A stretch of DNA of 64,000 bases from Hygrocybe punicea (Eukaryota; Basidiomycota; Agaricomycetes; Agaricales; Hygrophoraceae): positions 6,086,891 through 6,150,890 of the forward strand of contig OY744461.1 in the NCBI GenBank assembly GCA_963556145.1. Direction: 5' to 3'. Shown here piece by piece: positions 1-64,000 of the stretch. A model generated the notes under the pieces. It ran no database searches, was not told the origin of the DNA, and worked only from the letters and a program-made list of their open reading frames with translations. The position numbers and the translations under genes are program-made. Every line of letters starts with the position of its first letter. Positions within the stretch are counted from its first letter, which is position 1.

Positions 1-284
1 CACAGATTCTTACCCCCCTTCCCAGTTCCCTCTCTGTACAACAAAAGATCCTGAGCGAATCATATCTTGCCTTCACGAAATTCACCCATCATATACTCCC
101 CCAAGTTCACCACTACACCCTTTGGTCCTGATCACCGCCCTGTCCTCGATTCAATCCCTTGCACCCACATTTGACTGCACACCTTCGCCAGCGCCTGTAG
201 AACCACCTTTCCACCAAGATATTCTGAGACTGCTCCATGAACCTAAACAACTCATTGTGTGTTCAGTTTTAATGGATTCCTTAA
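1..284. other. left flank, no gene recognised
   Basis: This stretch lies outside the terminal repeat of the large element. I see no open reading frame with a recognisable domain, no repeat and no RNA gene. Confidence 0.4.
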
Positions 285-740
285 GTGGCTGACCCTACAA
301 TATTGGAAAAGTATCACCCAAATGTTCCACCTCATCCTATTAAGGAAATTGACGAAGAAACATGCCGTGTCATGAACATCCGAGATGTCTTCGTTATAGA
401 AGAAACTCTGGCCCACATGCATCATAGAGAGATCCTCCAGCAATTACGAGCCAGTCGCCGACAACTCTCAAGTCTTAATAAGGCCATCGCATCCGCCCAT
501 CGAGAAGCTACCCGTGTCCGGGATTACCATTACCAGCATGGGCTGACATTACACTTTTGTGCCGTCTCAACCCGCCACCGCCACGCATTCATGAATACAC
601 CATTTTATAAGATGACAGCACCATATGTCGCCACCTTTCAGAAAACAATTGCCGGCGAACAGCTTCATCCAATACCGCCTGCAGTTGCAAGTGTTTTTGC
701 CATGTGTGATCACTCGGAAAGGCAGGAGCCGTCGGAGTAG
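285..740 (+). CDS. unrecognised ORF left of the large element (probably one exon)
   Basis: This is an open frame of about 150 codons. The codon at 285 is GTG directly after an in-frame TAA, so a eukaryotic start there is unlikely. The first ATG is at 372, or the segment is an internal exon. The product is mixed helical with a basic central part (repeated Arg and His) and no motif I recognise. It ends with TAG at 738-740, and a donor-like GTAAGT follows at about 770. It lies just outside the left terminal repeat at 836, so it may belong to the sequence into which the element inserted. Confidence 0.3.
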   Translation: MADPTILEKYHPNVPPHPIKEIDEETCRVMNIRDVFVIEETLAHMHHREILQQLRASRRQLSSLNKAIASAHREATRVRDYHYQHGLTLHFCAVSTRHRHAFMNTPFYKMTAPYVATFQKTIAGEQLHPIPPAVASVFAMCDHSERQEPSE

Positions 741-835
741 CACAAGATGATGCCATGATCTACTACTGTAAGTATACCCAACGCTGAAGCTATTCCTAAT
801 CTCCTAATCATTCACACCTTGCATCGGATTTTCAA

Positions 836-1010
836 CCAGTAACATTGGGGGAGCCCATGGGCTAAACCCCCAATCCCAGTGGATGGGCTGAGATGGGCCG
901 AGATATTATCCAGACCTATAGGATTGGATGGGCCGAGATGAGCCGAGATATTTCTGTCCCTTGGTATTGAATGGGCCCATAAAGTTAGAAATAAGGATTG
1001 CCCACTAGAA
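836..1010 (+). repeat. left terminal inverted repeat, outer part
   Basis: This is the non-tandem outer part of the terminal repeat. It aligns base by base with the reverse complement of 47119-46945, at roughly 80-85% identity by eye. The first 13 bases CCAGTAACATTGG are identical in both. It already contains diverged GATGGGCYGAGATGGG blocks, which lead into the tandem array. Confidence 0.8.
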
Positions 1011-1560
1011 TTGAATGGGCCGAGATGGGGTCAGATATTTATTTCCCACTGGCATGGGATGGGCCGAGATGGGTTCAGATATTTGTTCCCCACTGGCATG
1101 GGATGGGCCGAGATGGGGTGGGATATTTATTTCCCACTGGCATTGGATGGGCCGAGATGGGGTGGGATATTTATTCCCCAATTGCATTGGATGGGCCAAG
1201 AGATTTATTCCCCAATAACATTGGACGGGCCGAGATGGGGTGGGATATTTAATTCCCACTTGAATTGGAAGGGCCGAGAGGGGGTTGGATATTTATTACC
1301 CAATGGCATTGGATGGGCCCAGCTGGGTGTAATATTTATTCCCCACTTGTATTTGATCCCACCCATCTTCTTATCCAACCCATCTCGGACAAGCGGGCTA
1401 TTTATGACACACTACGACAACATCGGCAGGATATTAGGTTCCCATTTCCATTGGATTGGCTGACATGGGGGCACCAATCACGTTAGCCCGTCTACCATGG
1501 GTTGGATATTTATTGCCCAACAATATCGGATGTGCCTCATTGGACATGATATTCATATGC
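1011..1560 (+). repeat. ~44-bp tandem array inside the left terminal repeat
   Basis: The core unit is GATGGGCCGAGATGGGGT, followed by GGGATATTTATTCCCCA and CTGGCATTG. GGGCC cores recur near 1018, 1062, 1106, 1150, 1194, 1229, 1273 and 1317, so the spacing is mostly 44 bp with one 35-bp unit. The last copies (to about 1560) are degenerate. The same unit occurs in the opposite orientation at 46.3-47.0 kb. Short open frames across it are repeat artefacts. By analogy with other DNA transposons the units may be subterminal transposase-binding sites, but that is inference. Confidence 0.85.
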
Positions 1561-1612
1561 AATGAGCATTAAATAAAACCAATATTTGACTCCGAAAGAA
1601 ATTTGCCTGTTA

Positions 1613-4600
1613 CTATTCAACGACATCCACTGGAAAACCTTTCTTCGCCGCTTCTGCAAATCTTTTCCACATTAGAACTTGCTTCTCAGCATATGCGTGA
1701 TGTCCCCTTCCCTGCCTTGAAGACTGCAGTGCTTGTCTCGCTCTTTCCTATACCATCTTATGGTAAACTCCATCTCTGCCAACACCATTGTTTCCTCTTC
1801 CCCTGCTCTCTCTGCTCTAGCCTTCGCTCTCAACCAGTTCACTCTGTAAACTACTGCAACTTCAATGGTATATTGTGGTAGACCTCATTTGAAAACTCAC
1901 ATTCTGACATCCAGTTGTCCTCCTGTTCCTTGTTCTGGTCACCCATTCTCCAAAACCATGCCAATGCATCACTCTTTTGCCCAAATCTGTTTTCTTCCAC
2001 AACATCTCCACTAAGCTTCAAATCATCTCTACGAATTTCTTGGTAATGTGCCAATGTTTCATTGTCCACACCCAGGTTTACCAATGCCCTACAAGCTTGA
2101 CCATAAGACCTCACACATTCACGCAAAGCCACATCTGCATGACGAATGGCTCCCCAAGTCCGTGTCTTGGCCTTTTGTCCTTTGGCCTTCCTAATCCTTG
2201 TTCGATAAAGCAATGCTTTATGTCCCAGAGCGAAACATATTTTCTCCAGGGACTCGTTAGCTTGTCCTTTTCGAAGCTCCATTTCTTGTGAAGCCATTTC
2301 AATCCATCCCACCCTTTTACATACCTCCTTTCCTATTTTAGAAGGCAAACTGATACGAGCATTTTCTGCTAGGATAGGATCACAATCTTCTTCATAATCT
2401 GTTCCTTCCTCATCTGATGCAGAATCTTGTGAATCATCGGACATGCCAACATCATCCGGGGATGTTTTATCCTTTTCCTCCCAATCCTCTTCCTCCACAT
2501 CATGCCCATTGAGTAGAAAGGTTGTCTTCCTCTGGAAGGCATCAATCCTGCTTTGTAACCGTTTTCGTCGATCCATAATCTTGTTTTGTTCCACTATGGA
2601 AACGGCTTTTTTAAGCTTTCGCATATCATGAGTGAGATTGTCTCTGAAATTCAGAATTGTGAACAGGAAAGTGATGATATAATGTGAGGAACATACTGAG
2701 CTTGTTCAATATTTAGCCCGGACACTAACCAGGCCACTGCATTGGAATCTCCTGCTTCCCCCTTGGCGTTCCTCCCCAATTTCAGACGTATTTCTGCCAT
2801 AGTTGGTGCTACGAACTGTTCATTCATCACTACTATGGGGAGGAAATATCACTGACCTTGCTTCAAAGCAACTTGATAAATTTTCAGTGCATCCCCACGC
2901 TGTGATTCAGTGAAAGTTTGGCTTTCACTCCAGTGTTTCACCAATGCAGGATCCAATGAACTTGACAAATCTTGATATGCCTCCTTGCTTTCTCGTTTGA
3001 CCCTGATGGCTGTTTTATGTTTTGCTATCAACATTTTTACTGTTCAGAGGATGAGTATCAAACCAGGAAAAAGATGATGGTTGTTGCATACTCATTCCAA
3101 CTAACTTTTTCCAGTTTGAATGTCTCATCATGTCATCCAAAATCTCCCGCCGGTGAGCCTTGGTCATGTACTTTGTGATGCGTGAGATCAACTCGATGAT
3201 TGCCCACAGAGTTTCCATCTGTTCTCCATCCAGCTGCCCAGCACCACGAATAAAGTTGGGTGAGAATTTTGGAAAGCAGTCGTCCTTGTGAGCATTTAAA
3301 TGGAATTTTCTGATACCAAAGATCAATTCCATGGTAGGTGCATCCAAAAAACTACTCTGCTTCACACGTCTACCAAAATTCACTGCCCACTCACATATCA
3401 CATCATAGAACAAGAGAGCTTGCCGCATGCCTTCGGTGTTGTACTTGAGGGCTTCACATATTGAGTAGTCTATGTTCATTTGCCTGACGAGGATTTCAGG
3501 TCACGTCAAGGACATTCTGACCTGACCTCGTTACCTTTCACCCTTCTGAAAATCCACCATGCTGTGCGGAACGAAGCATCCATGCCTCGCACAGGCACAG
3601 GCACCAACCCCTGTGGATTCCAGGTTCTTATTGTTTGCATTGCTCTGGGTGACTGCTCTGTGCTTGGAACATGATGATTTCTAATGCAAGTTTGAGTTTG
3701 GAACCTAAGACCACAACAAATGAATTTTGCACCTGTTTGACCTCCACGGCTTCCTTGATGTGCTCTTCATAGGAAGCTCTTTGCACAAAATACCCAGTTC
3801 CATTCGTAAGCTCCACATCATCGCCGGGATTCCTCATGTGCATGTGTTCCGCAGTAAAATTTCCATCCACCACGAGGCTTCTCCGAAACAACCACCTGTG
3901 AAAATGTTACTTTCAATAAACATTGGCAGGTCCATTTTACTAATGGATTAGGCAATTCCTTCCAGTTATCAGGGAGGTTGATGCCTGGCTGTGGGCATGC
4001 TGGGCAGAAGAAAGCGAGGTCGCCATTGCCTGGTTCTTTGTCAGTGTCGTGGCCATAACCAAACCATTTCCGAACTTTGATGTCACGCCATTGCCGTGAG
4101 ACCCTCATGAGCTCTCTATAGCGGTCCTATTTGACAGGTCCATTCCACCATCACCATCCATAAATACAGCCTTTAAGATGGAGACTCACCGATACGGTGT
4201 CAGGAAAGGCATTATTTGTAAGCCGGCGCAGTTTTGAGTAGAAATTGTTGGCAGAAGTCTTACATTCAACCTGATCGACATGAAAGTAATCCAGGACTTG
4301 AAAGGTAAATGCCGAGCGAGGATGTTTGAATGTTGCCGGAAAGAGACCGGTCTTGAACAATTGCCATTGTGGCTCGTCTTTTGACCCACAATGACACCAT
4401 CGAACACGGTGCCGGTGGATTCCGGAAATATCAACCATAACCAGCACACTGTCATCCGAGTTGTTATCATCATCTTCCTGGTTCAAGTCAACCAGCAGCT
4501 GATCATTCTCGATCTGTGACATCGAAGATGAGCCTTCCCCAACATCCTCCCAGACATCTCAAACAGAATTGGAGGGACATGGATCACCGCCATGCCCAAG

Positions 4601-5173
4601 ATGCAAGCAGAATCCTATGTCATGTAATGAGGATGGGGTGAAGCAGCTTCCATTCCATGATTCGAGTTTGTGGAATGGAGTCCCCTGGTGGGAGATTCGA
4701 CAACATTCTTTACAGAATAATGGACAACCGAGACAGCTCAAGCAGCGAATGGGGCCACCTTGCTTCTTGCAGATATGACAGGTGGCAGGAATAGGTGGAG
4801 CTTCCATGCTCAACATCTCCCTCAGATATTCGTTGCGGAGTGGAATCCACTCCCTGAGGTAACAATTTTGGGTCTGCCAATAATTCAGAGTGACTACAAA
4901 GCAGGTAAAGGAATAGCTGACATTGCCTTTCGCCGTCTTGCGCTTTGGAGGTTGCGGTATACCTGAGTCGGGAGGCACATCTGGGGACATGCTTTGCTGA
5001 CGGTTTGAATCCACAGGTGACTTTTTTAAACTGGATTTCTGTGGACTTTTGGGAAGCTCGCCTGCGACTGGTTTAGATACCCATTTTGTGCGATTTTTCA
5101 TCTTTTTCTCAACAAAGATGACTTCTTGAGCTGTCCTCTTCTTCCCATGTTTCTCTTTGGACAATTTGGGCAT
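1613..5173 (-). CDS. KDZ (Kyakuja-Dileera-Zisupton) transposase with N-terminal CxC2 cysteine cluster
   Basis: This multi-exon gene starts at ATG 5173. A basic, disordered N-terminus is followed by a cysteine cluster (CHICKKQGG, CLSCLGC, FCKECC, then HQGTPFHKLESW and GHGGDPCP). Next comes the CxC2 domain (4513-4190: DISGIHRHRVRWCHC, GLFPATFKHPRSAFTFQVLD, KTSANNFYSKLRRLTN). The KDZ catalytic core follows, with VVDGNFTAEHMHMRNP (about 3890-3840), NLESTGVGACACARHGCF (about 3600), the YDVICEW segment, FHLNAHKDDCFPKFSPNFI and GAGQLDGEQMETLW (3390-3200). The C-terminal helical region runs to about 1613. Inferred introns include 4874-4921, 4514-4564, 4127-4189 and a ~50-nt intron near 3480-3530. The splice near 3,900 is unresolved. 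The last ~50 codons need one frame change near 1,710, so the extreme C-terminus may be damaged. The protein should mobilise the surrounding element by an RNase H-fold transposase reaction. Confidence 0.88.
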
Positions 5174-5225
5174 TGTTGCAAGGTGGTTGATGTTAAATTG
5201 GTTGATGTTTACAATTAGTTGATGT

Positions 5226-5290
5226 TGATGTTACAGGTGACACGTGATGTCACATCATGGCTCTAAAACACACATGTCACGTGCTCCCGT
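5226..5290. promoter_or_regulatory. E-box-rich promoter of the KDZ transposase gene
   Basis: CACGTGATGTCACATC (5241-5256) and CACATGTCACGTG (5271-5283) sit 70-110 bp upstream of the transposase ATG. They contain two CACGTG palindromes and two TCACAT/ATGTCAC half sites. Similar clusters occur upstream of other genes in the element. Binding by a bHLH-type factor is inference from the CACGTG core. Confidence 0.5.
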
Positions 5291-5701
5291 CAACTCTTCT
5301 GCAGGTCTTATGGTTCGCAGCCATGCCTGACAATACTGACAACCACCTTGTTTTCTCATACTTGCGCAGATCAGTGTTACCCCGCCAGTATGGTCAACCA
5401 GAATACCAGTCCCCACCTGCACTGGTTTGCACCAACCTTTGGAACGACGTTATGTTATCCACCTTTGACCCCCTGGCATATACCAGGCGCAGTGCTTTTG
5501 CAGCATGCAAGCCTGAACTTGAGACAACTGTGATCAGACCTCCCTTTCGATGCCTAGATATGCAATTGAGATGCTCTCATTCCTGTTACTGCAACTCAAG
5601 TTGGACAATCTGAACTATAACCTGCTGATAGGCTGATGGCAATGTTATAGAAGTAATATTTCGTAAGTTCAGGACAAGGGTACATATTTTATGAATGATG
5701 T
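5291..5701. other. intergenic between transposase and TET/JBP genes
   Basis: No convincing gene is seen. A 118-codon plus-strand frame starting at 5257 has no recognisable motif. It overlaps the promoter motifs and I do not accept it as a gene. The TET/JBP gene on the minus strand ends at 5702. Confidence 0.4.
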
Positions 5702-7081
5702 TTACGCTGCTACATGTGCCACCTTTTTAATACCCAATTCACGACATTTCACCTCTGGAATGATGGTACAAAATTCTTTCTGCTTAGACCACCCTGACAA
5801 TTCTACATTTAGACGCTCCAAGACTTTCTTCCTGAGGAAATGAGCATAGCAAACTCGATCCCCACCACTCCAGTCCATGACTTCGTGTCTGATGCTGTTG
5901 CCACATAGATAGGAAGACGCCAGTTCCGGGCCCGTAATCGAGCTGCAGTCCAAGGTCAGGCATATCAAGAGTGCAATCATGATAGTCTCTGATACCCAGG
6001 AGGAAGTCATACCAAGGTGGCATACCATTCCCATCACGATGTGCCAATGTCTTCCGGTTGATGATAACCGCGATCCCAGTGAAATGGGATGTCCAGGATC
6101 CTGCAACTTTAGCCGTCAGGTTGGCCGACCTAAGCTTGTCCAAAGCTTTGCTGCCGATTTGTTGCAGTGATGGATGAACCATAAAGAAGACCCGATTGAT
6201 GAATGATTCTACATCAGCTATTGAAGACATCCAATCTCCAGTACCCTGCTTAAGATGGTTTGCAGAAGGCTTCAAAGGGTCACTTGGTCTCTAAAATATG
6301 AATGAGCCTAGCAACCGGAATGTTGGTGGATTTCGGAACTCACAGTATGAGCCTGTGCGAACCACCCTGCCGAATACTCATCACTTCCCGGCAGTAGATT
6401 CTGATCCACAGAATCAAAACGAAAATGTTTTGGGTTGACTCGCCAATTGACCTTCCTGCTTGTTTGTTTACGATGAATCTTTTTTGAGCCGATGACTTGT
6501 ATGCTTTCACTGCCATTCAGCATAACATCCTAATTTGTCTCTACTATTGAATTAATCCTCCCAGATCATCACACGACTTACAGCTTGCTGGGCTGATATC
6601 AACCCTGGAAGATACCAGATTATTATTCATCCACACATGTCCACCACTGTTGTGGGTCTATTCACCCTGCCGAGTTGGGGATTCGCGAACTTGCGCTGTA
6701 ATTGGGCAATTGAGGCCGGGGTACCCAGGCCTTTTTTGACGCGGGTGGCGTAATCCTCGAGGTCCCACTGAATATAAACTACAATGGAGAAACAATTAGA
6801 TTGGGCCATTGGAATCATCATGACTTACTCGGATTCAGCAGAGCTTCTGTGACGATCCGGGCAGCTCTTAGGTCATCTAATCGTTCACCTGCACCCAACT
6901 GGGCACGGGTGACCAAAAGAAAACGTCGTCGCAATTGGCATGCATTACATTCAGATTGGATGCCAATGGATAAATTTAATAAATACCTTTTGCACAGACT
7001 TGGTGAACCTTGCTTGCCAATGCGCCGCCGCGATTTTTGTGAGTTGTCGCGCTTTGAGCCCAAAGGTTTTGATGAGACCAT
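5702..7081 (-). CDS. TET/JBP-family 2-oxoglutarate/Fe(II) dioxygenase, frameshifted
   Basis: The gene starts at ATG 7081 with a basic N-terminus. Exons follow around 7081-6830, 6775-6630, 6500-6345 and 6290-5702. The catalytic double-stranded beta-helix core is in the last exon. It has the iron ligand motif HRD with following GNGMPPWYDFLLG (about 6065-6020), then LQLDYGPGTGVFLS, then after a frame change the distal histidine in SIRHEVMDW and the arginine of GGDRVCYAHF, which would bind 2-oxoglutarate. Members of this family oxidise 5-methylcytosine in DNA, and fungal copies are often linked to KDZ transposons. One extra base near 5904-5909 puts HxD and the distal His in different frames. No intron fits there, so this copy is probably inactive unless it is a sequencing error. 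It is directly behind the transposase on the same strand. Confidence 0.8.
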
Positions 7082-7220
7082 CTCGTGTTGCGGCAAAAAA
7101 GTCCTATACGACGATACACGTCACACAATGATACACGTCAATAGAAACAAACAATGCGATCAGCACGAGATCATATGTCAAGAACGCGGTCACATGCAAG
7201 CAAACAAGATCACATGCTGT
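7082..7220. promoter_or_regulatory. promoter region of the TET/JBP gene with TCACATG sites
   Basis: GTCACATGC (7189-7197) and ATCACATGC (7209-7217) lie about 110-135 bp upstream of the ATG. Two ACACGTCA motifs (about 7117 and 7133) are nearer. They resemble the sites in front of the transposase, JmjC and 35-kb genes. Confidence 0.4.
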
Positions 7221-7462
7221 GGTTGATTGCCATAAAAGGTACGCATGTCATCTTTCGCGACCTGATGCTTATCAGCCATCATCAACCATCATCACTGGGA
7301 TGTTTTGACATGAATCGCGACATGCCAAAAGACCTCAGTGAATGGTTGAACTTGGTTACAATTTCATAAGCCGATAAGTCTTCCATTCTGCATATATCTT
7401 TTGCATTACTTACTTCCGCAATTTCTAGCTGCTCGCCAACAAGCCTGCTTTTACAGCACCAT
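7221..7462. other. non-coding, nothing recognised
   Basis: No gene or repeat is visible. The stretch leads into the 50-bp tandem repeat. Confidence 0.4.
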
Positions 7463-7670
7463 CATTGGGTACTGGGGGCTTCATTGGTGTCTGCCAGCAT
7501 CCTACACGGCACCATTGGGTACTAGGGGCTTCATCGGTGTCTGCCGTCATCCTGCGCGGCATCATTGGGTACTGGGGGCTTTATCGGTGTCTGCCAGCAT
7601 CCTGCGCGGCATCATTGGGTACTGGGGGCTTCATCCGCGTTTGCCAGCATCCTGCGCGGCAACATAGTTT
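7463..7670 (+). repeat. 50-bp tandem repeat, four units
   Basis: Units begin CATTGGGTACTGGGGGCTTC at 7463, 7513, 7563 and 7613, a regular period of 50 bp. Divergence is low (for example ACTAGGGG in unit 2). Two overlapping short open frames (88 and 75 codons) are products of the repeat and are not called as genes. Confidence 0.85.
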
Positions 7671-9230
7671 GGCAGAGGTCGCAAAATTGTAAGTTATGCT
7701 TAAAACTCCTTTTCACCCTAAAGATTTAGCTTCAGATTGACTTCGATTGGCTCTTGCAGTCCCTTTCCTAGCCATTTCCCTCAAATTCAATGCCCAGCTG
7801 GTTGTGCTCGTAAGCGGCTCGAATTAGGGCGTGAATTTTCAACTTATCAGTTGCTTTGATCTTGTAGAGCCCCATTGTTTCAATTTTGGCTTTTGGTTTA
7901 TCTGCTAAGCAAATTTCTTCTCTTTGCCAGTTAAGTGGATGCTTATTATCGCATCTTTGTTTTTTCCAGAGAGCTTGAATTTGCTGTGAAGTAGGGGCCC
8001 CTACAACGCAGCAACATTCGGACTCTCTTCCAGGTCATCCAAATTAACGACGCTGAATCAAGATCGACGACAAACAGCTATTGGTTGGTTGGGGCGGGCC
8101 CGCAGTTGAGGACTTCTTTAATTTACTTTATCTTGGAAATAATAAATGAAATAATTTTAATTTGGTATGATTACATAATTGGATAAGTCAACCTTTAGAA
8201 CAATCGCTGGATGAGGGGATTCCCGGCTCCCCTATGCTTACATAAGCGATCGATCTTTATATTAGTTCTAATGATTAGCATGTCCATTACACCGCGAAAA
8301 AAAACTATCAATATGAACATGCCGATAAATATTTGGAGGAAAAGCAGATGAATGAAGCATTTAAATGTTAGATAAAGGTCCTAATTTGTTATATCTAAGT
8401 AGTTCTTAGCCTCTGGAAGAGAGACTATGGAAATATTGAGACTTACCTCAAGTATTCAAAACACCCCTCCTTGCATGGTAAACATGCAAAGTGGTGACAT
8501 GATATCCTTCTCTTGTGTAGAGCCGGACTGTCGTATGTAGCGGTTCGGTCTGGCGCGTCCCGCCGTAATGCGCCGGACCACTATGAGCAAGTTAACAAGC
8601 ACGAAAAAACAGTCATCAAGTCATGGTGCATTACTGGATTTCCGCCCATTCAACCCCAGACACGCCCCATCTCTGGCGGACCGCGGCAGCCTGCACATCG
8701 TGGATGGCCCTCCGTTTAACGTGGGGTTTGTTGGCGTAAACTCTGATGTCGCGGAAATATACATGGGGATGTCTGGCCATAACTATTGTTTGGGTTGGGG
8801 TTAAAATGTCATGGCCGACTAATCAGCCGTGACATGGTCACATAGCTGCTTGCCTAAGCGTGAAGTCCGTGAAGACATAAATACAACAGAGAAAGTAGAT
8901 ATTCTGACTAGACAAAATTGTTAGAAAAGATTCCTACCACCAAAAAGGAGTGGTGCATGGGAAATAAATTCAGTTGCAGGTGAGATTTAGCCAATGAAGA
9001 ACGACAATTGAAGTCCATGCCATTGGAGACCGGAGAGGGTTTAAAATGTTGCCTAAAGATGAGAAGGTAGGAGGAGACAACAAGATTGGAGGGTTAGCTG
9101 AGACAAAATGCAGGGAGGATTGGGCATGGCACCACAGGATGGAAGAGGTTCCAAATTAAATAGCAAGGCTTTAGATTGGAGAACAAGATGTGTTTCTGGA
9201 CAACAAGTGGAAAATTGGATGATCGAATTG
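7671..9230. other. 1.5 kb without a recognisable gene
   Basis: No supported coding region is seen. A short GC-rich segment at 8513-8800 holds a hairpin (8547-8556 pairs with 8570-8579, 13-nt loop). CCGTGACATGGTCACAT at 8827-8843 belongs to the shared GTGAC/TCACATG motif set. The rest is AT-rich and featureless to my reading. Confidence 0.4.
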
Positions 9231-10010
9231 CCTAATTTGGTTACAGTTGCCAAATATGGAAACAGCTTCCAAAATGTTCTTGCTGTTCTAGAGAGCCACA
9301 GAATGGCTATCAGACCATTGCAACAGTCCCAGAACTGAATGTCAACTGGTAGTAGGATGTGAGCAACTTGGGGTATTTTTGGTGCAAATATATAGAGCGA
9401 TATTCATGTTTTGTTGACACCCCTCCACCAAAATAGGACCCTGAAACTTCTTTATCTCTCTTACTCCAGCAATAAAATGGCAAAAAAATCCACACTGGCA
9501 GCTTTGGACAGTTATGATGCATTGCAATGCATTCTTCATGTGTGCCTTGAGTTTACAAGCTGACCTGGTTACAGTTTGGCCATGGATGCCAAAGTATCAA
9601 AAGTCCAACAAACGTGATGATCATGCAAATTCCAGGTCATGTTACCTGCCAATTCATCATTCGATGTATATAACTTCATATGTCATAAACCTCCAGGCAC
9701 ACATGAACAGGGCATTCCAATGCATCACACCTTTCCAAAGCTGCTACCTCAGATTTTTTTGCCATTTTATTTTCGGTGTAAGAGAGATATATAAGTTTCA
9801 GGGTCCTATTTTGGCGGAGGGGTGTCAACAAAACATGAATATCGCTCCATATATTTGCACCAAAAATACCCCAAGTTGCTCACATCCTACTACCAGTTGA
9901 CATTCAGTTCTGGGACTGTTGCAATGGTCCGATAGCCATTCTGTGGCTCTCTAGAACAGCAAGAACATTTTGGAAGCTGTTTCCATATTTGGCAACTGTA
10001 ACCAAATAGG
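9231..10010. repeat. foldback (MITE-like) inverted repeat
   Basis: The left arm (about 9231-9545) starts CCTAATTTGGTTACAG. The right arm (about 9700-10010) is its near-perfect reverse complement, ending CTGTAACCAAATAGG. The arms are about 310 bp with a spacer of about 150 bp. Neither arm has a credible gene. I could not define a target-site duplication. It is probably a non-autonomous DNA element or a snapback duplication inside the larger element. Confidence 0.75.
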
Positions 10011-10205
10011 GTAATGGTCAATAACCTCGTCACGGCCGATTTGTCGGGCGTGACAACTCACAAAGCATGTGACCTTGTCCTCAGGTTCGTCACAGGTTTC
10101 TCATCAACCAAACATCATTCTTTCACATGTCTCCCCTCCCTGTCAAGCATTACCATTTGGGCGTAGGAACACCGATTTTAGTCAAGTAGGGGGTTTTGAC
10201 CTATG
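10011..10205. other. intergenic with shared GTGAC motifs
   Basis: CGTCACGGCCGAT (10029-10041) and CATGTGACC (10066-10074) occur here. The first is the reverse complement of ATCGGCCGTGACG, and very similar blocks are at 8821 and 16609. No coding region is seen. Confidence 0.35.
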
Positions 10206-10692
10206 AATGGCTGTCATCCAGGTAAATTGTAAATTATTCATTACATGGTCCCTGGCTGACCATAATAGATGTCTCCTAAACTTTGAGACTGACAAGTTGT
10301 CTCTGGAACTGAGAATTGAATGTGAGGTTTTGTCATGGAGGGTAAGTCCTGCTGCTATATAACAGGATATCATGCGAAAAGTTGATATCATGCAGTATAC
10401 TGATCCTGCACTGGATAGCCTAAGACGAGTCATCATTCAATTAGATGTAGACATTGCGAAACCTTGTGAATGGCAACTTGAGTATGCAAGGCTGAAGGGA
10501 GGCAAATCGAGTTAGTGCAGGTGAACTTATCCTATGCAGGAAACTGAGAGAACTTCTAGCAGAGATTTTGAACACCACCGTGTCATTTTCATTTGACTTT
10601 GAACACCGAGAGTGGTCTCATGATGAATATGCTGCATTGGTGGAATCATTGTCTGATGCATTTGCTCCTAGCCAGTCTAAAAGGCTAAAGTA
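10206..10692 (+). pseudogene. unrecognised coding remnant upstream of the JmjC gene
   Basis: Three exon-like blocks read on the plus strand. The first is 10206-10341, ending before a possible donor GTAAGTCC. The second is 10368-10520 (starts DIMRKVDIMQYTD) and ends in TAG. The third runs 10540-10692 (KLRELLAEILNTT... DEYAALVESLSDAF), followed by GTAAGTTG. The blocks look like coding sequence in composition, but the TAG breaks the run and I recognise no domain. It could be an upstream exon set of the next gene or a decayed separate gene. Confidence 0.3.
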
Positions 10693-10865
10693 AGTTGTCA
10701 AATTTTCTTCCCTCCGTTTCATCTGTCAATCTATAATGTATCAACAAATAAATAGTGCACAGGAAACCACTCGGGCATGGAATATCTGCACATTCCAAGC
10801 TCTAGTAGACAAATAGTTTATTTAATAGTTTAATAGCGATGCTGCCATTTCCAAATTTGGTTTTC

Positions 10866-10903
10866 CATGTGACAACATGTGACAACACGTGATGTCACGA
10901 CGC
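10866..10903. promoter_or_regulatory. CATGTGAC/CACGTGATGTCACG cluster before the JmjC gene
   Basis: CATGTGACAACATGTGAC and then CACGTGATGTCACG lie about 45-80 bp upstream of ATG 10946. The second block is almost identical to the block 5241-5254 in front of the transposase. Confidence 0.5.
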
Positions 10904-10945
10904 ATCAATTCAACATTTTAACCACTAATATTTTCTGTTCAAACA

Positions 10946-13900
10946 TGTCAAGCAGTGGCAGCCAAGCAACTGAAGCCTCTTCCTCAGCGTTGGCCATATC
11001 TTTTCGACACAATACCGCTCTCCTGCATGACTTTCCATGGACCAATGGCACTCTCCTCATTCGAGGCGCTATGAAGGATCAGCTTCGCTTGGCTCTATTA
11101 GGTTCCAGCTGCCCCATTTCCCAAGGCCAGCTGCTCTTGGTGAGTTTATAATTCTGTTCGATGAGCAATCAACCCAAAGTTGAACATGAACCAGAACATG
11201 GCGCAAAGCCTTGACACTTTTTCACCACATCGAGTGTATGGCGACAGGGTTACAGGATTCTTGAAGGAATTCTTCAATCTGAATGCAGCATGTGGACCTC
11301 ATGGTGCTCTAGCGACTGTTGGCAATCCCAGAAGATGGTCATCTTCGCCAGCGGTGTATATCAGCGCCGCCGCAGAAATTGTGAACCGATATTCTCTTCT
11401 GGACCAGCTTGCGGATGCAATGGGAGTGCCAGCAACAAGAACGACACCGGTCATATTTCGAGGAGCAAAGCCCCATGATTTGCCAACAAAGTTAACACAG
11501 GTATGCGCATGAATGTTCGTATTTCAATGAAAGAGATCAGCTCTGAGTTCCTCGTAATAGATCTTGACCAAACTTGATGATTGGACTCAGCCTATCCTGG
11601 ATTTGAGGACCCGAGAGAGAAACGCCCGGCTTGGTGATGGCTTTGGGGCCAGTTTGGCAAAGGCCAGGTTGTTCGCGAATGCTGAACCTGAGCAGCTCAG
11701 TCATTAGCAGTTGCTGCTGAAACAAGGGGTCATGAGTCTTTTGCGGGCTGGGCAACATATTCATGAGGCCAAGTATACCCAATCGCTGGTCAACTTGGAA
11801 CTCATGTCTTTCGCTCTGTGCTGGTTTGGCTTGGTAAGTTATCTTGCCCCTTCTTGGCATCCATGTTGGGCTTATAAATCCAATATAGGGCAAGGATCGG
11901 CTTCCAGAGAGCCCACAGACATTTATCTAAACTTTACGAGGGTAAGTATCATTGATATTGGTAATACGATGTTGACGCTGACTGGAGCCATATTGAAGCT
12001 GGGCAACATCCCTGGGAATGCCTTTGGGTTCAGATTTGATTACGCTTTTCGAAAACATGAGTTCTGCAAAGGCCATTGTCTTGAGGATGGTCAATCTGTT
12101 CCATCTTCCGGTCTCCATCTCTCCCATCGTTGCTCTCCTTCCCCGACAGTTCAACAACGAGCAAATTCGCAGGGATCATTTGATCACAGTGAGCACCATT
12201 TTACGGTTTTCTCAATTGTCTAACCTCATGACATAAAGATGAAACTATTGCTCGGTAATCATAAGCCCTCCTGCCTGATGCAAACGGAACGCTGTCTTTG
12301 GCAAATTTTGCTCCGAATGTCGACCGGTTCCAATGCAAAGACAGAACTCCAATTGTTCCTACGAGAATTTGAGCAGCTCTCCCTCCGTTACGAGGATGAG
12401 AACATGCACTTGGATTGGTTTTCCAAATGTATGTATTCCATTGTGTTAACCAATTCCTTGACCCAGGATTTAACTCCAACACAGGGCCCGTTATCTCAGT
12501 CCCTAAACATCACCAAGCAAATCAGAACAGAGCATCCATGAGCAGATCTGAGGAACCTGTCATCATCATTGATGATGACAGTGAGTCAGAATTGGACAAC
12601 GGCACCAGGTGGCGACATGAGAAAAAGCAAGAGCAGCCAGCCGAGCCGGAGCCCAAGGGGAAAGAGAAGGAGCAGGGGAGCAAGGAAGACGCTGACATGG
12701 ACATGGAGGAACCAACGGCAGTGGATGTAGATGTCGACATGGATATCGACGTGGATATCGACATGGGTGCAGAGCAGCAGCAGGGGGAGAAGAAGCAGAA
12801 GCAGTGCCAGGAGGAGGAAGAGGAGGAGGATGACCCCATCTGGCGGCCAGGGCAGACAAACTGGTCTGACTACAAAGACGAGCCTTGGCAGAGGAACAAC
12901 TCTGCGGGGTGGCGGCCGTGGTGGATGGAGGAGGAGGAGGTGGAGGACCTTTTGCACCCACCAGGAGAGGAAGAGCAAATGAGCAGTGAGCCGCCACAGC
13001 CTCAAGGGGACGACCAGTGGAGGGGGGAACAGCTGCAACATGATGAAGGGGAAGCTCAAGAACAGGACAGGGAGCAGCTGCAACCAGTTGGGGAGGAAGA
13101 GCAAATGAACGATGAGCCACTACAGCCTCAAGGGGAGGCCCAGCAGAGTGAGGGGGAGCCACAACCGGTGCAAGGGCAGGATCAGCAGGGGCGGGGGGAT
13201 GAACCACAGCCAGGGAGGGAGGGCCAACCTGGAGAGTGCAATGAACCCCCGCCGGCTTTGGAGGATGATGGACCACAACGAGCAGTGGAGGGCAATGGAT
13301 CACCAGTGGAGGAGGAGGGCGATGGACCACCACCAGCGGTGGAGGGCGATAGACCGCCACCAGCAGCAAAGGGGGGTGGACCACCGCCAGCTGTGGAGGG
13401 GGATGGACCACCGCTGGCGGTGGAGGGCGATGGACCACCACTGGCGGTGGAGGGTGATGAACCACCGCCACCGGTGGAGGGTGATGGACCACTGCCGGCT
13501 TTGGAGGGCAGTGAACCACCGCCACCGGTGGAGGGTGATGGACCACCGCCGGCTGTGGAGGGCGGTGAACCACCGCCACTGGTGGAGGGTGATGGACCAC
13601 CACTGGCTGTGGAGGGCATTGAACAACCGCCAGCTTTGGAGGGCAATGGACCACAAGCAGCAGTACAGAGCGATGGACCACCGCCAGCGGTGGAGAGCAA
13701 CGGACCACTGCCAGTGGTGGAGGGCGGTGGACCGCTGCCAGTGGTGGAAGGGGGTGGACCAGTGGCGGAGGGGGTTGGACCACCGCCAGCAGTGGAGGGC
13801 GAACAGGGTGAAGGTACCAGACCACGACCTGAGGGGGAAGGCGAAGAGGAGGAGGAGGAGGAGGAGGAGGAGGAGGAGGAGGAGGAGGAGGAGGAGGAGG

Positions 13901-16306
13901 AGGAGGAGGAGGAGGAGGAGGAGGAGGAGGAGGAGGAGGAATCAGAAGAAAGCGAAACTGAGCTAGGAACCCAATTGCGCCCGGTAACACGCTCGCAAAC
14001 CAATGCTCTCAAAGGGAAGACGACACAAAAGGGCCCTCCTGCTGGGTACCAGACCTACTTCACTGCAAGCAAGAAACGGTGTGCACCAGCTTCGAAATGG
14101 AACAGCCATAAGAAAAGGAAGCTTATGGACAGAAGTCAGATGATTTCATCAGAACTGCCCGGTGAAGTGAGTATAACTTTGTGACCAATCTTTCAATGCA
14201 CATGAGTTAATGATGGAAATTAGTCATTCAATGGCACTCCGGTCAAAAACCTCGAACTTCCTGAAGTCAGTTCATCTCTAATGCCCGAGATATCAACTAA
14301 CCAGAGGAACAGATGTCTGAGGATCATGTGCCTCTCAGGGTTTTTGGAGCCGACCGAAATGCAGAAGCATCTCATTTCACATTTCAAAGTAATGCGGGCT
14401 CGGTTAGTCCTATTTCTAGTTGTTGGTTTGATTTATTTACATGGACAACATAGGATGAATGTGAATATTGGTGTTTGCGAACCATCCAAGAGGAAGTGGA
14501 GTCTTTATATGAAGATGGAAGACCTCTTCATCACCTACCATCCGCCAGCGACCCAGAATTTGATCCGGATGGTTCGAGTATTTTTGTAGTGGCATATGAT
14601 CAGTACCTCCAAATGGATACCTCGACGATCCAGGATATCTTTGAACAAAGACATATCCTGGTCCATGGAGTCCCACAGCAGGAACGTCTCCAGTTTGACC
14701 TGGAAGGTCTCTCCAGACTTGGGAGTCTCAAACATGAGCATAACGTGCAGGGTTTGTCTTGTCCTTTTACTGATCCTTGCTGTTACTCACCAAATGACAA
14801 AGTTGGTTCCTTTCGCACCCGGAAAAGTCATGGAAAGATGCTGCATGTCGGGACTCTGCAAGATTTGTATAATGCATCTCTGTTAGAAGGACGAAGACAC
14901 ATCTGGAACATGCTGGACTTTCCCATGGGTCACCTCACGGTTCATCCACCGCCCATGTACCGGTATGATGCGAAATTATCTATCCTCAGTTTTCAATTGA
15001 CAAAGATGCTCTCCTCCAGCTCGCTGGCATCCCATGAGCAGGCCATGTCGGAAACCCGGGGACAACCAGGTTATATTCCAGGCAAAACATTCGCGGACGA
15101 ACTCTCTTGGGGGACTGCGGCATTGCGCGGTGCAACTTCTTGGCCGCATGCTGATGATGATGGTTTTGCCACAGTTGTAAGGGTAATGACAGGCAGCAAG
15201 TATTGGGTTGTCATGCGCCGCAACAGAGAGACACCTCCCTGGAATAGCAATGGAGACATGGCGACTCGTCATGCATTTGGAAAGGGTTGGGGTCCCCTCA
15301 GTCCATCCAAAGGCATCTGGGAGAAAGAGGGGGTGCTGTTGACGCCAAACGATGTCTTGTGAGCGTTATTCATTCCATCACAGACTTATCTAACAAATGA
15401 TGCCAGTTTCCAAAGGCCGAACACAGTCCATTATGTAGTCACCCTGCAGGACTCCATCATATATGGAAATCACTTCTATGCCACATCGTCGATCAAGGAC
15501 ACCTGTTTTGGAATCATCCACACCTTCATCATGTCCTACTCCATCACAAATACTCAACATAATACCACCCAGACCATTCTGAGAAGAATGATGGGTATGT
15601 GGCATGAACATTTGTGTGTCAATGAGGCTTCAGCTGTCGGTATGTAGTTGCTGTTCATATTCTCATCCCTCTACCTAAATCATGATCCTCAATAGGTGTA
15701 GATCGCGAATATCACATTCCTGATGTTTCGACCCCTGCTGGCCTCTTGGATGTGGTGATTGTGGGCAATCTTCTGGAGATGGCGGAGGTGATCAATCGAA
15801 ACCATTACAGTGGTGAGATGGATGACTTGGAAGAGGAGGAAGAGACCTTCGCCCGATTGTGATACCGCCGATTCTGCACCTGGTTTGCAGGAGAATATGT
15901 GACGATTTTGGGTGGGATATGGGTGCATCCTTCCTACATCTTCAAACGTGCTCTGCTTCAGTTTTGCCTCTGCCTCATATTTTACAAACGCGAGAGGCAG
16001 GCACAATTGGTGAACGTGCCCTTGACAACTGGTTGCACCTCCCTCAAACTAGAAAGGAAGATCCTGGCACATTTCGAGACTCAGTGGCCCGAATTGATGC
16101 CCTTGATGGAAACCCTGCTGGATGATGAAGCTCCGATAACAAGCGACACTTGGAGTTTCAATTGGAGCGGACCAATGTTCACAATTGCAAGTAGGAATTC
16201 TGACATGGCGAAGGCATTGGCTGCAGCATCCACAGAAAAAAGGGATTTCGCAAGAGAGCCGATTTACAGCCCTGAAGGCGATATGGATGTTGCCACTGCA
16301 TCCTGA
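10946..16306 (+). CDS. JmjC-like 2-oxoglutarate oxygenase with long acidic/proline linker (two in-frame stops)
   Basis: The gene starts at ATG 10946. Exons up to 12428 give a helical N-terminal region. The exon ending at 12428 joins in frame, across a 56-nt intron (12429-12484), to a long exon (12485-14166) of acidic, Gln/Glu and Pro/Gly repeats. Short exons follow (14224-14265; 14313-14398; from about 14450). The last joins into the catalytic domain: ELSWGTAALRGATSWPHADD, with the HAD iron motif, and FATVVRVMTGSKYWVV. After an intron at 15360-15407 comes FQRPNTVHYVVTL with the distal histidine. This is the JmjC/cupin pattern. The C-terminus (YRRFCTWFAGEYV...) is read after an in-frame TGA at 15860-15862. 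A second in-frame stop, TAG 11705-11707, lies in an upstream exon. The gene is therefore probably inactive now. Substrate is unknown. Histone or other protein demethylation/hydroxylation is the family role. Confidence 0.65.
13250..13810 (+). repeat. in-frame ~36-bp coding repeats (Pro/Val/Glu/Gly) in the JmjC linker
   Basis: About fifteen repeats encode variants of DGPPPAVEG. The reverse strand is also open across them, which explains long spurious antisense frames. Confidence 0.8.
13842..13939 (+). repeat. (GAG)n microsatellite encoding poly-Glu
   Basis: About thirty consecutive GAG triplets encode a run of more than 30 glutamates at the end of the acidic linker. Length polymorphism and replication slippage are expected here. 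Confidence 0.9.
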
Positions 16307-16757
16307 ACCAAGTAGGTGTTCTGCTGTTCATTAGCAGAATACCGGCTCATGCTTAATCAATCATTTACCAGTCGCGTCTGCCTCTCATTATTTATCATTA
16401 GATTTTCCACTATAAGTTTCCATCTGCAAATGTTGTCATTGTCCCCATTGTTGTCAGCTTTCGATTCTGCAAATTTTGCATTTTATGTCTAGTTACATAC
16501 ATTGTATTACTGTATTTTTAGTAGTTGTCAAAATGTATCCCATGTTTGTGCAAAACTTAAAGGTTGAATCCTGTGCGCAAAATGTGATGTGACATGTCGC
16601 AGCAGGTGAATCGGCCGTGACAGGTCACACAGGTCATGTGACCGTGATCCAATCCCTGCATCACATGATCGTGTTTGGATGGTTGAAAATTGTTTCCCCC
16701 TTGCTCATCCCCCTTAGCATCACGTCAAAAATTATCCCCACTATCATCCCCTCCACT
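16307..16757. promoter_or_regulatory. intergenic; TCACATG/GTGAC sites before the next gene
   Basis: ATGTGATGTGACATGTC (16582-16598), CGGCCGTGACAGGTCACAC (16612-16630), GGTCATGTGACCGTG (16632-16646) and TCACATGATCGTG (16661-16673) lie 85-175 bp upstream of ATG 16758. These resemble the sites before the transposase and JmjC genes. Confidence 0.45.
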
Positions 16758-18996
16758 ATGACTTGGGTTGTTCCCGAATATCTTGAAATCCTGAAAAACC
16801 ATAAGCAGGATTACCAAAATGCCCCTGACAGGGACAGCAAGACATTGATCGTTAAAAGAATTCGTTCGGAAATAAAGAAGAAGAGCAGGGAAGTTGTTAA
16901 GGATGGTCACATTGAGGGTTTGGCCAAAGTACTTGAACTTCGCCTTATAAGCTATATACTCACATATAGGCTGATATCACATTCTATGTAGAAAATCATC
17001 ATATGGTTGAAGAATCACAAGGATGATGGACATGAGGATGCTGGCAAAAAGAAGACTCGAGCGAAATTTGTCAGAACATGGGACTTACGCGCTGTTGTGG
17101 TGGAGAAGATGAAGGAGGAAATAAAAGAGAGAATCCAGGGGCTTTCAGGTGGAAAGCCCGGAAGCAAGGAGTTCATCGCCGCATATAAAGATGCTTGCAC
17201 CTGGGTCATGGAGAAGTTGACCCCCGAAAGAAGGGCAGAGTTTGAGGGTCTCGCTGTAGAGTGGAATAGTGGGAAACTAACAGATGAAGTGCGGAGTAGG
17301 TAAGTGAAAACCTTTTCTCACATCATTGTCTTCTACTGAAGCCTCTGGGGTAGCAATGCGGAACATTCGATGAGCAAGGTGGTTAGCAAGTTTGTAAAGG
17401 AATTGGATGTGCAGATGGGGGTGAAGGTGCTTGTCTTGGTTGGCTGGAAGGATTGGAAAGGCGTTGCTCAAACAACGAAGTAATATTTCACCTGCTGCAA
17501 ATTATTTGAACTCACCCAACATTATCGGTAGATTTGAAACCCACAACATTCAAGGGGAAATTTTTTCAAAAAGCAAAACTTTCCAGGACGAGGTGATGAA
17601 ATTATGGAATGAGTGGGTGTTTACCGAATATGGTATGTTCAAGGTATCATCAACATTCACTTCTCTGAGCATACATTAGATGAGCAGAGTGATGGAGAAG
17701 AAATTGATGTCGACAAGGAAAAGGGTCCCAGCCTGCCCAGGAAGGAACACGATAAGAGCGTGCCATTTGTCTTGCAAGTCAACAAGTTTGGTGCACCCAT
17801 CCTCCCTGACACAAAGGGGATGTCACTGCCGAAGAAGAAGGATGTCTTTAGGGCATTTGTGACAATGTCCTACCGTAAGTTGAGCAGAATGACTGGAATA
17901 AAACACGACTCACCATATGTTGCAGGCCAATATATGAACAACCAGAATGCAACAGTCCCATGGTTGAGGATAAGAGATTCCCTGGGGGAATTTATAGATG
18001 CTGAGTATCTCCCCGATGGACAGCAGATAATGGAGCCGACAAAGATGAAGAAGGACCAGCTGAAGCTGGTCTTTGACCACTGGGAGAACCAGCAGGCAGG
18101 CGGGTTGGTGGCCCTCAAATTCAAGTCTGCAAGGGCCTCAGATACAGAGAATCTGTTGAAGCACAAAAACGCCAAGAAGAGGAGATATGTGGATATTTCT
18201 GATGATGATGACATCTCGGAAAACAAGCCTGGACCTTCAACACGGAATGAGTATGGGGCCGCAAGCACATTGCCAAATCGATCGTAAGTGATATGCATTA
18301 TCTGCCCCATGTGCATTTCCATTTGTTTATCTGGTTGTTTAGTCCAGCCGCAGTCGGCCCAGACAAAGAGGCAAGATTTGCATATTTACAAAGCTTGAAC
18401 GACAGTAGGCAATACCTGAGTTTGGTCAAGTTTTGCTATGACCATTATGTGAGTAATACATTTCAAGAATACGTGTTGAAATGAATAACCCGGGTCAGGA
18501 ATGGGACGTCAATAATCCTGAACATGCCTGGATGTCATGGAGTTACCCCGGCCAATTTCTGCCGCCTGAGTTCCATGATGGCAATGCTCTAGAAGAGATC
18601 ATGGTATGGATGGAGACGTTGCAATATCTGGCTGACATTGCAGTTATTCTATTGGTCATTGGCCTGGCCTTACAAGAATTTGCGGCTGCTCACTTCACCG
18701 AAGGCGACTTCGACTCTACCAGGGGGATTCCCGAATATGTGTGGGGATCTTCGTACACCACGGAACACACTCACAAGTTGTTGGAGAGAGCAGATAGGCT
18801 GAGGACATTCTTGGAAGAGAAAGAGGAAGAGCATGAGGTTGAGGATCCACCTGGACCACCCAGTGGGGACAAGGGCAAGGGCAAGGGCAAACCGCGCCAT
18901 GGCGGAGGTGCTGGGGGAGCATCATCAAAAAGAAAGGACAAGCCCAAAAAACCTAAGACTGGACAAGTGAGGACCAGTGAGAGGTTAAGGAAGTGA
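16758..18996 (+). CDS. lineage-specific multi-exon protein of unknown function (cargo)
   Basis: The start is ATG 16758. The first exon ends at LAK before GTACTT and joins in phase to KIIIWLKNHKDDG after the acceptor at 16991. Later exons encode EFIAAYKDACTWVMEKLTPE and AVEWNSGKLTDEV (17160-17300), a segment with KSKTFQDEVMKLWNEW, a long exon with VPFVLQVNKFGAPILP and a Glu/Lys-rich tail, then PDKEARFAYLQSLNDSRQYL. The last exon (18481-18996) has WMSWSYPG, a helical block, and a basic Lys/Gly-rich C-terminus. The W-N-x-G and 'LTPE' patterns resemble large unnamed protein families common in Agaricomycete genomes. I know no function. The charged tails suggest a nuclear or DNA-associated protein (inference). 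Confidence 0.55.
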
Positions 18997-19252
18997 TATT
19001 CTCTGGTCTGGCTGCAAGCTTTGTCTTCATATCTGCAATGCTCCAGAGTCAATGTGTTAATTTTGTCATTGTTTCCTTGTCCTGTCTGCATGACTTGATG
19101 TGTATCATTTGCTACATTGAAATGCATAATGTTTCAATACAAATATGGACAAGTGAGGTCCAGTAAGAGGTGGAATGACTGGTAAAAAATGTGGTTATTA
19201 AAGTTCAGGGAGGCGAGAATATGTCCTGATATCTGCAGTGTATATTTACAGA
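18997..19252. other. 3' region of the preceding gene up to the Helitron end
   Basis: No gene is seen. The Helitron terminus begins at 19253 and the base before it (A19252) fits the expected T after CTAGT on the minus strand. Confidence 0.4.
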
Positions 19253-19285
19253 ACTAGTGGGGTGTGGGCCATTGCTTTGCATGGC
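19253..19285 (-). other. Helitron 3' terminus: hairpin and CTAGT end
   Basis: GCCATTGCTTTGCATGGC (19268-19285) folds into a short stem with one bulge. Ten bases later the minus strand ends in CTAGT. The same motif is at 58887-58919. Confidence 0.85.
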
Positions 19286-19322
19286 ATGTTACTCGTCCCT
19301 TCTTTTAGCAAGAGAACACATA

Positions 19323-22300
19323 TTAAGATTGAGCATATATAAACAGTACAGCATTATTACCATTACATGACAATAAATTAATATTTGAAAAGTCATCTAT
19401 ATCACCTTCATTAATACAAATTGATCTGGTTGATATACCATCATGAAACCATACCATACTGTTGATGAATATGCGGGCAGTAAAATGTGCATCACCAAAG
19501 TACACAATTCCTCTCAATGTGTAAGCAGTGGATATGTCATCAATTGACAAGTTTATAACTTGACTAATTATTAAATTCTCAATAGAGTCAACTGTAAACA
19601 TGATTAGAGGTGGAATTTTGTTAAATGCAATAAATTTAGTAATCTCTCCCCAACACAATTGACATTTGTGCCGTTGTCTATTAACTATGATTTGAGCAAA
19701 ACATGCTGAGATTGTTCCAGAAAATGAATATGAACAATGAAAGATGGCGTCACATCTATCATTTTCCAGAATGGTTATGTTTTCACAATTCATACATTTA
19801 AGACAAGTTGAAGTCATTGGTTCATTTGCTTTCATTATATAATGGGCCAAATCACTTATGGCAATGCCAACTTGACCATAAGGAAATATTTCGGGTTTAT
19901 CTTGATGCAATAAATGTCTGATTGTATTTCTAACTGTTTCTAAATCTGTTGTGTGATTCTTGGATCATTTGAATCCTAAGCTCAAAATCTTTAATATTTC
20001 ATTGATGCTATTGAATCTTTTTTTCCAACTTGATGGATCTTCATTCCATATTGCTAGTAATATTGTAAAGAGTGAATCATAAGCACAGCTCCAATCTTGC
20101 GCATCCCATATAAACCCTTTTGGTTCATTTAATTCAATAGTACTTGTTTTTCGTCTTTTTTTCACTATGGAAGATGAACTTACAACTTGTTGTAATTTTC
20201 GTTTTTTATTTTGCAATACATTGGCCGTCGAATTTTTATGAGTGACAGTGATTGGAACAGTTCCTTTTGCAGGAACAAAGTTGAGGTTTCTGAAATCTGC
20301 CTTTTGATTTTTGTTCATAGGTTTAATTAATTGCCATGGAGAGGGCTGTGTTGTGTATTGATTTAGTTGCTCCATGGCTTTCCATGCGATAGCATGATGA
20401 ATGTTTTTTGGAATATATGACTTTCCTTTCCATTTTCTAAATTGATCAATGATAGAATTTCGCTGATCTCCTTTGACATGGTCTGGTAAGAGTCCTTGAT
20501 ATTTCAGTTTGGTAATCTCATCAAGCAGTTCTAATTCTCTGAATTCCTGCCTGAGATATCCAGAAGCACCCCCAGTAATTACTTTAGGATCAAAGCCTTG
20601 CATGATGATAGTTCCTGCTGCAGAAGCACTTCTTGATAAGCAAGTATAATAGGATTGGTGGTTTCTACAACTACTGAGGTCAACTACATTGTTAGGATGA
20701 GTACATCCTTGACATGCATAATCAGTCATTGCAAAATTAGGTAGTACCAACACTTGTTCTCTTGACAAAGATATCACATCATCATTGGGTAATGAGCACA
20801 TGGTGGAAGTGACATGTTTTGTAATCGGCACAACATTTTCAGGAAGTCCTTCTATGTTAATTTTTTTTGGAGGATTCAATAATCTGACAAATAAAGTGTC
20901 CAGTACAGTTTGTTGCTCAGGACCTATTGCACTCTGCCAACCCACAACTATGCCCTCTGCTCCTTTGGTAATGCAGCACTCTGTTGCATCATTGTTCCTC
21001 AGCATCACTGGCATGCCTACACATAAGTCCAATCTTCCTGGTATATGATCAGAGGATGATGCATGTGGTTGGCTCCAAAGTAGCTTTTGGAGTGAAGGTT
21101 CCAATATCTTTGTGTGTCGAATAGGATCCAAAATTGTTGACATGTGATGAGATTTTCTTTTGCTATTGGAACTAGTAGGATCATTCCATCTGTCTATGGA
21201 ATAGAATGATGTTAATGGTCTCCTATTTTCAGCAGCAAAACGTTGAATACCAAGTTCATTGATTTTGTCTTTTTGTGCATTTAATGCAGTTACAACTGAT
21301 ACATTCCTGAATTTCTTTTGGGCTAATTTTGGATCATTTGGACCTTTTCCTGCAACACGAGTACGAAGAAATGCAATATCTTTGGGAGTACATGCTTTGT
21401 ATCTCATGTTTTCCAAAGCAAGCCTCAGTTGGACATCTTCTTCTGACTGATTGGTTTGTCTCATATTTTCACGTAATATAACAACTGTTGTTATTTGATG
21501 CCAAAGAGCTTTGCCTATAGCCGCTTCCTGATTTGCTAGAGTTTGACTGGAATTGATTTGGACACCAACGGTTTCAGAGTATAAAGGAGCACCACTCATA
21601 GCTGGTGGAAGTTGGCCAAAATCTCCTGCAAATATCATATTAATGCCACCAAAGGGTTCATCATAAACACCACGTGCTTTTGCACACTGAGCACTGATTT
21701 TATACATATCTCTGCAAGATAACATTGACACCTCGTCAATGAAAATGTAATCCACACCATCAAGATTGGCACATACTTGTGCAAGGGAACGAGATGATCC
21801 TCCCTGATTAATTCCCAGAATGGAGTGATATGTAGATCCATCAACAAGGGCAGCAGCACCACCAGTTGGTGCAAGAACCACAAATCGATGATTTTCGTTG
21901 TGTTTACCAAAAAAACTAGTCAATGCTTTGATGACTTGTGATTTCCCTGTGCCTGCCATCCCACCAAGATGCATGCGTAGCTTATCAGAACCGTTAATCA
22001 AGGTAGAGTGATTCGCAATGATATGAAATGCTCTCTTTTGGTCAGTGTTCAACTTGTAATCATTGATAGTTACATCAATAAGATGACGATCAGCTCTGTT
22101 TGCAGGAATAAACATATGGTTGATGTATGCTGCATCCACTATCTTGACATCATTATATTGAAAATTTCTCAATTTATTTATGGTTGCTGTGTTTGTTGGT
22201 AAATTTTTATTTCTGTCATCGATGATTTCCTTTTTCTTTGCAAGGACTGCAGTTCTCCACAATTTTGCTGATTGTACTACAGGTGGTTCTATAGGTATCA

Positions 22301-23084
22301 ACGGTCCTATATCTGGGGTACCATCAATACAATCATCGAGCCACCCTGACCTTTTCAAAGTTCTTTCAGCTATCAGCATTTGATCTTTCCTCTTTTGTCC
22401 TTTTTGACCAAGTTTCAGGAGTATTTCCGTGTCATTATTGTCTTCATCAATATTGTTGTTGAAGTCCTCGCCATTAAATGCAAATTCAGCATTGTGCATG
22501 TCATCCAGTTCATCAAGACCGTTTGAGGTCGCCCATGAATACCTTATATTTGCAGTATTATTCTTCTGACGTTTAGCAGAGAAATCATCTCTTGCATCCA
22601 AACAGTCATATCGCAGACCAAAGTATTTCATGATCTCTAGTTCTCTTTTAGAAAACTCGTGGTCTATAAAAGCATTATCCCATGTTTGTAATTTACTTTT
22701 GAGTTCTTTGCCACTTCTCCATGGCTTGAAAAACGTTAACATTGTACAACAATAATATTCTCGATCACCACGGTCAGCCCTTGGCAAAGTGTTTGGAATA
22801 AAATTAGGAACTATGAAAGGATCATTCCCTTTCATTTTGGCATGGTGGGTAAGATATTGTGGATGATTGGGATGTAAAGTATAATCATTTTCATTTTTTG
22901 TCAATTTATTAACATCAACTTCATTTGTTTTATCAGCTATTTCTGTGCCTGCATTTCTATTCAAACCATCAGGTTTTGGAATTTCATATCTCCATGAGTA
23001 TATCATTATCAATGACATCAGACAAGTCGTCATCACTGGAGTCGTCAACATTAGCAGGTTCAGTGAAAGAGTCAGACAAATCAT
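19323..23084 (-). CDS. Helitron Pif1-type helicase with C-terminal USP-like cysteine protease domain (one nonsense codon)
   Basis: This is the SF1B helicase part of the Helitron. Walker A is LGGMAGTGKSQ (about 21968-21936), Walker B is DYIFIDEVSML (about 21754-21722), and later motifs include IIFAGDFGQLP-type and ACQGCTHPNNVVDLSSCRN. It would unwind DNA during rolling-circle transposition. After about 900 residues a second domain begins: FIWDAQDWSCAYDSLFTILL has the Cys-Ala-Tyr-Asp signature, and GIVYFGDAHFTARIF with a following VWFHDG has the His box, as in ubiquitin-specific proteases. A TGA at 19967-19965 cuts the protein just after LSLGFK. Copy 2 has CGA at that place and reads through, so this is a recent C-to-T nonsense mutation. 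The 5' end overlaps the Rep frame by 100 nt in a different frame, and copy 2 shows the same overlap. Confidence 0.85.
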
Positions 23085-25167
23085 GACAGCCTAGATTGTC
23101 CAAAATATGGTTTTGCATGGGTTCTTTTCTGGCCCTTTTGGTTTTTGTTTTGGTGCGTCTTTTATTTGGTTCCATAGTGGCGAGACGTATCCAGTCATAC
23201 AGTGATACATTATCATACAAGGCGGGTCTGAACATATAATTATTTACTTTGGAAAGTCCAATGTATGCGCCATTATTCTTACCAATAACAACCTTTTGTG
23301 CATTGTTTTGGTCTTCACATATATTAGCAATTTCTTCATCAGACCATGCACTGATAACCTCTTTAACATAAGATCTCCAAAAGAATGGCACGAATTTATG
23401 ACTGGTGTAGTGATCAGGATTTCCAAGGACATATAATGAAGCCATTGGAGCACCAATTTCCATTTTGGAGGTGAGTGAATTGACTATTTGTGTAAACAGC
23501 TTTCTGACTTTGTCTTTTCTTTTCAGGTCGCCACCAATCATTTCGGAATTCTTATCAAAAATACTTTTTATCACTTCAAAAATGCTATAGGTCTTCAAGG
23601 AGAATTTTGTAATATAATCTGTTATGTATGCAACTATGGCCTTTATAGCAGTACCTGATAATAAGCTGGTCACATCAGAATTGCATCGTAGCATATATGT
23701 AACTTCAGGTGTCACCGTGTTCATCCAAGGTTCACCATGCTTGAGGTTGAGAGCACCAGTGTTAGGTTCTACAAAAGTTTGTTGAAAGATATCACGGGGA
23801 AATCGTCGTTTACATTCACCTTTCGAATTAAGACAGTATGGCTTTTTTTTGCCGTCATGCCTGTTATGTACATTTAATCGCAATAAAAGATCATCTACAA
23901 CATCTTGAAATCTTTGCCACCATGTTGATCTTTTGTTGTGATATTGACAATTCATGGAACAATTATATGATGGTGGATCTGGCATGACACATGTTGGTGG
24001 TTGATATTCAGGTTTCGACATTGTCTGTTCCATTTTCTGTGATACCTCATCTTTAGAACCTGTCATGAATTGTCCTACACACAAACTTTCCAAGTATTCC
24101 ACTAATCTTTTCTGAAAGTCGGAATTTTCACCCATAATTTTGTCACGTATTTCCTGAGGTGTAAGGCATCCCTTTATCCACAACAGCATATGAAGATGCA
24201 AGGTAAGACGTCCTTGTTCCTCTACCGTTGCATAATAACCTGATGTGTTTCCGTACAGGCCAGGATGAGATTCATTTATTCCCAATATATGTTTGATGAA
24301 CATTTCAGTAGTAAAGTGAAAGAAGCGGGCTCCAGCAACTGGATTGTTTGCAATTAGTTTGTAACAATCCTGGGGTAGACGTAGTTTAGGATAAAACTTT
24401 TCTTTGTTGTCAGCATAATATAAGCATAGTGGGTGATTGATGTCTGCAGGTGCAAAAGTGATAAACCAAGTCGGAGCACCAATATAGGATATCAGAGACC
24501 AAATCTCATTTCGCATGTATTTCTTGTTAGTAATTGAACCTTTGACCTGACCAGCTACGTGATCCAGGTTGGAAATGAGTTTATAGCATGCTTTCTCTTC
24601 AGGTGTATCTGGTTTGACTCTATCACCTCTAGATAATCTCTTAGAGAGGTCATCCAAAACAGCTGTATTGATATTCATCAGGCGATCTGCAATATCGTTG
24701 AAATTATGTTTATTAGTCAACAAATATCCTCCGGTTGTACTGTCCTTGATTTGTTCTTGATTGAATGCAATCAATGGAAAATAGGGATCGGTTTGAAATC
24801 TTTTGTCATGGTACATCAGGAGATGTCTTTTGTGCATCATATCACTGATGCTTAAAACATCATTGTCTATGCTGCTAATACCACCCAAGCCATATGGAAA
24901 TAGGCAGGGAAACATCATAGGATATAACTGAGGATTATTAAAGAACGATTCTGGATTTCTAGCATGGCTTATGGCAAGAACACCACCATGGTCATCTATC
25001 AAGTGCTTTGTTGCTCTAGCTATTAATGCCTTTGGACTTGCGATATCTAGATCTTCGCCAGTTACTCCACTAACAACAAAGGGACAAGGCCCATCTTCCA
25101 CGCCATCTTCCTCTTCATTGTCAAATGCACTAGTGGCTTCTGGTTCCTTATTGTGTCTGCTGGTCAA
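22984..25167 (-). CDS. Helitron Rep (HUH endonuclease, Helitron-like N-terminal domain)
   Basis: The frame has about 727 codons. It starts with an acidic stretch, then PMMFPCLFPYGLGG, WFITFAPADINHP and the HUH motif in GRLTLHLHMLLWIKG (about residue 330). The catalytic tyrosines are in the AYITDYITKFS segment (about residue 535). A Cys-rich block (CSMNCQYHNKRS, KKPYCLNSKGECKRRFP) lies between them. Rep nicks and joins single strands at the Helitron ends. The first codon given here is TTG. The upstream frame (25164-26516) ends in TGA at the same place, so the two are probably one protein broken by a stop and a one-base shift. The end overlaps the helicase frame by 100 nt. The shared arrangement in copy 2 means that shift is older than the two copies. 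Confidence 0.87.
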   Translation of the reverse strand: MTSRHNKEPEATSAFDNEEEDGVEDGPCPFVVSGVTGEDLDIASPKALIARATKHLIDDHGGVLAISHARNPESFFNNPQLYPMMFPCLFPYGLGGISSIDNDVLSISDMMHKRHLLMYHDKRFQTDPYFPLIAFNQEQIKDSTTGGYLLTNKHNFNDIADRLMNINTAVLDDLSKRLSRGDRVKPDTPEEKACYKLISNLDHVAGQVKGSITNKKYMRNEIWSLISYIGAPTWFITFAPADINHPLCLYYADNKEKFYPKLRLPQDCYKLIANNPVAGARFFHFTTEMFIKHILGINESHPGLYGNTSGYYATVEEQGRLTLHLHMLLWIKGCLTPQEIRDKIMGENSDFQKRLVEYLESLCVGQFMTGSKDEVSQKMEQTMSKPEYQPPTCVMPDPPSYNCSMNCQYHNKRSTWWQRFQDVVDDLLLRLNVHNRHDGKKKPYCLNSKGECKRRFPRDIFQQTFVEPNTGALNLKHGEPWMNTVTPEVTYMLRCNSDVTSLLSGTAIKAIVAYITDYITKFSLKTYSIFEVIKSIFDKNSEMIGGDLKRKDKVRKLFTQIVNSLTSKMEIGAPMASLYVLGNPDHYTSHKFVPFFWRSYVKEVISAWSDEEIANICEDQNNAQKVVIGKNNGAYIGLSKVNNYMFRPALYDNVSLYDWIRLATMEPNKRRTKTKTKRARKEPMQNHILDNLGCHDLSDSFTEPANVDDSSDDDLSDVIDNDILMEI

Positions 25168-26516
25168 TATGCAACCACAACAGGAATTCCATGATCTGGA
25201 TATTGTGCTAGATTTTCATAGGAGATATCTAAATCATAGTAATCCATGTGATTCAATTTCAGCCATTCTAAAGCTGCAGAAACTCGCCTTCGGCGAACCA
25301 ATAAAGGTGTTCGCTCCATGTCTTCTGGAGTTGGTCTGGCAGGACCAGTGAAAATAAACGCTAGCACTTCATCAAGTTCTTTAATTGTTGGAGGCAACCG
25401 TTGATATATCTTTGGTGTTGGGTTTTGAAACATGATGGCATTTGCTTTCATTTTATGCATCCCAGAGGAGACACGAACAATACATTTGTTGTGACGAACA
25501 CGGGCAATCAAAAGTTGTTCAGCAAATGTTAGATTTTGAAGTTGTGCAGGAATTCTTCCCATCCAAAGTCCATTTGCCAAAGCATATTTGGGAGTTTGGC
25601 CTTTATTCAGACTGAGCACACATGGTTTGCATATCCATTTACATGTGTCATCTAGCACTGGACCTTTGATATCTTTTATTGGATCAGAACAATGATATCG
25701 TTCACATCTTGTGATTCCCATATTGTCTCTAGTTAATATTTTCAGATTAACCTTCGTCTTTGACAATAAAGACATGTTTTTCAACGCAACCAATTGACCA
25801 CATACAGCACACCCACTTTCTTGGAAACATTCAGGTGATGTATCTCTGCACCAGTTGCTGATTATGGTTTCCTTCAATTCAATAGATGGCGGAGGAGGAG
25901 GAAATAATTGCTCATCTGACTTGTCCAATTCTTCTTTCATTTGAGCCTGAGTTTCTTCTTTGCCGCACTCATATGTTTCTGTCATTTTTTGTCTTCTGTA
26001 CCACTGTTTACACAGGTCTTTATGTGATTTAATATCATGCACATGAAAAATAGAAACATGAGTATCACAAGCTGAACAATTATGCCTCATTAATGCCACA
26101 GATAGATCTTGTCCATGTAATCTTCGTAATGTCTTTGACAAATATATACCATGTATTGTTGTTATTTCACCAATATCCTTCACTGTCAAATTTGGCAGAA
26201 GTTCATGTAAAGGCATTTTAACACATGCATATGTTTTTCTATCTTCATATAAAGTGTTGGCTGTTTGTTCATCAATATGCCCCACATATTCGAATAATAT
26301 GTCAGAATCATGGTTGATATTATTAGACGGTAGCATAAAAGATTGAAGAAAGCTAAACTTGAATGTTGGTATTCGTTTACCACCACCAATGTAGTCATAT
26401 CTATGAACGAAATTTATATATAAAGATTTAAACAAGTGTCCGAATAAATTCAAATTGAACACAATTATGTTTGAACGGCTATGCCGTATTATGAAACATA
26501 GTGTGGTCCACAGCAA
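25164..26516 (-). CDS. Helitron N-terminal region with DUF6570 domain
   Basis: The frame is open from about 26580 to 25164 without a clear initiator; the listed first codon is TTG. A spliced 5' exon is likely. It encodes a Cys/His block (HNCSACDTHVS, SGCAVCGQLV, WICKPCVLSL) and then the DUF6570 part with LPPTIKELDEVLAFIFTGPA, RTPLLVRRRRVSAALEWLK and the end YPDHGIPVVVAY. This domain precedes Rep in many fungal Helitrons. It ends in TGA exactly where Rep begins in another frame. Confidence 0.75.
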   Translation of the reverse strand: MLWTTLCFIIRHSRSNIIVFNLNLFGHLFKSLYINFVHRYDYIGGGKRIPTFKFSFLQSFMLPSNNINHDSDILFEYVGHIDEQTANTLYEDRKTYACVKMPLHELLPNLTVKDIGEITTIHGIYLSKTLRRLHGQDLSVALMRHNCSACDTHVSIFHVHDIKSHKDLCKQWYRRQKMTETYECGKEETQAQMKEELDKSDEQLFPPPPPSIELKETIISNWCRDTSPECFQESGCAVCGQLVALKNMSLLSKTKVNLKILTRDNMGITRCERYHCSDPIKDIKGPVLDDTCKWICKPCVLSLNKGQTPKYALANGLWMGRIPAQLQNLTFAEQLLIARVRHNKCIVRVSSGMHKMKANAIMFQNPTPKIYQRLPPTIKELDEVLAFIFTGPARPTPEDMERTPLLVRRRRVSAALEWLKLNHMDYYDLDISYENLAQYPDHGIPVVVAY

Positions 26517-26573
26517 CGTTGCATGTGATAGAGAACTAGTAATACAATGTAATAAATATGTTTTGAAATCATG

Positions 26574-26767
26574 TCATCTCAATAGCGATCGCATGAGCAA
26601 TGCTTTGATCATTTTACAACGACATTGGACAGTGATAGGTTTGAGAAGACAATACAAAGCAAAGAGATATTTAGGAGGTAAGAAATATGTTCTGGCATAT
26701 TGAATAGAACGTATTCGCATTTTGAAGGCGCTATTTTTAAATGTAGTCCAAACGAATAATGGATCGA
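26574..26767 (-). pseudogene. 3' part of an ORF split by the gypsy insertion
   Basis: Reading minus, this segment (DPLFVWTTFKNSAFKMRIRS to a stop at 26574) continues the frame of 34112-33810 if the gypsy element and one copy of the ATCGA duplication are removed. It lies directly upstream of the DUF6570 frame on the same strand. I recognise no domain. Confidence 0.6.
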
Positions 26768-27323
26768 TGTTAGAGGCGTGCAACTCCGGAAGGATCGGAG
26801 TTCTTCGGAGGAGCGGAGACGTCAACTCTTGAAGTAGGTTCACTACTTCCTTAAGTCGTATTGAGAAGACGTGGATGGAGCGGAGTTAGTCCGGAGTTCC
26901 GGACTAAGTACTAAGATAACTAATGAGCTTAAGGGAAAGCCTTAAGTTTGAGAGTGGGTAAGAAATAAGGAACTCAAGTTAATTTTCTGAACGGAGTTAC
27001 AGGACATTGTAGTTCTAGTTTATATATTTGGTAGACTAATTGTCATGTCCTTGGAGACGTGAAGACAATATGAACTCCGGAAAGAGGACCGGAGTTCGGA
27101 AGAAAATAAAAGGGATAAAAGGTTGCTATGTACGGTGACAAGTAAACAAAGGGGAGGAAGAGAAAAGGAGGTCGGAGTAAACGGAGATGGGGAAGAATAG
27201 TAATTAACAAGAGAAGAACAATAACGTACGCGAGAAGATAAGATAAGATAAGATAAGATAAGTCGGCGGAAAAGTCCGGAGCGGAGTTCGTCGGAATCCG
27301 GCGGAGCTGCATGGGATATGACA
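26768..27323 (-). repeat. 3' LTR of the gypsy element (556 bp)
   Basis: It starts TGTTAGAGGCG and ends ATATGACA on the plus strand. It matches 33249-33809 almost exactly. Confidence 0.95.
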
Positions 27324-27345
27324 GTATCTCCCCCTTAGCGTCGAA
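27324..27345 (-). other. polypurine tract
   Basis: On the minus strand AAGGGGGAGATAC lies directly before the 3' LTR. This is the expected position of the plus-strand primer. Confidence 0.75.
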
Positions 27346-27445
27346 CCCTTGAGACGCCTGTGGAACAAAGGGAGAACCGCAGCGGAGTTCAAAGCGGAGG
27401 GCCTACGGTATAAAACAAACTCCTGGCCAGGAGACAACCCAAAAA

Positions 27446-28279
27446 ATGTCGTCCTCGCAATTATCGTCCTCGCAAGAGATAGCCGCGCGCATCAAGGAGA
27501 TGGAGCGCGAATTCGCCGAAATGAGGGCGAAAGAGGAGGCAGAAGAACGGAGAAAAGCGGAGGACGAGAGGAAGAAGGCGGAAGAGGAGAGGAGACAGAA
27601 GATCCAGGCGGAGGCGATGAAAAGGGTGGAGGAGGAAATGAAGAAGAAAACGGCGGCGGAGGAGGAGAAAAAGAAAGTGGAGGCGGCGGAGGAGGGGCCC
27701 TCAAGTGCGGAGAAGGGGAAGAGAAAAAGAGACGGGTAAGCAAAGGCACATAAATGAAAGACCGGAGTTGACTACAGAAGCAGGGCCGTACAATGCAAGG
27801 CGTGCGCAGAACGCCGGGAAAACTGCGTGTGGCCCGCGTCCGGAAAGGCGCGGAGTTGCGATGCATGCAAGAAGAGAAAAGCGCGATGCGAGGTAGATGG
27901 TGAAGAGGGTGGAGTGAAGAAGAAAAAGAAAAAGGAGGAAAAGGAGGAATCCGGATCGGAGTACCGCGGAGTGGAGCCCGCGGTAAAGAAACCGCTGACG
28001 AGGACGGAGCAGCTTCTTCACAAGCTGCTCCGGGTGACAGAAGAAAACACGGCGATGTTGGGACGGGTCGCGGAGGCATGCGAGGGGGTATGGGACACCG
28101 TGGAGGATCTCCGCGAACATGCGGCTCAATGGGCCGACCATCTGAGGAACTTAGAGTTCCTCAGAGATAATTCATACGAGCTCCGGAAGTACACTCCGGA
28201 GTCCGAGGACATCGCGCCGGAGGAGACGGAAACGGAGTGGGAAGAGGGGGATTTTTTGGGGAAAGGAGGAAAACCTTGA
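27446..28279 (+). CDS. antisense accessory gene in the gypsy element: coiled-coil protein with Zn2Cys6-like cluster
   Basis: This gene is on the strand opposite to gag-pol, between pol and the 3' LTR. ATG 27446 follows a TATAAAAC box at 27409-27416. Exon 1 (27446-27735) encodes a highly charged Glu/Lys helix. A 42-nt intron (27736-27777, GTAAGC...TACAG) joins in phase to exon 2 (27778-28279). Exon 2 starts with a cluster of six cysteines spaced C-x2-C-x6-C-x10-C-x2-C-x6-C (CKACAERRENC, then CDACKKRKARC), the spacing of fungal Zn2Cys6 binuclear clusters. A basic stretch and a helical C-terminus (LLHKLLRVTEENTAML) follow. The product is about 263 residues. DNA binding is inferred from the cluster. 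The gene may act on transcription of the element or host, but nothing shows that directly. Confidence 0.7.
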
Positions 28280-28310
28280 AACAGTCTGCGAAAATCGTAA
28301 ATAGACAGAA

Positions 28311-31300
28311 TTAATAGGACGGGCCCGGTTTCGAAGGATAAGCGGAGTGAAAGTCCGAAACGAGCTCAGTAGCATGTCCAAGTTCGGAGGCCAAGATCCA
28401 AGAAGTTTCTTCGTCAGTGCCTTCGTAACCCTCCCAACGTACAAGGTACAGTAGCTTGCAAGCACGACGGCGGTTGTCGATCTTGGAATCGAGTATTTCG
28501 GAGATCTCAAACTCCGGTTCTCCGTCGACAACGATCGGAGGAGGCAGAGGTTGGACACGGTTAGGAATGGTATTTGGAGTCGCCGGTTCGAGCTGAGAGA
28601 CATGATAGACCAGGTGAACAGAGCGGAGAGCCTCCGGAAGACGGAGGGTATATGAGTGAGTACCGGCCTTAGCAATAACTTCAAAAGGCCCCAAGTTCTT
28701 CTCAGAAAGTTTCTTGGAGGGTCTAGTAGTCCGGAAATGCTCAGCTTTGACGTAGACGGAATCCGAAACCTTGAAGTTCGGAGGCGGAGCGCGCTTCAAG
28801 TCCGCGTAGTGTTGATAACGTTGTTGTGCCTCAGAGATGGTTTGTCGAAGTTGTTGATGTAACTCATCGAGGTCCACAGCGAATTTTCGTGCGTGGGCGG
28901 AGGAGAGGTCGCGCTCCGGGTGAACGGAAAGGTTAGGGTGGTAACCTTTATTGGCAAAGAAAGGAGAAACTCCGGTAGTGGTGTTTGGAGCGTTGTTGTA
29001 AGCAAATTCCGCAAGAGGAAGGAGGGACGACCAATTATCTTGCTGATAATTGCAATAAACGCGGAGATATTGCTCAAGGGTTTGATTGACGCGTTCCGTT
29101 TGGCCATCGCCTTCAGGATGATAACCGGAGGTAAAGTGGAGTTTCATGTCGAGGGCCTTTCCGAGAGACCGGAAAAAATGGGAAACAAATTCCGTGCCTC
29201 TATCGGAGGTGACGTGACTAGGAACTCCGTGCTTAGAAAAAACGTGAATAAGGAAAAGATGTGCGAGTTGGGGGGAAGTAATCGTATCGTAAGTTGGAAT
29301 AAAGATCCCTTGCTTGGAAAGACGGTCAACCACAACTAGGATGGCCGTAAATCCTTCGGAGTCCGGAAGTTGTTCGATGAAATCCATGGAAATTGAATTC
29401 CATGGTTTCTCCGGAATAGGGAGCTGCTTAAGCAATCCGTAAGGACGATGCCGAGGGGTTTTGGATCTCGCGCAGGTTGTGCAAGACTTGCAGTAATCAC
29501 GGACAAAAGTCCGGAGTCCGGGCCAGGTGTATTCCCGCCGGATGATTTCGAGAGTCTTATTTTGCCTGAAGTGTCCTGCAGTAGGATGATCATGTTTGGA
29601 ACGCAAAATCCGGAGTCGTAGGTCATTGACATTGGGGACATAGATACGATTATCGAGGCGTAGAAAACCTAAATCGTCGATAGACCATCGAGGATCTGGG
29701 CCGGAGGTGGTACGGGAAACATGTCTGGAGGCAATAGGATCAACCTGTAGTCCGGAGATGATATCGGAGTGTAGGGAATCGACGTCTATGGTGAATCCGG
29801 CGCCAAGGACTACATCTTCGAGGGAAGTCGCTCGGAGGGACGAAGCCAATTGTTCCGGCCCAAAAACAGGGCGGAAATTGTGAGGATTGGCTTTGGCGTA
29901 GTCGCTATCTCCCCCTTTAGCGTAGACGTCCCAGCGTCGAGTAAGGGTATCGGGCTTAGTGCCAAGCTTGCCTGGGCGAAAGCAGATAACAAAGTTGAAG
30001 CGGGAAAGGAACTCCGACCAGCGGGCTTGACGGCGGGTAAGCAAGCGGACGGTGGAGAAGTACTCCAAATTTTTGTGATCGGTGATAACGTCGACCGGAG
30101 TAGCAGTACCTTCCAAATAATGCCGCCAGGCAGTGAAAGCGTCGAAGATGGCAAGGAGTTCCTTGTCATGGGTATCGTAGTTCAACTCCGAGTCCGAAAG
30201 GGTACGAGACCGGAAAGCAACCGGATGAATTTCACCGTCAGGATGGCGTACGGAGAGAATGGAAGCAACGGCGTAATCGGAAGCATCAGTCTCCACCAGA
30301 GTATCAAACTCGGGTGACCAATGGGAAAGGATTGGGGCGGAAATGAAAGCGGATTTCAAGTCATTGAAGGCGGAACGACACTTATCATCGAAATTCCATT
30401 GTAACCCTTTACGAGTGAGCCGGGTAAGTGGAATAGTGATGGAGGAATAGTCCGGAATGAAACGCCGGTAAAAATTGGCGAATCCAAGGAAGGATTGAAC
30501 ATCTTTGATCCTCCGGGGTTCCGGCCAATCCTGGATAGTTTGGACCTTGGCAGGATCCATAGAAAGGCCTTGGGGGGAAAGAATGTAACCCAAGTATTCC
30601 ACCGTGTCAACGCCAAAAGAGCACTTCTCGGCGTTGGCATAGAGGCCGTGTTTCCGGAGTCGTCGGAGGACCTCGCGGACATGGTCTACATGATCAGCGG
30701 GGTCATCGGAATAGATGAGGATGTCGTCAAGGTAAACAATGACAGAGACGTCAAGGAGGTCGGAAAAAATATCGTTGACGAAGTGTTGGAAGGCCGCCGG
30801 GGCGTTAGTAAGACCTTCCGGAATTACCAACCATTCAAACGAGCCATAGCGAGTGCGGAAAGCTGTTTTCCACTCATCACCTTCGGCAATCCGGACTAAA
30901 TGGTAGGCGTGTTTAAGGTCGATTTTAGTGTAAATGCGCGCAGTCCGGGGAGCGTCGAGAAGGTCCGCCGTAAGAGGGATAGGATAGCGGTCCTTCCTCG
31001 TGATACGATTGAGTCCTCGGAAATCTACGCAAAGTCGAAGACTTCCATTTTTCTTCCGAGAGAAAAGAATGGGAGCTCCGCAGGGAGAACGGGAGGAGCG
31101 GACGAAACCTGCCCGGAGATTCTTGTCAAGGAATTCCCGAAGGGTCTCGAGCTCTAAGGGTGAAATAGAGTAAATCGGGCCAAAAGGAGGTTTTGCACCA
31201 TCCTCCAAATTAATTTTGAGGTCGTAAGGATGGTGTTCAGGGAGGTTCCAAGCCTTCGTTTTGCTAAAGACGTCAGCGAATTCGTGATACTCTTCAGGGA

Positions 31301-32029
31301 TATTGTGAAGGTCCACGGAGGGTTCGGAGGACTCCGGAGGGCCGTAGCTTGCAGAGCGACCGGTGGCGTCAGGTAATCGGACTTCCATACGGAAGACCTG
31401 AGTGCCGGGTACTTTGCAACCACGCAAAAAGGCTTGAGCGCTGACAAAGGAGATGTCAGGCTTCGAAGCGGATGGTGAAGAAGGTTCAGGCGGAGTAGAC
31501 GGAGAGGACGGAGGGGACGGAGGTCGTACTGGAGGGTCCGGAAGTGGTGCCTCGCTAGGCACCGGAGTCGACAACGGAGGCGCGGAATCAGAAGAACGGA
31601 ATTTAACGCTATGCTCGACCCAGTCAATCAATGGATTGTATTTGGCGAGCCAGCTATATCCAAGAACTGCGGAAACAGACGGATCCAACGGAGTGACCAA
31701 AAATTCTAAGATTAGAATTTCACCAGTAGAAAAACGGACAGAGATAGATACACATTTGTCGATGATTCCACCGGAGGAACCATCAAACAAGCGGAGGCGT
31801 TTCGGAGCAGTAGGAAAAATAGGAAGATTGTGAAGGGAACAAAATTCCGGGTCAATGAAACAATGCGTCGATCCACAATCCACAAGGGTAACGATAAGCA
31901 TAGTAGAATGATAAAGAGAAATCGTCAAGGAATCGTTAGAAAGAGCGGACGCGTTGAGTTTTACTTCCGGTAGCGCACAGTCAGGTTCAACGCAGCCTAC
32001 ATCCTGTGCCGGAGTATGCAGACTGCTCT
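28311..32029 (-). CDS. pol: gypsy Pol: protease, RT, RNase H, integrase, chromodomain
   Basis: The frame is open from 32060 to the stop at 28311 and is -1 relative to gag. Protease has LVDCGSTHCFID, with DCGS in place of the usual D-S/T-G. Reverse transcriptase has RLCVDFRGLNRITRKDRYP and the catalytic VYLDDILIYS. RNase H has LVETDASDYAV and YDTHDKELLAI. Integrase has the HHCC zinc finger (HDHPTAGHF, CKSCTTC) and the DDE residues in SMDFIEQLP, SDRGTEFVS and PEGDGQTERVN. The C-terminal chromodomain (EFEISEILDSK, LVRWEGYEGTDEETSW) would guide integration to chromatin marks. No internal stop is seen, so it could be active. Translation most likely follows a -1 shift at the A-run before the gag TAG. 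Confidence 0.95.
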
Positions 32030-33202
32030 CTATTTTTCCGGCTCCTCTAGAGAATCGGAACTAGAGACCGGAGGTGCGGAGGAAGTGGAGGCGGCGCGGG
32101 CGGCAACGCGAGTGGACGAATATTTGGCCTTGGTGCAATCCTTGGCCATGTGTCCGGCTCCTCCGCATATAATGCAGAGTTTATTGTTGATGCGGCGTTG
32201 ACGTTCCGCGGGCTTGAGTTTACCATCCTTGCCTAGCTTATCGGCGTAGACATGAGGGGTTTTCGGAGTGGTGGAGGAGGTACTACCGGAGTTGGTAGTT
32301 TTGGCAGGGGACTTCTTCTCGGAAGCTTTTTCGGTCGAAGACTTGGCCTCGGAAATAGAGGCTTTAGCAGAAGAGGATCCTGAAGCACGGGAAATCTCCG
32401 ATTTCCGTTCCCAATACCGGGCGTCAAGGAGTTGAGCCTTATCCTTCAGTTCGTAGAGGTTCTTTGGTTTCTCGGATTGGGCAAGTTGATCTTTGAGGCG
32501 ATCCGGAAGTCCTCGGTAAAAAGAATGCCGTAAGGCACCAATGTCCCAGCCAGTCTGCGTAGCGAGACGATTGAAGTTAACGATATACTTCGCAATTCGT
32601 TGGTTATCCTTCATTACAAGGTTTTCCAACTCGCTCTCGGCGCTACCTTTAGGGTCCAGAGGTCCGAAATTATTCTGCAACTCCGTGCAGAAATCTCCGT
32701 AATCGGACATGAAGTCTGGCGGATAGGTATCGATATCCGGGTTCTCCAAAAGGTAAGGCTCGAACCACGCAAGTGCGATCCCCTTGAGGTAGGAGAGGGC
32801 AAAGTTGACTTTGGCGCCGTCCGTTTGGAAAGCGGTTGGTCGATCATTGAAGTTCAGTTGACACTGAACCAGGAAAGGGCGGAGTTTTGTCGGATCGGAG
32901 GCGTCAAACGTGTCCGGTTCTCGGACTTTGGTGCGTTGCTTGTCGTCTCCTTTGTTTCGGAGAGTAGTGGCTAGTAGAGCGATGGCCTCAGCAAGGTTGG
33001 TATCATCGCGATTAGGATTGCCCGGTCCGAGAGGATTGTTCTCTTCGAAGACTGGGCGCGGAAACGGTTCGTGTCTTGGAGTGTGAGTTTCTTCTAACGG
33101 AGAGACCGGGGTTATCGTTGGGCGTTGGGATGAGGTGTTTGCCGGTCGTGTAAGTCGATAACGTGTGGGGGTTCTTCGTTGGGAGAAGCCTTGGAAAGAC
33201 AT
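32030..33202 (-). CDS. gag: gypsy Gag with CCHC zinc knuckle
   Basis: ATG is at 33202 (MSFQGF...), and the protein has about 390 residues. The capsid-like middle part contains FALSYLKGIALAWFEPYL and YIVNFNRLATQTGWD. Near the C-terminus is one knuckle, CIICGGAGHMAKDC (C-x2-C-x4-H-x4-C), preceded by a Ser/Lys-rich linker. It ends GAA AAA TAG at 32030. Pol is open in the -1 frame across this stop. Confidence 0.93.
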   Translation of the reverse strand: MSFQGFSQRRTPTRYRLTRPANTSSQRPTITPVSPLEETHTPRHEPFPRPVFEENNPLGPGNPNRDDTNLAEAIALLATTLRNKGDDKQRTKVREPDTFDASDPTKLRPFLVQCQLNFNDRPTAFQTDGAKVNFALSYLKGIALAWFEPYLLENPDIDTYPPDFMSDYGDFCTELQNNFGPLDPKGSAESELENLVMKDNQRIAKYIVNFNRLATQTGWDIGALRHSFYRGLPDRLKDQLAQSEKPKNLYELKDKAQLLDARYWERKSEISRASGSSSAKASISEAKSSTEKASEKKSPAKTTNSGSTSSTTPKTPHVYADKLGKDGKLKPAERQRRINNKLCIICGGAGHMAKDCTKAKYSSTRVAARAASTSSAPPVSSSDSLEEPEK

Positions 33203-33235
33203 GATCAAATGTAAAGGGAATACGACTCAAGAGTT

Positions 33236-33246
33236 GTTCAGAAAAT
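33236..33246 (-). other. self-priming PBS of the gypsy element
   Basis: Two bases inside the 5' LTR the minus strand reads ATTTTCTGAAC. This is perfectly complementary to GTTCAGAAAAT in the LTR (33473-33463, minus), which would be the start of the transcript. Such an 11-nt match is the Tf1 self-priming arrangement. Confidence 0.7.
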
Positions 33247-33248
33247 AC

Positions 33249-33809
33249 TGTTAGAGGCGTGCAACTCCGGAAGGATCGGAGTTCTTCGGAGGAGCGGAGA
33301 CGTCAACTCTTGAAGTAGGTTCACTACTTCCTTAAGTCATATTGAGAAGACGTGGACGGAGCGGAGTTAGTCCGGAGTTCCGGACTAAGTACTAAGATAA
33401 CTAATGAGCTTAAGGGAAAGCCTTAAGTTTGAGAGTGGGTAAGAAATAAGGAACTCAAGTTAATTTTCTGAACGGAGTTACAGGACATTGTAGTTCTAGT
33501 TTATATACTTGGTAGACTAATTGTCATGTCCTTGGAGACGTGAAGACAATATGAACTCCGGAAAGAGGACCGGAGTTCGGAAGAAAATAAAAGGGATAAA
33601 AGGTTGCTATGTACGGTGACAAGTAAACAAAGGGGAGGAAGAGAAAAGGAGGTCGGAGTAAACGGAGATGGGGAAGAATAGTAATTAACAAGAGAAGAAC
33701 AATAACGTACGCGAGAAGATAAGATAAGATAAGATAAGATAAGATAAGTCGGCGGAAAAGTCCGGAGCGGAGTTCGTCGGAATCCGGCGGAGCTGCATGG
33801 GATATGACA
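33249..33809 (-). repeat. 5' LTR of the gypsy element (561 bp)
   Basis: Starts TGTTAGAGGCG and ends ATATGACA. It has one more GATAA unit than the other LTR. The R region would begin at 33473 if the self-priming reading is right. Confidence 0.95.
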
Positions 33810-34112
33810 ATCGACTGTCAAGTTATCTTTTGTTTCTTTTGTTATTCCAATGATCTTTACATATAGTGTTGCATTTATTTGCATCAATATTGTTGCATCG
33901 CCCTGATCTGGGGCCAACTCATGTTCTATGAGTTTTCTTTGAAAAACACCCAATTCTTGGGTCAAGGTCGATATCACAGGACAGGAAATTGGTTCAGGAG
34001 AGCTATACATAAGTTTGTCTTGGCATAGTTGTGGAAATAATGTTGCATTTGCAAGGAAATATAGATAAGTCAAACATGCAATGCAGACACGGATGACGTT
34101 GTGGGGATTCAT
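33810..34112 (-). pseudogene. 5' part of the ORF split by the gypsy insertion
   Basis: ATG 34112 starts MNPHNVIRVCIACLTYLYF, with a hydrophobic stretch near the N-terminus. The frame runs to KETKDNLTV at the gypsy target site and continues as DPLFVWTTF at 26767 when the insertion is removed. It is probably an upstream exon of the Helitron transcript or a Helitron-captured gene. I recognise no domain. Confidence 0.55.
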
Positions 34113-35087
34113 GAGGATTTGTGACAGTAAGAGGAAACACCGCCCATTTAACTAGTCAAGTGGTTCGGATCATGAATAACAATTAACACAATGGGATTGA
34201 TCATATGACATTATATTATTTGTAAGCTTTTCCCAAAACACCATAAGGCGTGCCTGAATCTTTAGAAATCTGTGTTTACTTTTTTTATTCCATTCTATGT
34301 TCCTGTGACATGCCTTGATACAGGCCAAAAATGCATCTGTATCATGAATAGCTGCCTTACGATCTTATTAGGGGTCTGGCTGACAAAACATTGATCCAAC
34401 CAACTGAGACAAAACAGGTATTGAAGTTGAACAACCAGGCTGTTTGACAACTGTGCATATTTGACAATTACTTGGTAATTCGTGGAAATTATCATTGCTC
34501 TTCATCCTTGTCAGAAATACATTGTCATTTTTATGGAGCTGTACATATCATTCCCACACAAGTATACTGTATTATTCCGGTACCAAATAGTCATAGCTCC
34601 CCTTGGAGTGACAGCTATATCTTCCACTACAAGAGGGGGTTTTGTTACTCTTGTATCATTGTATCCTCATTTAATAGGTCCATAAAGTTCGCGATTCTGG
34701 TTTCTTACATATATTCATTTTGAATTTTCATCAGCCCGAATGAGAGTAATCTAAAGTTGTCCTTCTCAAGTTGAGTGTGTAGGTGGTTGTACGACTGAAC
34801 TGAAAGTAATGCATTCACCAGGATATATTTTAGACAAACAGATTTTCAGTCAACAAGATTGATGCCTTACGTTGTATCTATGCTTACTATCATGCTCAAT
34901 TCTTATGGTCATACAGTAACACAAGTCATTTTTAACAGAGCAAAAAGAAGTACATATATAGACACTGTAGCGATGTATGAGGAGGACATTTGAGGGCACA
35001 CGTTTCCAGAAATCAACGACTGGGATAAAGTCTTTTTAGTCAAATATAATGAATACTCCACAAAAAGAAGGACTTACTCCTCCGAAA
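34113..35087. other. non-coding; should contain the 5' end of Helitron copy 1
   Basis: No supported gene is seen. Two overlapping short plus-strand frames at 34472-34723 have no recognisable features. The Helitron 5' TC boundary must be here or slightly upstream, but I cannot place it without a second complete copy. Confidence 0.4.
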
Positions 35088-37009
35088 TTAAGGCCCGGGA
35101 TCCAGTTTGGATGTCGACGGCTTGGGAGATGAAGGCCTCGTTTGGCTCGGAGGAATCAAGAGTAGGATTTCGGGTGGAACGATGTTGCTCCAATCCACGT
35201 CCATCGATGAAGCGCTGGGCTCCGCAGGGGTCGATGATTGGTGGCGTGACGATGCACGCGTATTGGGACGGAATCCTAGGACGTTAAGAAGATCAGAATT
35301 GGAATAGATACAGACATGTGATGTTGAAACACATACCCGGAGTCGGTGACTTCTTCGGTGGCTTCACCAGTTTGAGCTTCTCTGCAATAATGCCCGCTTG
35401 CTCCAAAGCGACATCTAGCTTCCTCCTCTTTGTTATCTCGCCGTCCTCGTGATCACTGCTGAGAGACTCTTGTTTTGGTTCGGGAGGTCCATCATCGTTG
35501 TGCATGATTGCATCGTGATCGACATCCAACAACCCGACCCACTCTGTTCCTACAGCGTCGAACTTCGGGGATTCCAGTGGAACATCAACCGGCTCGGAGG
35601 AGATGGGTGGTTTAACTTCCACTGTCAATTTTTCGGATTCCGATTTCTTGGATCCGCGCGACGGCCCAATTTCGACAGCGACTGCGATATGTCAGTGCAT
35701 TAATCATAGCAACGTGAGCAACGTACGCATTTGAGCCTTGGACCGCTTCTTCTTTACCGGGGCTAAGTCTTCCTCCATCTTTACGTCGTCTATACATGAA
35801 TAAATGTGTTGGATTATCGTTTTGATATTTGGAATTCAATAACTCACCCTCAACGTCGTCCTCGGCTTTGGACTTGATTGTGCGTTCTGTCATGAAGAAG
35901 GGTTTTCATGTATGACAATCACAGACAATGAAAGTACTTACTGGACTTGGGTTTGGGCTTGGGCTTCTTTTTGTCCTTCTCGGACGAATTGTCTGTGCCA
36001 CCTGAATATTCAGTACATCTATACACCGGTATGGTAGAAAATTTGTACAAACCAGCGGAAGATGTCTTCTGTTTTTTGACCGATTTTGACTTGGCTTTGC
36101 CCTTGCCCTTGCCCTCGGGAACCAGCTCCTCTGCAAATGTATTATATCATTAGCACAATCACATATGTAATTCCAGATCATACCTTCATCATCGTCCGCC
36201 ACATCGGCATCGACGAGGACACTATGTCCTTTACACCAAGCAATAACCTGACCGATTATTTCGAGCTTTGTGGCGTCTGGAAGCCCACCGAACGACCAAT
36301 TTGCAGAGGTTCCACTGTGCCATGCTGGCACAGATTCGTCGTATTTCGCCCAATCTATGATGCCAGATGTCATAATCCATTTGTCTGCCAATGCGTATAT
36401 ATACTCACCGAGGTCCTCTGGCATGGTCTCGGTGCTAACAGCGCCATGTTGAATTAATGCCGATGGAGAATGCTTGCCGACATAAAACTCTTTGAGGAGC
36501 CAATCGTCGAAGATCGTGCTTCGCCAGTCACGGGTAACCTCGTTGGCCCATTTTGCGACCAAAACCTCTGCCCAAATTTCGTCCATGACGGTGTCGGTAT
36601 ACTTGAGGTAATCCCGAAGTAAATCAGTCCCTTCCTTATCGTTTTTGACGTAGTCCGGCGAGTAGTTGGGTGCCTTGTTGTATGTGATGGCTGCTGTCGC
36701 ATAGATGTACATATCCATTTGATAAATCAAGCGACGGAGCGGTTCCTCGTATCGTTTGGGGATTTCGCGCCATAACTCACCTCGGGCGGTGGCATCGTGG
36801 GGGTGTGTCTTCAGTACATAGAGATTACGAGAAAATATGGGAATGGTGCCGGATTCCTTGTTGGGTGCCGGAATCTTGGGCGGGACCATGTACTGGATTT
36901 GGAAGATGCGATGTAGCTCCTGCAGCTTTTTGGGCGGCGCATCAGGCCAGTACTTGAAGGCGGCGGGATTGACAGCGGGAGTCGAGGTTTTGACGACTGG
37001 CAAGGACAT
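35088..37009 (-). CDS. unknown 7-exon gene, 532 residues (cargo)
   Basis: ATG is at 37009 (MSLPVVKTSTPAV) and TAA at 35088-35090. Exons by consensus splice sites, all in phase: 37009-36184, 36130-36053, 36001-35942, 35886-35848, 35789-35727, 35681-35337, 35275-35088. The six introns are 51-61 nt with GT...AG. Exon 1 is a compact alpha-helical region rich in Trp and Tyr (LRRLIYQMDMYIYATAAI, VAKWANEVTRDWRS, WSFGGLP). The remaining exons encode charged, Lys/Pro/Ser-rich sequence with basic clusters (KGKGKAKSKS, KKKPKPKPK) that suggest nuclear targeting. The frame is intact through all seven exons. I do not recognise the family. Promoter sites upstream resemble those of other genes in the element. 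Confidence 0.7.
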
Positions 37010-37108
37010 GGTAGATGAAATAAAAGTTTTTTGGTCGACGTGTGAGGCGATTTGAGAGCAAAAGAAAAGGGCGGATTTATTACTCAACGCTCCAGACTAT
37101 GAATACAG

Positions 37109-37145
37109 ATGTCACGACCACGTGACCAGATCAATCGCCACATGT
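37109..37145. promoter_or_regulatory. ATGTCACG/CACGTGACC cluster before the 7-exon gene
   Basis: ATGTCACGACCACGTGACC lies at 37109-37127, about 100 bp upstream of ATG 37009, with CCACATG following at about 37138. It matches the CACGTG plus GTCAC combination found before the transposase and JmjC genes. Confidence 0.5.
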
Positions 37146-37379
37146 TCGACCTCATGTTCGGCTTCTTTGCATGCATAAACAACAGATCTATTTATTTATG
37201 TTTTTGATGTGGCTCGAGCTTAGAAGTTGTCCAAAGCTAGTAATTGCACGCAGAAAACCGACATGTGCAGCATAAGGAATATTTTTCAGTTGGTAAGGCG
37301 ATAAATCGAGTTAATTCGTTCGATGAATATTCACGGACTGGTCCGTTGATGGAAAAGCACAACAAGTCTGACTTGTTGG

Positions 37380-38265
37380 ATGGATGTAGAAGGACTAGAT
37401 ATACTACAACAAACATGTTGTTTGGTGTGTTCGGTCACCGGACATGTTTGGTGGATGTCAATGTACGACTAGATATACTACACCGAACACATCGAACATG
37501 TTCGGTGTGTTCGGTGGAGATGTTCGGTCAACGTTGGTGAACCAATATTACTAGATATACTACACCGAACACATCAAACATGTTTGGTGTGTTCGGTGGA
37601 GATGTTCGGTGGATGTCAACCAACGGTTGTGACCGGATATACCACACCGAACACATCGAACATGTTCGGTGTGTTCGGTGGAGATGTTCGGTGGATGTCA
37701 ACCAACGGTTGTGACTAGATATACCACAACGAACACATCGAACATGTTCGGTGTGTTCGGTGGAGATGTTCAGTCAACGTTGGTGAACCAATATTACTAG
37801 ATATACTACACCGAACACATCGAACATGTTTGGTGTGTTCGGTGGAGATGTTCGGTGGATGTCAACCAATGGTTGTGACCGGATATACCACACCGAACAC
37901 ATCGAACATGTTCGGTGTGTTCGGTGGACATGTTCGGTCAACGTTGGTGAACAAATATTAACAGATATATGATGCCGAACAAATCAAACATGTTCGATGT
38001 GTTCGGTGTGGTATATCTAGTAATATTGGTTCACCAACGTTGACCGAACATGTCCACCGAACACACCGAACATGTTCGATGTGTTCGGTGTGATATATCT
38101 AGTCACAACCGTTGGTTGACATCCACCGAACATCTCCACCGAACACACCGAACATGTTCGATGTGTTCGGTGTAGTATATCTCCTCATAATGGTTGGTTG
38201 ACATCCACCGAACATCTCCACCGAACACACCGAACACGTCCGATCTGTTCGGTGGATATTGCTCT
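37380..38265. repeat. palindromic minisatellite, arms in opposite orientation
   Basis: The unit (about 84 bp on average) contains a near-perfect palindrome centred on GAACATGTTC and flanked by ACACCGAACACATC / GGTGTGTTCGGT. At least six units run in one orientation from about 37400 to 37990. From about 37990 to 38260 the units run in the reverse orientation (CCACCGAACATCTCCACCG), so the whole array is also a foldback. It lies between the divergent starts of the 7-exon gene and the ATP-grasp-like gene. Confidence 0.85.
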
Positions 38266-38308
38266 TTCAAGACATTTAAATGATTCCATTGCTGATCAAC
38301 GTGTTTGG

Positions 38309-38352
38309 CACGTGTTTGTTGTTTTATCATTGCCACTCTTGTCAGGTGACAT
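38309..38352. promoter_or_regulatory. CACGTG and AGGTGACAT sites before the ATP-grasp-like gene
   Basis: CACGTG at 38309-38314 and CAGGTGACAT at about 38343-38352 lie 155-200 bp upstream of ATG 38508. Confidence 0.35.
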
Positions 38353-38507
38353 AATTCCGACGTCTTATAATTAGAAGGTTTGTGGAATCATCACCACCCG
38401 CTATCAACCACCCTGAAAGTAATCAATCATTAAGGTATTGATGTATTAATGATATCTGTGTCTGTTCCTCATACCACCCATCCGAAATCCTGCCTAGGTC
38501 CACAAAC

Positions 38508-40329
38508 ATGCCATATAAGAAGGAACTTGGTTATGAACTTTGCATGCACATCTGCCCTGGTCGAAAATGCGACTCTCCAAAAACGAAATGTCTTTTGTGG
38601 AAGAAGGAAGGCAACTCCTGCCAAAGACATGTCAGATCCGCACACCAACATCCCAAATGCGTTTCGTCTGGAATTTGTCCGCAGTCGGTATGTCTTGGTC
38701 GCAACATACGTGAAAATTCGCAGGGTGTCCGCAATGCGACAGCCGCAGAACTCGATCTCCTTCCACACAAAAGGCTATCATCCGACTCTGAGATGGAAAC
38801 ATCATCTGACTGTGAAACAGAACCGCCAACCACCGTAAGCAACAATGAACGCCGTATAACCACATTAAGCAACAATGACGGCCGTGTTTTCAAAATCCTT
38901 TTTATCCTTGACCCAACAACTCGTATCGCAAGCAAAGCCGCAGCCATTAACGATCTTGCATTCGTCACCACGACCATATCCGACATCGAACTCAATACCA
39001 TTGCCCATCTTGATGGTTACGTCCATATCATCAAGTCATACAAGAGTCGCTATTCAGCATGTATTCAAGAATGGGTAATGTCTATTGTTTAATTTGTGGA
39101 TTGTTGATACTGAAAAGTATTTCACAACAAACAGGTTTATATTGGAATGCAACTACATCATGAGGATGGAGCCTGGCACTTCAATGTCAAATACATATTT
39201 GGCCCGAGTTCCTTCATGCAATACTTCGCCATCAAGACAAAGGTGATACGTGGCAAAAGTTCACATCGGCAGATTGTGTATTTGGTGGTGTGGATATGGG
39301 AATGTCATACATGTAAGATTGACATCGCTTTAATTAATTCTGCTCCGTTTTCACTGCATTATACTGATGTCTTGACAGCGGTAACCAATACGGATTGACA
39401 CTGGAAAATGTGTCAATTTTCATGACTGGCATGGACGAACTCTGTCGAACGGCACACATCTGGCTGCCTCCGAAGCAGATGAACATGGTCCATTCAAAAT
39501 GGATACAAAATCAAAACTTGCTTCATGTCGCTTTGAATGTAACGCATACGATACGCCCTCAAGCAAAATTATTAAACGATGGCGACCAATTCCCACCGAA
39601 TATTGTCTTGAAACGGACACACAGCGACACCAGTCATCACGTCCTATTACCTGGTGACGCCAAGCGAAATTGGGAATACATGCACAATAACTGTGAGGTT
39701 CCAGGTTCACGTTGGTTTGGGCAAATGTACATCGAACCACTGAGTAAGATGGGCGAATGGCGTGTGTTTCTAGTTGGTGGAAAGGTCGTGTATACGGTGC
39801 ACACCCTGTACAACAAGGAAAGCAAGTCCTGGAAGTGGGATATCGTCTCAAGTTTCTATACCTTGGATGAGTTAAAGTGAGTGCCCTTCATTTTCACTTG
39901 TCATATCATATGCATGATTGTCTTACCTTTGTTAGAATATTTCAAACGCAGGGGACTCTATTGAAGACAGTCGCGTGCAATCCAGACAGGGGTGCCATTT
40001 CTATTCGAGAGCAAGGCAGAAACAAGTTCTTCGACTTTGTCCAAAAGACCTACGAAGGGCTTTGTGCGATAGAGTCCAATATGGTTGGTGGAAAACCATC
40101 GATGAGTGTTTTTTGCCGTATGGACATATCGCTCATTGTGGATTCCAAAACGGATACTGTGTCCTATTTCGTGAACGAGGTGGAACGTTATCACACATGC
40201 AGCCTCTGGTCGAACATGAAGTCAGGTCCGAAATCCGTTCGAGCACCCATTGGCTCATTAGCCGACACTTTTGCAGGGGTTTTCTATAAATGGTTGATTG
40301 ACATCAAAGGTCCATACTCATATTTGTAA
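38508..40329 (+). CDS. ATP-grasp-like protein with N-terminal cysteine-rich segment (one frame disruption)
   Basis: ATG 38508. Exons are 38508-39074, 39135-39312, 39379-39876 and 39936-40329, with introns of 59-66 nt. The N-terminus has Cys/His pairs (CMHICPGRKC, CLLWKKEGNSCQRH) that could bind zinc. The C-terminal half has WFGQMYIEPLSKMGEWRVFL then VGGKVVYTVHT, and CRMDISLIVD (RMD at 40117-40125) followed by YFVNEVER (NEVE at 40174-40185). This order, a GEWR strand followed by R-x-D and N-E-x-E, is what ATP-grasp folds show around the metal-ATP site. The assignment is inference from motifs. Exon 2 must change frame by one base near 39,240 to join exon 3 in phase, so the copy is damaged or an unusual intron exists. 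It converges with the gene at 40792-42812. Confidence 0.5.
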
Positions 40330-40416
40330 TATTATCTGTACAGTCAATGGATCGGTTCGCGTTTATTTCACAAAACAGACATAAGATACAAATATAAATG
40401 ATGCTAAGTGGAGCAA

Positions 40417-40620
40417 TCATTTCGGCACTCCCAAGACCATGACCCATTGCACATTGAGTGAAATGCTCTTCATCATGTCATCTACACGCTTGAATGTATT
40501 GATGGTGTGTCCAACAACGACACAGGATCCTGCAGGGATATTGTGCGGGAAGATGGGTAGTTGCGGTATTTTATAAATGGCTTGTAGACATTACAAATGT
40601 ATACTCATATTTTTGAACTT
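40417..40620. pseudogene. duplicated fragments of the two convergent genes' 3' ends
   Basis: On the minus strand, 40560-40417 encodes a copy of the C-terminus of the next gene (SCVVVGHTINTFKR, SLNVQWVMVLG, stop). On the plus strand, about 40570-40616 resembles the last codons of the ATP-grasp-like gene (YKW, then YSYF). The order is therefore end-b, end-c copy, end-b copy, end-c. This points to a tandem duplication across the convergent junction. Confidence 0.65.
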
Positions 40621-40791
40621 CACTTGTACATTAGTCAACTTTAAATGTCACAAATCGGATCTCATGTCTGAGAGGCACGAAACGCTTTGATTTCAATGGT
40701 AGGTACATTACAAATTCAAGGCAACATAAAGAGAATTGGCAATAGGCCACGCTGCATGGCACACTAGTTTCATGACGAGAAAGACGACAAG

Positions 40792-42812
40792 TTAATGAGA
40801 GACGCCCAATACCATCACCCACTGCACATTTAGGGAAATACTCTTCAACAAATCATCAGAGCGTTTGAAGGTATTGATCGTGTGGCCGACCACAACGCAT
40901 GATTCTGCAGGAACATCGCCTGGAAAGTGGGGGAGTTTCTGAAGTATTTTGAGGGTGTCGGTAAAGTCCGTTTTAACTTTCCAGGCATCATAGATTGGGA
41001 CCATGAATACAGGCATCAAAAACGAAACCAAGGACATTGTGTGAGAGAGAATAAAACTAACCAATGTCATGGAATGACAGCGCAGTCTTTTGGTAAGATG
41101 GAGCGGGACGTCGAGTAAAAGGACTAGACTGCACGAATTTCGAAGAGGAAGCTTCTATTGAATATGAGTAAGGATTGATAACAGAGCATTGAATGTATAC
41201 TCACTGCTAGGAGATGCATCCATCCCACTTGCCGCTGTCGTCGAGAAGGACAGAAAGTCCTTATATAGTTGTGCACGAAATTCCGCCTCACCAGTGACCA
41301 TTCCAATGGCGCCAACATGCCGCTCCCATTCTCCTGAGAGTAAAGCCCCTTGGATGACTTTGATCGGTTTCGTGTTCCCACCAACTTTTGGCTCATCAAG
41401 GAAGCATGAATCGACTAGAATGACAGAAGTGAAGATCGTTGGGATGGCACCAGCAACGGAGTGGAAGAAACTACGCCCAAATGCTCCAGTAGAGATATTG
41501 GCGGGATCGTCACGAGAAAGATTCGAGTACTTGCCAGATCGAACAAAGGTCACTGCGGAAAACAGCAAACTGTTATGCGATGTGAATTGTCTTTAACCAT
41601 AAAGTCCTAGCTGACAGCTTACTTTTGGTTGACCTTGCGAATGTTGCTGATAACATCGCTATACTGAGGATTGCCATTCCCTATAGCACTAGACCAAGAT
41701 ACCATGGCCGCTGCCCTATTCAATATTAAGCATTGCTTAAGAAGATAAAACCGAATAGTTACTTAATGTTGACACAGTCCTTATATGTATCGACCAACTG
41801 AGGGTCTCTTGTACCAATGTTGGACTCATCCGTGTTTGGAGAGCGTATGCTACAGCAAGGACATCAATTAAAAAAATAATAGACAGATGTAATGTACCTG
41901 GTGATTTGGTTTTGTGCATATGTCACAGCTCCATCATCGCTACTGGAAACATTGTCGTCACTGATATCATGAAGACGGGTAGTCTTTGTGACTTTGGAGG
42001 AAATCGCCTTCATGGTTTTGATGGATGTATCAGAGTTGCTGATCATTTATTAATATATGAAGGACAAGAATCATATGAGGTATCATACCGAAGACCATTA
42101 TCTGCATTTGATTTCTTAGAACCGAATTCGAGTTTTGCGATTGGCCTACGACATGTCTAACATATGACCAATTATTCAATTTCCAACTCACATGAATGTT
42201 TCGTCGCTGTCGTTATCCTCATCATGTAATTGATGCTGGTTTGACTTTTTCTTCTTCGATGGAGAAGAGAATTTACTATGTAAAGCGATTAAAGAATACA
42301 CAAATATAAAAGACATTATTTAGAGCTACTGACCTGTCTTCGTCTTCCTCTGAAGCATGCCGCCTTTTACCGCTGAATATAAAGAATATTAGTTTGCATG
42401 AACAGTATAAATTGAACTTGCAAACCTTGCTCTATTGGTGGTCTTCCTGGACCACCTATATTACTGAAGTAAATCACTAGTATCTGAAAATACAATTCAT
42501 GAGACACACCTCATAGACGAGACGGGTTTGGCAATGCTAGCGATGCTATGAACACTAATAACGTCTTCGTCTTCGGAGTTGGCAATACTACTGGTGGCTT
42601 AGTCATGGTGGATGAATCAGAATATTAGAATAAACACGTACACTTCATCATCGACAAGCTTGGTGGTGGTGACCTTCTTACCCTTCCTAGAAACAACAGT
42701 ATGACCTTTATTCAGAACGAGCAGCAATACATGAAAATAAATATACATACGAAACGGCGCTTGATCGAGCTTTGGACTGAGTCTTCACATTCACAGACTT
42801 CTTAGGGGCCAT
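40792..42812 (-). CDS. unknown multi-exon gene ending SLNVQWVMVLG (cargo)
   Basis: ATG is at 42812 (MAPKKSVNVKTQSKARSS) and TAA at 40792. About ten short exons can be followed. They encode a basic N-terminus, acidic Ser/Asp/Glu segments, KKKKSNQHQLHDEDNDSDE, then SIRSPNTDESNIGTRDPQLV. The long exon 41568-41215 has SGKYSNLSRDDPANISTGAF, FTSVILVDSCFLDEP and EWERHVGAIGMVTGEAEFRA. The last exon has FMVPIYDAW, PAESCVVVGHTINTF and SLNVQWVMVLGVSH. The IYD...SCVVVGHT...LNVQW ending is, to my knowledge, typical of a very large uncharacterised Agaricomycete protein family. Function is unknown. Exact splice sites are partly uncertain. Confidence 0.55.
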
Positions 42813-43715
42813 TGCAAAGATAAGAGCTTTAGGGCGAGGAATGAATCTGTGCGAGATATCGTAGATGAATGAAGGGTCGGATGTGGACGATACCATTGCA
42901 CTCTCATCGCTATTTAAGTACACTGAGACAGATCGAATACAATAAAGAACTCATTTATGGAGATCACACCGGCATGTATGAAAACTACATCTGTTGATGG
43001 TTTGAAGGAGAACTATTCGGATCATAGCGCCATAAAAATGAAAAGAATCAGGGACATTCCCCATGATGTAGAACCCATGATTGACCAGCTGTTACGCTCA
43101 GCATCATCCAACAACATGGATATGGATTACTGGTATGGAGAATAATCAAACACTAAGTCTAATTAGGATTTTGGAATGTAGAACAGCTGTCACCACATGG
43201 AACTGATCATAAGATCATAACACAGCCAAATCGGAAATAGAAGTTTATGTGACATATTTACTCATTTCCAAACAAATACAAACATCGGATCAACTATACT
43301 GACAGTTGCATCGGAAACAAATCATTCTGAATGGATAGGGGTTTTTTTTTAATGCTGTACAATAAGGAGGTCAAGCATTACGATAGCTGTCGATGTATAT
43401 CCTGTCCTATAAAATGGAGAAAAACAATAAGAATCTATTGAGAAGATCTGCAACACAAGAATGCAAACACCATACAGACATCACAAGTTCATGGAGGATG
43501 AACATGATGCACTGCCATAATCTCGATGACGATCGAAAACGATTCATGATAAAACAGTCGAAAATTGCGTTTGAATTATAAATCCCACTTCCACTTTGCA
43601 AATGGACACCTATTACGATTTCAAAAGCGCATGTCAGTCCATATACCACTGAAGGCATTCATACATTCAACTCTACTTTACAGCTGAACATTTAAGTAAT
43701 CTCATATCGACACGG
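42813..43715. other. intergenic between divergent genes; one possible small ORF
   Basis: An ATG frame at 42957-43145 (62 codons, MEITPACMKTTSVDG) and one at 43393-43581 are open but have no recognisable features. I do not call them genes. CTGTCACCACATGG at about 43188 resembles the shared promoter motif. Confidence 0.35.
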
Positions 43716-44762
43716 ATGGACAATGATGACAGTCAACTCGCCAATGCTACAAATGTATGTTCAAATTTTACGATGTATGCTGTGTTTCATTACATTTGCA
43801 GATTTCGAATATCAATGTAGTTCATAATGACTCACCAAATTGCTGGAAACTTACACGGCCGAGTACTGATACCACCGAGCATGAAGAACTTGTCTTAAGC
43901 TTACAGGCGATATTGGTGGCCAAAGACCTACCACCAATCACCAGCAGGTATATTGTTCCATCACATAAATCGTAAACAATTGATATACATATATTTTCCA
44001 GACCACCCGAACGTCGAACACCATTTCTTCATCAGAGCATCCTTATAGCAGGTCTCAACATACCACTGTTCGAATCGTACCTTGACAACCTCCGCATCTT
44101 ACATCAGAAACTGGCCCGTACTTTCCCAGAACGTGCAATGCTGGACTTCACGTCATCCACCTGTATCGAATACACTGCATTATCTATTGGCACCCGATAC
44201 TTCACCGATCGCCGACATGACAATGTTTCATACCATATTCCATTCGAACACAACGTCGATCCCAAAGGTATCCTGTCATCCATGAGCAATACTCGATACT
44301 TCCATGGGACGGATAATGAGGTCCTTTATTTCAAGTTAACATCAGACGGAGGCCGGCATTGGTGAGTGCTCAGCACAACAATAGTTTGACCATTGATAAT
44401 GATATAGATGACAGCTTTGTACCTGCCAGTCCAACTTGCTTCAGGATTGGTGACATTGTAGAAGTCCAGATGACGGTATCGGCGGTTTCAGTCAAGAACG
44501 ACAAATTTAAGATGATACTCAATCTGCACTCATTAGCGCTGGTCAACAGCGAGTTTACTGAGGTACCAGACATATCTAATAATTCAATGAATAATAACTA
44601 ATGTACATCCAGAATGCAATGATAGGTCAAATGAAGGCACCTCATCCTGCTCTCAATACAATGACCAGGATTAATATCAAACGTAATGTGGGTTATGTCC
44701 AGTTGACAGATGATGGTGAAGATGTCATAGAAACCCGAAGACGTTTGACAACCTCAGGATGA
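43716..44762 (+). CDS. unknown multi-exon gene with FRIGDIVEVQ motif (cargo)
   Basis: ATG is at 43716-43718 and TGA at 44760-44762. Exons: 43716-43754, 43802-43947 and 44002 to about 44333 or 44361, then an exon ending near 44560 and a last exon from about 44611. The first two junctions are in phase. The third is ambiguous: either a 50-nt intron with donor GTTAAC at 44334, which keeps the frame, or GTGAGT at 44362, which does not. The product has FLHQSILIAGLNIPLFESYL, then CFRIGDIVEVQMTVSAVSV with KMILNLHSLALV, and a basic C-terminus. The short beta-rich GDIVEVQ part could be an OB-like fold, but that is a guess. It belongs to an unnamed family I associate with Agaricomycete repeat-rich regions. 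Confidence 0.5.
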
Positions 44763-45009
44763 ATGAAACCGATTGACATCCATTATCATTACGTCATACA
44801 CTCACATGTTTGCAATCACACATCATAATCCATGAATACCAATTTTATATGATATTATTTTCTGCAATACGTTCACAAGTGAAATAACAACACAAATGGT
44901 TTCAAGAAGTGACTAGATAACTGAGTATTATTTAATTATATAAAGTCCTCATCAGTTTCCTGTTTGCATTATTAATATATTCAAAGCACACGTTAAATTT
45001 TAATACATC
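44763..45009. other. AT-rich spacer, nothing recognised
   Basis: No gene or repeat unit is visible before the 170-bp array. Confidence 0.4.
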
Positions 45010-45760
45010 GCAAAAATGTTTGATATGTTGTTTATACAATGGTTTGTGCAAGGGCAATGCTGCAGATTCATGCTGGGACATCTGTTGAATGCTTATCAAA
45101 CGGTGTTAGAACCGGCCTGTTCACACAATTATTCACTGTTTGCATTATCAACAATTCCAATGCACATATTAAATCTTGCTACATCACAGATACATCCAGT
45201 ATATTGTTCGTACAATTGTTTCAGCAAATGCAATGCTGCAGGGTAATCCTGAGACAGCTGCCAAACACTTGTCAAACAGTGTTCGGCCTGTTCGACAAGT
45301 ATTCTCTATTTGCATTATTAATAATTCTAATGCACATAGTACATGTAGCTACATCACAGATACATCCAGTATGTTGCTTATACAATTGTTTCTGTGAGGA
45401 CAATGCCCCGGATCAAAGCTGGGACACCTGCCGAACACTTGTCGAACAGTGTTCGACCTGTTCGACAAGTACCCACTGCTTGAATTGTTAGTAATTCTAA
45501 TACTCATTGTACTTGTAGCTACATCACAGATACATTGAATACAATGTTCATACAATTGTTTGTGACAAGGCAATGCTGCAGATTGAAACTGGGACACTGG
45601 CCGAACACTGTCGAACACTGTTCAGCCTGTTCGACAAGTACCCACTGCTTGCATTATTAGTAATTCTAATACACATTGTACTTGTAGCTATATCACAGAT
45701 ACACCGAATACATTGTTCTTATAATTGTTTTGGCAAAATCAATGCCTCAGATTCAAGGTG
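45010..45760 (+). repeat. ~170-bp tandem repeat, about 4.5 units
   Basis: The block GCTACATCACAGATACA recurs near 45178, 45349, 45518 and 45688 (spacing 169-171 bp). Each unit also contains AATGCTGCAG-like and TGTTCGACAAGTA-like blocks. Open frames across it follow the repeat and are not genes. Confidence 0.8.
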
Positions 45761-46240
45761 CACACACATAATTCCAATGCATCCAGCAAAATATATGTAT
45801 CTGCAGACACACATTTCACATATGGTTCATCCTGTGTCTACCACACAGAAAATATACCCAGGAAACTCATTGAACACTGAACACTGTTCAGCCCATTCAC
45901 CTCATCTATATTTCAAAAGGTGCACATTACACTACCAATGCAGTCCGTTATGTCAATAAAGCTGTCAAGCAAAGACGTTGCAACACTACCTATTCCAAAA
46001 TTGGCAACTGTGATCTGGGAACCTGTGATCAAGCCGCCTTATTGTTCTTGCTTATTGGGACACCAAATTCTCACAGTTACAAAGTCAGCAGTCACACGGT
46101 TTCAAAACTATTCCCAGGGCTTCAAAATTGTTCGCACAGTTTGCAAAGATTGTTCCCACGGCTTGGCAAATTAGAGTCTGACCCTGAGTTGAAAAATCCA
46201 CCGTATAGAACGATTCCCTTATAGGGACTCGTAATGTCAG
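45761..46240. other. spacer between 170-bp array and right terminal array
   Basis: No gene is recognised. Confidence 0.4.
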
Positions 46241-46944
46241 GAAAGAGATTTCGTTATCCTCTGGATGTGGATGCCAGTGTAGAGTAAATATTACCTTAAT
46301 CTTGGCCCATCCAATGGCAGTGGAAAAGAAATCTCCCTCTCTGCCAGGGGACAGATATATCGCATCCCTACGTTTGGTGGGAAATGTTTGTCCCCCTGAT
46401 GTCGGCCCATCCACTGCTAGTGGGGAATAAATATCCCACTGCAGCCAGTGCCAGTGAGGAATAAATATCCCACCCCATCTCGGCCCATGCAGTGTCAGTG
46501 AGGAATAAACATCCTACCCCACCTCGGCCCATCCACTGCCATTGGGGAATGAAGATCCACCCCATCTTGGCCCATCCAGTGCCAGTGGGGAATAAACATC
46601 CCACCCAATGTGGGCCCATCCACTGCTAGTGGGGAATAAATATCCTACCCCACCTCAGCCCATCCAGTGCCAGTGGGAAATAAATATCCCACCCTACCTC
46701 GGCCCATCCAGTGCCAGTGCGGAATAAATATCCCACCCCATCTCGGCCCATCCAGTGCCAATGGGACATAAATATCCTACCCTACCTCGGCCCATCCAGT
46801 GCCAGTGGGGACTGCCAGTGGGAAATAACTATCTCACCCCATCTCGGCCCATGCCCTGCCATTGGTACAAACATATCCCTGCCCATGTGGGCCCATCCAA
46901 TGATATTGGCAAATAATTATTCTACCTAATTTCGGCCCATCCAA
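46241..46944 (-). repeat. ~44-bp tandem array inside the right terminal repeat (inverted)
   Basis: The unit reads ACCCCATCTCGGCCCATCCA then GTGCCAGTGGGGAATAAATATCCC. About fifteen copies are present with some shortened ones. It is the reverse complement of the array at 1011-1560. Confidence 0.87.
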
Positions 46945-47119
46945 TTCTAGTGGGAAAGAATTATTTCTACTGTTCTGGGCCCATTCACTGTGAAGGGAAA
47001 AGATTATCTCAGCTCATTTCAGCCCATACAATCCAATAGGCCTGGATATTATCTCAGCCCATCTCGGCCCATCCACTGGGATTGGACCTTTAGCACATGG
47101 GCTCCACCAATGTTACTGG
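46945..47119 (-). repeat. right terminal inverted repeat, outer part
   Basis: Read on the minus strand from 47119 it starts CCAGTAACATTGGTGGAGCC and follows the left end (836 onward) colinearly. Confidence 0.8.
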
Positions 47120-47283
47120 GCAAGATACGCTGCAAGGGGTCAATCATTTATCTCTTGGACCTCAGAGTGAAGGGTGTCGAGGCTTTTCACTTTTTAGCTT
47201 TTATTCCGTCTTATTGTTGCTAGTTTGGTCTGAGTCAATCATTATCTATTACATCTCAGTGCGAACACCATTGGAATACCAAT

Positions 47284-48575
47284 TCAATCATGAGTGAGAT
47301 CAATTACATCATGATCTGCCAGTGAGTTGCCACTACCACCAGCACGAACTCCTTGACACTTGTGCGAATGAACAGTTCCTCTTGTCATATATGTTTGACA
47401 AATACAACACTTGGTGAAAAGAAGGCGGAACTGGGCCTCCGATAAGCCCTTTCCATTGGAGCTGGCAAGTAGTAACACATACTCCCACTTCTTTGAAATG
47501 TGTGGAAACGGCCTGAAGGACGGAATGGTGGCGGGATCAATATCTGCTGGACATGAGATGATAGCGCCTGAATAGTAGGTGAATGCCACATACTCTCAAA
47601 AGATTGATTCCCCGCATCACCAAGAGGCCTGCCAGTGACCGCTGTTGTAGCTTGGATTGCTAGGGATACACCGAGTTCCAAATTAGACCGAGAGTAAAAA
47701 CAACATCCAAACTTACAATGTGTAGGCTCCGGAAGAGACACATTTGGAACTGAACTCAAGGCGATGAAAATATTCTCAGCTTCCGATCTCACCACATTCA
47801 AATCAGGTAAAATAAACAAAGTATTTTGATTGATTACTTACTTTGATGCCTGAGTCGCCTGGATATTGGCCATCGAACAAGTCAAGATCATACTGGGCTC
47901 CCGCCAGTGAAGGGCTCGCAGATTGGCTTGAATTCACAGTGTCGGGGACTCTGGCATATTTGGTTGCATCCGATCTTGACTGCCAGTGCGACGGAAGCCA
48001 GAGATTGAGAACCTCTTGATATGGCGAGGATGTGGGGTTCCCAGTGCTGCTCGGGAGGTGTGATTTCATAGAACAGCCATTCAAGTTCAGAGTGTGTTGT
48101 GACCGGGAAAAAAACAAAAGATGGAGAATACAGATATCAGCATGACCTTTAAAACTGAATTGAAAGCCTTGGGAAGAACGAGTTTAAACAACAATTATGG
48201 ATAGGGCTCTCATAGGTCACCCAGTGACTCGGAGTGCAGAGCCTATGAAACCCATCTGGAGAAAGGTGTTCCCACATGCCAAGTTTGGCCTGTTTCTTCT
48301 CTGTCATCGATCATCTGTTCCTGTCGCTGGCAAGCACGCCATTCCCACATTCCAAAGATTGTCCTAGTATAATTTACATAACGTACCTGTGGTCTTTTTG
48401 TTTTTTGCCCAACGTCTTCATTCTTCTCACGTTCCAAATCAAATGCTGGTAGATTTTCTTTAGAGATCTCCCAACCTTGGATGAAAAACGTGAACTGGGC
48501 TACTAGTACGGTATAAAGCCTTGCATTGTGGGACTCTGTTGGACTCTGACTGACGTCCATCTGACCGATGTCCAT
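47284..48575 (-). CDS. unknown multi-exon protein with C-terminal Cys/His finger-like motif
   Basis: A plausible start is ATG 48575 (MDIGQMDVSQSPTESHN). Exons around 48575-48390, 48070-47845 and 47815-47720, and a last exon from about 47590 to the stop at 47284, encode Ser/Asp-rich sequence and then a compact C-terminus. The latter has HISKKWEYVLLLASSNGKGL, LFTKCCICQTYM and RGTVHSHKCQG. The C-x2-C...H-x-H-x-C arrangement could bind zinc. Proteins with this type of ending are frequent and unnamed in Agaricomycetes. The start is only 33 bp from that of the divergent DUF6698 gene, so one of the two starts may be wrong. Confidence 0.45.
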
Positions 48576-48607
48576 CTCCTGCCAGTGGCTCTCTGACAAC
48601 TTGAATT

Positions 48608-50078
48608 ATGTCAGCTACTCAGGTTTCTTCCGAGTCCCTGGCTATAACATTGGATGAATCAGCCACTGGGCAGCCTGAAGAAAACCCATTTGGAACCCGG
48701 AAACGAGTATTTGAGATCCTTTCCATTTCACTCTCACACACGGGTCGAAAAAAAAAGCATAAGAATTGAGTAGTTTACTATTTTATTTTATGCAGCGACA
48801 GAGACTTACGACTGGTACAATTACAGAAATGACGTTCTCCTGCCTTACATCTGCACCAGACACTGGATTCCACGAGCTTTCAATCCCTTCATCAATATTA
48901 CAAGTATGTTTTGGGTCGGAATTGCGGAAACCGGTGATGGGGAGCAAGAATCACAAAATGACTTCATGTCACAATTGTGAGTACTCGCATCTTTAATGAC
49001 CAAGGGCTAACTGAACACCAACCAGTACTGTCGAGGAGCACGATCGTCTTGCAAAGGTGTACAACAATATTCTGGACCTTGTTCCAGGATTTTGCGAACA
49101 GATGCTCAACTTTGGGACGGATCCAGGAGCCTTGGATAACATTATTGATGTGGCACGTACTTCACCTGCGATTTTTTGCTTTGGAATATGACTAACTATG
49201 ATTCAGATGACAGATGCTGCAAAGGGTGCATGTTCGGACGACACCGGAGGGCTAAAAATGAAAGCCGTACTCTACATACCTCTCAACCCTAAACAGAATG
49301 CATGCGTACCCCCCATCACAAACGAGAAGTCAAAATCCGATTGAGGGTTCAACCATCCCATGATATCCCGTCTTCTGTGTCCCCGAAGGCTGTTGGATGA
49401 GTTTGAGGTGAATCCAGAGTAAGTGATTCACTTGCCATGATACTCCAACCGCTCTACTCCAACCGCTCATACCAAGTTGCCCAGCGCCATGAGAGCAAAG
49501 TTCTTGGACGGAACTATCAAGGTTATCGCCGATGACTGGCCCAACTTCTCATATGAAGAAGGCATCTATGATCCAAACGAGATTGATAAGGGTCTTCTCC
49601 GTGGATACTTCTTACTGTGGGTAAGTCATTCTTGTCACTGTTGTTGCTGTTATGCTGACTGATGTAAGTTGTGCTCAGGTCTTTCGACATCTTTTTACTT
49701 CACCTTCTTCTGCACTCAAGGATATACCAGGGACAAATGCAACACATTCTGGGAACGCCAAACTGCATAACATGACAAGAGTTACGCCAGCAACAATCGC
49801 ATATGCAGCTGTACAAGTAAGTGTTAAGTGTTCCCCCCCCCTTTTGTTTAAAGATCATGATACAGATGATTTGGAAATTGCAGGCTCAGTTCTTCTTGAG
49901 TACCACAGAAGTATGGGGACCCGAGGATGGGGATTTCAATTTGGAGAATTTCCACGCTGCAATTATGCGGCTGTTCAAACCCGAAACAGCCGATCCCATT
50001 GATCATGAATGGACTCGTTCAACATTGGCTTGGTGGGACAAGTACTTGAAACATTTTCTATGGTTGCCAGCCTACTGA
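48608..50078 (+). pseudogene. DUF6698-domain protein, interrupted by a nonsense codon
   Basis: ATG is at 48608 (MSATQVSSESLAITLDES). Exons follow: about 48797-48978 (YDWYNYRNDVLLPYIC), 49027-49155 (EEHDRLAKVYNNILDLVPGF) and 49208-49422. The last reads KSKSD, then TGA at 49342-49344, then GFNHPMISRLLCP in the same frame. Later exons have LPSAMRAKFLDGTIKVIADD, VFRHLFTSPSSALKDIPGTN, NMTRVTPATIAYAAVQ and a final helical part to 50078. The TSPSSA and VTPATIAY blocks are the DUF6698 signature. Family members have Arg before GFNHP, so CGA-to-TGA is the likely cause. The rest of the frame is intact. Confidence 0.65.
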
Positions 50079-50818
50079 TAATTTCCATCCAGAGCTGTTT
50101 TTTGTATCTGTACAGTACAAACAGATGCACTGAGCGTCAGTGGCATTGCCAACACGAACCAACTGAGCGACCATGCACGTCTCCTCGCTCAACGTGCTGC
50201 CCGACGTGCTCCAAATTGATTACGCCCGAGCTGTAATATTCTGACTGTTTTTGGTAATATATTTGCCAGATTGCTATGTATTGCTGTTGAGTAATGAACT
50301 GGCAGGCGGGTGAGCGGTCAAATTCCTACCATTTACAAAAAGTACAACATGGTGGTATAGCCTATTAGATCTAACATGTGAGTACAGGATGTGGAATGTT
50401 AACTAGAGAAACAAGATGGCGAGAAGAAGCAATAATGACCACAACTTATATCACACATCCTCTCAGTCGATGCAGGTGGGCTTTGCGGCTAGTTGGGATA
50501 ATATATCAGGCAGAGAGGCTTTATAATCGCCATAGTTCAGTTACATGGGAAGATGCTACACGCAGATGACTGCCTGCCTGACGATGGATGTATGTTACAC
50601 ACCAGAATGACAAGTATAGTTTATTATGCACCAAGCAGTCGCTTTCTGTCTACCTTGCAACTTTCATGGTTCAGTTATATTGTCTTACAATGCTGGGCAC
50701 CAGGCTGATGATTTTGGTATACATTTTAGTTTGTTTATGCTCATATATATCCTTAACAGGTCAGGCGACTTTTGCTGATGGAGGAGGCATGAGCTGCCTG
50801 GCACGAGATTGTACACCA
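50079..50818. other. no gene recognised
   Basis: Two short plus-strand frames (50378-50569, 50588-50854) show no motif and I do not call them. Confidence 0.4.
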
Positions 50819-52154
50819 TCATTTTACTCGAGAACAATTTGTATTTCTCGATGAATCTAGCAAGGATGGGTGGACATTCCATCGAAAATATGGACCCACT
50901 GTGAGCAAGATAATACCGGCTAATCCAAGTTTTGAGACTTTGATTTGCTCGATCATGGTTTGAAAGCCATTTCCATCAGTCAGAAGAAACCCTCCAGCCT
51001 TCACTCGACTCCAGCGCCAAGTCAATGAGGTATAATCCAGTCGTTCTTGGGAAACTGACAAGAGAGTTGCGATCGCACCGCACAATTGATCCCAAGTCGT
51101 GTCTTGATGGATGAATTGGGGACTGAATTTAGGTGGCTCCTGGGGAACAAGTTTGTTTCCTTTTCGTGACTTTCCCTGCTGAAAAACTGGTGGCATGGGA
51201 ATTTCAATATAATACGACACGTTGAAGGTAGCCTGAGTGACAAGCTCAGTGCCACTGGCCTGATCACTTTTTCACGTTTACGCTTTGGGCCTTGCTCTTC
51301 CTCAGAACACAAAAGCTGCCATTTAAGTTTGATTTTTAGAGGGCTCAGGCTTGGGTGGTGTCTGTCTCCTACAAACAATTTATCAGTGGATGACGCCCAG
51401 TGAGAAGTCCATAATTCAAGGTAGATTTTCCTCAATTTTATTTGATTATAATAGATATCAATAACTACAATCGAGTGTTTTTCTAATACTATATATTTTT
51501 CTGTTTCTGTTGATTATTTTCTTCTATGTTTCATATAATCTATCGCAGCAGAATTTGGGTAGTAGGTATATATTGTGAACAATTGTATTCAATTGACTTT
51601 GAATTATGTTTGATTTTTGTCTGAAATTCATTGGTGGATTGCAAATGATTGCGAACAATTGTGAATGATTACAAACTTGAAATAGCGTCACACTACCTAG
51701 CATCCATTCCTGCCACCTACTGCTTGCCAATGCTCCTTCCATACTATTGATGCTGATGCTCTTCTCCTTCGGTTTTCTTGACTATGTTGTTGCCGTTTTG
51801 GTGCTCTTCTGGAGGAAAGGTTATGATCAGAGAACCAGGCAAAATAAGACTTGCCATTTCCTTGGAAAGATGGTCATAATGCTGGGAGATGTGAGAAGAC
51901 AGTGGGTGGAATGCGTAGCAGACAAAACAGGTTACATACGCCAAGTTGATCACTAGTGAGACTGCTGAAATAGATCTTGAAGTTGTCTAACAAACCACCA
52001 ACATTTGCTGCAAGCCAATCGCGCATACAAATATTCCTGTAACATGATATATTTATGTTAGCAAAGCATCAGAAACGAGTAATAGACAGCACCTTGCCAT
52101 GTTTGCCAGTCCTGGTTTTGCTGCCTTGGGTGCACGTTTTGCTTTTGAAGTCAT
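50819..52154 (-). CDS. unknown multi-exon protein (YYIEIP...family)
   Basis: ATG is at 52154 (MTSKAKRAPKAAKPGLANMA). A GTGCTG...TACAG intron joins to RNICMRDWLAANVGGLLDNF and KIYFSSLTSDQ (about 52040-51950). After further exons, one with KLKWQLLCSEEEQGPKRKRE, the last exon (about 51220 to 50819) has YYIEIPMPP, FIHQDTTWDQLCGAIATLL and LTWRWSRVKAGGFLLTDGNG. The pattern short basic N-terminus, helical middle, YYIE...W...SW is one I associate with an unnamed Agaricomycete family. The middle exons are uncertain and the C-terminal tail may be extended by a lost stop. Confidence 0.4.
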
Positions 52155-53622
52155 AGGCACTGCAGTTTTAGTCGGTATTGTTGCAGCGGTGTCATGACCC
52201 CAAGTGTTTTTGGGTGTAATGTCATGGGTTTACCATCGGACCACGGACGTAGATATTTAAGTGCAACACTATGGATGCACACCTACACTCATTAGTACCC
52301 ATTCTATGCCTTTCCACATTATGCAGTGAACAGACACAAATAGCATATATGCTTACCTTTATATCATTTATTATGGCTTCACTAGCAATGCCCAGACCTA
52401 GCCATTTATGTATGGTGCACAGAGGCACATCCCCCACTCATTAGTATTTATTATATATTTCTCTGTATTGCGCATACAAGGAGACAAGCCCAACTAGCGT
52501 TCTTACCTATATTAGCAGTAATGGATTGATTACAAATCTTGTTTACTTGTATTGATCAAAAGCGGCTCAGCTGGATAATGGGAAATGATTAGATAAGATG
52601 TGAACAAGAGGATGATAAGATAATGATAAGATAGGATACATCAGAGAGTGATTGTGATAGTCTGCTTACATAAAGACAATGGTCTATTGTTCTGAGCAGT
52701 CCTTTGTTTTAAACAGTCCAAATGGAGATAGAGCCCATTATTCACAGCCTCTTTTATGCCATCCATTGTTCTCATGACTCAGTCCTATTGTTCTCACTTT
52801 CTCATTGTTCTCAGTCCCCCATTGTTCTCCAACAGTATAGATAGGGCCTCCAAATTCCAGTAGTCAGAAGGATTTCCCCCCTCACCACTCAGTAGTCACT
52901 CTTAGTTGGGTTCACACAGTGTGATCCCTCATTCTCTTAGTACTAGTAGTTACTCATTGTAGTAGCTAGTGCTTGCAATCCAGTCTAGTTTACTCTTATT
53001 CTATCATTCTCTGAGTTCCCTTTGTCATCAAGGAGAATTCACCAGTTCACTCAGTCCAATCAATTCATTAGTCAGCATTAGTCAGCTAGATACACTTCTA
53101 AGGTTAAGGTTTCATCCTAAACAAAACAGAGTATTCAAAAGGTATTAAAGATATCCCTGAACTAGTAGCCAATGTGCATTTGAAGCTTCAGATTTAAGTC
53201 AGATATTATAATACTCAGAGATACTCTTGATTGAATAGGCCCCATAGCCAAAACCGTCCATATTCAACTGGTGAATATTGTTATCAGTATTCATTAGTTC
53301 ATATTTGATATTTCAGTAGTGAATATTAGTATTTTCAGTATATCACACACCCAATTGCTATTTATACCCACTCAAAGTCTCAATTCTTAATTGAAGAGAC
53401 CTCACTATTACATTCTATTGATTCATATAGTACATATACCCACAAACCCCTTCCTGATAGGTTATTTAGATATTAGAAACCCATGAACAACAAGAAGGTA
53501 CCTGAACAAAGTCAACTCCGGTAATTCTTGGTGAAACAAACATTCACATAACAAAATTGAAGCCCACCGCGAGGAAGTTTTAAATTTAAATAATCCAAGC
53601 ATTCCTATACCTCTAGTACACA
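52155..53622 (+). other. probable 5' LTR and leader of a retroelement
   Basis: TGTCATGACCCCAAG at about 52191 is a plausible LTR start. ATTGTTCTC-like motifs recur between 52688 and 52830, followed by a TATAGATA box at about 52842. A 780-nt leader then precedes the Gag start. The LTR end and primer site could not be fixed because the second LTR is not in the window. Confidence 0.35.
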
Positions 53623-56622
53623 ATGTCCACAAGCACCAGTACTCATACCCCAGACATGATTCCCCTACTAGGGCAGAAGTCTGCCCCAGCTAAATTCAAA
53701 GGAAGCTATGAAGAAGTCAAGAGATTCTTAAGGCATTACAAAATCCTATGCTGTTAATGATAAAGAGAAATGTGAACGGATTGTAGATTACTGCTCCACC
53801 AAAGTAGTCAAGCTCATTAAAGCCCTGGAAAGTTACATATCCCAAGACTGGAATACTCTTGAGAAAGATATTACTTGCTACTTTGATGCTGCCCTAAAAG
53901 AAACAAGATACGTTGTTAGAGATCTTATGACCCTTGCACGCATTTGGAAACTTAAGCAGATCAGAACTCTCACCAAATGGAAGCAATATGAACGCAGGTT
54001 CATTACTATTGCAGGATGGTTAGAGAGCAAGAAGAAGATCTCTGCAGATGAAAAGGCTGCATACTTCTGGCATGGAATCAACAAGAACCTCAGACATATC
54101 ATTGAGACACGTCTCAACACTGGATCAACACCTTTAGATGTCCCATCTCCATTCTCTATGAAAGATGTCATTAAGGTTGCAGAAACTCTATTTGAAAGGA
54201 ATCGGTTTGACATGAACCTAGCAGATTCAGATTCAAATGTACCAGGAAGACTAGACAACTCTGTTTCAGAAGACTCTGATGCAGATGATTTATCAGAGTA
54301 TGATACAGATAGTGACTATGAAGCCTGCATCAAGAGAAAGAAAGCTAGCAAGAAGAAGAAGACATTCAAATCCAAGGCATATGATTCAGATGATGAACTA
54401 TTTAAGAAGACAGTAAGGAAAGAAGCTGAGAAGAAAGATAATGGCAGAAGGGGGACAGACAAGAAGCCTACCTCCACATCATCATCACACCAGAATGAAG
54501 TAGAGTCTTTAATCAAGCAAATGGGAAAGCTATCTTTGGATGATATAAAGTATGGACTAGCATACTATAGAGCCTTGAAGCTAGACCCAGACATTTCTCA
54601 CTGTATTAGCCCACCTGAGCTGAAACAACCTCAGCAAAGGCAAGCACAGTCACAGCAAACACAAAGACCTCCCTTCAAAATCTCAGCTGCCAATAGTGTT
54701 GGCCTTCCACCAAACCCTTCTACTAGTTCATTTACTCCTACCAATTCATTTACTCCTTCCAATGAACCAAGAGGACCCATGACCTGCTATGGTTGTGGAG
54801 GACAAGGACATGGAATGCAAACATGTTTCCAGATCAATGAATTACTCAAGACAGGCAAGATAACCAAGGATAGTCTTGGAAGGATTGTTTATTCAGATGG
54901 CTCAATAATTCGCAGAAATATGGGTGAGACATTTGTACAAGCAATTGATAGACATGTAGCTGAAAAGGCTAGCAATGTCCAATCACACTTCTATGTATTA
55001 CAAGATCAATTCTCTGATTACTATCAATCTGATGCTGAAGAAGATTTTGAAGCATATACTATACCTACAATCAAGGAAGAAGAAATACAAATCCTGCCTG
55101 CAGTCAGAGGACCACAGAAAATTGGTGCAGCAAGGAAGGAAGTATTAGATGGAGTATATCCTCCCACAGGTATTAAATCCAAAGGGAAAGAGAATATAAG
55201 GCCCAATACAGTACTGCCACCCATTCCTAAAGGCCCAGTCAAACCTGGCCCTCTTTCAGCACAGAAGCAAGCTCAAGCACATATACCCGCACCATTACTC
55301 TTTGCTCTCAAGAAGACAAACCCATTCCATCCTACAGAAGAACTGCATGCAAAGCAACCTGTTCCAATGGATATAAGAACCCCAATACATATTCCTTCAG
55401 ACACAGATTCAGATGTGGAGATGATAGATCCTTCTCCAGCAAAGCCAGCAAAGACTCATATACAAGGACACAAGGCAAACATAGATAAGAACAAGATCAT
55501 GGCTGAAAGACATAATGCCATAACTCGTCTAAAGCCCACTCCCAAACAATCTGAAATTTCAGTCAATATTGGAGAAACTCAAGTTATCAATCAAATCCTT
55601 GACACACCAGTTACCCTGCATGTTCATGAAGTATTGGCTTCTTCCAAGGAGCTATCTGAGCAGTTAACAGACATGATCAAGAGAAAGAATGCAAAGTTAT
55701 CTGCCATTGCAAGCTCATTCATAACCAAGGATCGTGGAGTGTTAATCAGGCTTCAGATGAAATGTGATAGAAGACCTATTGAAGTCATCATTGACACTGG
55801 ATCCCAGTTAAATGTGATTAGTAAAAGAGTCTGGAAAGAAATTATCCAAAGACCTATGGATGTAGGAAAAATTCTCACAATGAATGATGCTAATGGAGGT
55901 GAAGGAATATCAAAAGGATTGGTCTCAGAAGTTCCATTGACTTGTGGTGGTGTCCTCACTTATGCCAATCTTTACATAGGAGAGACAGTACCATTTGATT
56001 TATTACTTGGAAGACCATGGCAAAGAGGCAACTATGTTTCTATTGATGAAAGAATAGATGGTACATATTTAGTATTCAAGAATCCTGAAGATTTGACAAA
56101 CAGATTTGAACTAATGGTCACACCAAACCATTCTCGAGTTAATCACATCAAAGGAGCTACTACTGCCGATGCCTCAACATCCTATTTATGCACTTTACCT
56201 ATGGAACTTGAAGAAACCACTACAATTCCTTTAACTAAGTCTTATGAGCAAAATAAGGCATTAGTCCGCTATAATCCGCAATTTCAAACTCCGCTTAAAC
56301 CGAGTTATTTTACCGAACTGATTAGATGCTTACAGGATAAGCCTTATTTGGATAAGGATAAGTCTGAAGTAAAAGGAGATAAAAGTATCTCATGCTTCAA
56401 TATCCCCAAAAATGCATATGATGGCTCGAAACTTCTTGCATTGTCCATAGCCCTTTGTGATGACATGAACAATGAAGAATCTGAATTTTCTGAAAGGAGA
56501 AAGATAAGAAATGGATTTTCACACCAGGGAAATTTAGATAGGAATTGCTATAAAAACTCTGAAGAAATGGGAGAGACAGTAGCCATGTCTGCTGCACAAA
56601 CCCCCAGATCCCACCTTTTATG
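53623..56622 (+). CDS. retroelement Gag-protease protein (CCHC knuckle and retropepsin), frameshifted near the start
   Basis: ATG is at 53623 (MSTSTSTHTPDMIPLLGQKS). The frame breaks near 53,750 by loss of about two bases and continues in the frame of 53755-56622. The N-terminal half is a capsid-like helical region (FKGSYEEVKRFLRHYK, YERRFITIAGWLESKKKI). A Lys/Asp-rich linker, the knuckle CYGCGGQGHGMQTC (C-x2-C-x4-H-x4-C; about 54784-54825), and a retropepsin-like domain with VIIDTGSQLNVIS (about 55785) and LLLGRPWQRGNYV follow. The active-site triad is D-T-G. No reverse transcriptase is seen before the Helitron insertion. It would lie beyond it or be missing. The Helitron at 58887 later cut the element. 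Confidence 0.75.
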
Positions 56623-58886
56623 ATCAATAACCACCCTCTTCCTCTCCCTGTGGAAGGGATCCACTCCAATGGTCATCCAGATGCTGGCCAACTTATCACT
56701 TCCTTTTTGGGAAATTCCCTTGATTACCAATCTCCCCATTTCAGTAAATTTTTGATTGCTGCCACTGTAGGATATAGGCTTTCTCCAGGGATTGATTCCC
56801 TTGGTGTTCCTTTTGAGCACGGAATTTTGTTAAATGCTTCCCTAGCTACAATAAATTCTCCAAGTGTCCCCCCTTCTTTGAGGATGGGACATTTAGTTTT
56901 TCAATTTTACCCTTTTGCTAACCCTTCTACTGAGGAGAACTTTTCTCCTCCCCCTGTCCCTCCTCCTTACATAGAGGATTTTTATTCATTTCCAGTAAAT
57001 ACTCGTGACCCTCACACGCACCCCAGAGATATTATTCCGCCCCTAGAAACGCCCCGTAACCCCGTTAACTTACCGGTCAAGCGGATTCCCACGGTTGGCC
57101 CTTCCATCCCTGCTGTCAAGCTCACTGGCGAGGACAACCGCAAATCGTCGTTGGTCAACGATGAGGCGCGCGGTTGGAGCCCAATTGAAGGCTGGGAATG
57201 GGACTACGAGGTGGGAAAAATCCCACTCCATCTGTTCACTGACAAACGACTTCCGCTACAGTACACGGAGCGTGGCTGTAAACACCCCTCCTCGACTACT
57301 ACTATGTCTCCGGAATATGCCTCGACCCTCACAGACTGTACTATGGACCCTTCCACAACCATGGACAACAATTTTTTTCATTTCTGGGGATCTGAAAACC
57401 ACTCAACGGCCCCCACCAACACCATTCACCATTCAGCATTCGATATCAGCCACGACCCATTCGAACATATGGATCACAATGATATGAGGCAGGTGATGAA
57501 CGGGAAGTGAAATGGCAAGGCTGCATGGTGTGTATGAAACATCCCACTCATGAAAAATGCCCGGAATCCACCTTACTCACAAAAAAGCCTTCCCTTGATG
57601 AATATACGGCCCCGGTGGCCACCGTCCAACTCGCACTACACATGGAACTTATGAATGAGCACCCCTCTATCCCTGACAGTGACCCCCTTGACGTTGATAT
57701 CCCTACTTCTCTGCGTGCGCCTCTAGTTACAACCCTCCTCAAATCCACTAACTATACGCCGGCAAATCATGAACATAGTGCCCCGGTGGTGCTCGTTTAT
57801 GACCATGGACTCCCACCTGGTCTCAATATGCCACTCGATGCCCACTTACGCGACACCTCGCCCGGTCTCATCAATCACTACCCAACTTCCGCAAAGACCC
57901 CCGAATTTACTTTCCCTTTGGATGACAACTGGGACTGGCCCATCGGCCAGGTCCGGTACATCAATCCCGTCATTCTCAAGCCGCCCCGTATGCTTGACAA
58001 CCACGCAGAGGTAAACTACGCATTTCCACCTCCTCCTCATGCCGAATTGGGATGTGAGCTAATTTCCTGGCCCCCCAGCGATCCGGACCTCTTATCAGAC
58101 GTCTCCAACCATGCCACCCCTGGTTCCGATGTAGGAGACATTTGGTTCCCTGCTACTACTTATTTGCCTACTCCCCCTATTAATCCTTTTAACAGTAGTG
58201 AGGATTTTGTATCTTTGGTTTCTAGCTCCCCTTCTCTGTCTTTTGAAGATTTATATGGTGATTTAGAATATTCTCCTAAGTCTCCCATATTTGAGAACAT
58301 TTTGCCAGATTTAAATAATAATTGTGATGATTATTTATATTCTTCAAGTAAATACATAGGTATTAAAGATACTTCTATGTCGGTAGATTCCCAATCATCT
58401 TCTTCCATTTATTTTGAGAGTGACTCTGAAAATAAGGCTGTCAAGATCCTAAGCCCCAAACCAGATCCACTCACCATCATTATTCCTCATACCACTTCCA
58501 TAAATTCATCTCTACCTCAGCCTTATCAGGAACCTGGATCTAGGACTAGGCCTATCAGTGTGTCCTCTTCTGAGGACATTAATTCATCTTCTGATGAATC
58601 CATGGACACAGACTCAGATGAAGAATTAGAATGGTTCGCTTGGACTAGGTCTGATTCCCCAGACTCAGAAGTAATAACAGAATTTAATTCAGACCTCAGT
58701 CAGGCCATTGAAGAAGCACAGCAACCACTAGATTCCCCTCCAGGTTTGATATCGCTTTTGCCTACAACACCCCACTTGAAGATATATCCTTGTTACAATT
58801 GCCACCTGTCTCAGACAATACTTGGTCCTTGCCAGAGGGTGAGGAAATCAATACCCCCTCTGATGAATACACCAGACTCCCATTTG
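56620..58886 (+). pseudogene. downstream coding region of the retroelement, broken by frameshifts and a Helitron
   Basis: Frame 56620-57510 overlaps the previous stop (TTTTATGA) and encodes LPVEGIHSNGHPDAGQLITS and FEHGILLNASLATINSP. From about 57490 coding moves to another frame (EVKWQGCMVCMKHPTHEKC, a knuckle-like C-x2-C...H..C) and runs through Ser/Asp/Pro-rich sequence. Near 58745 it moves again (FDIAFAYNTPLEDISLLQLP, then SLPEGEEINTPSDEYTRLPF) and is cut at 58886 by the Helitron end. The changes look like indels of decay. I see no reverse transcriptase motif. Confidence 0.6.
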
Positions 58887-58919
58887 ACTAGTGGGGTGTG
58901 GGCCATTGCTTTGCATGGC
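58887..58919 (-). other. Helitron copy 2 3' terminus: hairpin and CTAGT end
   Basis: The hairpin GCCATTGCTTTGCATGGC is at 58902-58919 and CTAGT at 58891-58887 on the minus strand. The base before it (G58886) gives C rather than the usual T after CTAGT. Confidence 0.85.
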
Positions 58920-58961
58920 AGGTTACTCGTCCCTTTTTCTTTTTAGCAATGAGAACAAATA

Positions 58962-60881
58962 TTAAAATTGAGCATATATAAAAAGTACAGCATTATTACA
59001 ATTACATGACAATAAATTAATATTTGAAAAGTCATCTATATCACCTTCATTAATGCAAAATGATCTTGTTGACATACCATCATGAAACCATACCATCCTG
59101 TTGACGAATATGCGGGCAGTAAAATGTGCATCACCAAAGTACACAATTCCTCTCAATGTGTAAGCAGTGGATATGTCATCAATTGACAAGTTTATAACTT
59201 GACTAATTATTAAATTCTCAATAGAGTCAACTGTAAACATGATTAGAGGTGGAATTTTGTTAAATGCAATAAATTTAGTAATCTCTCCCCAACACAATTG
59301 ACATTTGTGCCGTTGTCTATTAACTATGATTTGAGCAAAACATGCTGAGATTGTTCCAGAAAATGAATATGAACAATGAAAGATGGCGTCACATCTATCA
59401 TTTTCCAGAATGGTTATGTTTTCACAATTCATACATTTAAGACAAGTTGAAGTCATTGGTTCATTTGCTTTCATTATATAATGGGCCAAATCACTTATGG
59501 CAATGCCAACTTGACCATAAGGAAATATTTCGGGTTTATCTTGATGCAATAAATGTCTGATTGTATTTCTAACTGTTTCTAAATCTGTTGTGTGATTCTT
59601 GGATCGTTTGAATCCTAAGCTCAAAATCTTTAATATTTCATTGATGCTATTGAATCTTTTTTTCCAACTTGATGGATCTTCATTCCATATTGCTAGTAAT
59701 ATTGTAAAGAGTGAATCATAAGCACAGCTCCAATCTTGCGCATCCCATATAAACCCTTTTGGTTCATTTAATTCAATAGTACTTGTTTTTCGTCTTTTTT
59801 TCACTATGGAAGATGAACTTACAACTTGTTGTAATTTTCGTTTTTTATTTTGCAATACATTGGCCGTCGAATTTTTATGAGTGACAGTGATTGGAACAGT
59901 TCCTTTTGCAGGAACAAAGTTGAGGTTTCTGAAATCTGCCTTTTGATTTTTGTTCATAGGTTTAATTAATTGCCATGGAGAGGGCTGTGTTGTGTATTGA
60001 TTTAGTTGCTCCATGGCTTTCCATGCGATAGCATGATGAATGTTTTTTGGAATATATGACTTTCCTTTCCATTTTCTAAATTGATCAATGATAGAATTTC
60101 GCTGATCTCCTTTGACATGGTCTGGTAAGAGTCCTTGATATTTCAGTTTGGTAATCTCATCAAGCAGTTCTAATTCTCTGAATTCCTGCCTGAGATATCC
60201 AGAAGCACCCCCAGTAATTACTTTAGGATCAAAGCCTTGCATGATGATAGTTCCTGCTGCAGAAGCACTTCTTGATAAGCAAGTATAATAGGATTGGTGG
60301 TTTCTACAACTACTGAGGTCAACTACATTGTTAGGATGAGTACATCCTTGACATGCATAATCAGTCATTGCAAAATTAGGTAGTACCAACACTTGTTCTC
60401 TTGACAAAGATATCACATCATCATTGGGTAATGAGCACATGGTGGAAGTGACATGTTTTGTAATCGGCACAACATTTTCAGGAAGTCCTTCTATGTTAAT
60501 TTTTTTTGGAGGATTCAATAATCTGACAAATAAAGTGTCCAGTACAGTTTGTTGCTCAGGACCTATTGCACTCTGCCAACCCACAACTATGCCCTCTGCT
60601 CCTTTGGTAATGCAGCACTCTGTTGCATCATTGTTCCTCAGCATCACTGGCATGCCTACACATAAGTCCAATCTTCCTGGTATATGATCAGAGGATGATG
60701 CATGTGGTTGGCTCCAAAGTAGCTTTTGGAGTGAAGGTTCCAATATCTTTGTGTGTCGAATAGGATCCAAAATTGTTGACATGTGATGAGATTTTCTTTT
60801 GCTATTGGAACTAGTAGGATCATTCCATCTGTCTATGGAATAGAATGATGTTAATGGTCTCCTATTTTCAGCAGCAAAACA
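58962..60881 (-). pseudogene. Helitron copy 2: helicase C-terminus fused to USP-like domain, uninterrupted
   Basis: The frame is open from just after a TAA at 60882-60884 to 58962. It includes the last helicase motifs (ACQGCTHPNNVVDLSS) and the complete protease-like domain with DWSCAYDSLF and GDAHFTARIF. It lacks the TGA found in copy 1, so it shows that the two domains are one protein in the family. It is cut off from its N-terminal part by upstream stops. Confidence 0.8.
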
Positions 60882-63800
60882 TTAAATACCAAGTTCATTG
60901 ATTTTGTCTTTTTGTGCATTCAATGCAGTTACAACTGATACATTCCTGAATTTCTTTTGGGCTAATTTCGGATCATTTGGACCTTTTCCTGCAATGCGAG
61001 TACGAAGAAATGCAATATATTCTTCAGTACATGCTTTGTATCTCATGTTTTCCAATGCCTGTCTCAGTTGGACATCTTCTTTTGACTGATTGGTTTGTCT
61101 CATATTTTCACATAATATAACAACTGTTGTAATTTGATGCCAAAGAGCTTTGCCTATAGCAGCTTCCTGATTTGGTATAGTTTAACTGGAATTGATTTGG
61201 ACACCAACAGTTCCAGAGTACAAAGGAGCACCACTCATAGCTGGTGGAAGTTGGCCAAAATCTCCTGCAAATATCATATTAATGCCACCAAAGGGTTCAT
61301 CATAAACACCACGTGCTTTTGCACACTGAGCACTGATTTTATACATATCTCTGCAAGATAACATTGACACCTCGTCAATGAAAATGTAATCCACACCATC
61401 AAGATTGGCACATACTTGTGCAAGGGAACGAGATGATCCTCCCTGATTAATTCCCAGAATGGAGTGATATGTAGATCCATTAACAAGGGCAGCAGCACCA
61501 CCAGTTGGTGCAAGAACCACAAATCGATGATTTTCGTTGTGTTTACCAAAAAAACTAGTCAATGCTTTGATGACTTGTTATTTCCCTGTGCCTGCCACCC
61601 CACCAAGATACATGCGTAGCTTATCAGAACTGTTAATCAAGGTAGAGTGATTGGCAATGATATGAAATGCTCTCTTTTGGTCAGTGTTCAACTTGTAATC
61701 CTTGATAGTTACATCAATAAGATGACGATCAGCTCTGTTTGCAGGAATAAACAAATGGTTGATGTATGCTGCATCCACTATCTTGACATCATTATATTGA
61801 AAATTTCCCAATTTATTTATGGTTGCTGTGTTTGTTGGTAAATTTTTATTTCTGTCATCGATGATTTCCTTTTTCTTTGCAAGGACTGCAGCTCTCCAAA
61901 ATTTTGCTGATTGTACTACAGATGGTTCTATAGATATCAATGGTCCTATCTCTGGGGTACCATCAATACAATCATCGAGCCATCCTGACCTTTTCAAAGT
62001 TCTTTCAGCTATCAGCATTTGATCCTTCCTCTTTTGTCCTTTATGACCAAGTTTCAGGAGTATTTCCGTGTCATTATTGTCTTCATCAATGTTGTTGTGG
62101 AAGTCGTCGCCATTAAATGCTAATTCAGTAATGTGCATGTCATCCAGTTCATCAAGACCATTTGAAGTCGCCCATGAATACCTTATATCTGCAGTATTAT
62201 TCTTCTGACGTTTAGCAGAGAAATCATCTCTTGCATCCAAACAGTCATATCGCAGACCAAAGTATTTCATGATCTCCAGCTCTCTTTTAGAAAACTCATG
62301 GTCTATAAAAGCATTATCTCATGTTTGTAATTTACATTTGAGTTCCTTGCCACTTCTCCATGGCTTGAAAAACGTTAACATTGTACAACAATAATCTTCT
62401 CGATCACCACGGTCAGCCCTTGGCAAAGTATTTGGAATAAAATTAGGAACTATGAAGGGATCATTCCCTTTCATTTTGGCATGGTGGGTAAGATATTGTG
62501 GATGATTGGGATGTAAAGTATAATCATTTTCATTTTTTGTCAATTTATTAACATCAACTTCATTTGTTTTATCAGCTATTTCTGTGCCTGCATTTCTATT
62601 CAAACCATCAGGTTTTGGAATTTCATATCTCCATGAGTATATCATTATCAATGACATCAGACAAGTCGTCATCACTGGAGTCGTCAACATTAGCAGGTTC
62701 AGTGAAAGAGTCAGACAAATCATGACAGCCTAGATTGTCCAAAATATGGTTTTGCATGGGTTCTTTTCTGGCCCTTTTGGTTTTTGTTTTGGTGTGTCTT
62801 TTATTTGGTTCCATAGTGGCGAGACGTATCCAGTCATACAGTGATACATTATCATACAAGGCGGGTCTGAACATATAATTATTTACTTTGGAAAGTCCAA
62901 TGTATGCGCCATTATTCTTACCAATAACAACCTTTTGTGCATTGTTTTGGTCTTCACATATATTAGCAATTTCTTCATCAGACCATGCACTGATAACCTC
63001 TTTAACATAAGATCTCCAAAAGAATGGCACGAATTTATGACTGGTGTAGTGATCAGGATTTCCAAGGACATATAATGAAGCCATTGGAGCACCAATTTCC
63101 ATTTTGGAGGTGAGTGAATTGACTATTTGTGTAAACAGCTTTCTGACTTTGTCTTTTCTTTTCAGGTCGCCACCAATCATTTCGGAATTCTTATCAAAAA
63201 TACTTTTTATCACTTCAAAAATGCTATAGGTCTTCAAGGAGAATTTTGTAATATAATCTGTTATGTATGCAACTATGGCCTTTATAGCAGTACCTGATAA
63301 TAAGCTGGTCACATCAGAATTGCATCGTAGCATATATGTAACTTCAGGTGTCACCATGTTCATCCAAGGTTCACCATGCTTGAGGTTGAGAGCACCAGTA
63401 TTAGGTTCTACAAAGGTTTGTTGAAAGATATCACGGGGAAATCATCGTTTACATTCACCTTTCGAATTAAGACAATATGGCTTTTTTTTGCCGTCATGCC
63501 TGTTATGTACATTTAATCGCAATAAAAGATCATCTACAACATCTTGAAACCTTTGCCACCATGTTGATCTTTTGTCATGATATTGACAATTCATGGAACA
63601 ATTATATGATGGTGGATCTGGCATGACACATGTTGGTGGTTGATATTCAGGTTTCGACATTGTCTGTTCCATTTTCTGTGATACCTCATCTTTAGAACCT
63701 GTCATGAATTGTCCTACACACAAACTTTCCAAGTATTCCACTAATCTTTTCTGAAAGTCGGAATTTTCACCCATAATTTTGTCACGTATTTCCTGAGGTG

Positions 63801-64000
63801 TAAGGCATCCCTTTATCCACAACAGCATATGAAGATGCAAGGTAAGACGTCCTTGTTCCTCTACCGTTGCATAATAACCTGATGTGTTTCCGTACAGGCC
63901 AGGATGAGATTCATTTATTCCCAATATATGTTTGATGAACATTTCAGTAGTAAAGTGAAAGAAGCGGGCTCCAGCAACTGGATTGTTTGCAATTAGTTTG
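60882..64000 (-). pseudogene. Helitron copy 2: Rep and helicase N-terminal parts with multiple stops
   Basis: Compared with copy 1, in-frame stops lie at 60882-60884 (Gln codon), 61183-61185 (Gln), 61578-61580 (the Ser of the Walker A GKS), 62319-62321 (Trp) and 63442-63444 (Arg). Most are C-to-T or G-to-A changes; the Walker A one is C-to-A. The Rep HUH motif (LHLHMLLW) is preserved near 63830. This copy cannot make Rep-helicase. Confidence 0.88.

Follow-up and report, generated by a model that had tools for sequence, protein, structure and literature searches.

A KDZ-Superfamily Transposon Family in Hygrocybe punicea with Inverted Terminal Arrays and a Putative Pair of Oxygenases

RESULTS

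A KDZ element enlarged by later insertions

The 64,000-nucleotide stretch of Hygrocybe punicea DNA analyzed here (the window) contains a DNA transposon of the KDZ superfamily, which is one member of a multicopy family. As found, the element occupies 46,329 bp (813-47141), including nested insertions. The native element is 813-19253 plus 46235-47141, or 19,348 bp, and family copies that were fetched whole span approximately 19 to 22 kb. With its array-type ends and putative two-oxygenase anti-silencing kit, it probably moves by cut and paste, a mechanism that we infer from its genes and ends (see Discussion). A previous reading of the window, made from its sequence only, had proposed a KDZ transposon that ends in inverted arrays and carries oxygenase genes. 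That core idea stands, but the size that it gave and the missing target-site duplication do not. Nor is this a lone giant element; it belongs to a family that is repeated in the genome.

Table 1. Features of the window copy and its nested insertions
Feature	Position	Strand	Remarks
Left target-site duplication	806-812	.	AATCATT, perfect 7 bp
Whole KDZ element, including nested insertions	813-47141	.	Placed by termini, target-site duplication, and sister-copy comparison
Terminus A and subterminal array	813-1460	+	CACACCTTGC...; ~44-bp units
CxC2 and KDZ transposase gene	1613-5173	-	11-exon model (our own), 975 aa, no internal stop
TET/JBP dioxygenase exon	5700-6290	-	HRD motif; frame lost before distal His in the window copy
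Foldback insertion	9227-10015	.	Arms of 328 nt; E41b has it inverted and E34c lacks it
Small gene (G11)	10945-11707	+	215-aa model; short match in family II
Acidic repeat-rich ORF	12239-14166	+	27-bp (9-aa) repeats
JmjC-like oxygenase gene	14313-16306	+	7-exon model, 550 aa; HxD...H motif
Gene G3	16665-18797	+	561-aa model with an uncertain first exon; present in family II as well
Nested Helitron	19254-46234	-	26,981 bp including its own insert; CTAG at its 3' end, with Rep and helicase domains
gypsy LTR retrotransposon inside the Helitron	26768-33809	-	LTRs 98.6% identical
Terminus B and its array	46235-47141	-	...GCAAGGGGTC
Right target-site duplication	47142-47148	.	AATCATT, perfect 7 bp

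The boundaries had been placed at 836 and 47119, which is 22 to 23 bp too far inward; the true termini are at 813 and 47141. The statement that there was no target-site duplication was wrong because AATCATT flanks these termini. The ends themselves were confirmed. An identical sequence is present at both inverted ends, in that CCAGTAACATTGG occurs once on each strand of the window (at 836 and at 47107-47119). The arms at 836-1142 and 46813-47119 are 81% complementary across 307 nt, in agreement with the claimed inverted homology and inverted arrays of ~44-bp units. End A begins with CA, and the opposite end finishes with TC in the copies that were read (inward GA, with AA in E1c).

With up to 4 mismatches of 17 allowed, the arrays of the window copy have 11 core motifs in the forward orientation at end A and 15 in the reverse orientation at end B. 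Across seven copies, motif counts were 9 to 76 at end A and 7 to 27 at end B, again in opposite orientation, and the middle of the element had none in any of the seven. The array shuffle control preserved base composition only.

The nested insertions also correct the view that the 46 kb is a single unit. Positions 19254 to 46234 are a later Helitron that holds a gypsy element. It has Rep and helicase genes and a CTAG 3' end and was inserted between A and T without duplication, all of which are characteristic of Helitrons, and each of its ends was matched at all 40 scored places in the genome. The insertion site is uninterrupted in all five fetched sister copies that have a target-site duplication, and these are 19.2 to 21.9 kb long. 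Because all five read across the site, the genes within 19254-46234 are foreign to the native element. The sister copies, together with the nested Helitron and gypsy elements, rule out 46 kb as the native size.

Other copies in the genome

Paired ends with a KDZ gene between them, and empty sites, had been named as tests of the element. A genome search gave 14 convergent end pairs, 19 to 60 kb apart, among 63 listed ends; 2,000 random placements gave a mean of 0.67 and a maximum of 5 (the sizes of C33 and C36 are approximate in the random-placement controls). Thirty-five of the listed ends were unpaired, which counts against the earlier reading, although the scoring covered the best 40 of 84 and the best 40 of 81 candidates, and copy counts are therefore lower bounds. 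Every one of the 14 pairs has a KDZ or CxC2 match between its ends as well as a TET/JBP match, and 13 have a JmjC-like gene; both the pairs and their contents were matched by reading the match lists by eye. Identical 7-bp target-site duplications were present at 12 of the 14 paired-end copies and were not found for E34c and E1c.

The empty-site test was positive for a sister copy only. The rejoined target of E41a matched 40 of 40 scored places unbroken, at 94 to 97% identity (best 40 of 1,225 candidates). No empty site for the window copy was found in this assembly, where its flanks are unique. Pairing, target-site duplications, and empty sites rule out the suggestion that the two ends are unrelated repeats.

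Among close copies, and with other C/G sites of these copies as the baseline, CpG transitions were 5.4 to 7.6 times as frequent as those at the other sites, and the GpC control ratio was 0.65 to 0.95. The excess was only 2.5 for the pair formed by the window copy (W) and E34c. A CpG transition excess would be expected of a methylated element.

Genes of the native element

Gene models were made by codon-substitution scoring across copies. They replaced the poor models from a hexamer-based gene finder that had been trained mainly on the nested elements.

A KDZ transposase had been reported at one end, and we found the KDZ domain at the left end. The 975-aa model matches KDZ (PF18758; E = 1.4e-46) and CxC2 (E = 7.9e-26), which places it in the KDZ superfamily. 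By the exon model, its frame is open in two of seven copies (W and E6a); the others have internal stops or frame changes. The TET/JBP-like oxygenase was also confirmed, as a TET/JBP domain at the left end. In each of the six sister copies that were fetched in full, the reading frame continues through this domain. The Tet_JBP match of the E6a copy is over the cut-off (E = 1.8e-13), with HxD and the distal His, and that of the window copy, with its broken frame, is just under it. A JmjC-like gene lies within 13 kb of 50 of the 96 TET matches over the cut-off, compared with 2.5% of random points, and 41 of the 96 have both a JmjC-like gene and CxC2.

The proposed JmjC-like oxygenase of the interior corresponds to the gene at 14313-16306, with a weak domain assignment. 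By profile search, the window protein gave no JmjC match. A Jaapia relative matched JmjC at an E value of 6.3e-4, which is below the curated cut-off, and one of six family cores matched at 1.4e-5. The AlphaFold model of the Jaapia relative has a pLDDT of 51. Other matches of the JmjC-like protein were weak and included JmjC_2 (best E = 0.0031) and, as the best in the PDB, the cupin-4 chain 4csw (E = 1.5). These matches make the JmjC identity of the predicted protein a weak assignment. The HxD...H pattern is retained in family members that span that region. The frame is open in five of seven copies and broken in E41a and E34c, and dN/dS-type ratios range from 0.20 to 0.99 depending on the copy pair.

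Introns of the JmjC-like gene differ at 9 of 341 positions between W and E34c, where flanking DNA differs by ~14 to 17%. The KDZ introns of the same pair have 71 differences in 633 positions, including one intron at 0 of 76. The low difference in the JmjC-like introns may reflect block exchange of this gene between lineages. The acidic ORF may be the 5' part of the JmjC-like gene. Only W and E41b have an open frame for the G3 model.

A second, diverged family

Family II encodes KDZ, TET/JBP, the small protein, the JmjC-like oxygenase, and G3, plus an acidic ORF. By tblastn, run without a low-complexity filter or composition correction, protein identity to the window family is 28 to 74% by segment for five genes; the likeness of the acidic ORFs is compositional only. 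At the DNA level, family II is mostly unalignable to the window family among the matches listed. The sample is two fetched loci, and the left end of the C1 locus lies beyond the fetched stretch. Family II has the termini CACACCTT...GGGCTC with a 6/7 target-site duplication. It also has 44-bp arrays, and its exact core motif is restricted to its ends. GGAT[G/T]GGCCGA is common to the 44-bp units of both families. In the literature searched, we found neither a gene set shared by two such diverged families nor inverted arrays of 44-bp units with this motif at both families' ends.

DISCUSSION

The explanation that we consider probable is as follows. At each end, the CxC2-KDZ transposase would bind the repeated units that contain GGCCGA, and it would mobilize the element by a cut-and-paste mechanism in which the cut is staggered by 7 bp. 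Methylcytosine that the host places on the element would be oxidized by the TET/JBP enzyme. The JmjC-like oxygenase would remove a second, chromatin-level silencing mark or modify another protein. Together, these activities would keep the genes of the element expressible. The 46-kb size of the window copy came later, from insertion of the Helitron and then of the gypsy element inside it.

Other explanations bear on the size and the ends. It is extremely improbable that this is a true 46-kb giant transposon whose entire interior is mobile cargo. The outer ends and duplication do enclose 46,329 bp, the window copy might still be mobile in its present form, and a second copy, E34b, is also ~46 kb with an intact duplication. 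However, the five duplication-bearing sisters are less than half that size and unbroken at the insertion site, and the inserted stretch has the domains of a Helitron and a gypsy element and Helitron ends that recur at every scored place. E34b does have a match to that Helitron end, but its position differs (C34:2736775). The subterminal arrays might instead be structural or regulatory, such as silencing bait or promoter repeats. Their size (7 to 76 motifs) has no obvious relation to copy intactness, and, judging from how end-A matches are spread on C39, the array there extends over several kilobases. We consider this unlikely nonetheless, because the arrays are at both ends, mutually inverted, and absent from the middle, and the 44-bp unit with its GGCCGA-containing core is retained in two families. 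Their position suggests that they act as transposase-binding ends.

The genes invite two further alternatives. In one, which we judge quite improbable, the transposon took up the JmjC-like gene and the others from the host by chance, and they are not working parts of it. Their function is a prediction, two of the JmjC-like frames are broken, and the E8-E6a ratio for this gene is 0.99, from few changes. Furthermore, 25 of 83 JmjC-like loci (merged exon rows among the matches listed) have no TET match within 13 kb and no CxC2 match within 20 kb. Against this, the same gene set is found in two families whose DNA mostly cannot be aligned, the JmjC-like frame is open in most copies, and its W-E6a ratio is 0.20, compared with 0.25 for KDZ. 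In the other, the JmjC-like protein does not demethylate histones but either hydroxylates proteins or is an inactive scaffold, and the kit targets other proteins. We are inclined to doubt this but take it as a real possibility, because the protein matches JmjC_2 and a cupin-4 chain only weakly and sequence alone cannot discriminate between these roles. Pairing of this gene with TET in two families speaks against this alternative, and retention of HxD...H in the members that span it argues against an inactive scaffold.

We tentatively suggest, as something a little short of probable, that this is a eukaryotic DNA transposon lineage with a two-layer anti-silencing kit (a DNA-demethylating TET enzyme and a JmjC-type chromatin oxygenase), retained with a recurring gene set across diverged families, and that its long inverted arrays of 44-bp units are multi-site transposase-binding ends. 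The family is compact, with exact ends, several close copies, TET and JmjC-like frames that are open in most copies read, and a second oxygenase retained beside TET. Such a family allows one to ask directly whether transposons counter host silencing in DNA as well as in chromatin, and the conserved 44-bp end units give studies of KDZ transposition a defined substrate.

Transposons carrying TET/JBP are known, and the role of the gene for them is without experimental validation (PMC12730594). The closest described elements are TET+ Kyakuja of Agaricomycetes, which have a KDZ transposase and TET/JBP, a 7-bp target-site duplication, and 5'-CA..TG-3' termini (Kojima 2025, PMC12730594). The window family likewise combines a KDZ transposase with a TET/JBP gene, has a 7-bp duplication (12 of 14 pairs), and starts with CA. 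However, its 3' terminus is TC, whereas that reported for Kyakuja is TG. Two Kyakuja families of Laccaria bicolor were reported to lack TIRs (PMC12730594), unlike the window element, which has 307 nt of imperfect inverted homology plus 44-bp arrays. It also differs from Kyakuja as described in carrying the JmjC-like and further genes. The terms "subterminal" and "jmjc" each occur zero times in the main text of PMC12730594, and the reconstructed Kyakuja sequences in its supplements may already contain these genes. We place the window element at the superfamily level, as a probable Kyakuja-like member of the KDZ superfamily.

Zisupton has a KDZ-type transposase in common with the window family, but the target-site duplication reported for it is 8 bp rather than 7 bp (PMC12730594). 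Phytophthora HarbingerS/MuDR elements are likewise DNA transposons that encode a chromatin-modifying enzyme; theirs is a SET methyltransferase, according to the same paper, whereas those here are oxygenases, and the transposase and lineage differ. No Starship-type tyrosine-recombinase captain was found among 18 proteins scanned, and it is the KDZ gene that sits near end A. Starship elements of Pezizomycotina are also fungal, large, and cargo bearing. They are reported as elements of Ascomycota with a tyrosine recombinase, whereas the transposase of the window family is of the KDZ type and its gene set recurs.

Element ends and copies in the genome

A sequence-only reading had proposed a 46-kb KDZ giant transposon at 836..47119, without a target-site duplication. 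The identical inverted sequence that it placed at both ends is present. In the window, the 13-mer CCAGTAACATTGG occurs once per strand, at 836 and 47107-47119, and the arms around it are 81% complementary over 307 nt. However, a left-end comparison revealed that homology to a sister copy extends past the proposed left boundary. The true ends of the window copy (W) are at 813 and 47141, and a perfect 7-bp duplication, AATCATT, lies on both outer sides of them.

We searched the 92.2-Mb genome (42 contigs, with the 64-kb window on one of them) with the end sequences, scoring the best 40 of 84 candidates for one end and the best 40 of 81 for the other. This gave at least 63 distinct element ends. 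Fourteen pairs were convergent, far above the random expectation (mean of 0.67 and maximum of 5 in 2,000 random placements); the other end neighbours within 61 kb were one divergent and two same-direction. A KDZ or CxC2 match lay inside all 14 pairs. Identical 7-bp duplications flanked 12 of the 14 pairs examined, and none was found for copies E34c and E1c. Among the listed ends, 35 had no partner, and these could be fragments, ends with unscored partners, or old copies. Sister copies E8 and E6a were 98.8% identical.

Empty sites, which the same reading had suggested as a check, were found within this genome for sister copy E41a. Its flanks were rejoined with a single copy of the duplication (junction at query 91-97), and the query matched unbroken over 1-190 at 94-97% identity in 40 of 40 scored places (best 40 of 1,225 candidates). 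These matches are empty sites within a repeat family. The flanks of W are unique in this assembly, and therefore W has no empty paralogue in this genome. The KDZ element family is real and well defined.

Features of the window copy, its surroundings, and the family II element
Feature	Coordinates	Strand	Details
Element start	813		CACACCTTGC; from comparison with a sister copy and the duplication
KDZ transposase		minus	975-aa model; KDZ E=1.4e-46, CxC2 E=7.9e-26
TET/JBP		minus	W: domain match just under cut-off, frame lost before the distal histidine
Foldback insertion	9227-10015		328-nt arms, 92% complementary; inverted in E41b, absent from E34c
JmjC-like gene	14313-16306		550 aa
Nested Helitron	19254-46234		between A and T, begins CTAG; Helitron_like_N and PIF1 helicase domains
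Gypsy retrotransposon	26768-33809		inside the Helitron; LTRs 98.6% identical
Element end	47141		GCAAGGGGTC; from the flanking duplication
Long ORFs	53732-58943		reach up to the second Helitron copy; first ORF with DUF4100 and aspartyl-protease matches, all below cut-off; perhaps another retroelement
Second Helitron copy	58888-64000		extends beyond the window end
Family II element	contig C34, 17,866 bp		termini CACACCTT...AAGGGCTC; 6/7 duplication, arrays at both ends

A nested Helitron accounts for the 46-kb span

W is 46 kb only because it has been invaded. The five duplication-bearing sister copies compared whole were 19,151, 20,282, 20,347, 21,109, and 21,905 bp long. In all five, window sequence 813-19253 was joined directly to about 46233-47141. 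Besides the insert, they differed from W in array length, about 1.4 kb of extra sequence in E41a, and smaller changes. Therefore, the proposal that the whole span is one unit does not hold.

The ends of the inserted Helitron are abundant genome-wide (377 first-look candidates for the 5' end and 391 for the 3' end). All 40 scored 3'-end matches (best 40 of 391) were 100% identical, and the best 40 of 377 at the 5' end were 87-100% identical. Two lists of scored matches held 10 same-direction end pairs within 45 kb, with spans of 11.9, 19.3, 19.5, 19.5, 27.0 (the window's), 28.4, 29.3, 29.5, 34.6, and 39.6 kb. The window's span fits a Helitron of ~19.5-20 kb plus the 7.0-kb retrotransposon, and the longer spans would be further nested or mispaired copies. 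The 3' end was also inside E34b, the other 46-kb copy, at a different place from that in W (C34:2736775), and in E1c (C1:6958023). Other contents of the window Helitron are further ORFs and, at 35-46 kb, 82-bp and 170-bp tandem arrays.

Genes carried by the native element

Exon models were built from codon-substitution patterns across copies, and the gene content of the 14 end pairs was scored by reading search hit lists. The KDZ transposase and TET/JBP gene named by the sequence-only reading are both there. The KDZ frame was open in two of seven copies (W and E6a); E41b, E8, and E41a each had one internal stop, E34a had two, and E34c had a frameshift. Of 615 KDZ-matching proteins, 120 were listed; the named ones among these come from mushroom-forming fungi, and the closest of those listed is from Plicaturopsis crispa (44% identity), which makes it likely that the host is an agaricomycete. 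Five annotated fungal proteins among the same 120 (Suillus, Sparassis, and Pisolithus) have both KDZ and Tet_JBP, and are either true fusions or models merged across neighbouring transposon genes. The TET/JBP domain read through in all six sister copies compared whole (E=1.8e-13 in E6a), and there was a TET match inside all 14 end pairs.

A JmjC-like match was inside 13 of the 14 pairs, with none for E1c among the matches listed. Its frame was open in five of seven copies (stop in E34c, frame change in E41a). The HxD...H motif, which has a role in 2-oxoglutarate oxygenases, is retained in relatives spanning both parts. Among named proteins, the nearest is one from Jaapia argillacea (38% identity over 333 aa), which is annotated as JmjC domain-containing. 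Pfam JmjC reached E=1.4e-5 for one of six family cores and did not match the window protein. The top PDB profile match was a weak one, to a cupin-4 protein (E=1.5). Assignment of this gene to the JmjC oxygenases is therefore weak.

Two further genes, the small protein (G11) and G3, matched no Pfam family over the cut-off. The G3 model was open in W and E41b only, and its first exon is uncertain. The dN/dS-type ratios, by pair, were 0.25-0.53 for KDZ and 0.20-0.99 for the JmjC-like gene.

Inverted subterminal arrays

Inverted arrays had been claimed for both ends, and all seven copies have them. Allowing up to 4 mismatches of 17, the core motif occurred 9-76 times at the left end (end A) and 7-27 times at the right end (end B), in opposite orientation, and was absent from the middle of all seven. 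A single stray reverse motif lay near end A in five copies, and shuffled W sequence gave 0.25. The 44-bp array period was shared with family II, a second, diverged element family. In the single copy of each family compared, exact GGAT[G/T]GGCCGA was confined to the ends and inverted, with 4 and 7 occurrences in W and 11 and 3 in the family II copy. The looser [G/T]GGCCGA had additional matches in the middle, three in W and two in family II. One copy had end-A matches spread over about 7.6 kb (C39:1058279-1065902), which would imply a much longer array there than any in the copies compared whole.

CpG decay and an unusually similar block

Between close copies, CpG transitions were 5.4-7.6 times those at other C/G sites, and the excess was only 2.5 in the more distant pair W-E34c. 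The same measure for GpC was 0.65-0.95 (three pairs). Measured on transposon copies, this excess fits deamination of methylated CpG. Between W and E34c, divergence was much lower in the JmjC-like block than in the sequence around it, and this held for the introns as well (9/341, against 71/633 in the KDZ introns). This suggests exchange between lineages, possibly by gene conversion or block exchange.

TET and JmjC-like genes are paired beyond this family

A genome search with the JmjC-like gene found many further loci, at ~50% identity, that adjoin TET genes. A JmjC-like gene lay within 13 kb of 50 of the 96 TET matches over the cut-off, compared with 2.5% of random points, and 41 of the 96 had a CxC2 match too. 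Counting all TET matches, the figure was 53 of 122. Conversely, 52 of 83 JmjC-like loci (merged from the matches listed) had TET within 13 kb, and 25 had neither TET within 13 kb nor CxC2 within 20 kb. The commonest layout was same strand, about 3.6-4.4 kb apart. The W family differs (opposite strands, about 9-12 kb), and there was one opposite-strand case at 3.6 kb. Among the matches listed, 49 of 122 TET/JBP matches had no CxC2 or JmjC-like match within 13 kb; such lone loci may be held by other transposon types or be domesticated genes.

By tblastn, the C34 family II element encodes five W-family genes: KDZ (32-74% identity by segment), TET (39%), the small protein (40% over 57 aa), JmjC-like (31-41%), and G3 (28-30%). 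A family II copy on contig C1 has an acidic ORF before its JmjC-like gene, with a likeness to the W acidic ORF that is compositional only. Among the matches listed, only short KDZ, JmjC-like, and low-complexity pieces of DNA aligned between the families. Because both families share these genes while their DNA mostly does not align, the genes appear to have been either kept together over long divergence or rejoined.

Proposed mechanism and relation to known elements

We propose that the CxC2-KDZ protein would bind array units at both ends, then cut and reinsert the element with a 7-bp stagger, the length of the observed duplications. TET and the JmjC-like oxygenase may relieve host silencing, as their domains, their pairing, the CpG decay, and their conservation suggest. 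A silencing-escape role for TET was already proposed (Kojima 2025, PMC12730594). The main text of that paper does not mention JmjC, and a JmjC-KDZ pairing was not found in the openly licensed literature searched, which does not prove its absence from print. That paper describes TET+ Kyakuja elements as lacking TIRs, carrying CA..TG at their termini, and duplicating 7 bp of target. The family described here is a variant of the already known TET-bearing KDZ elements.
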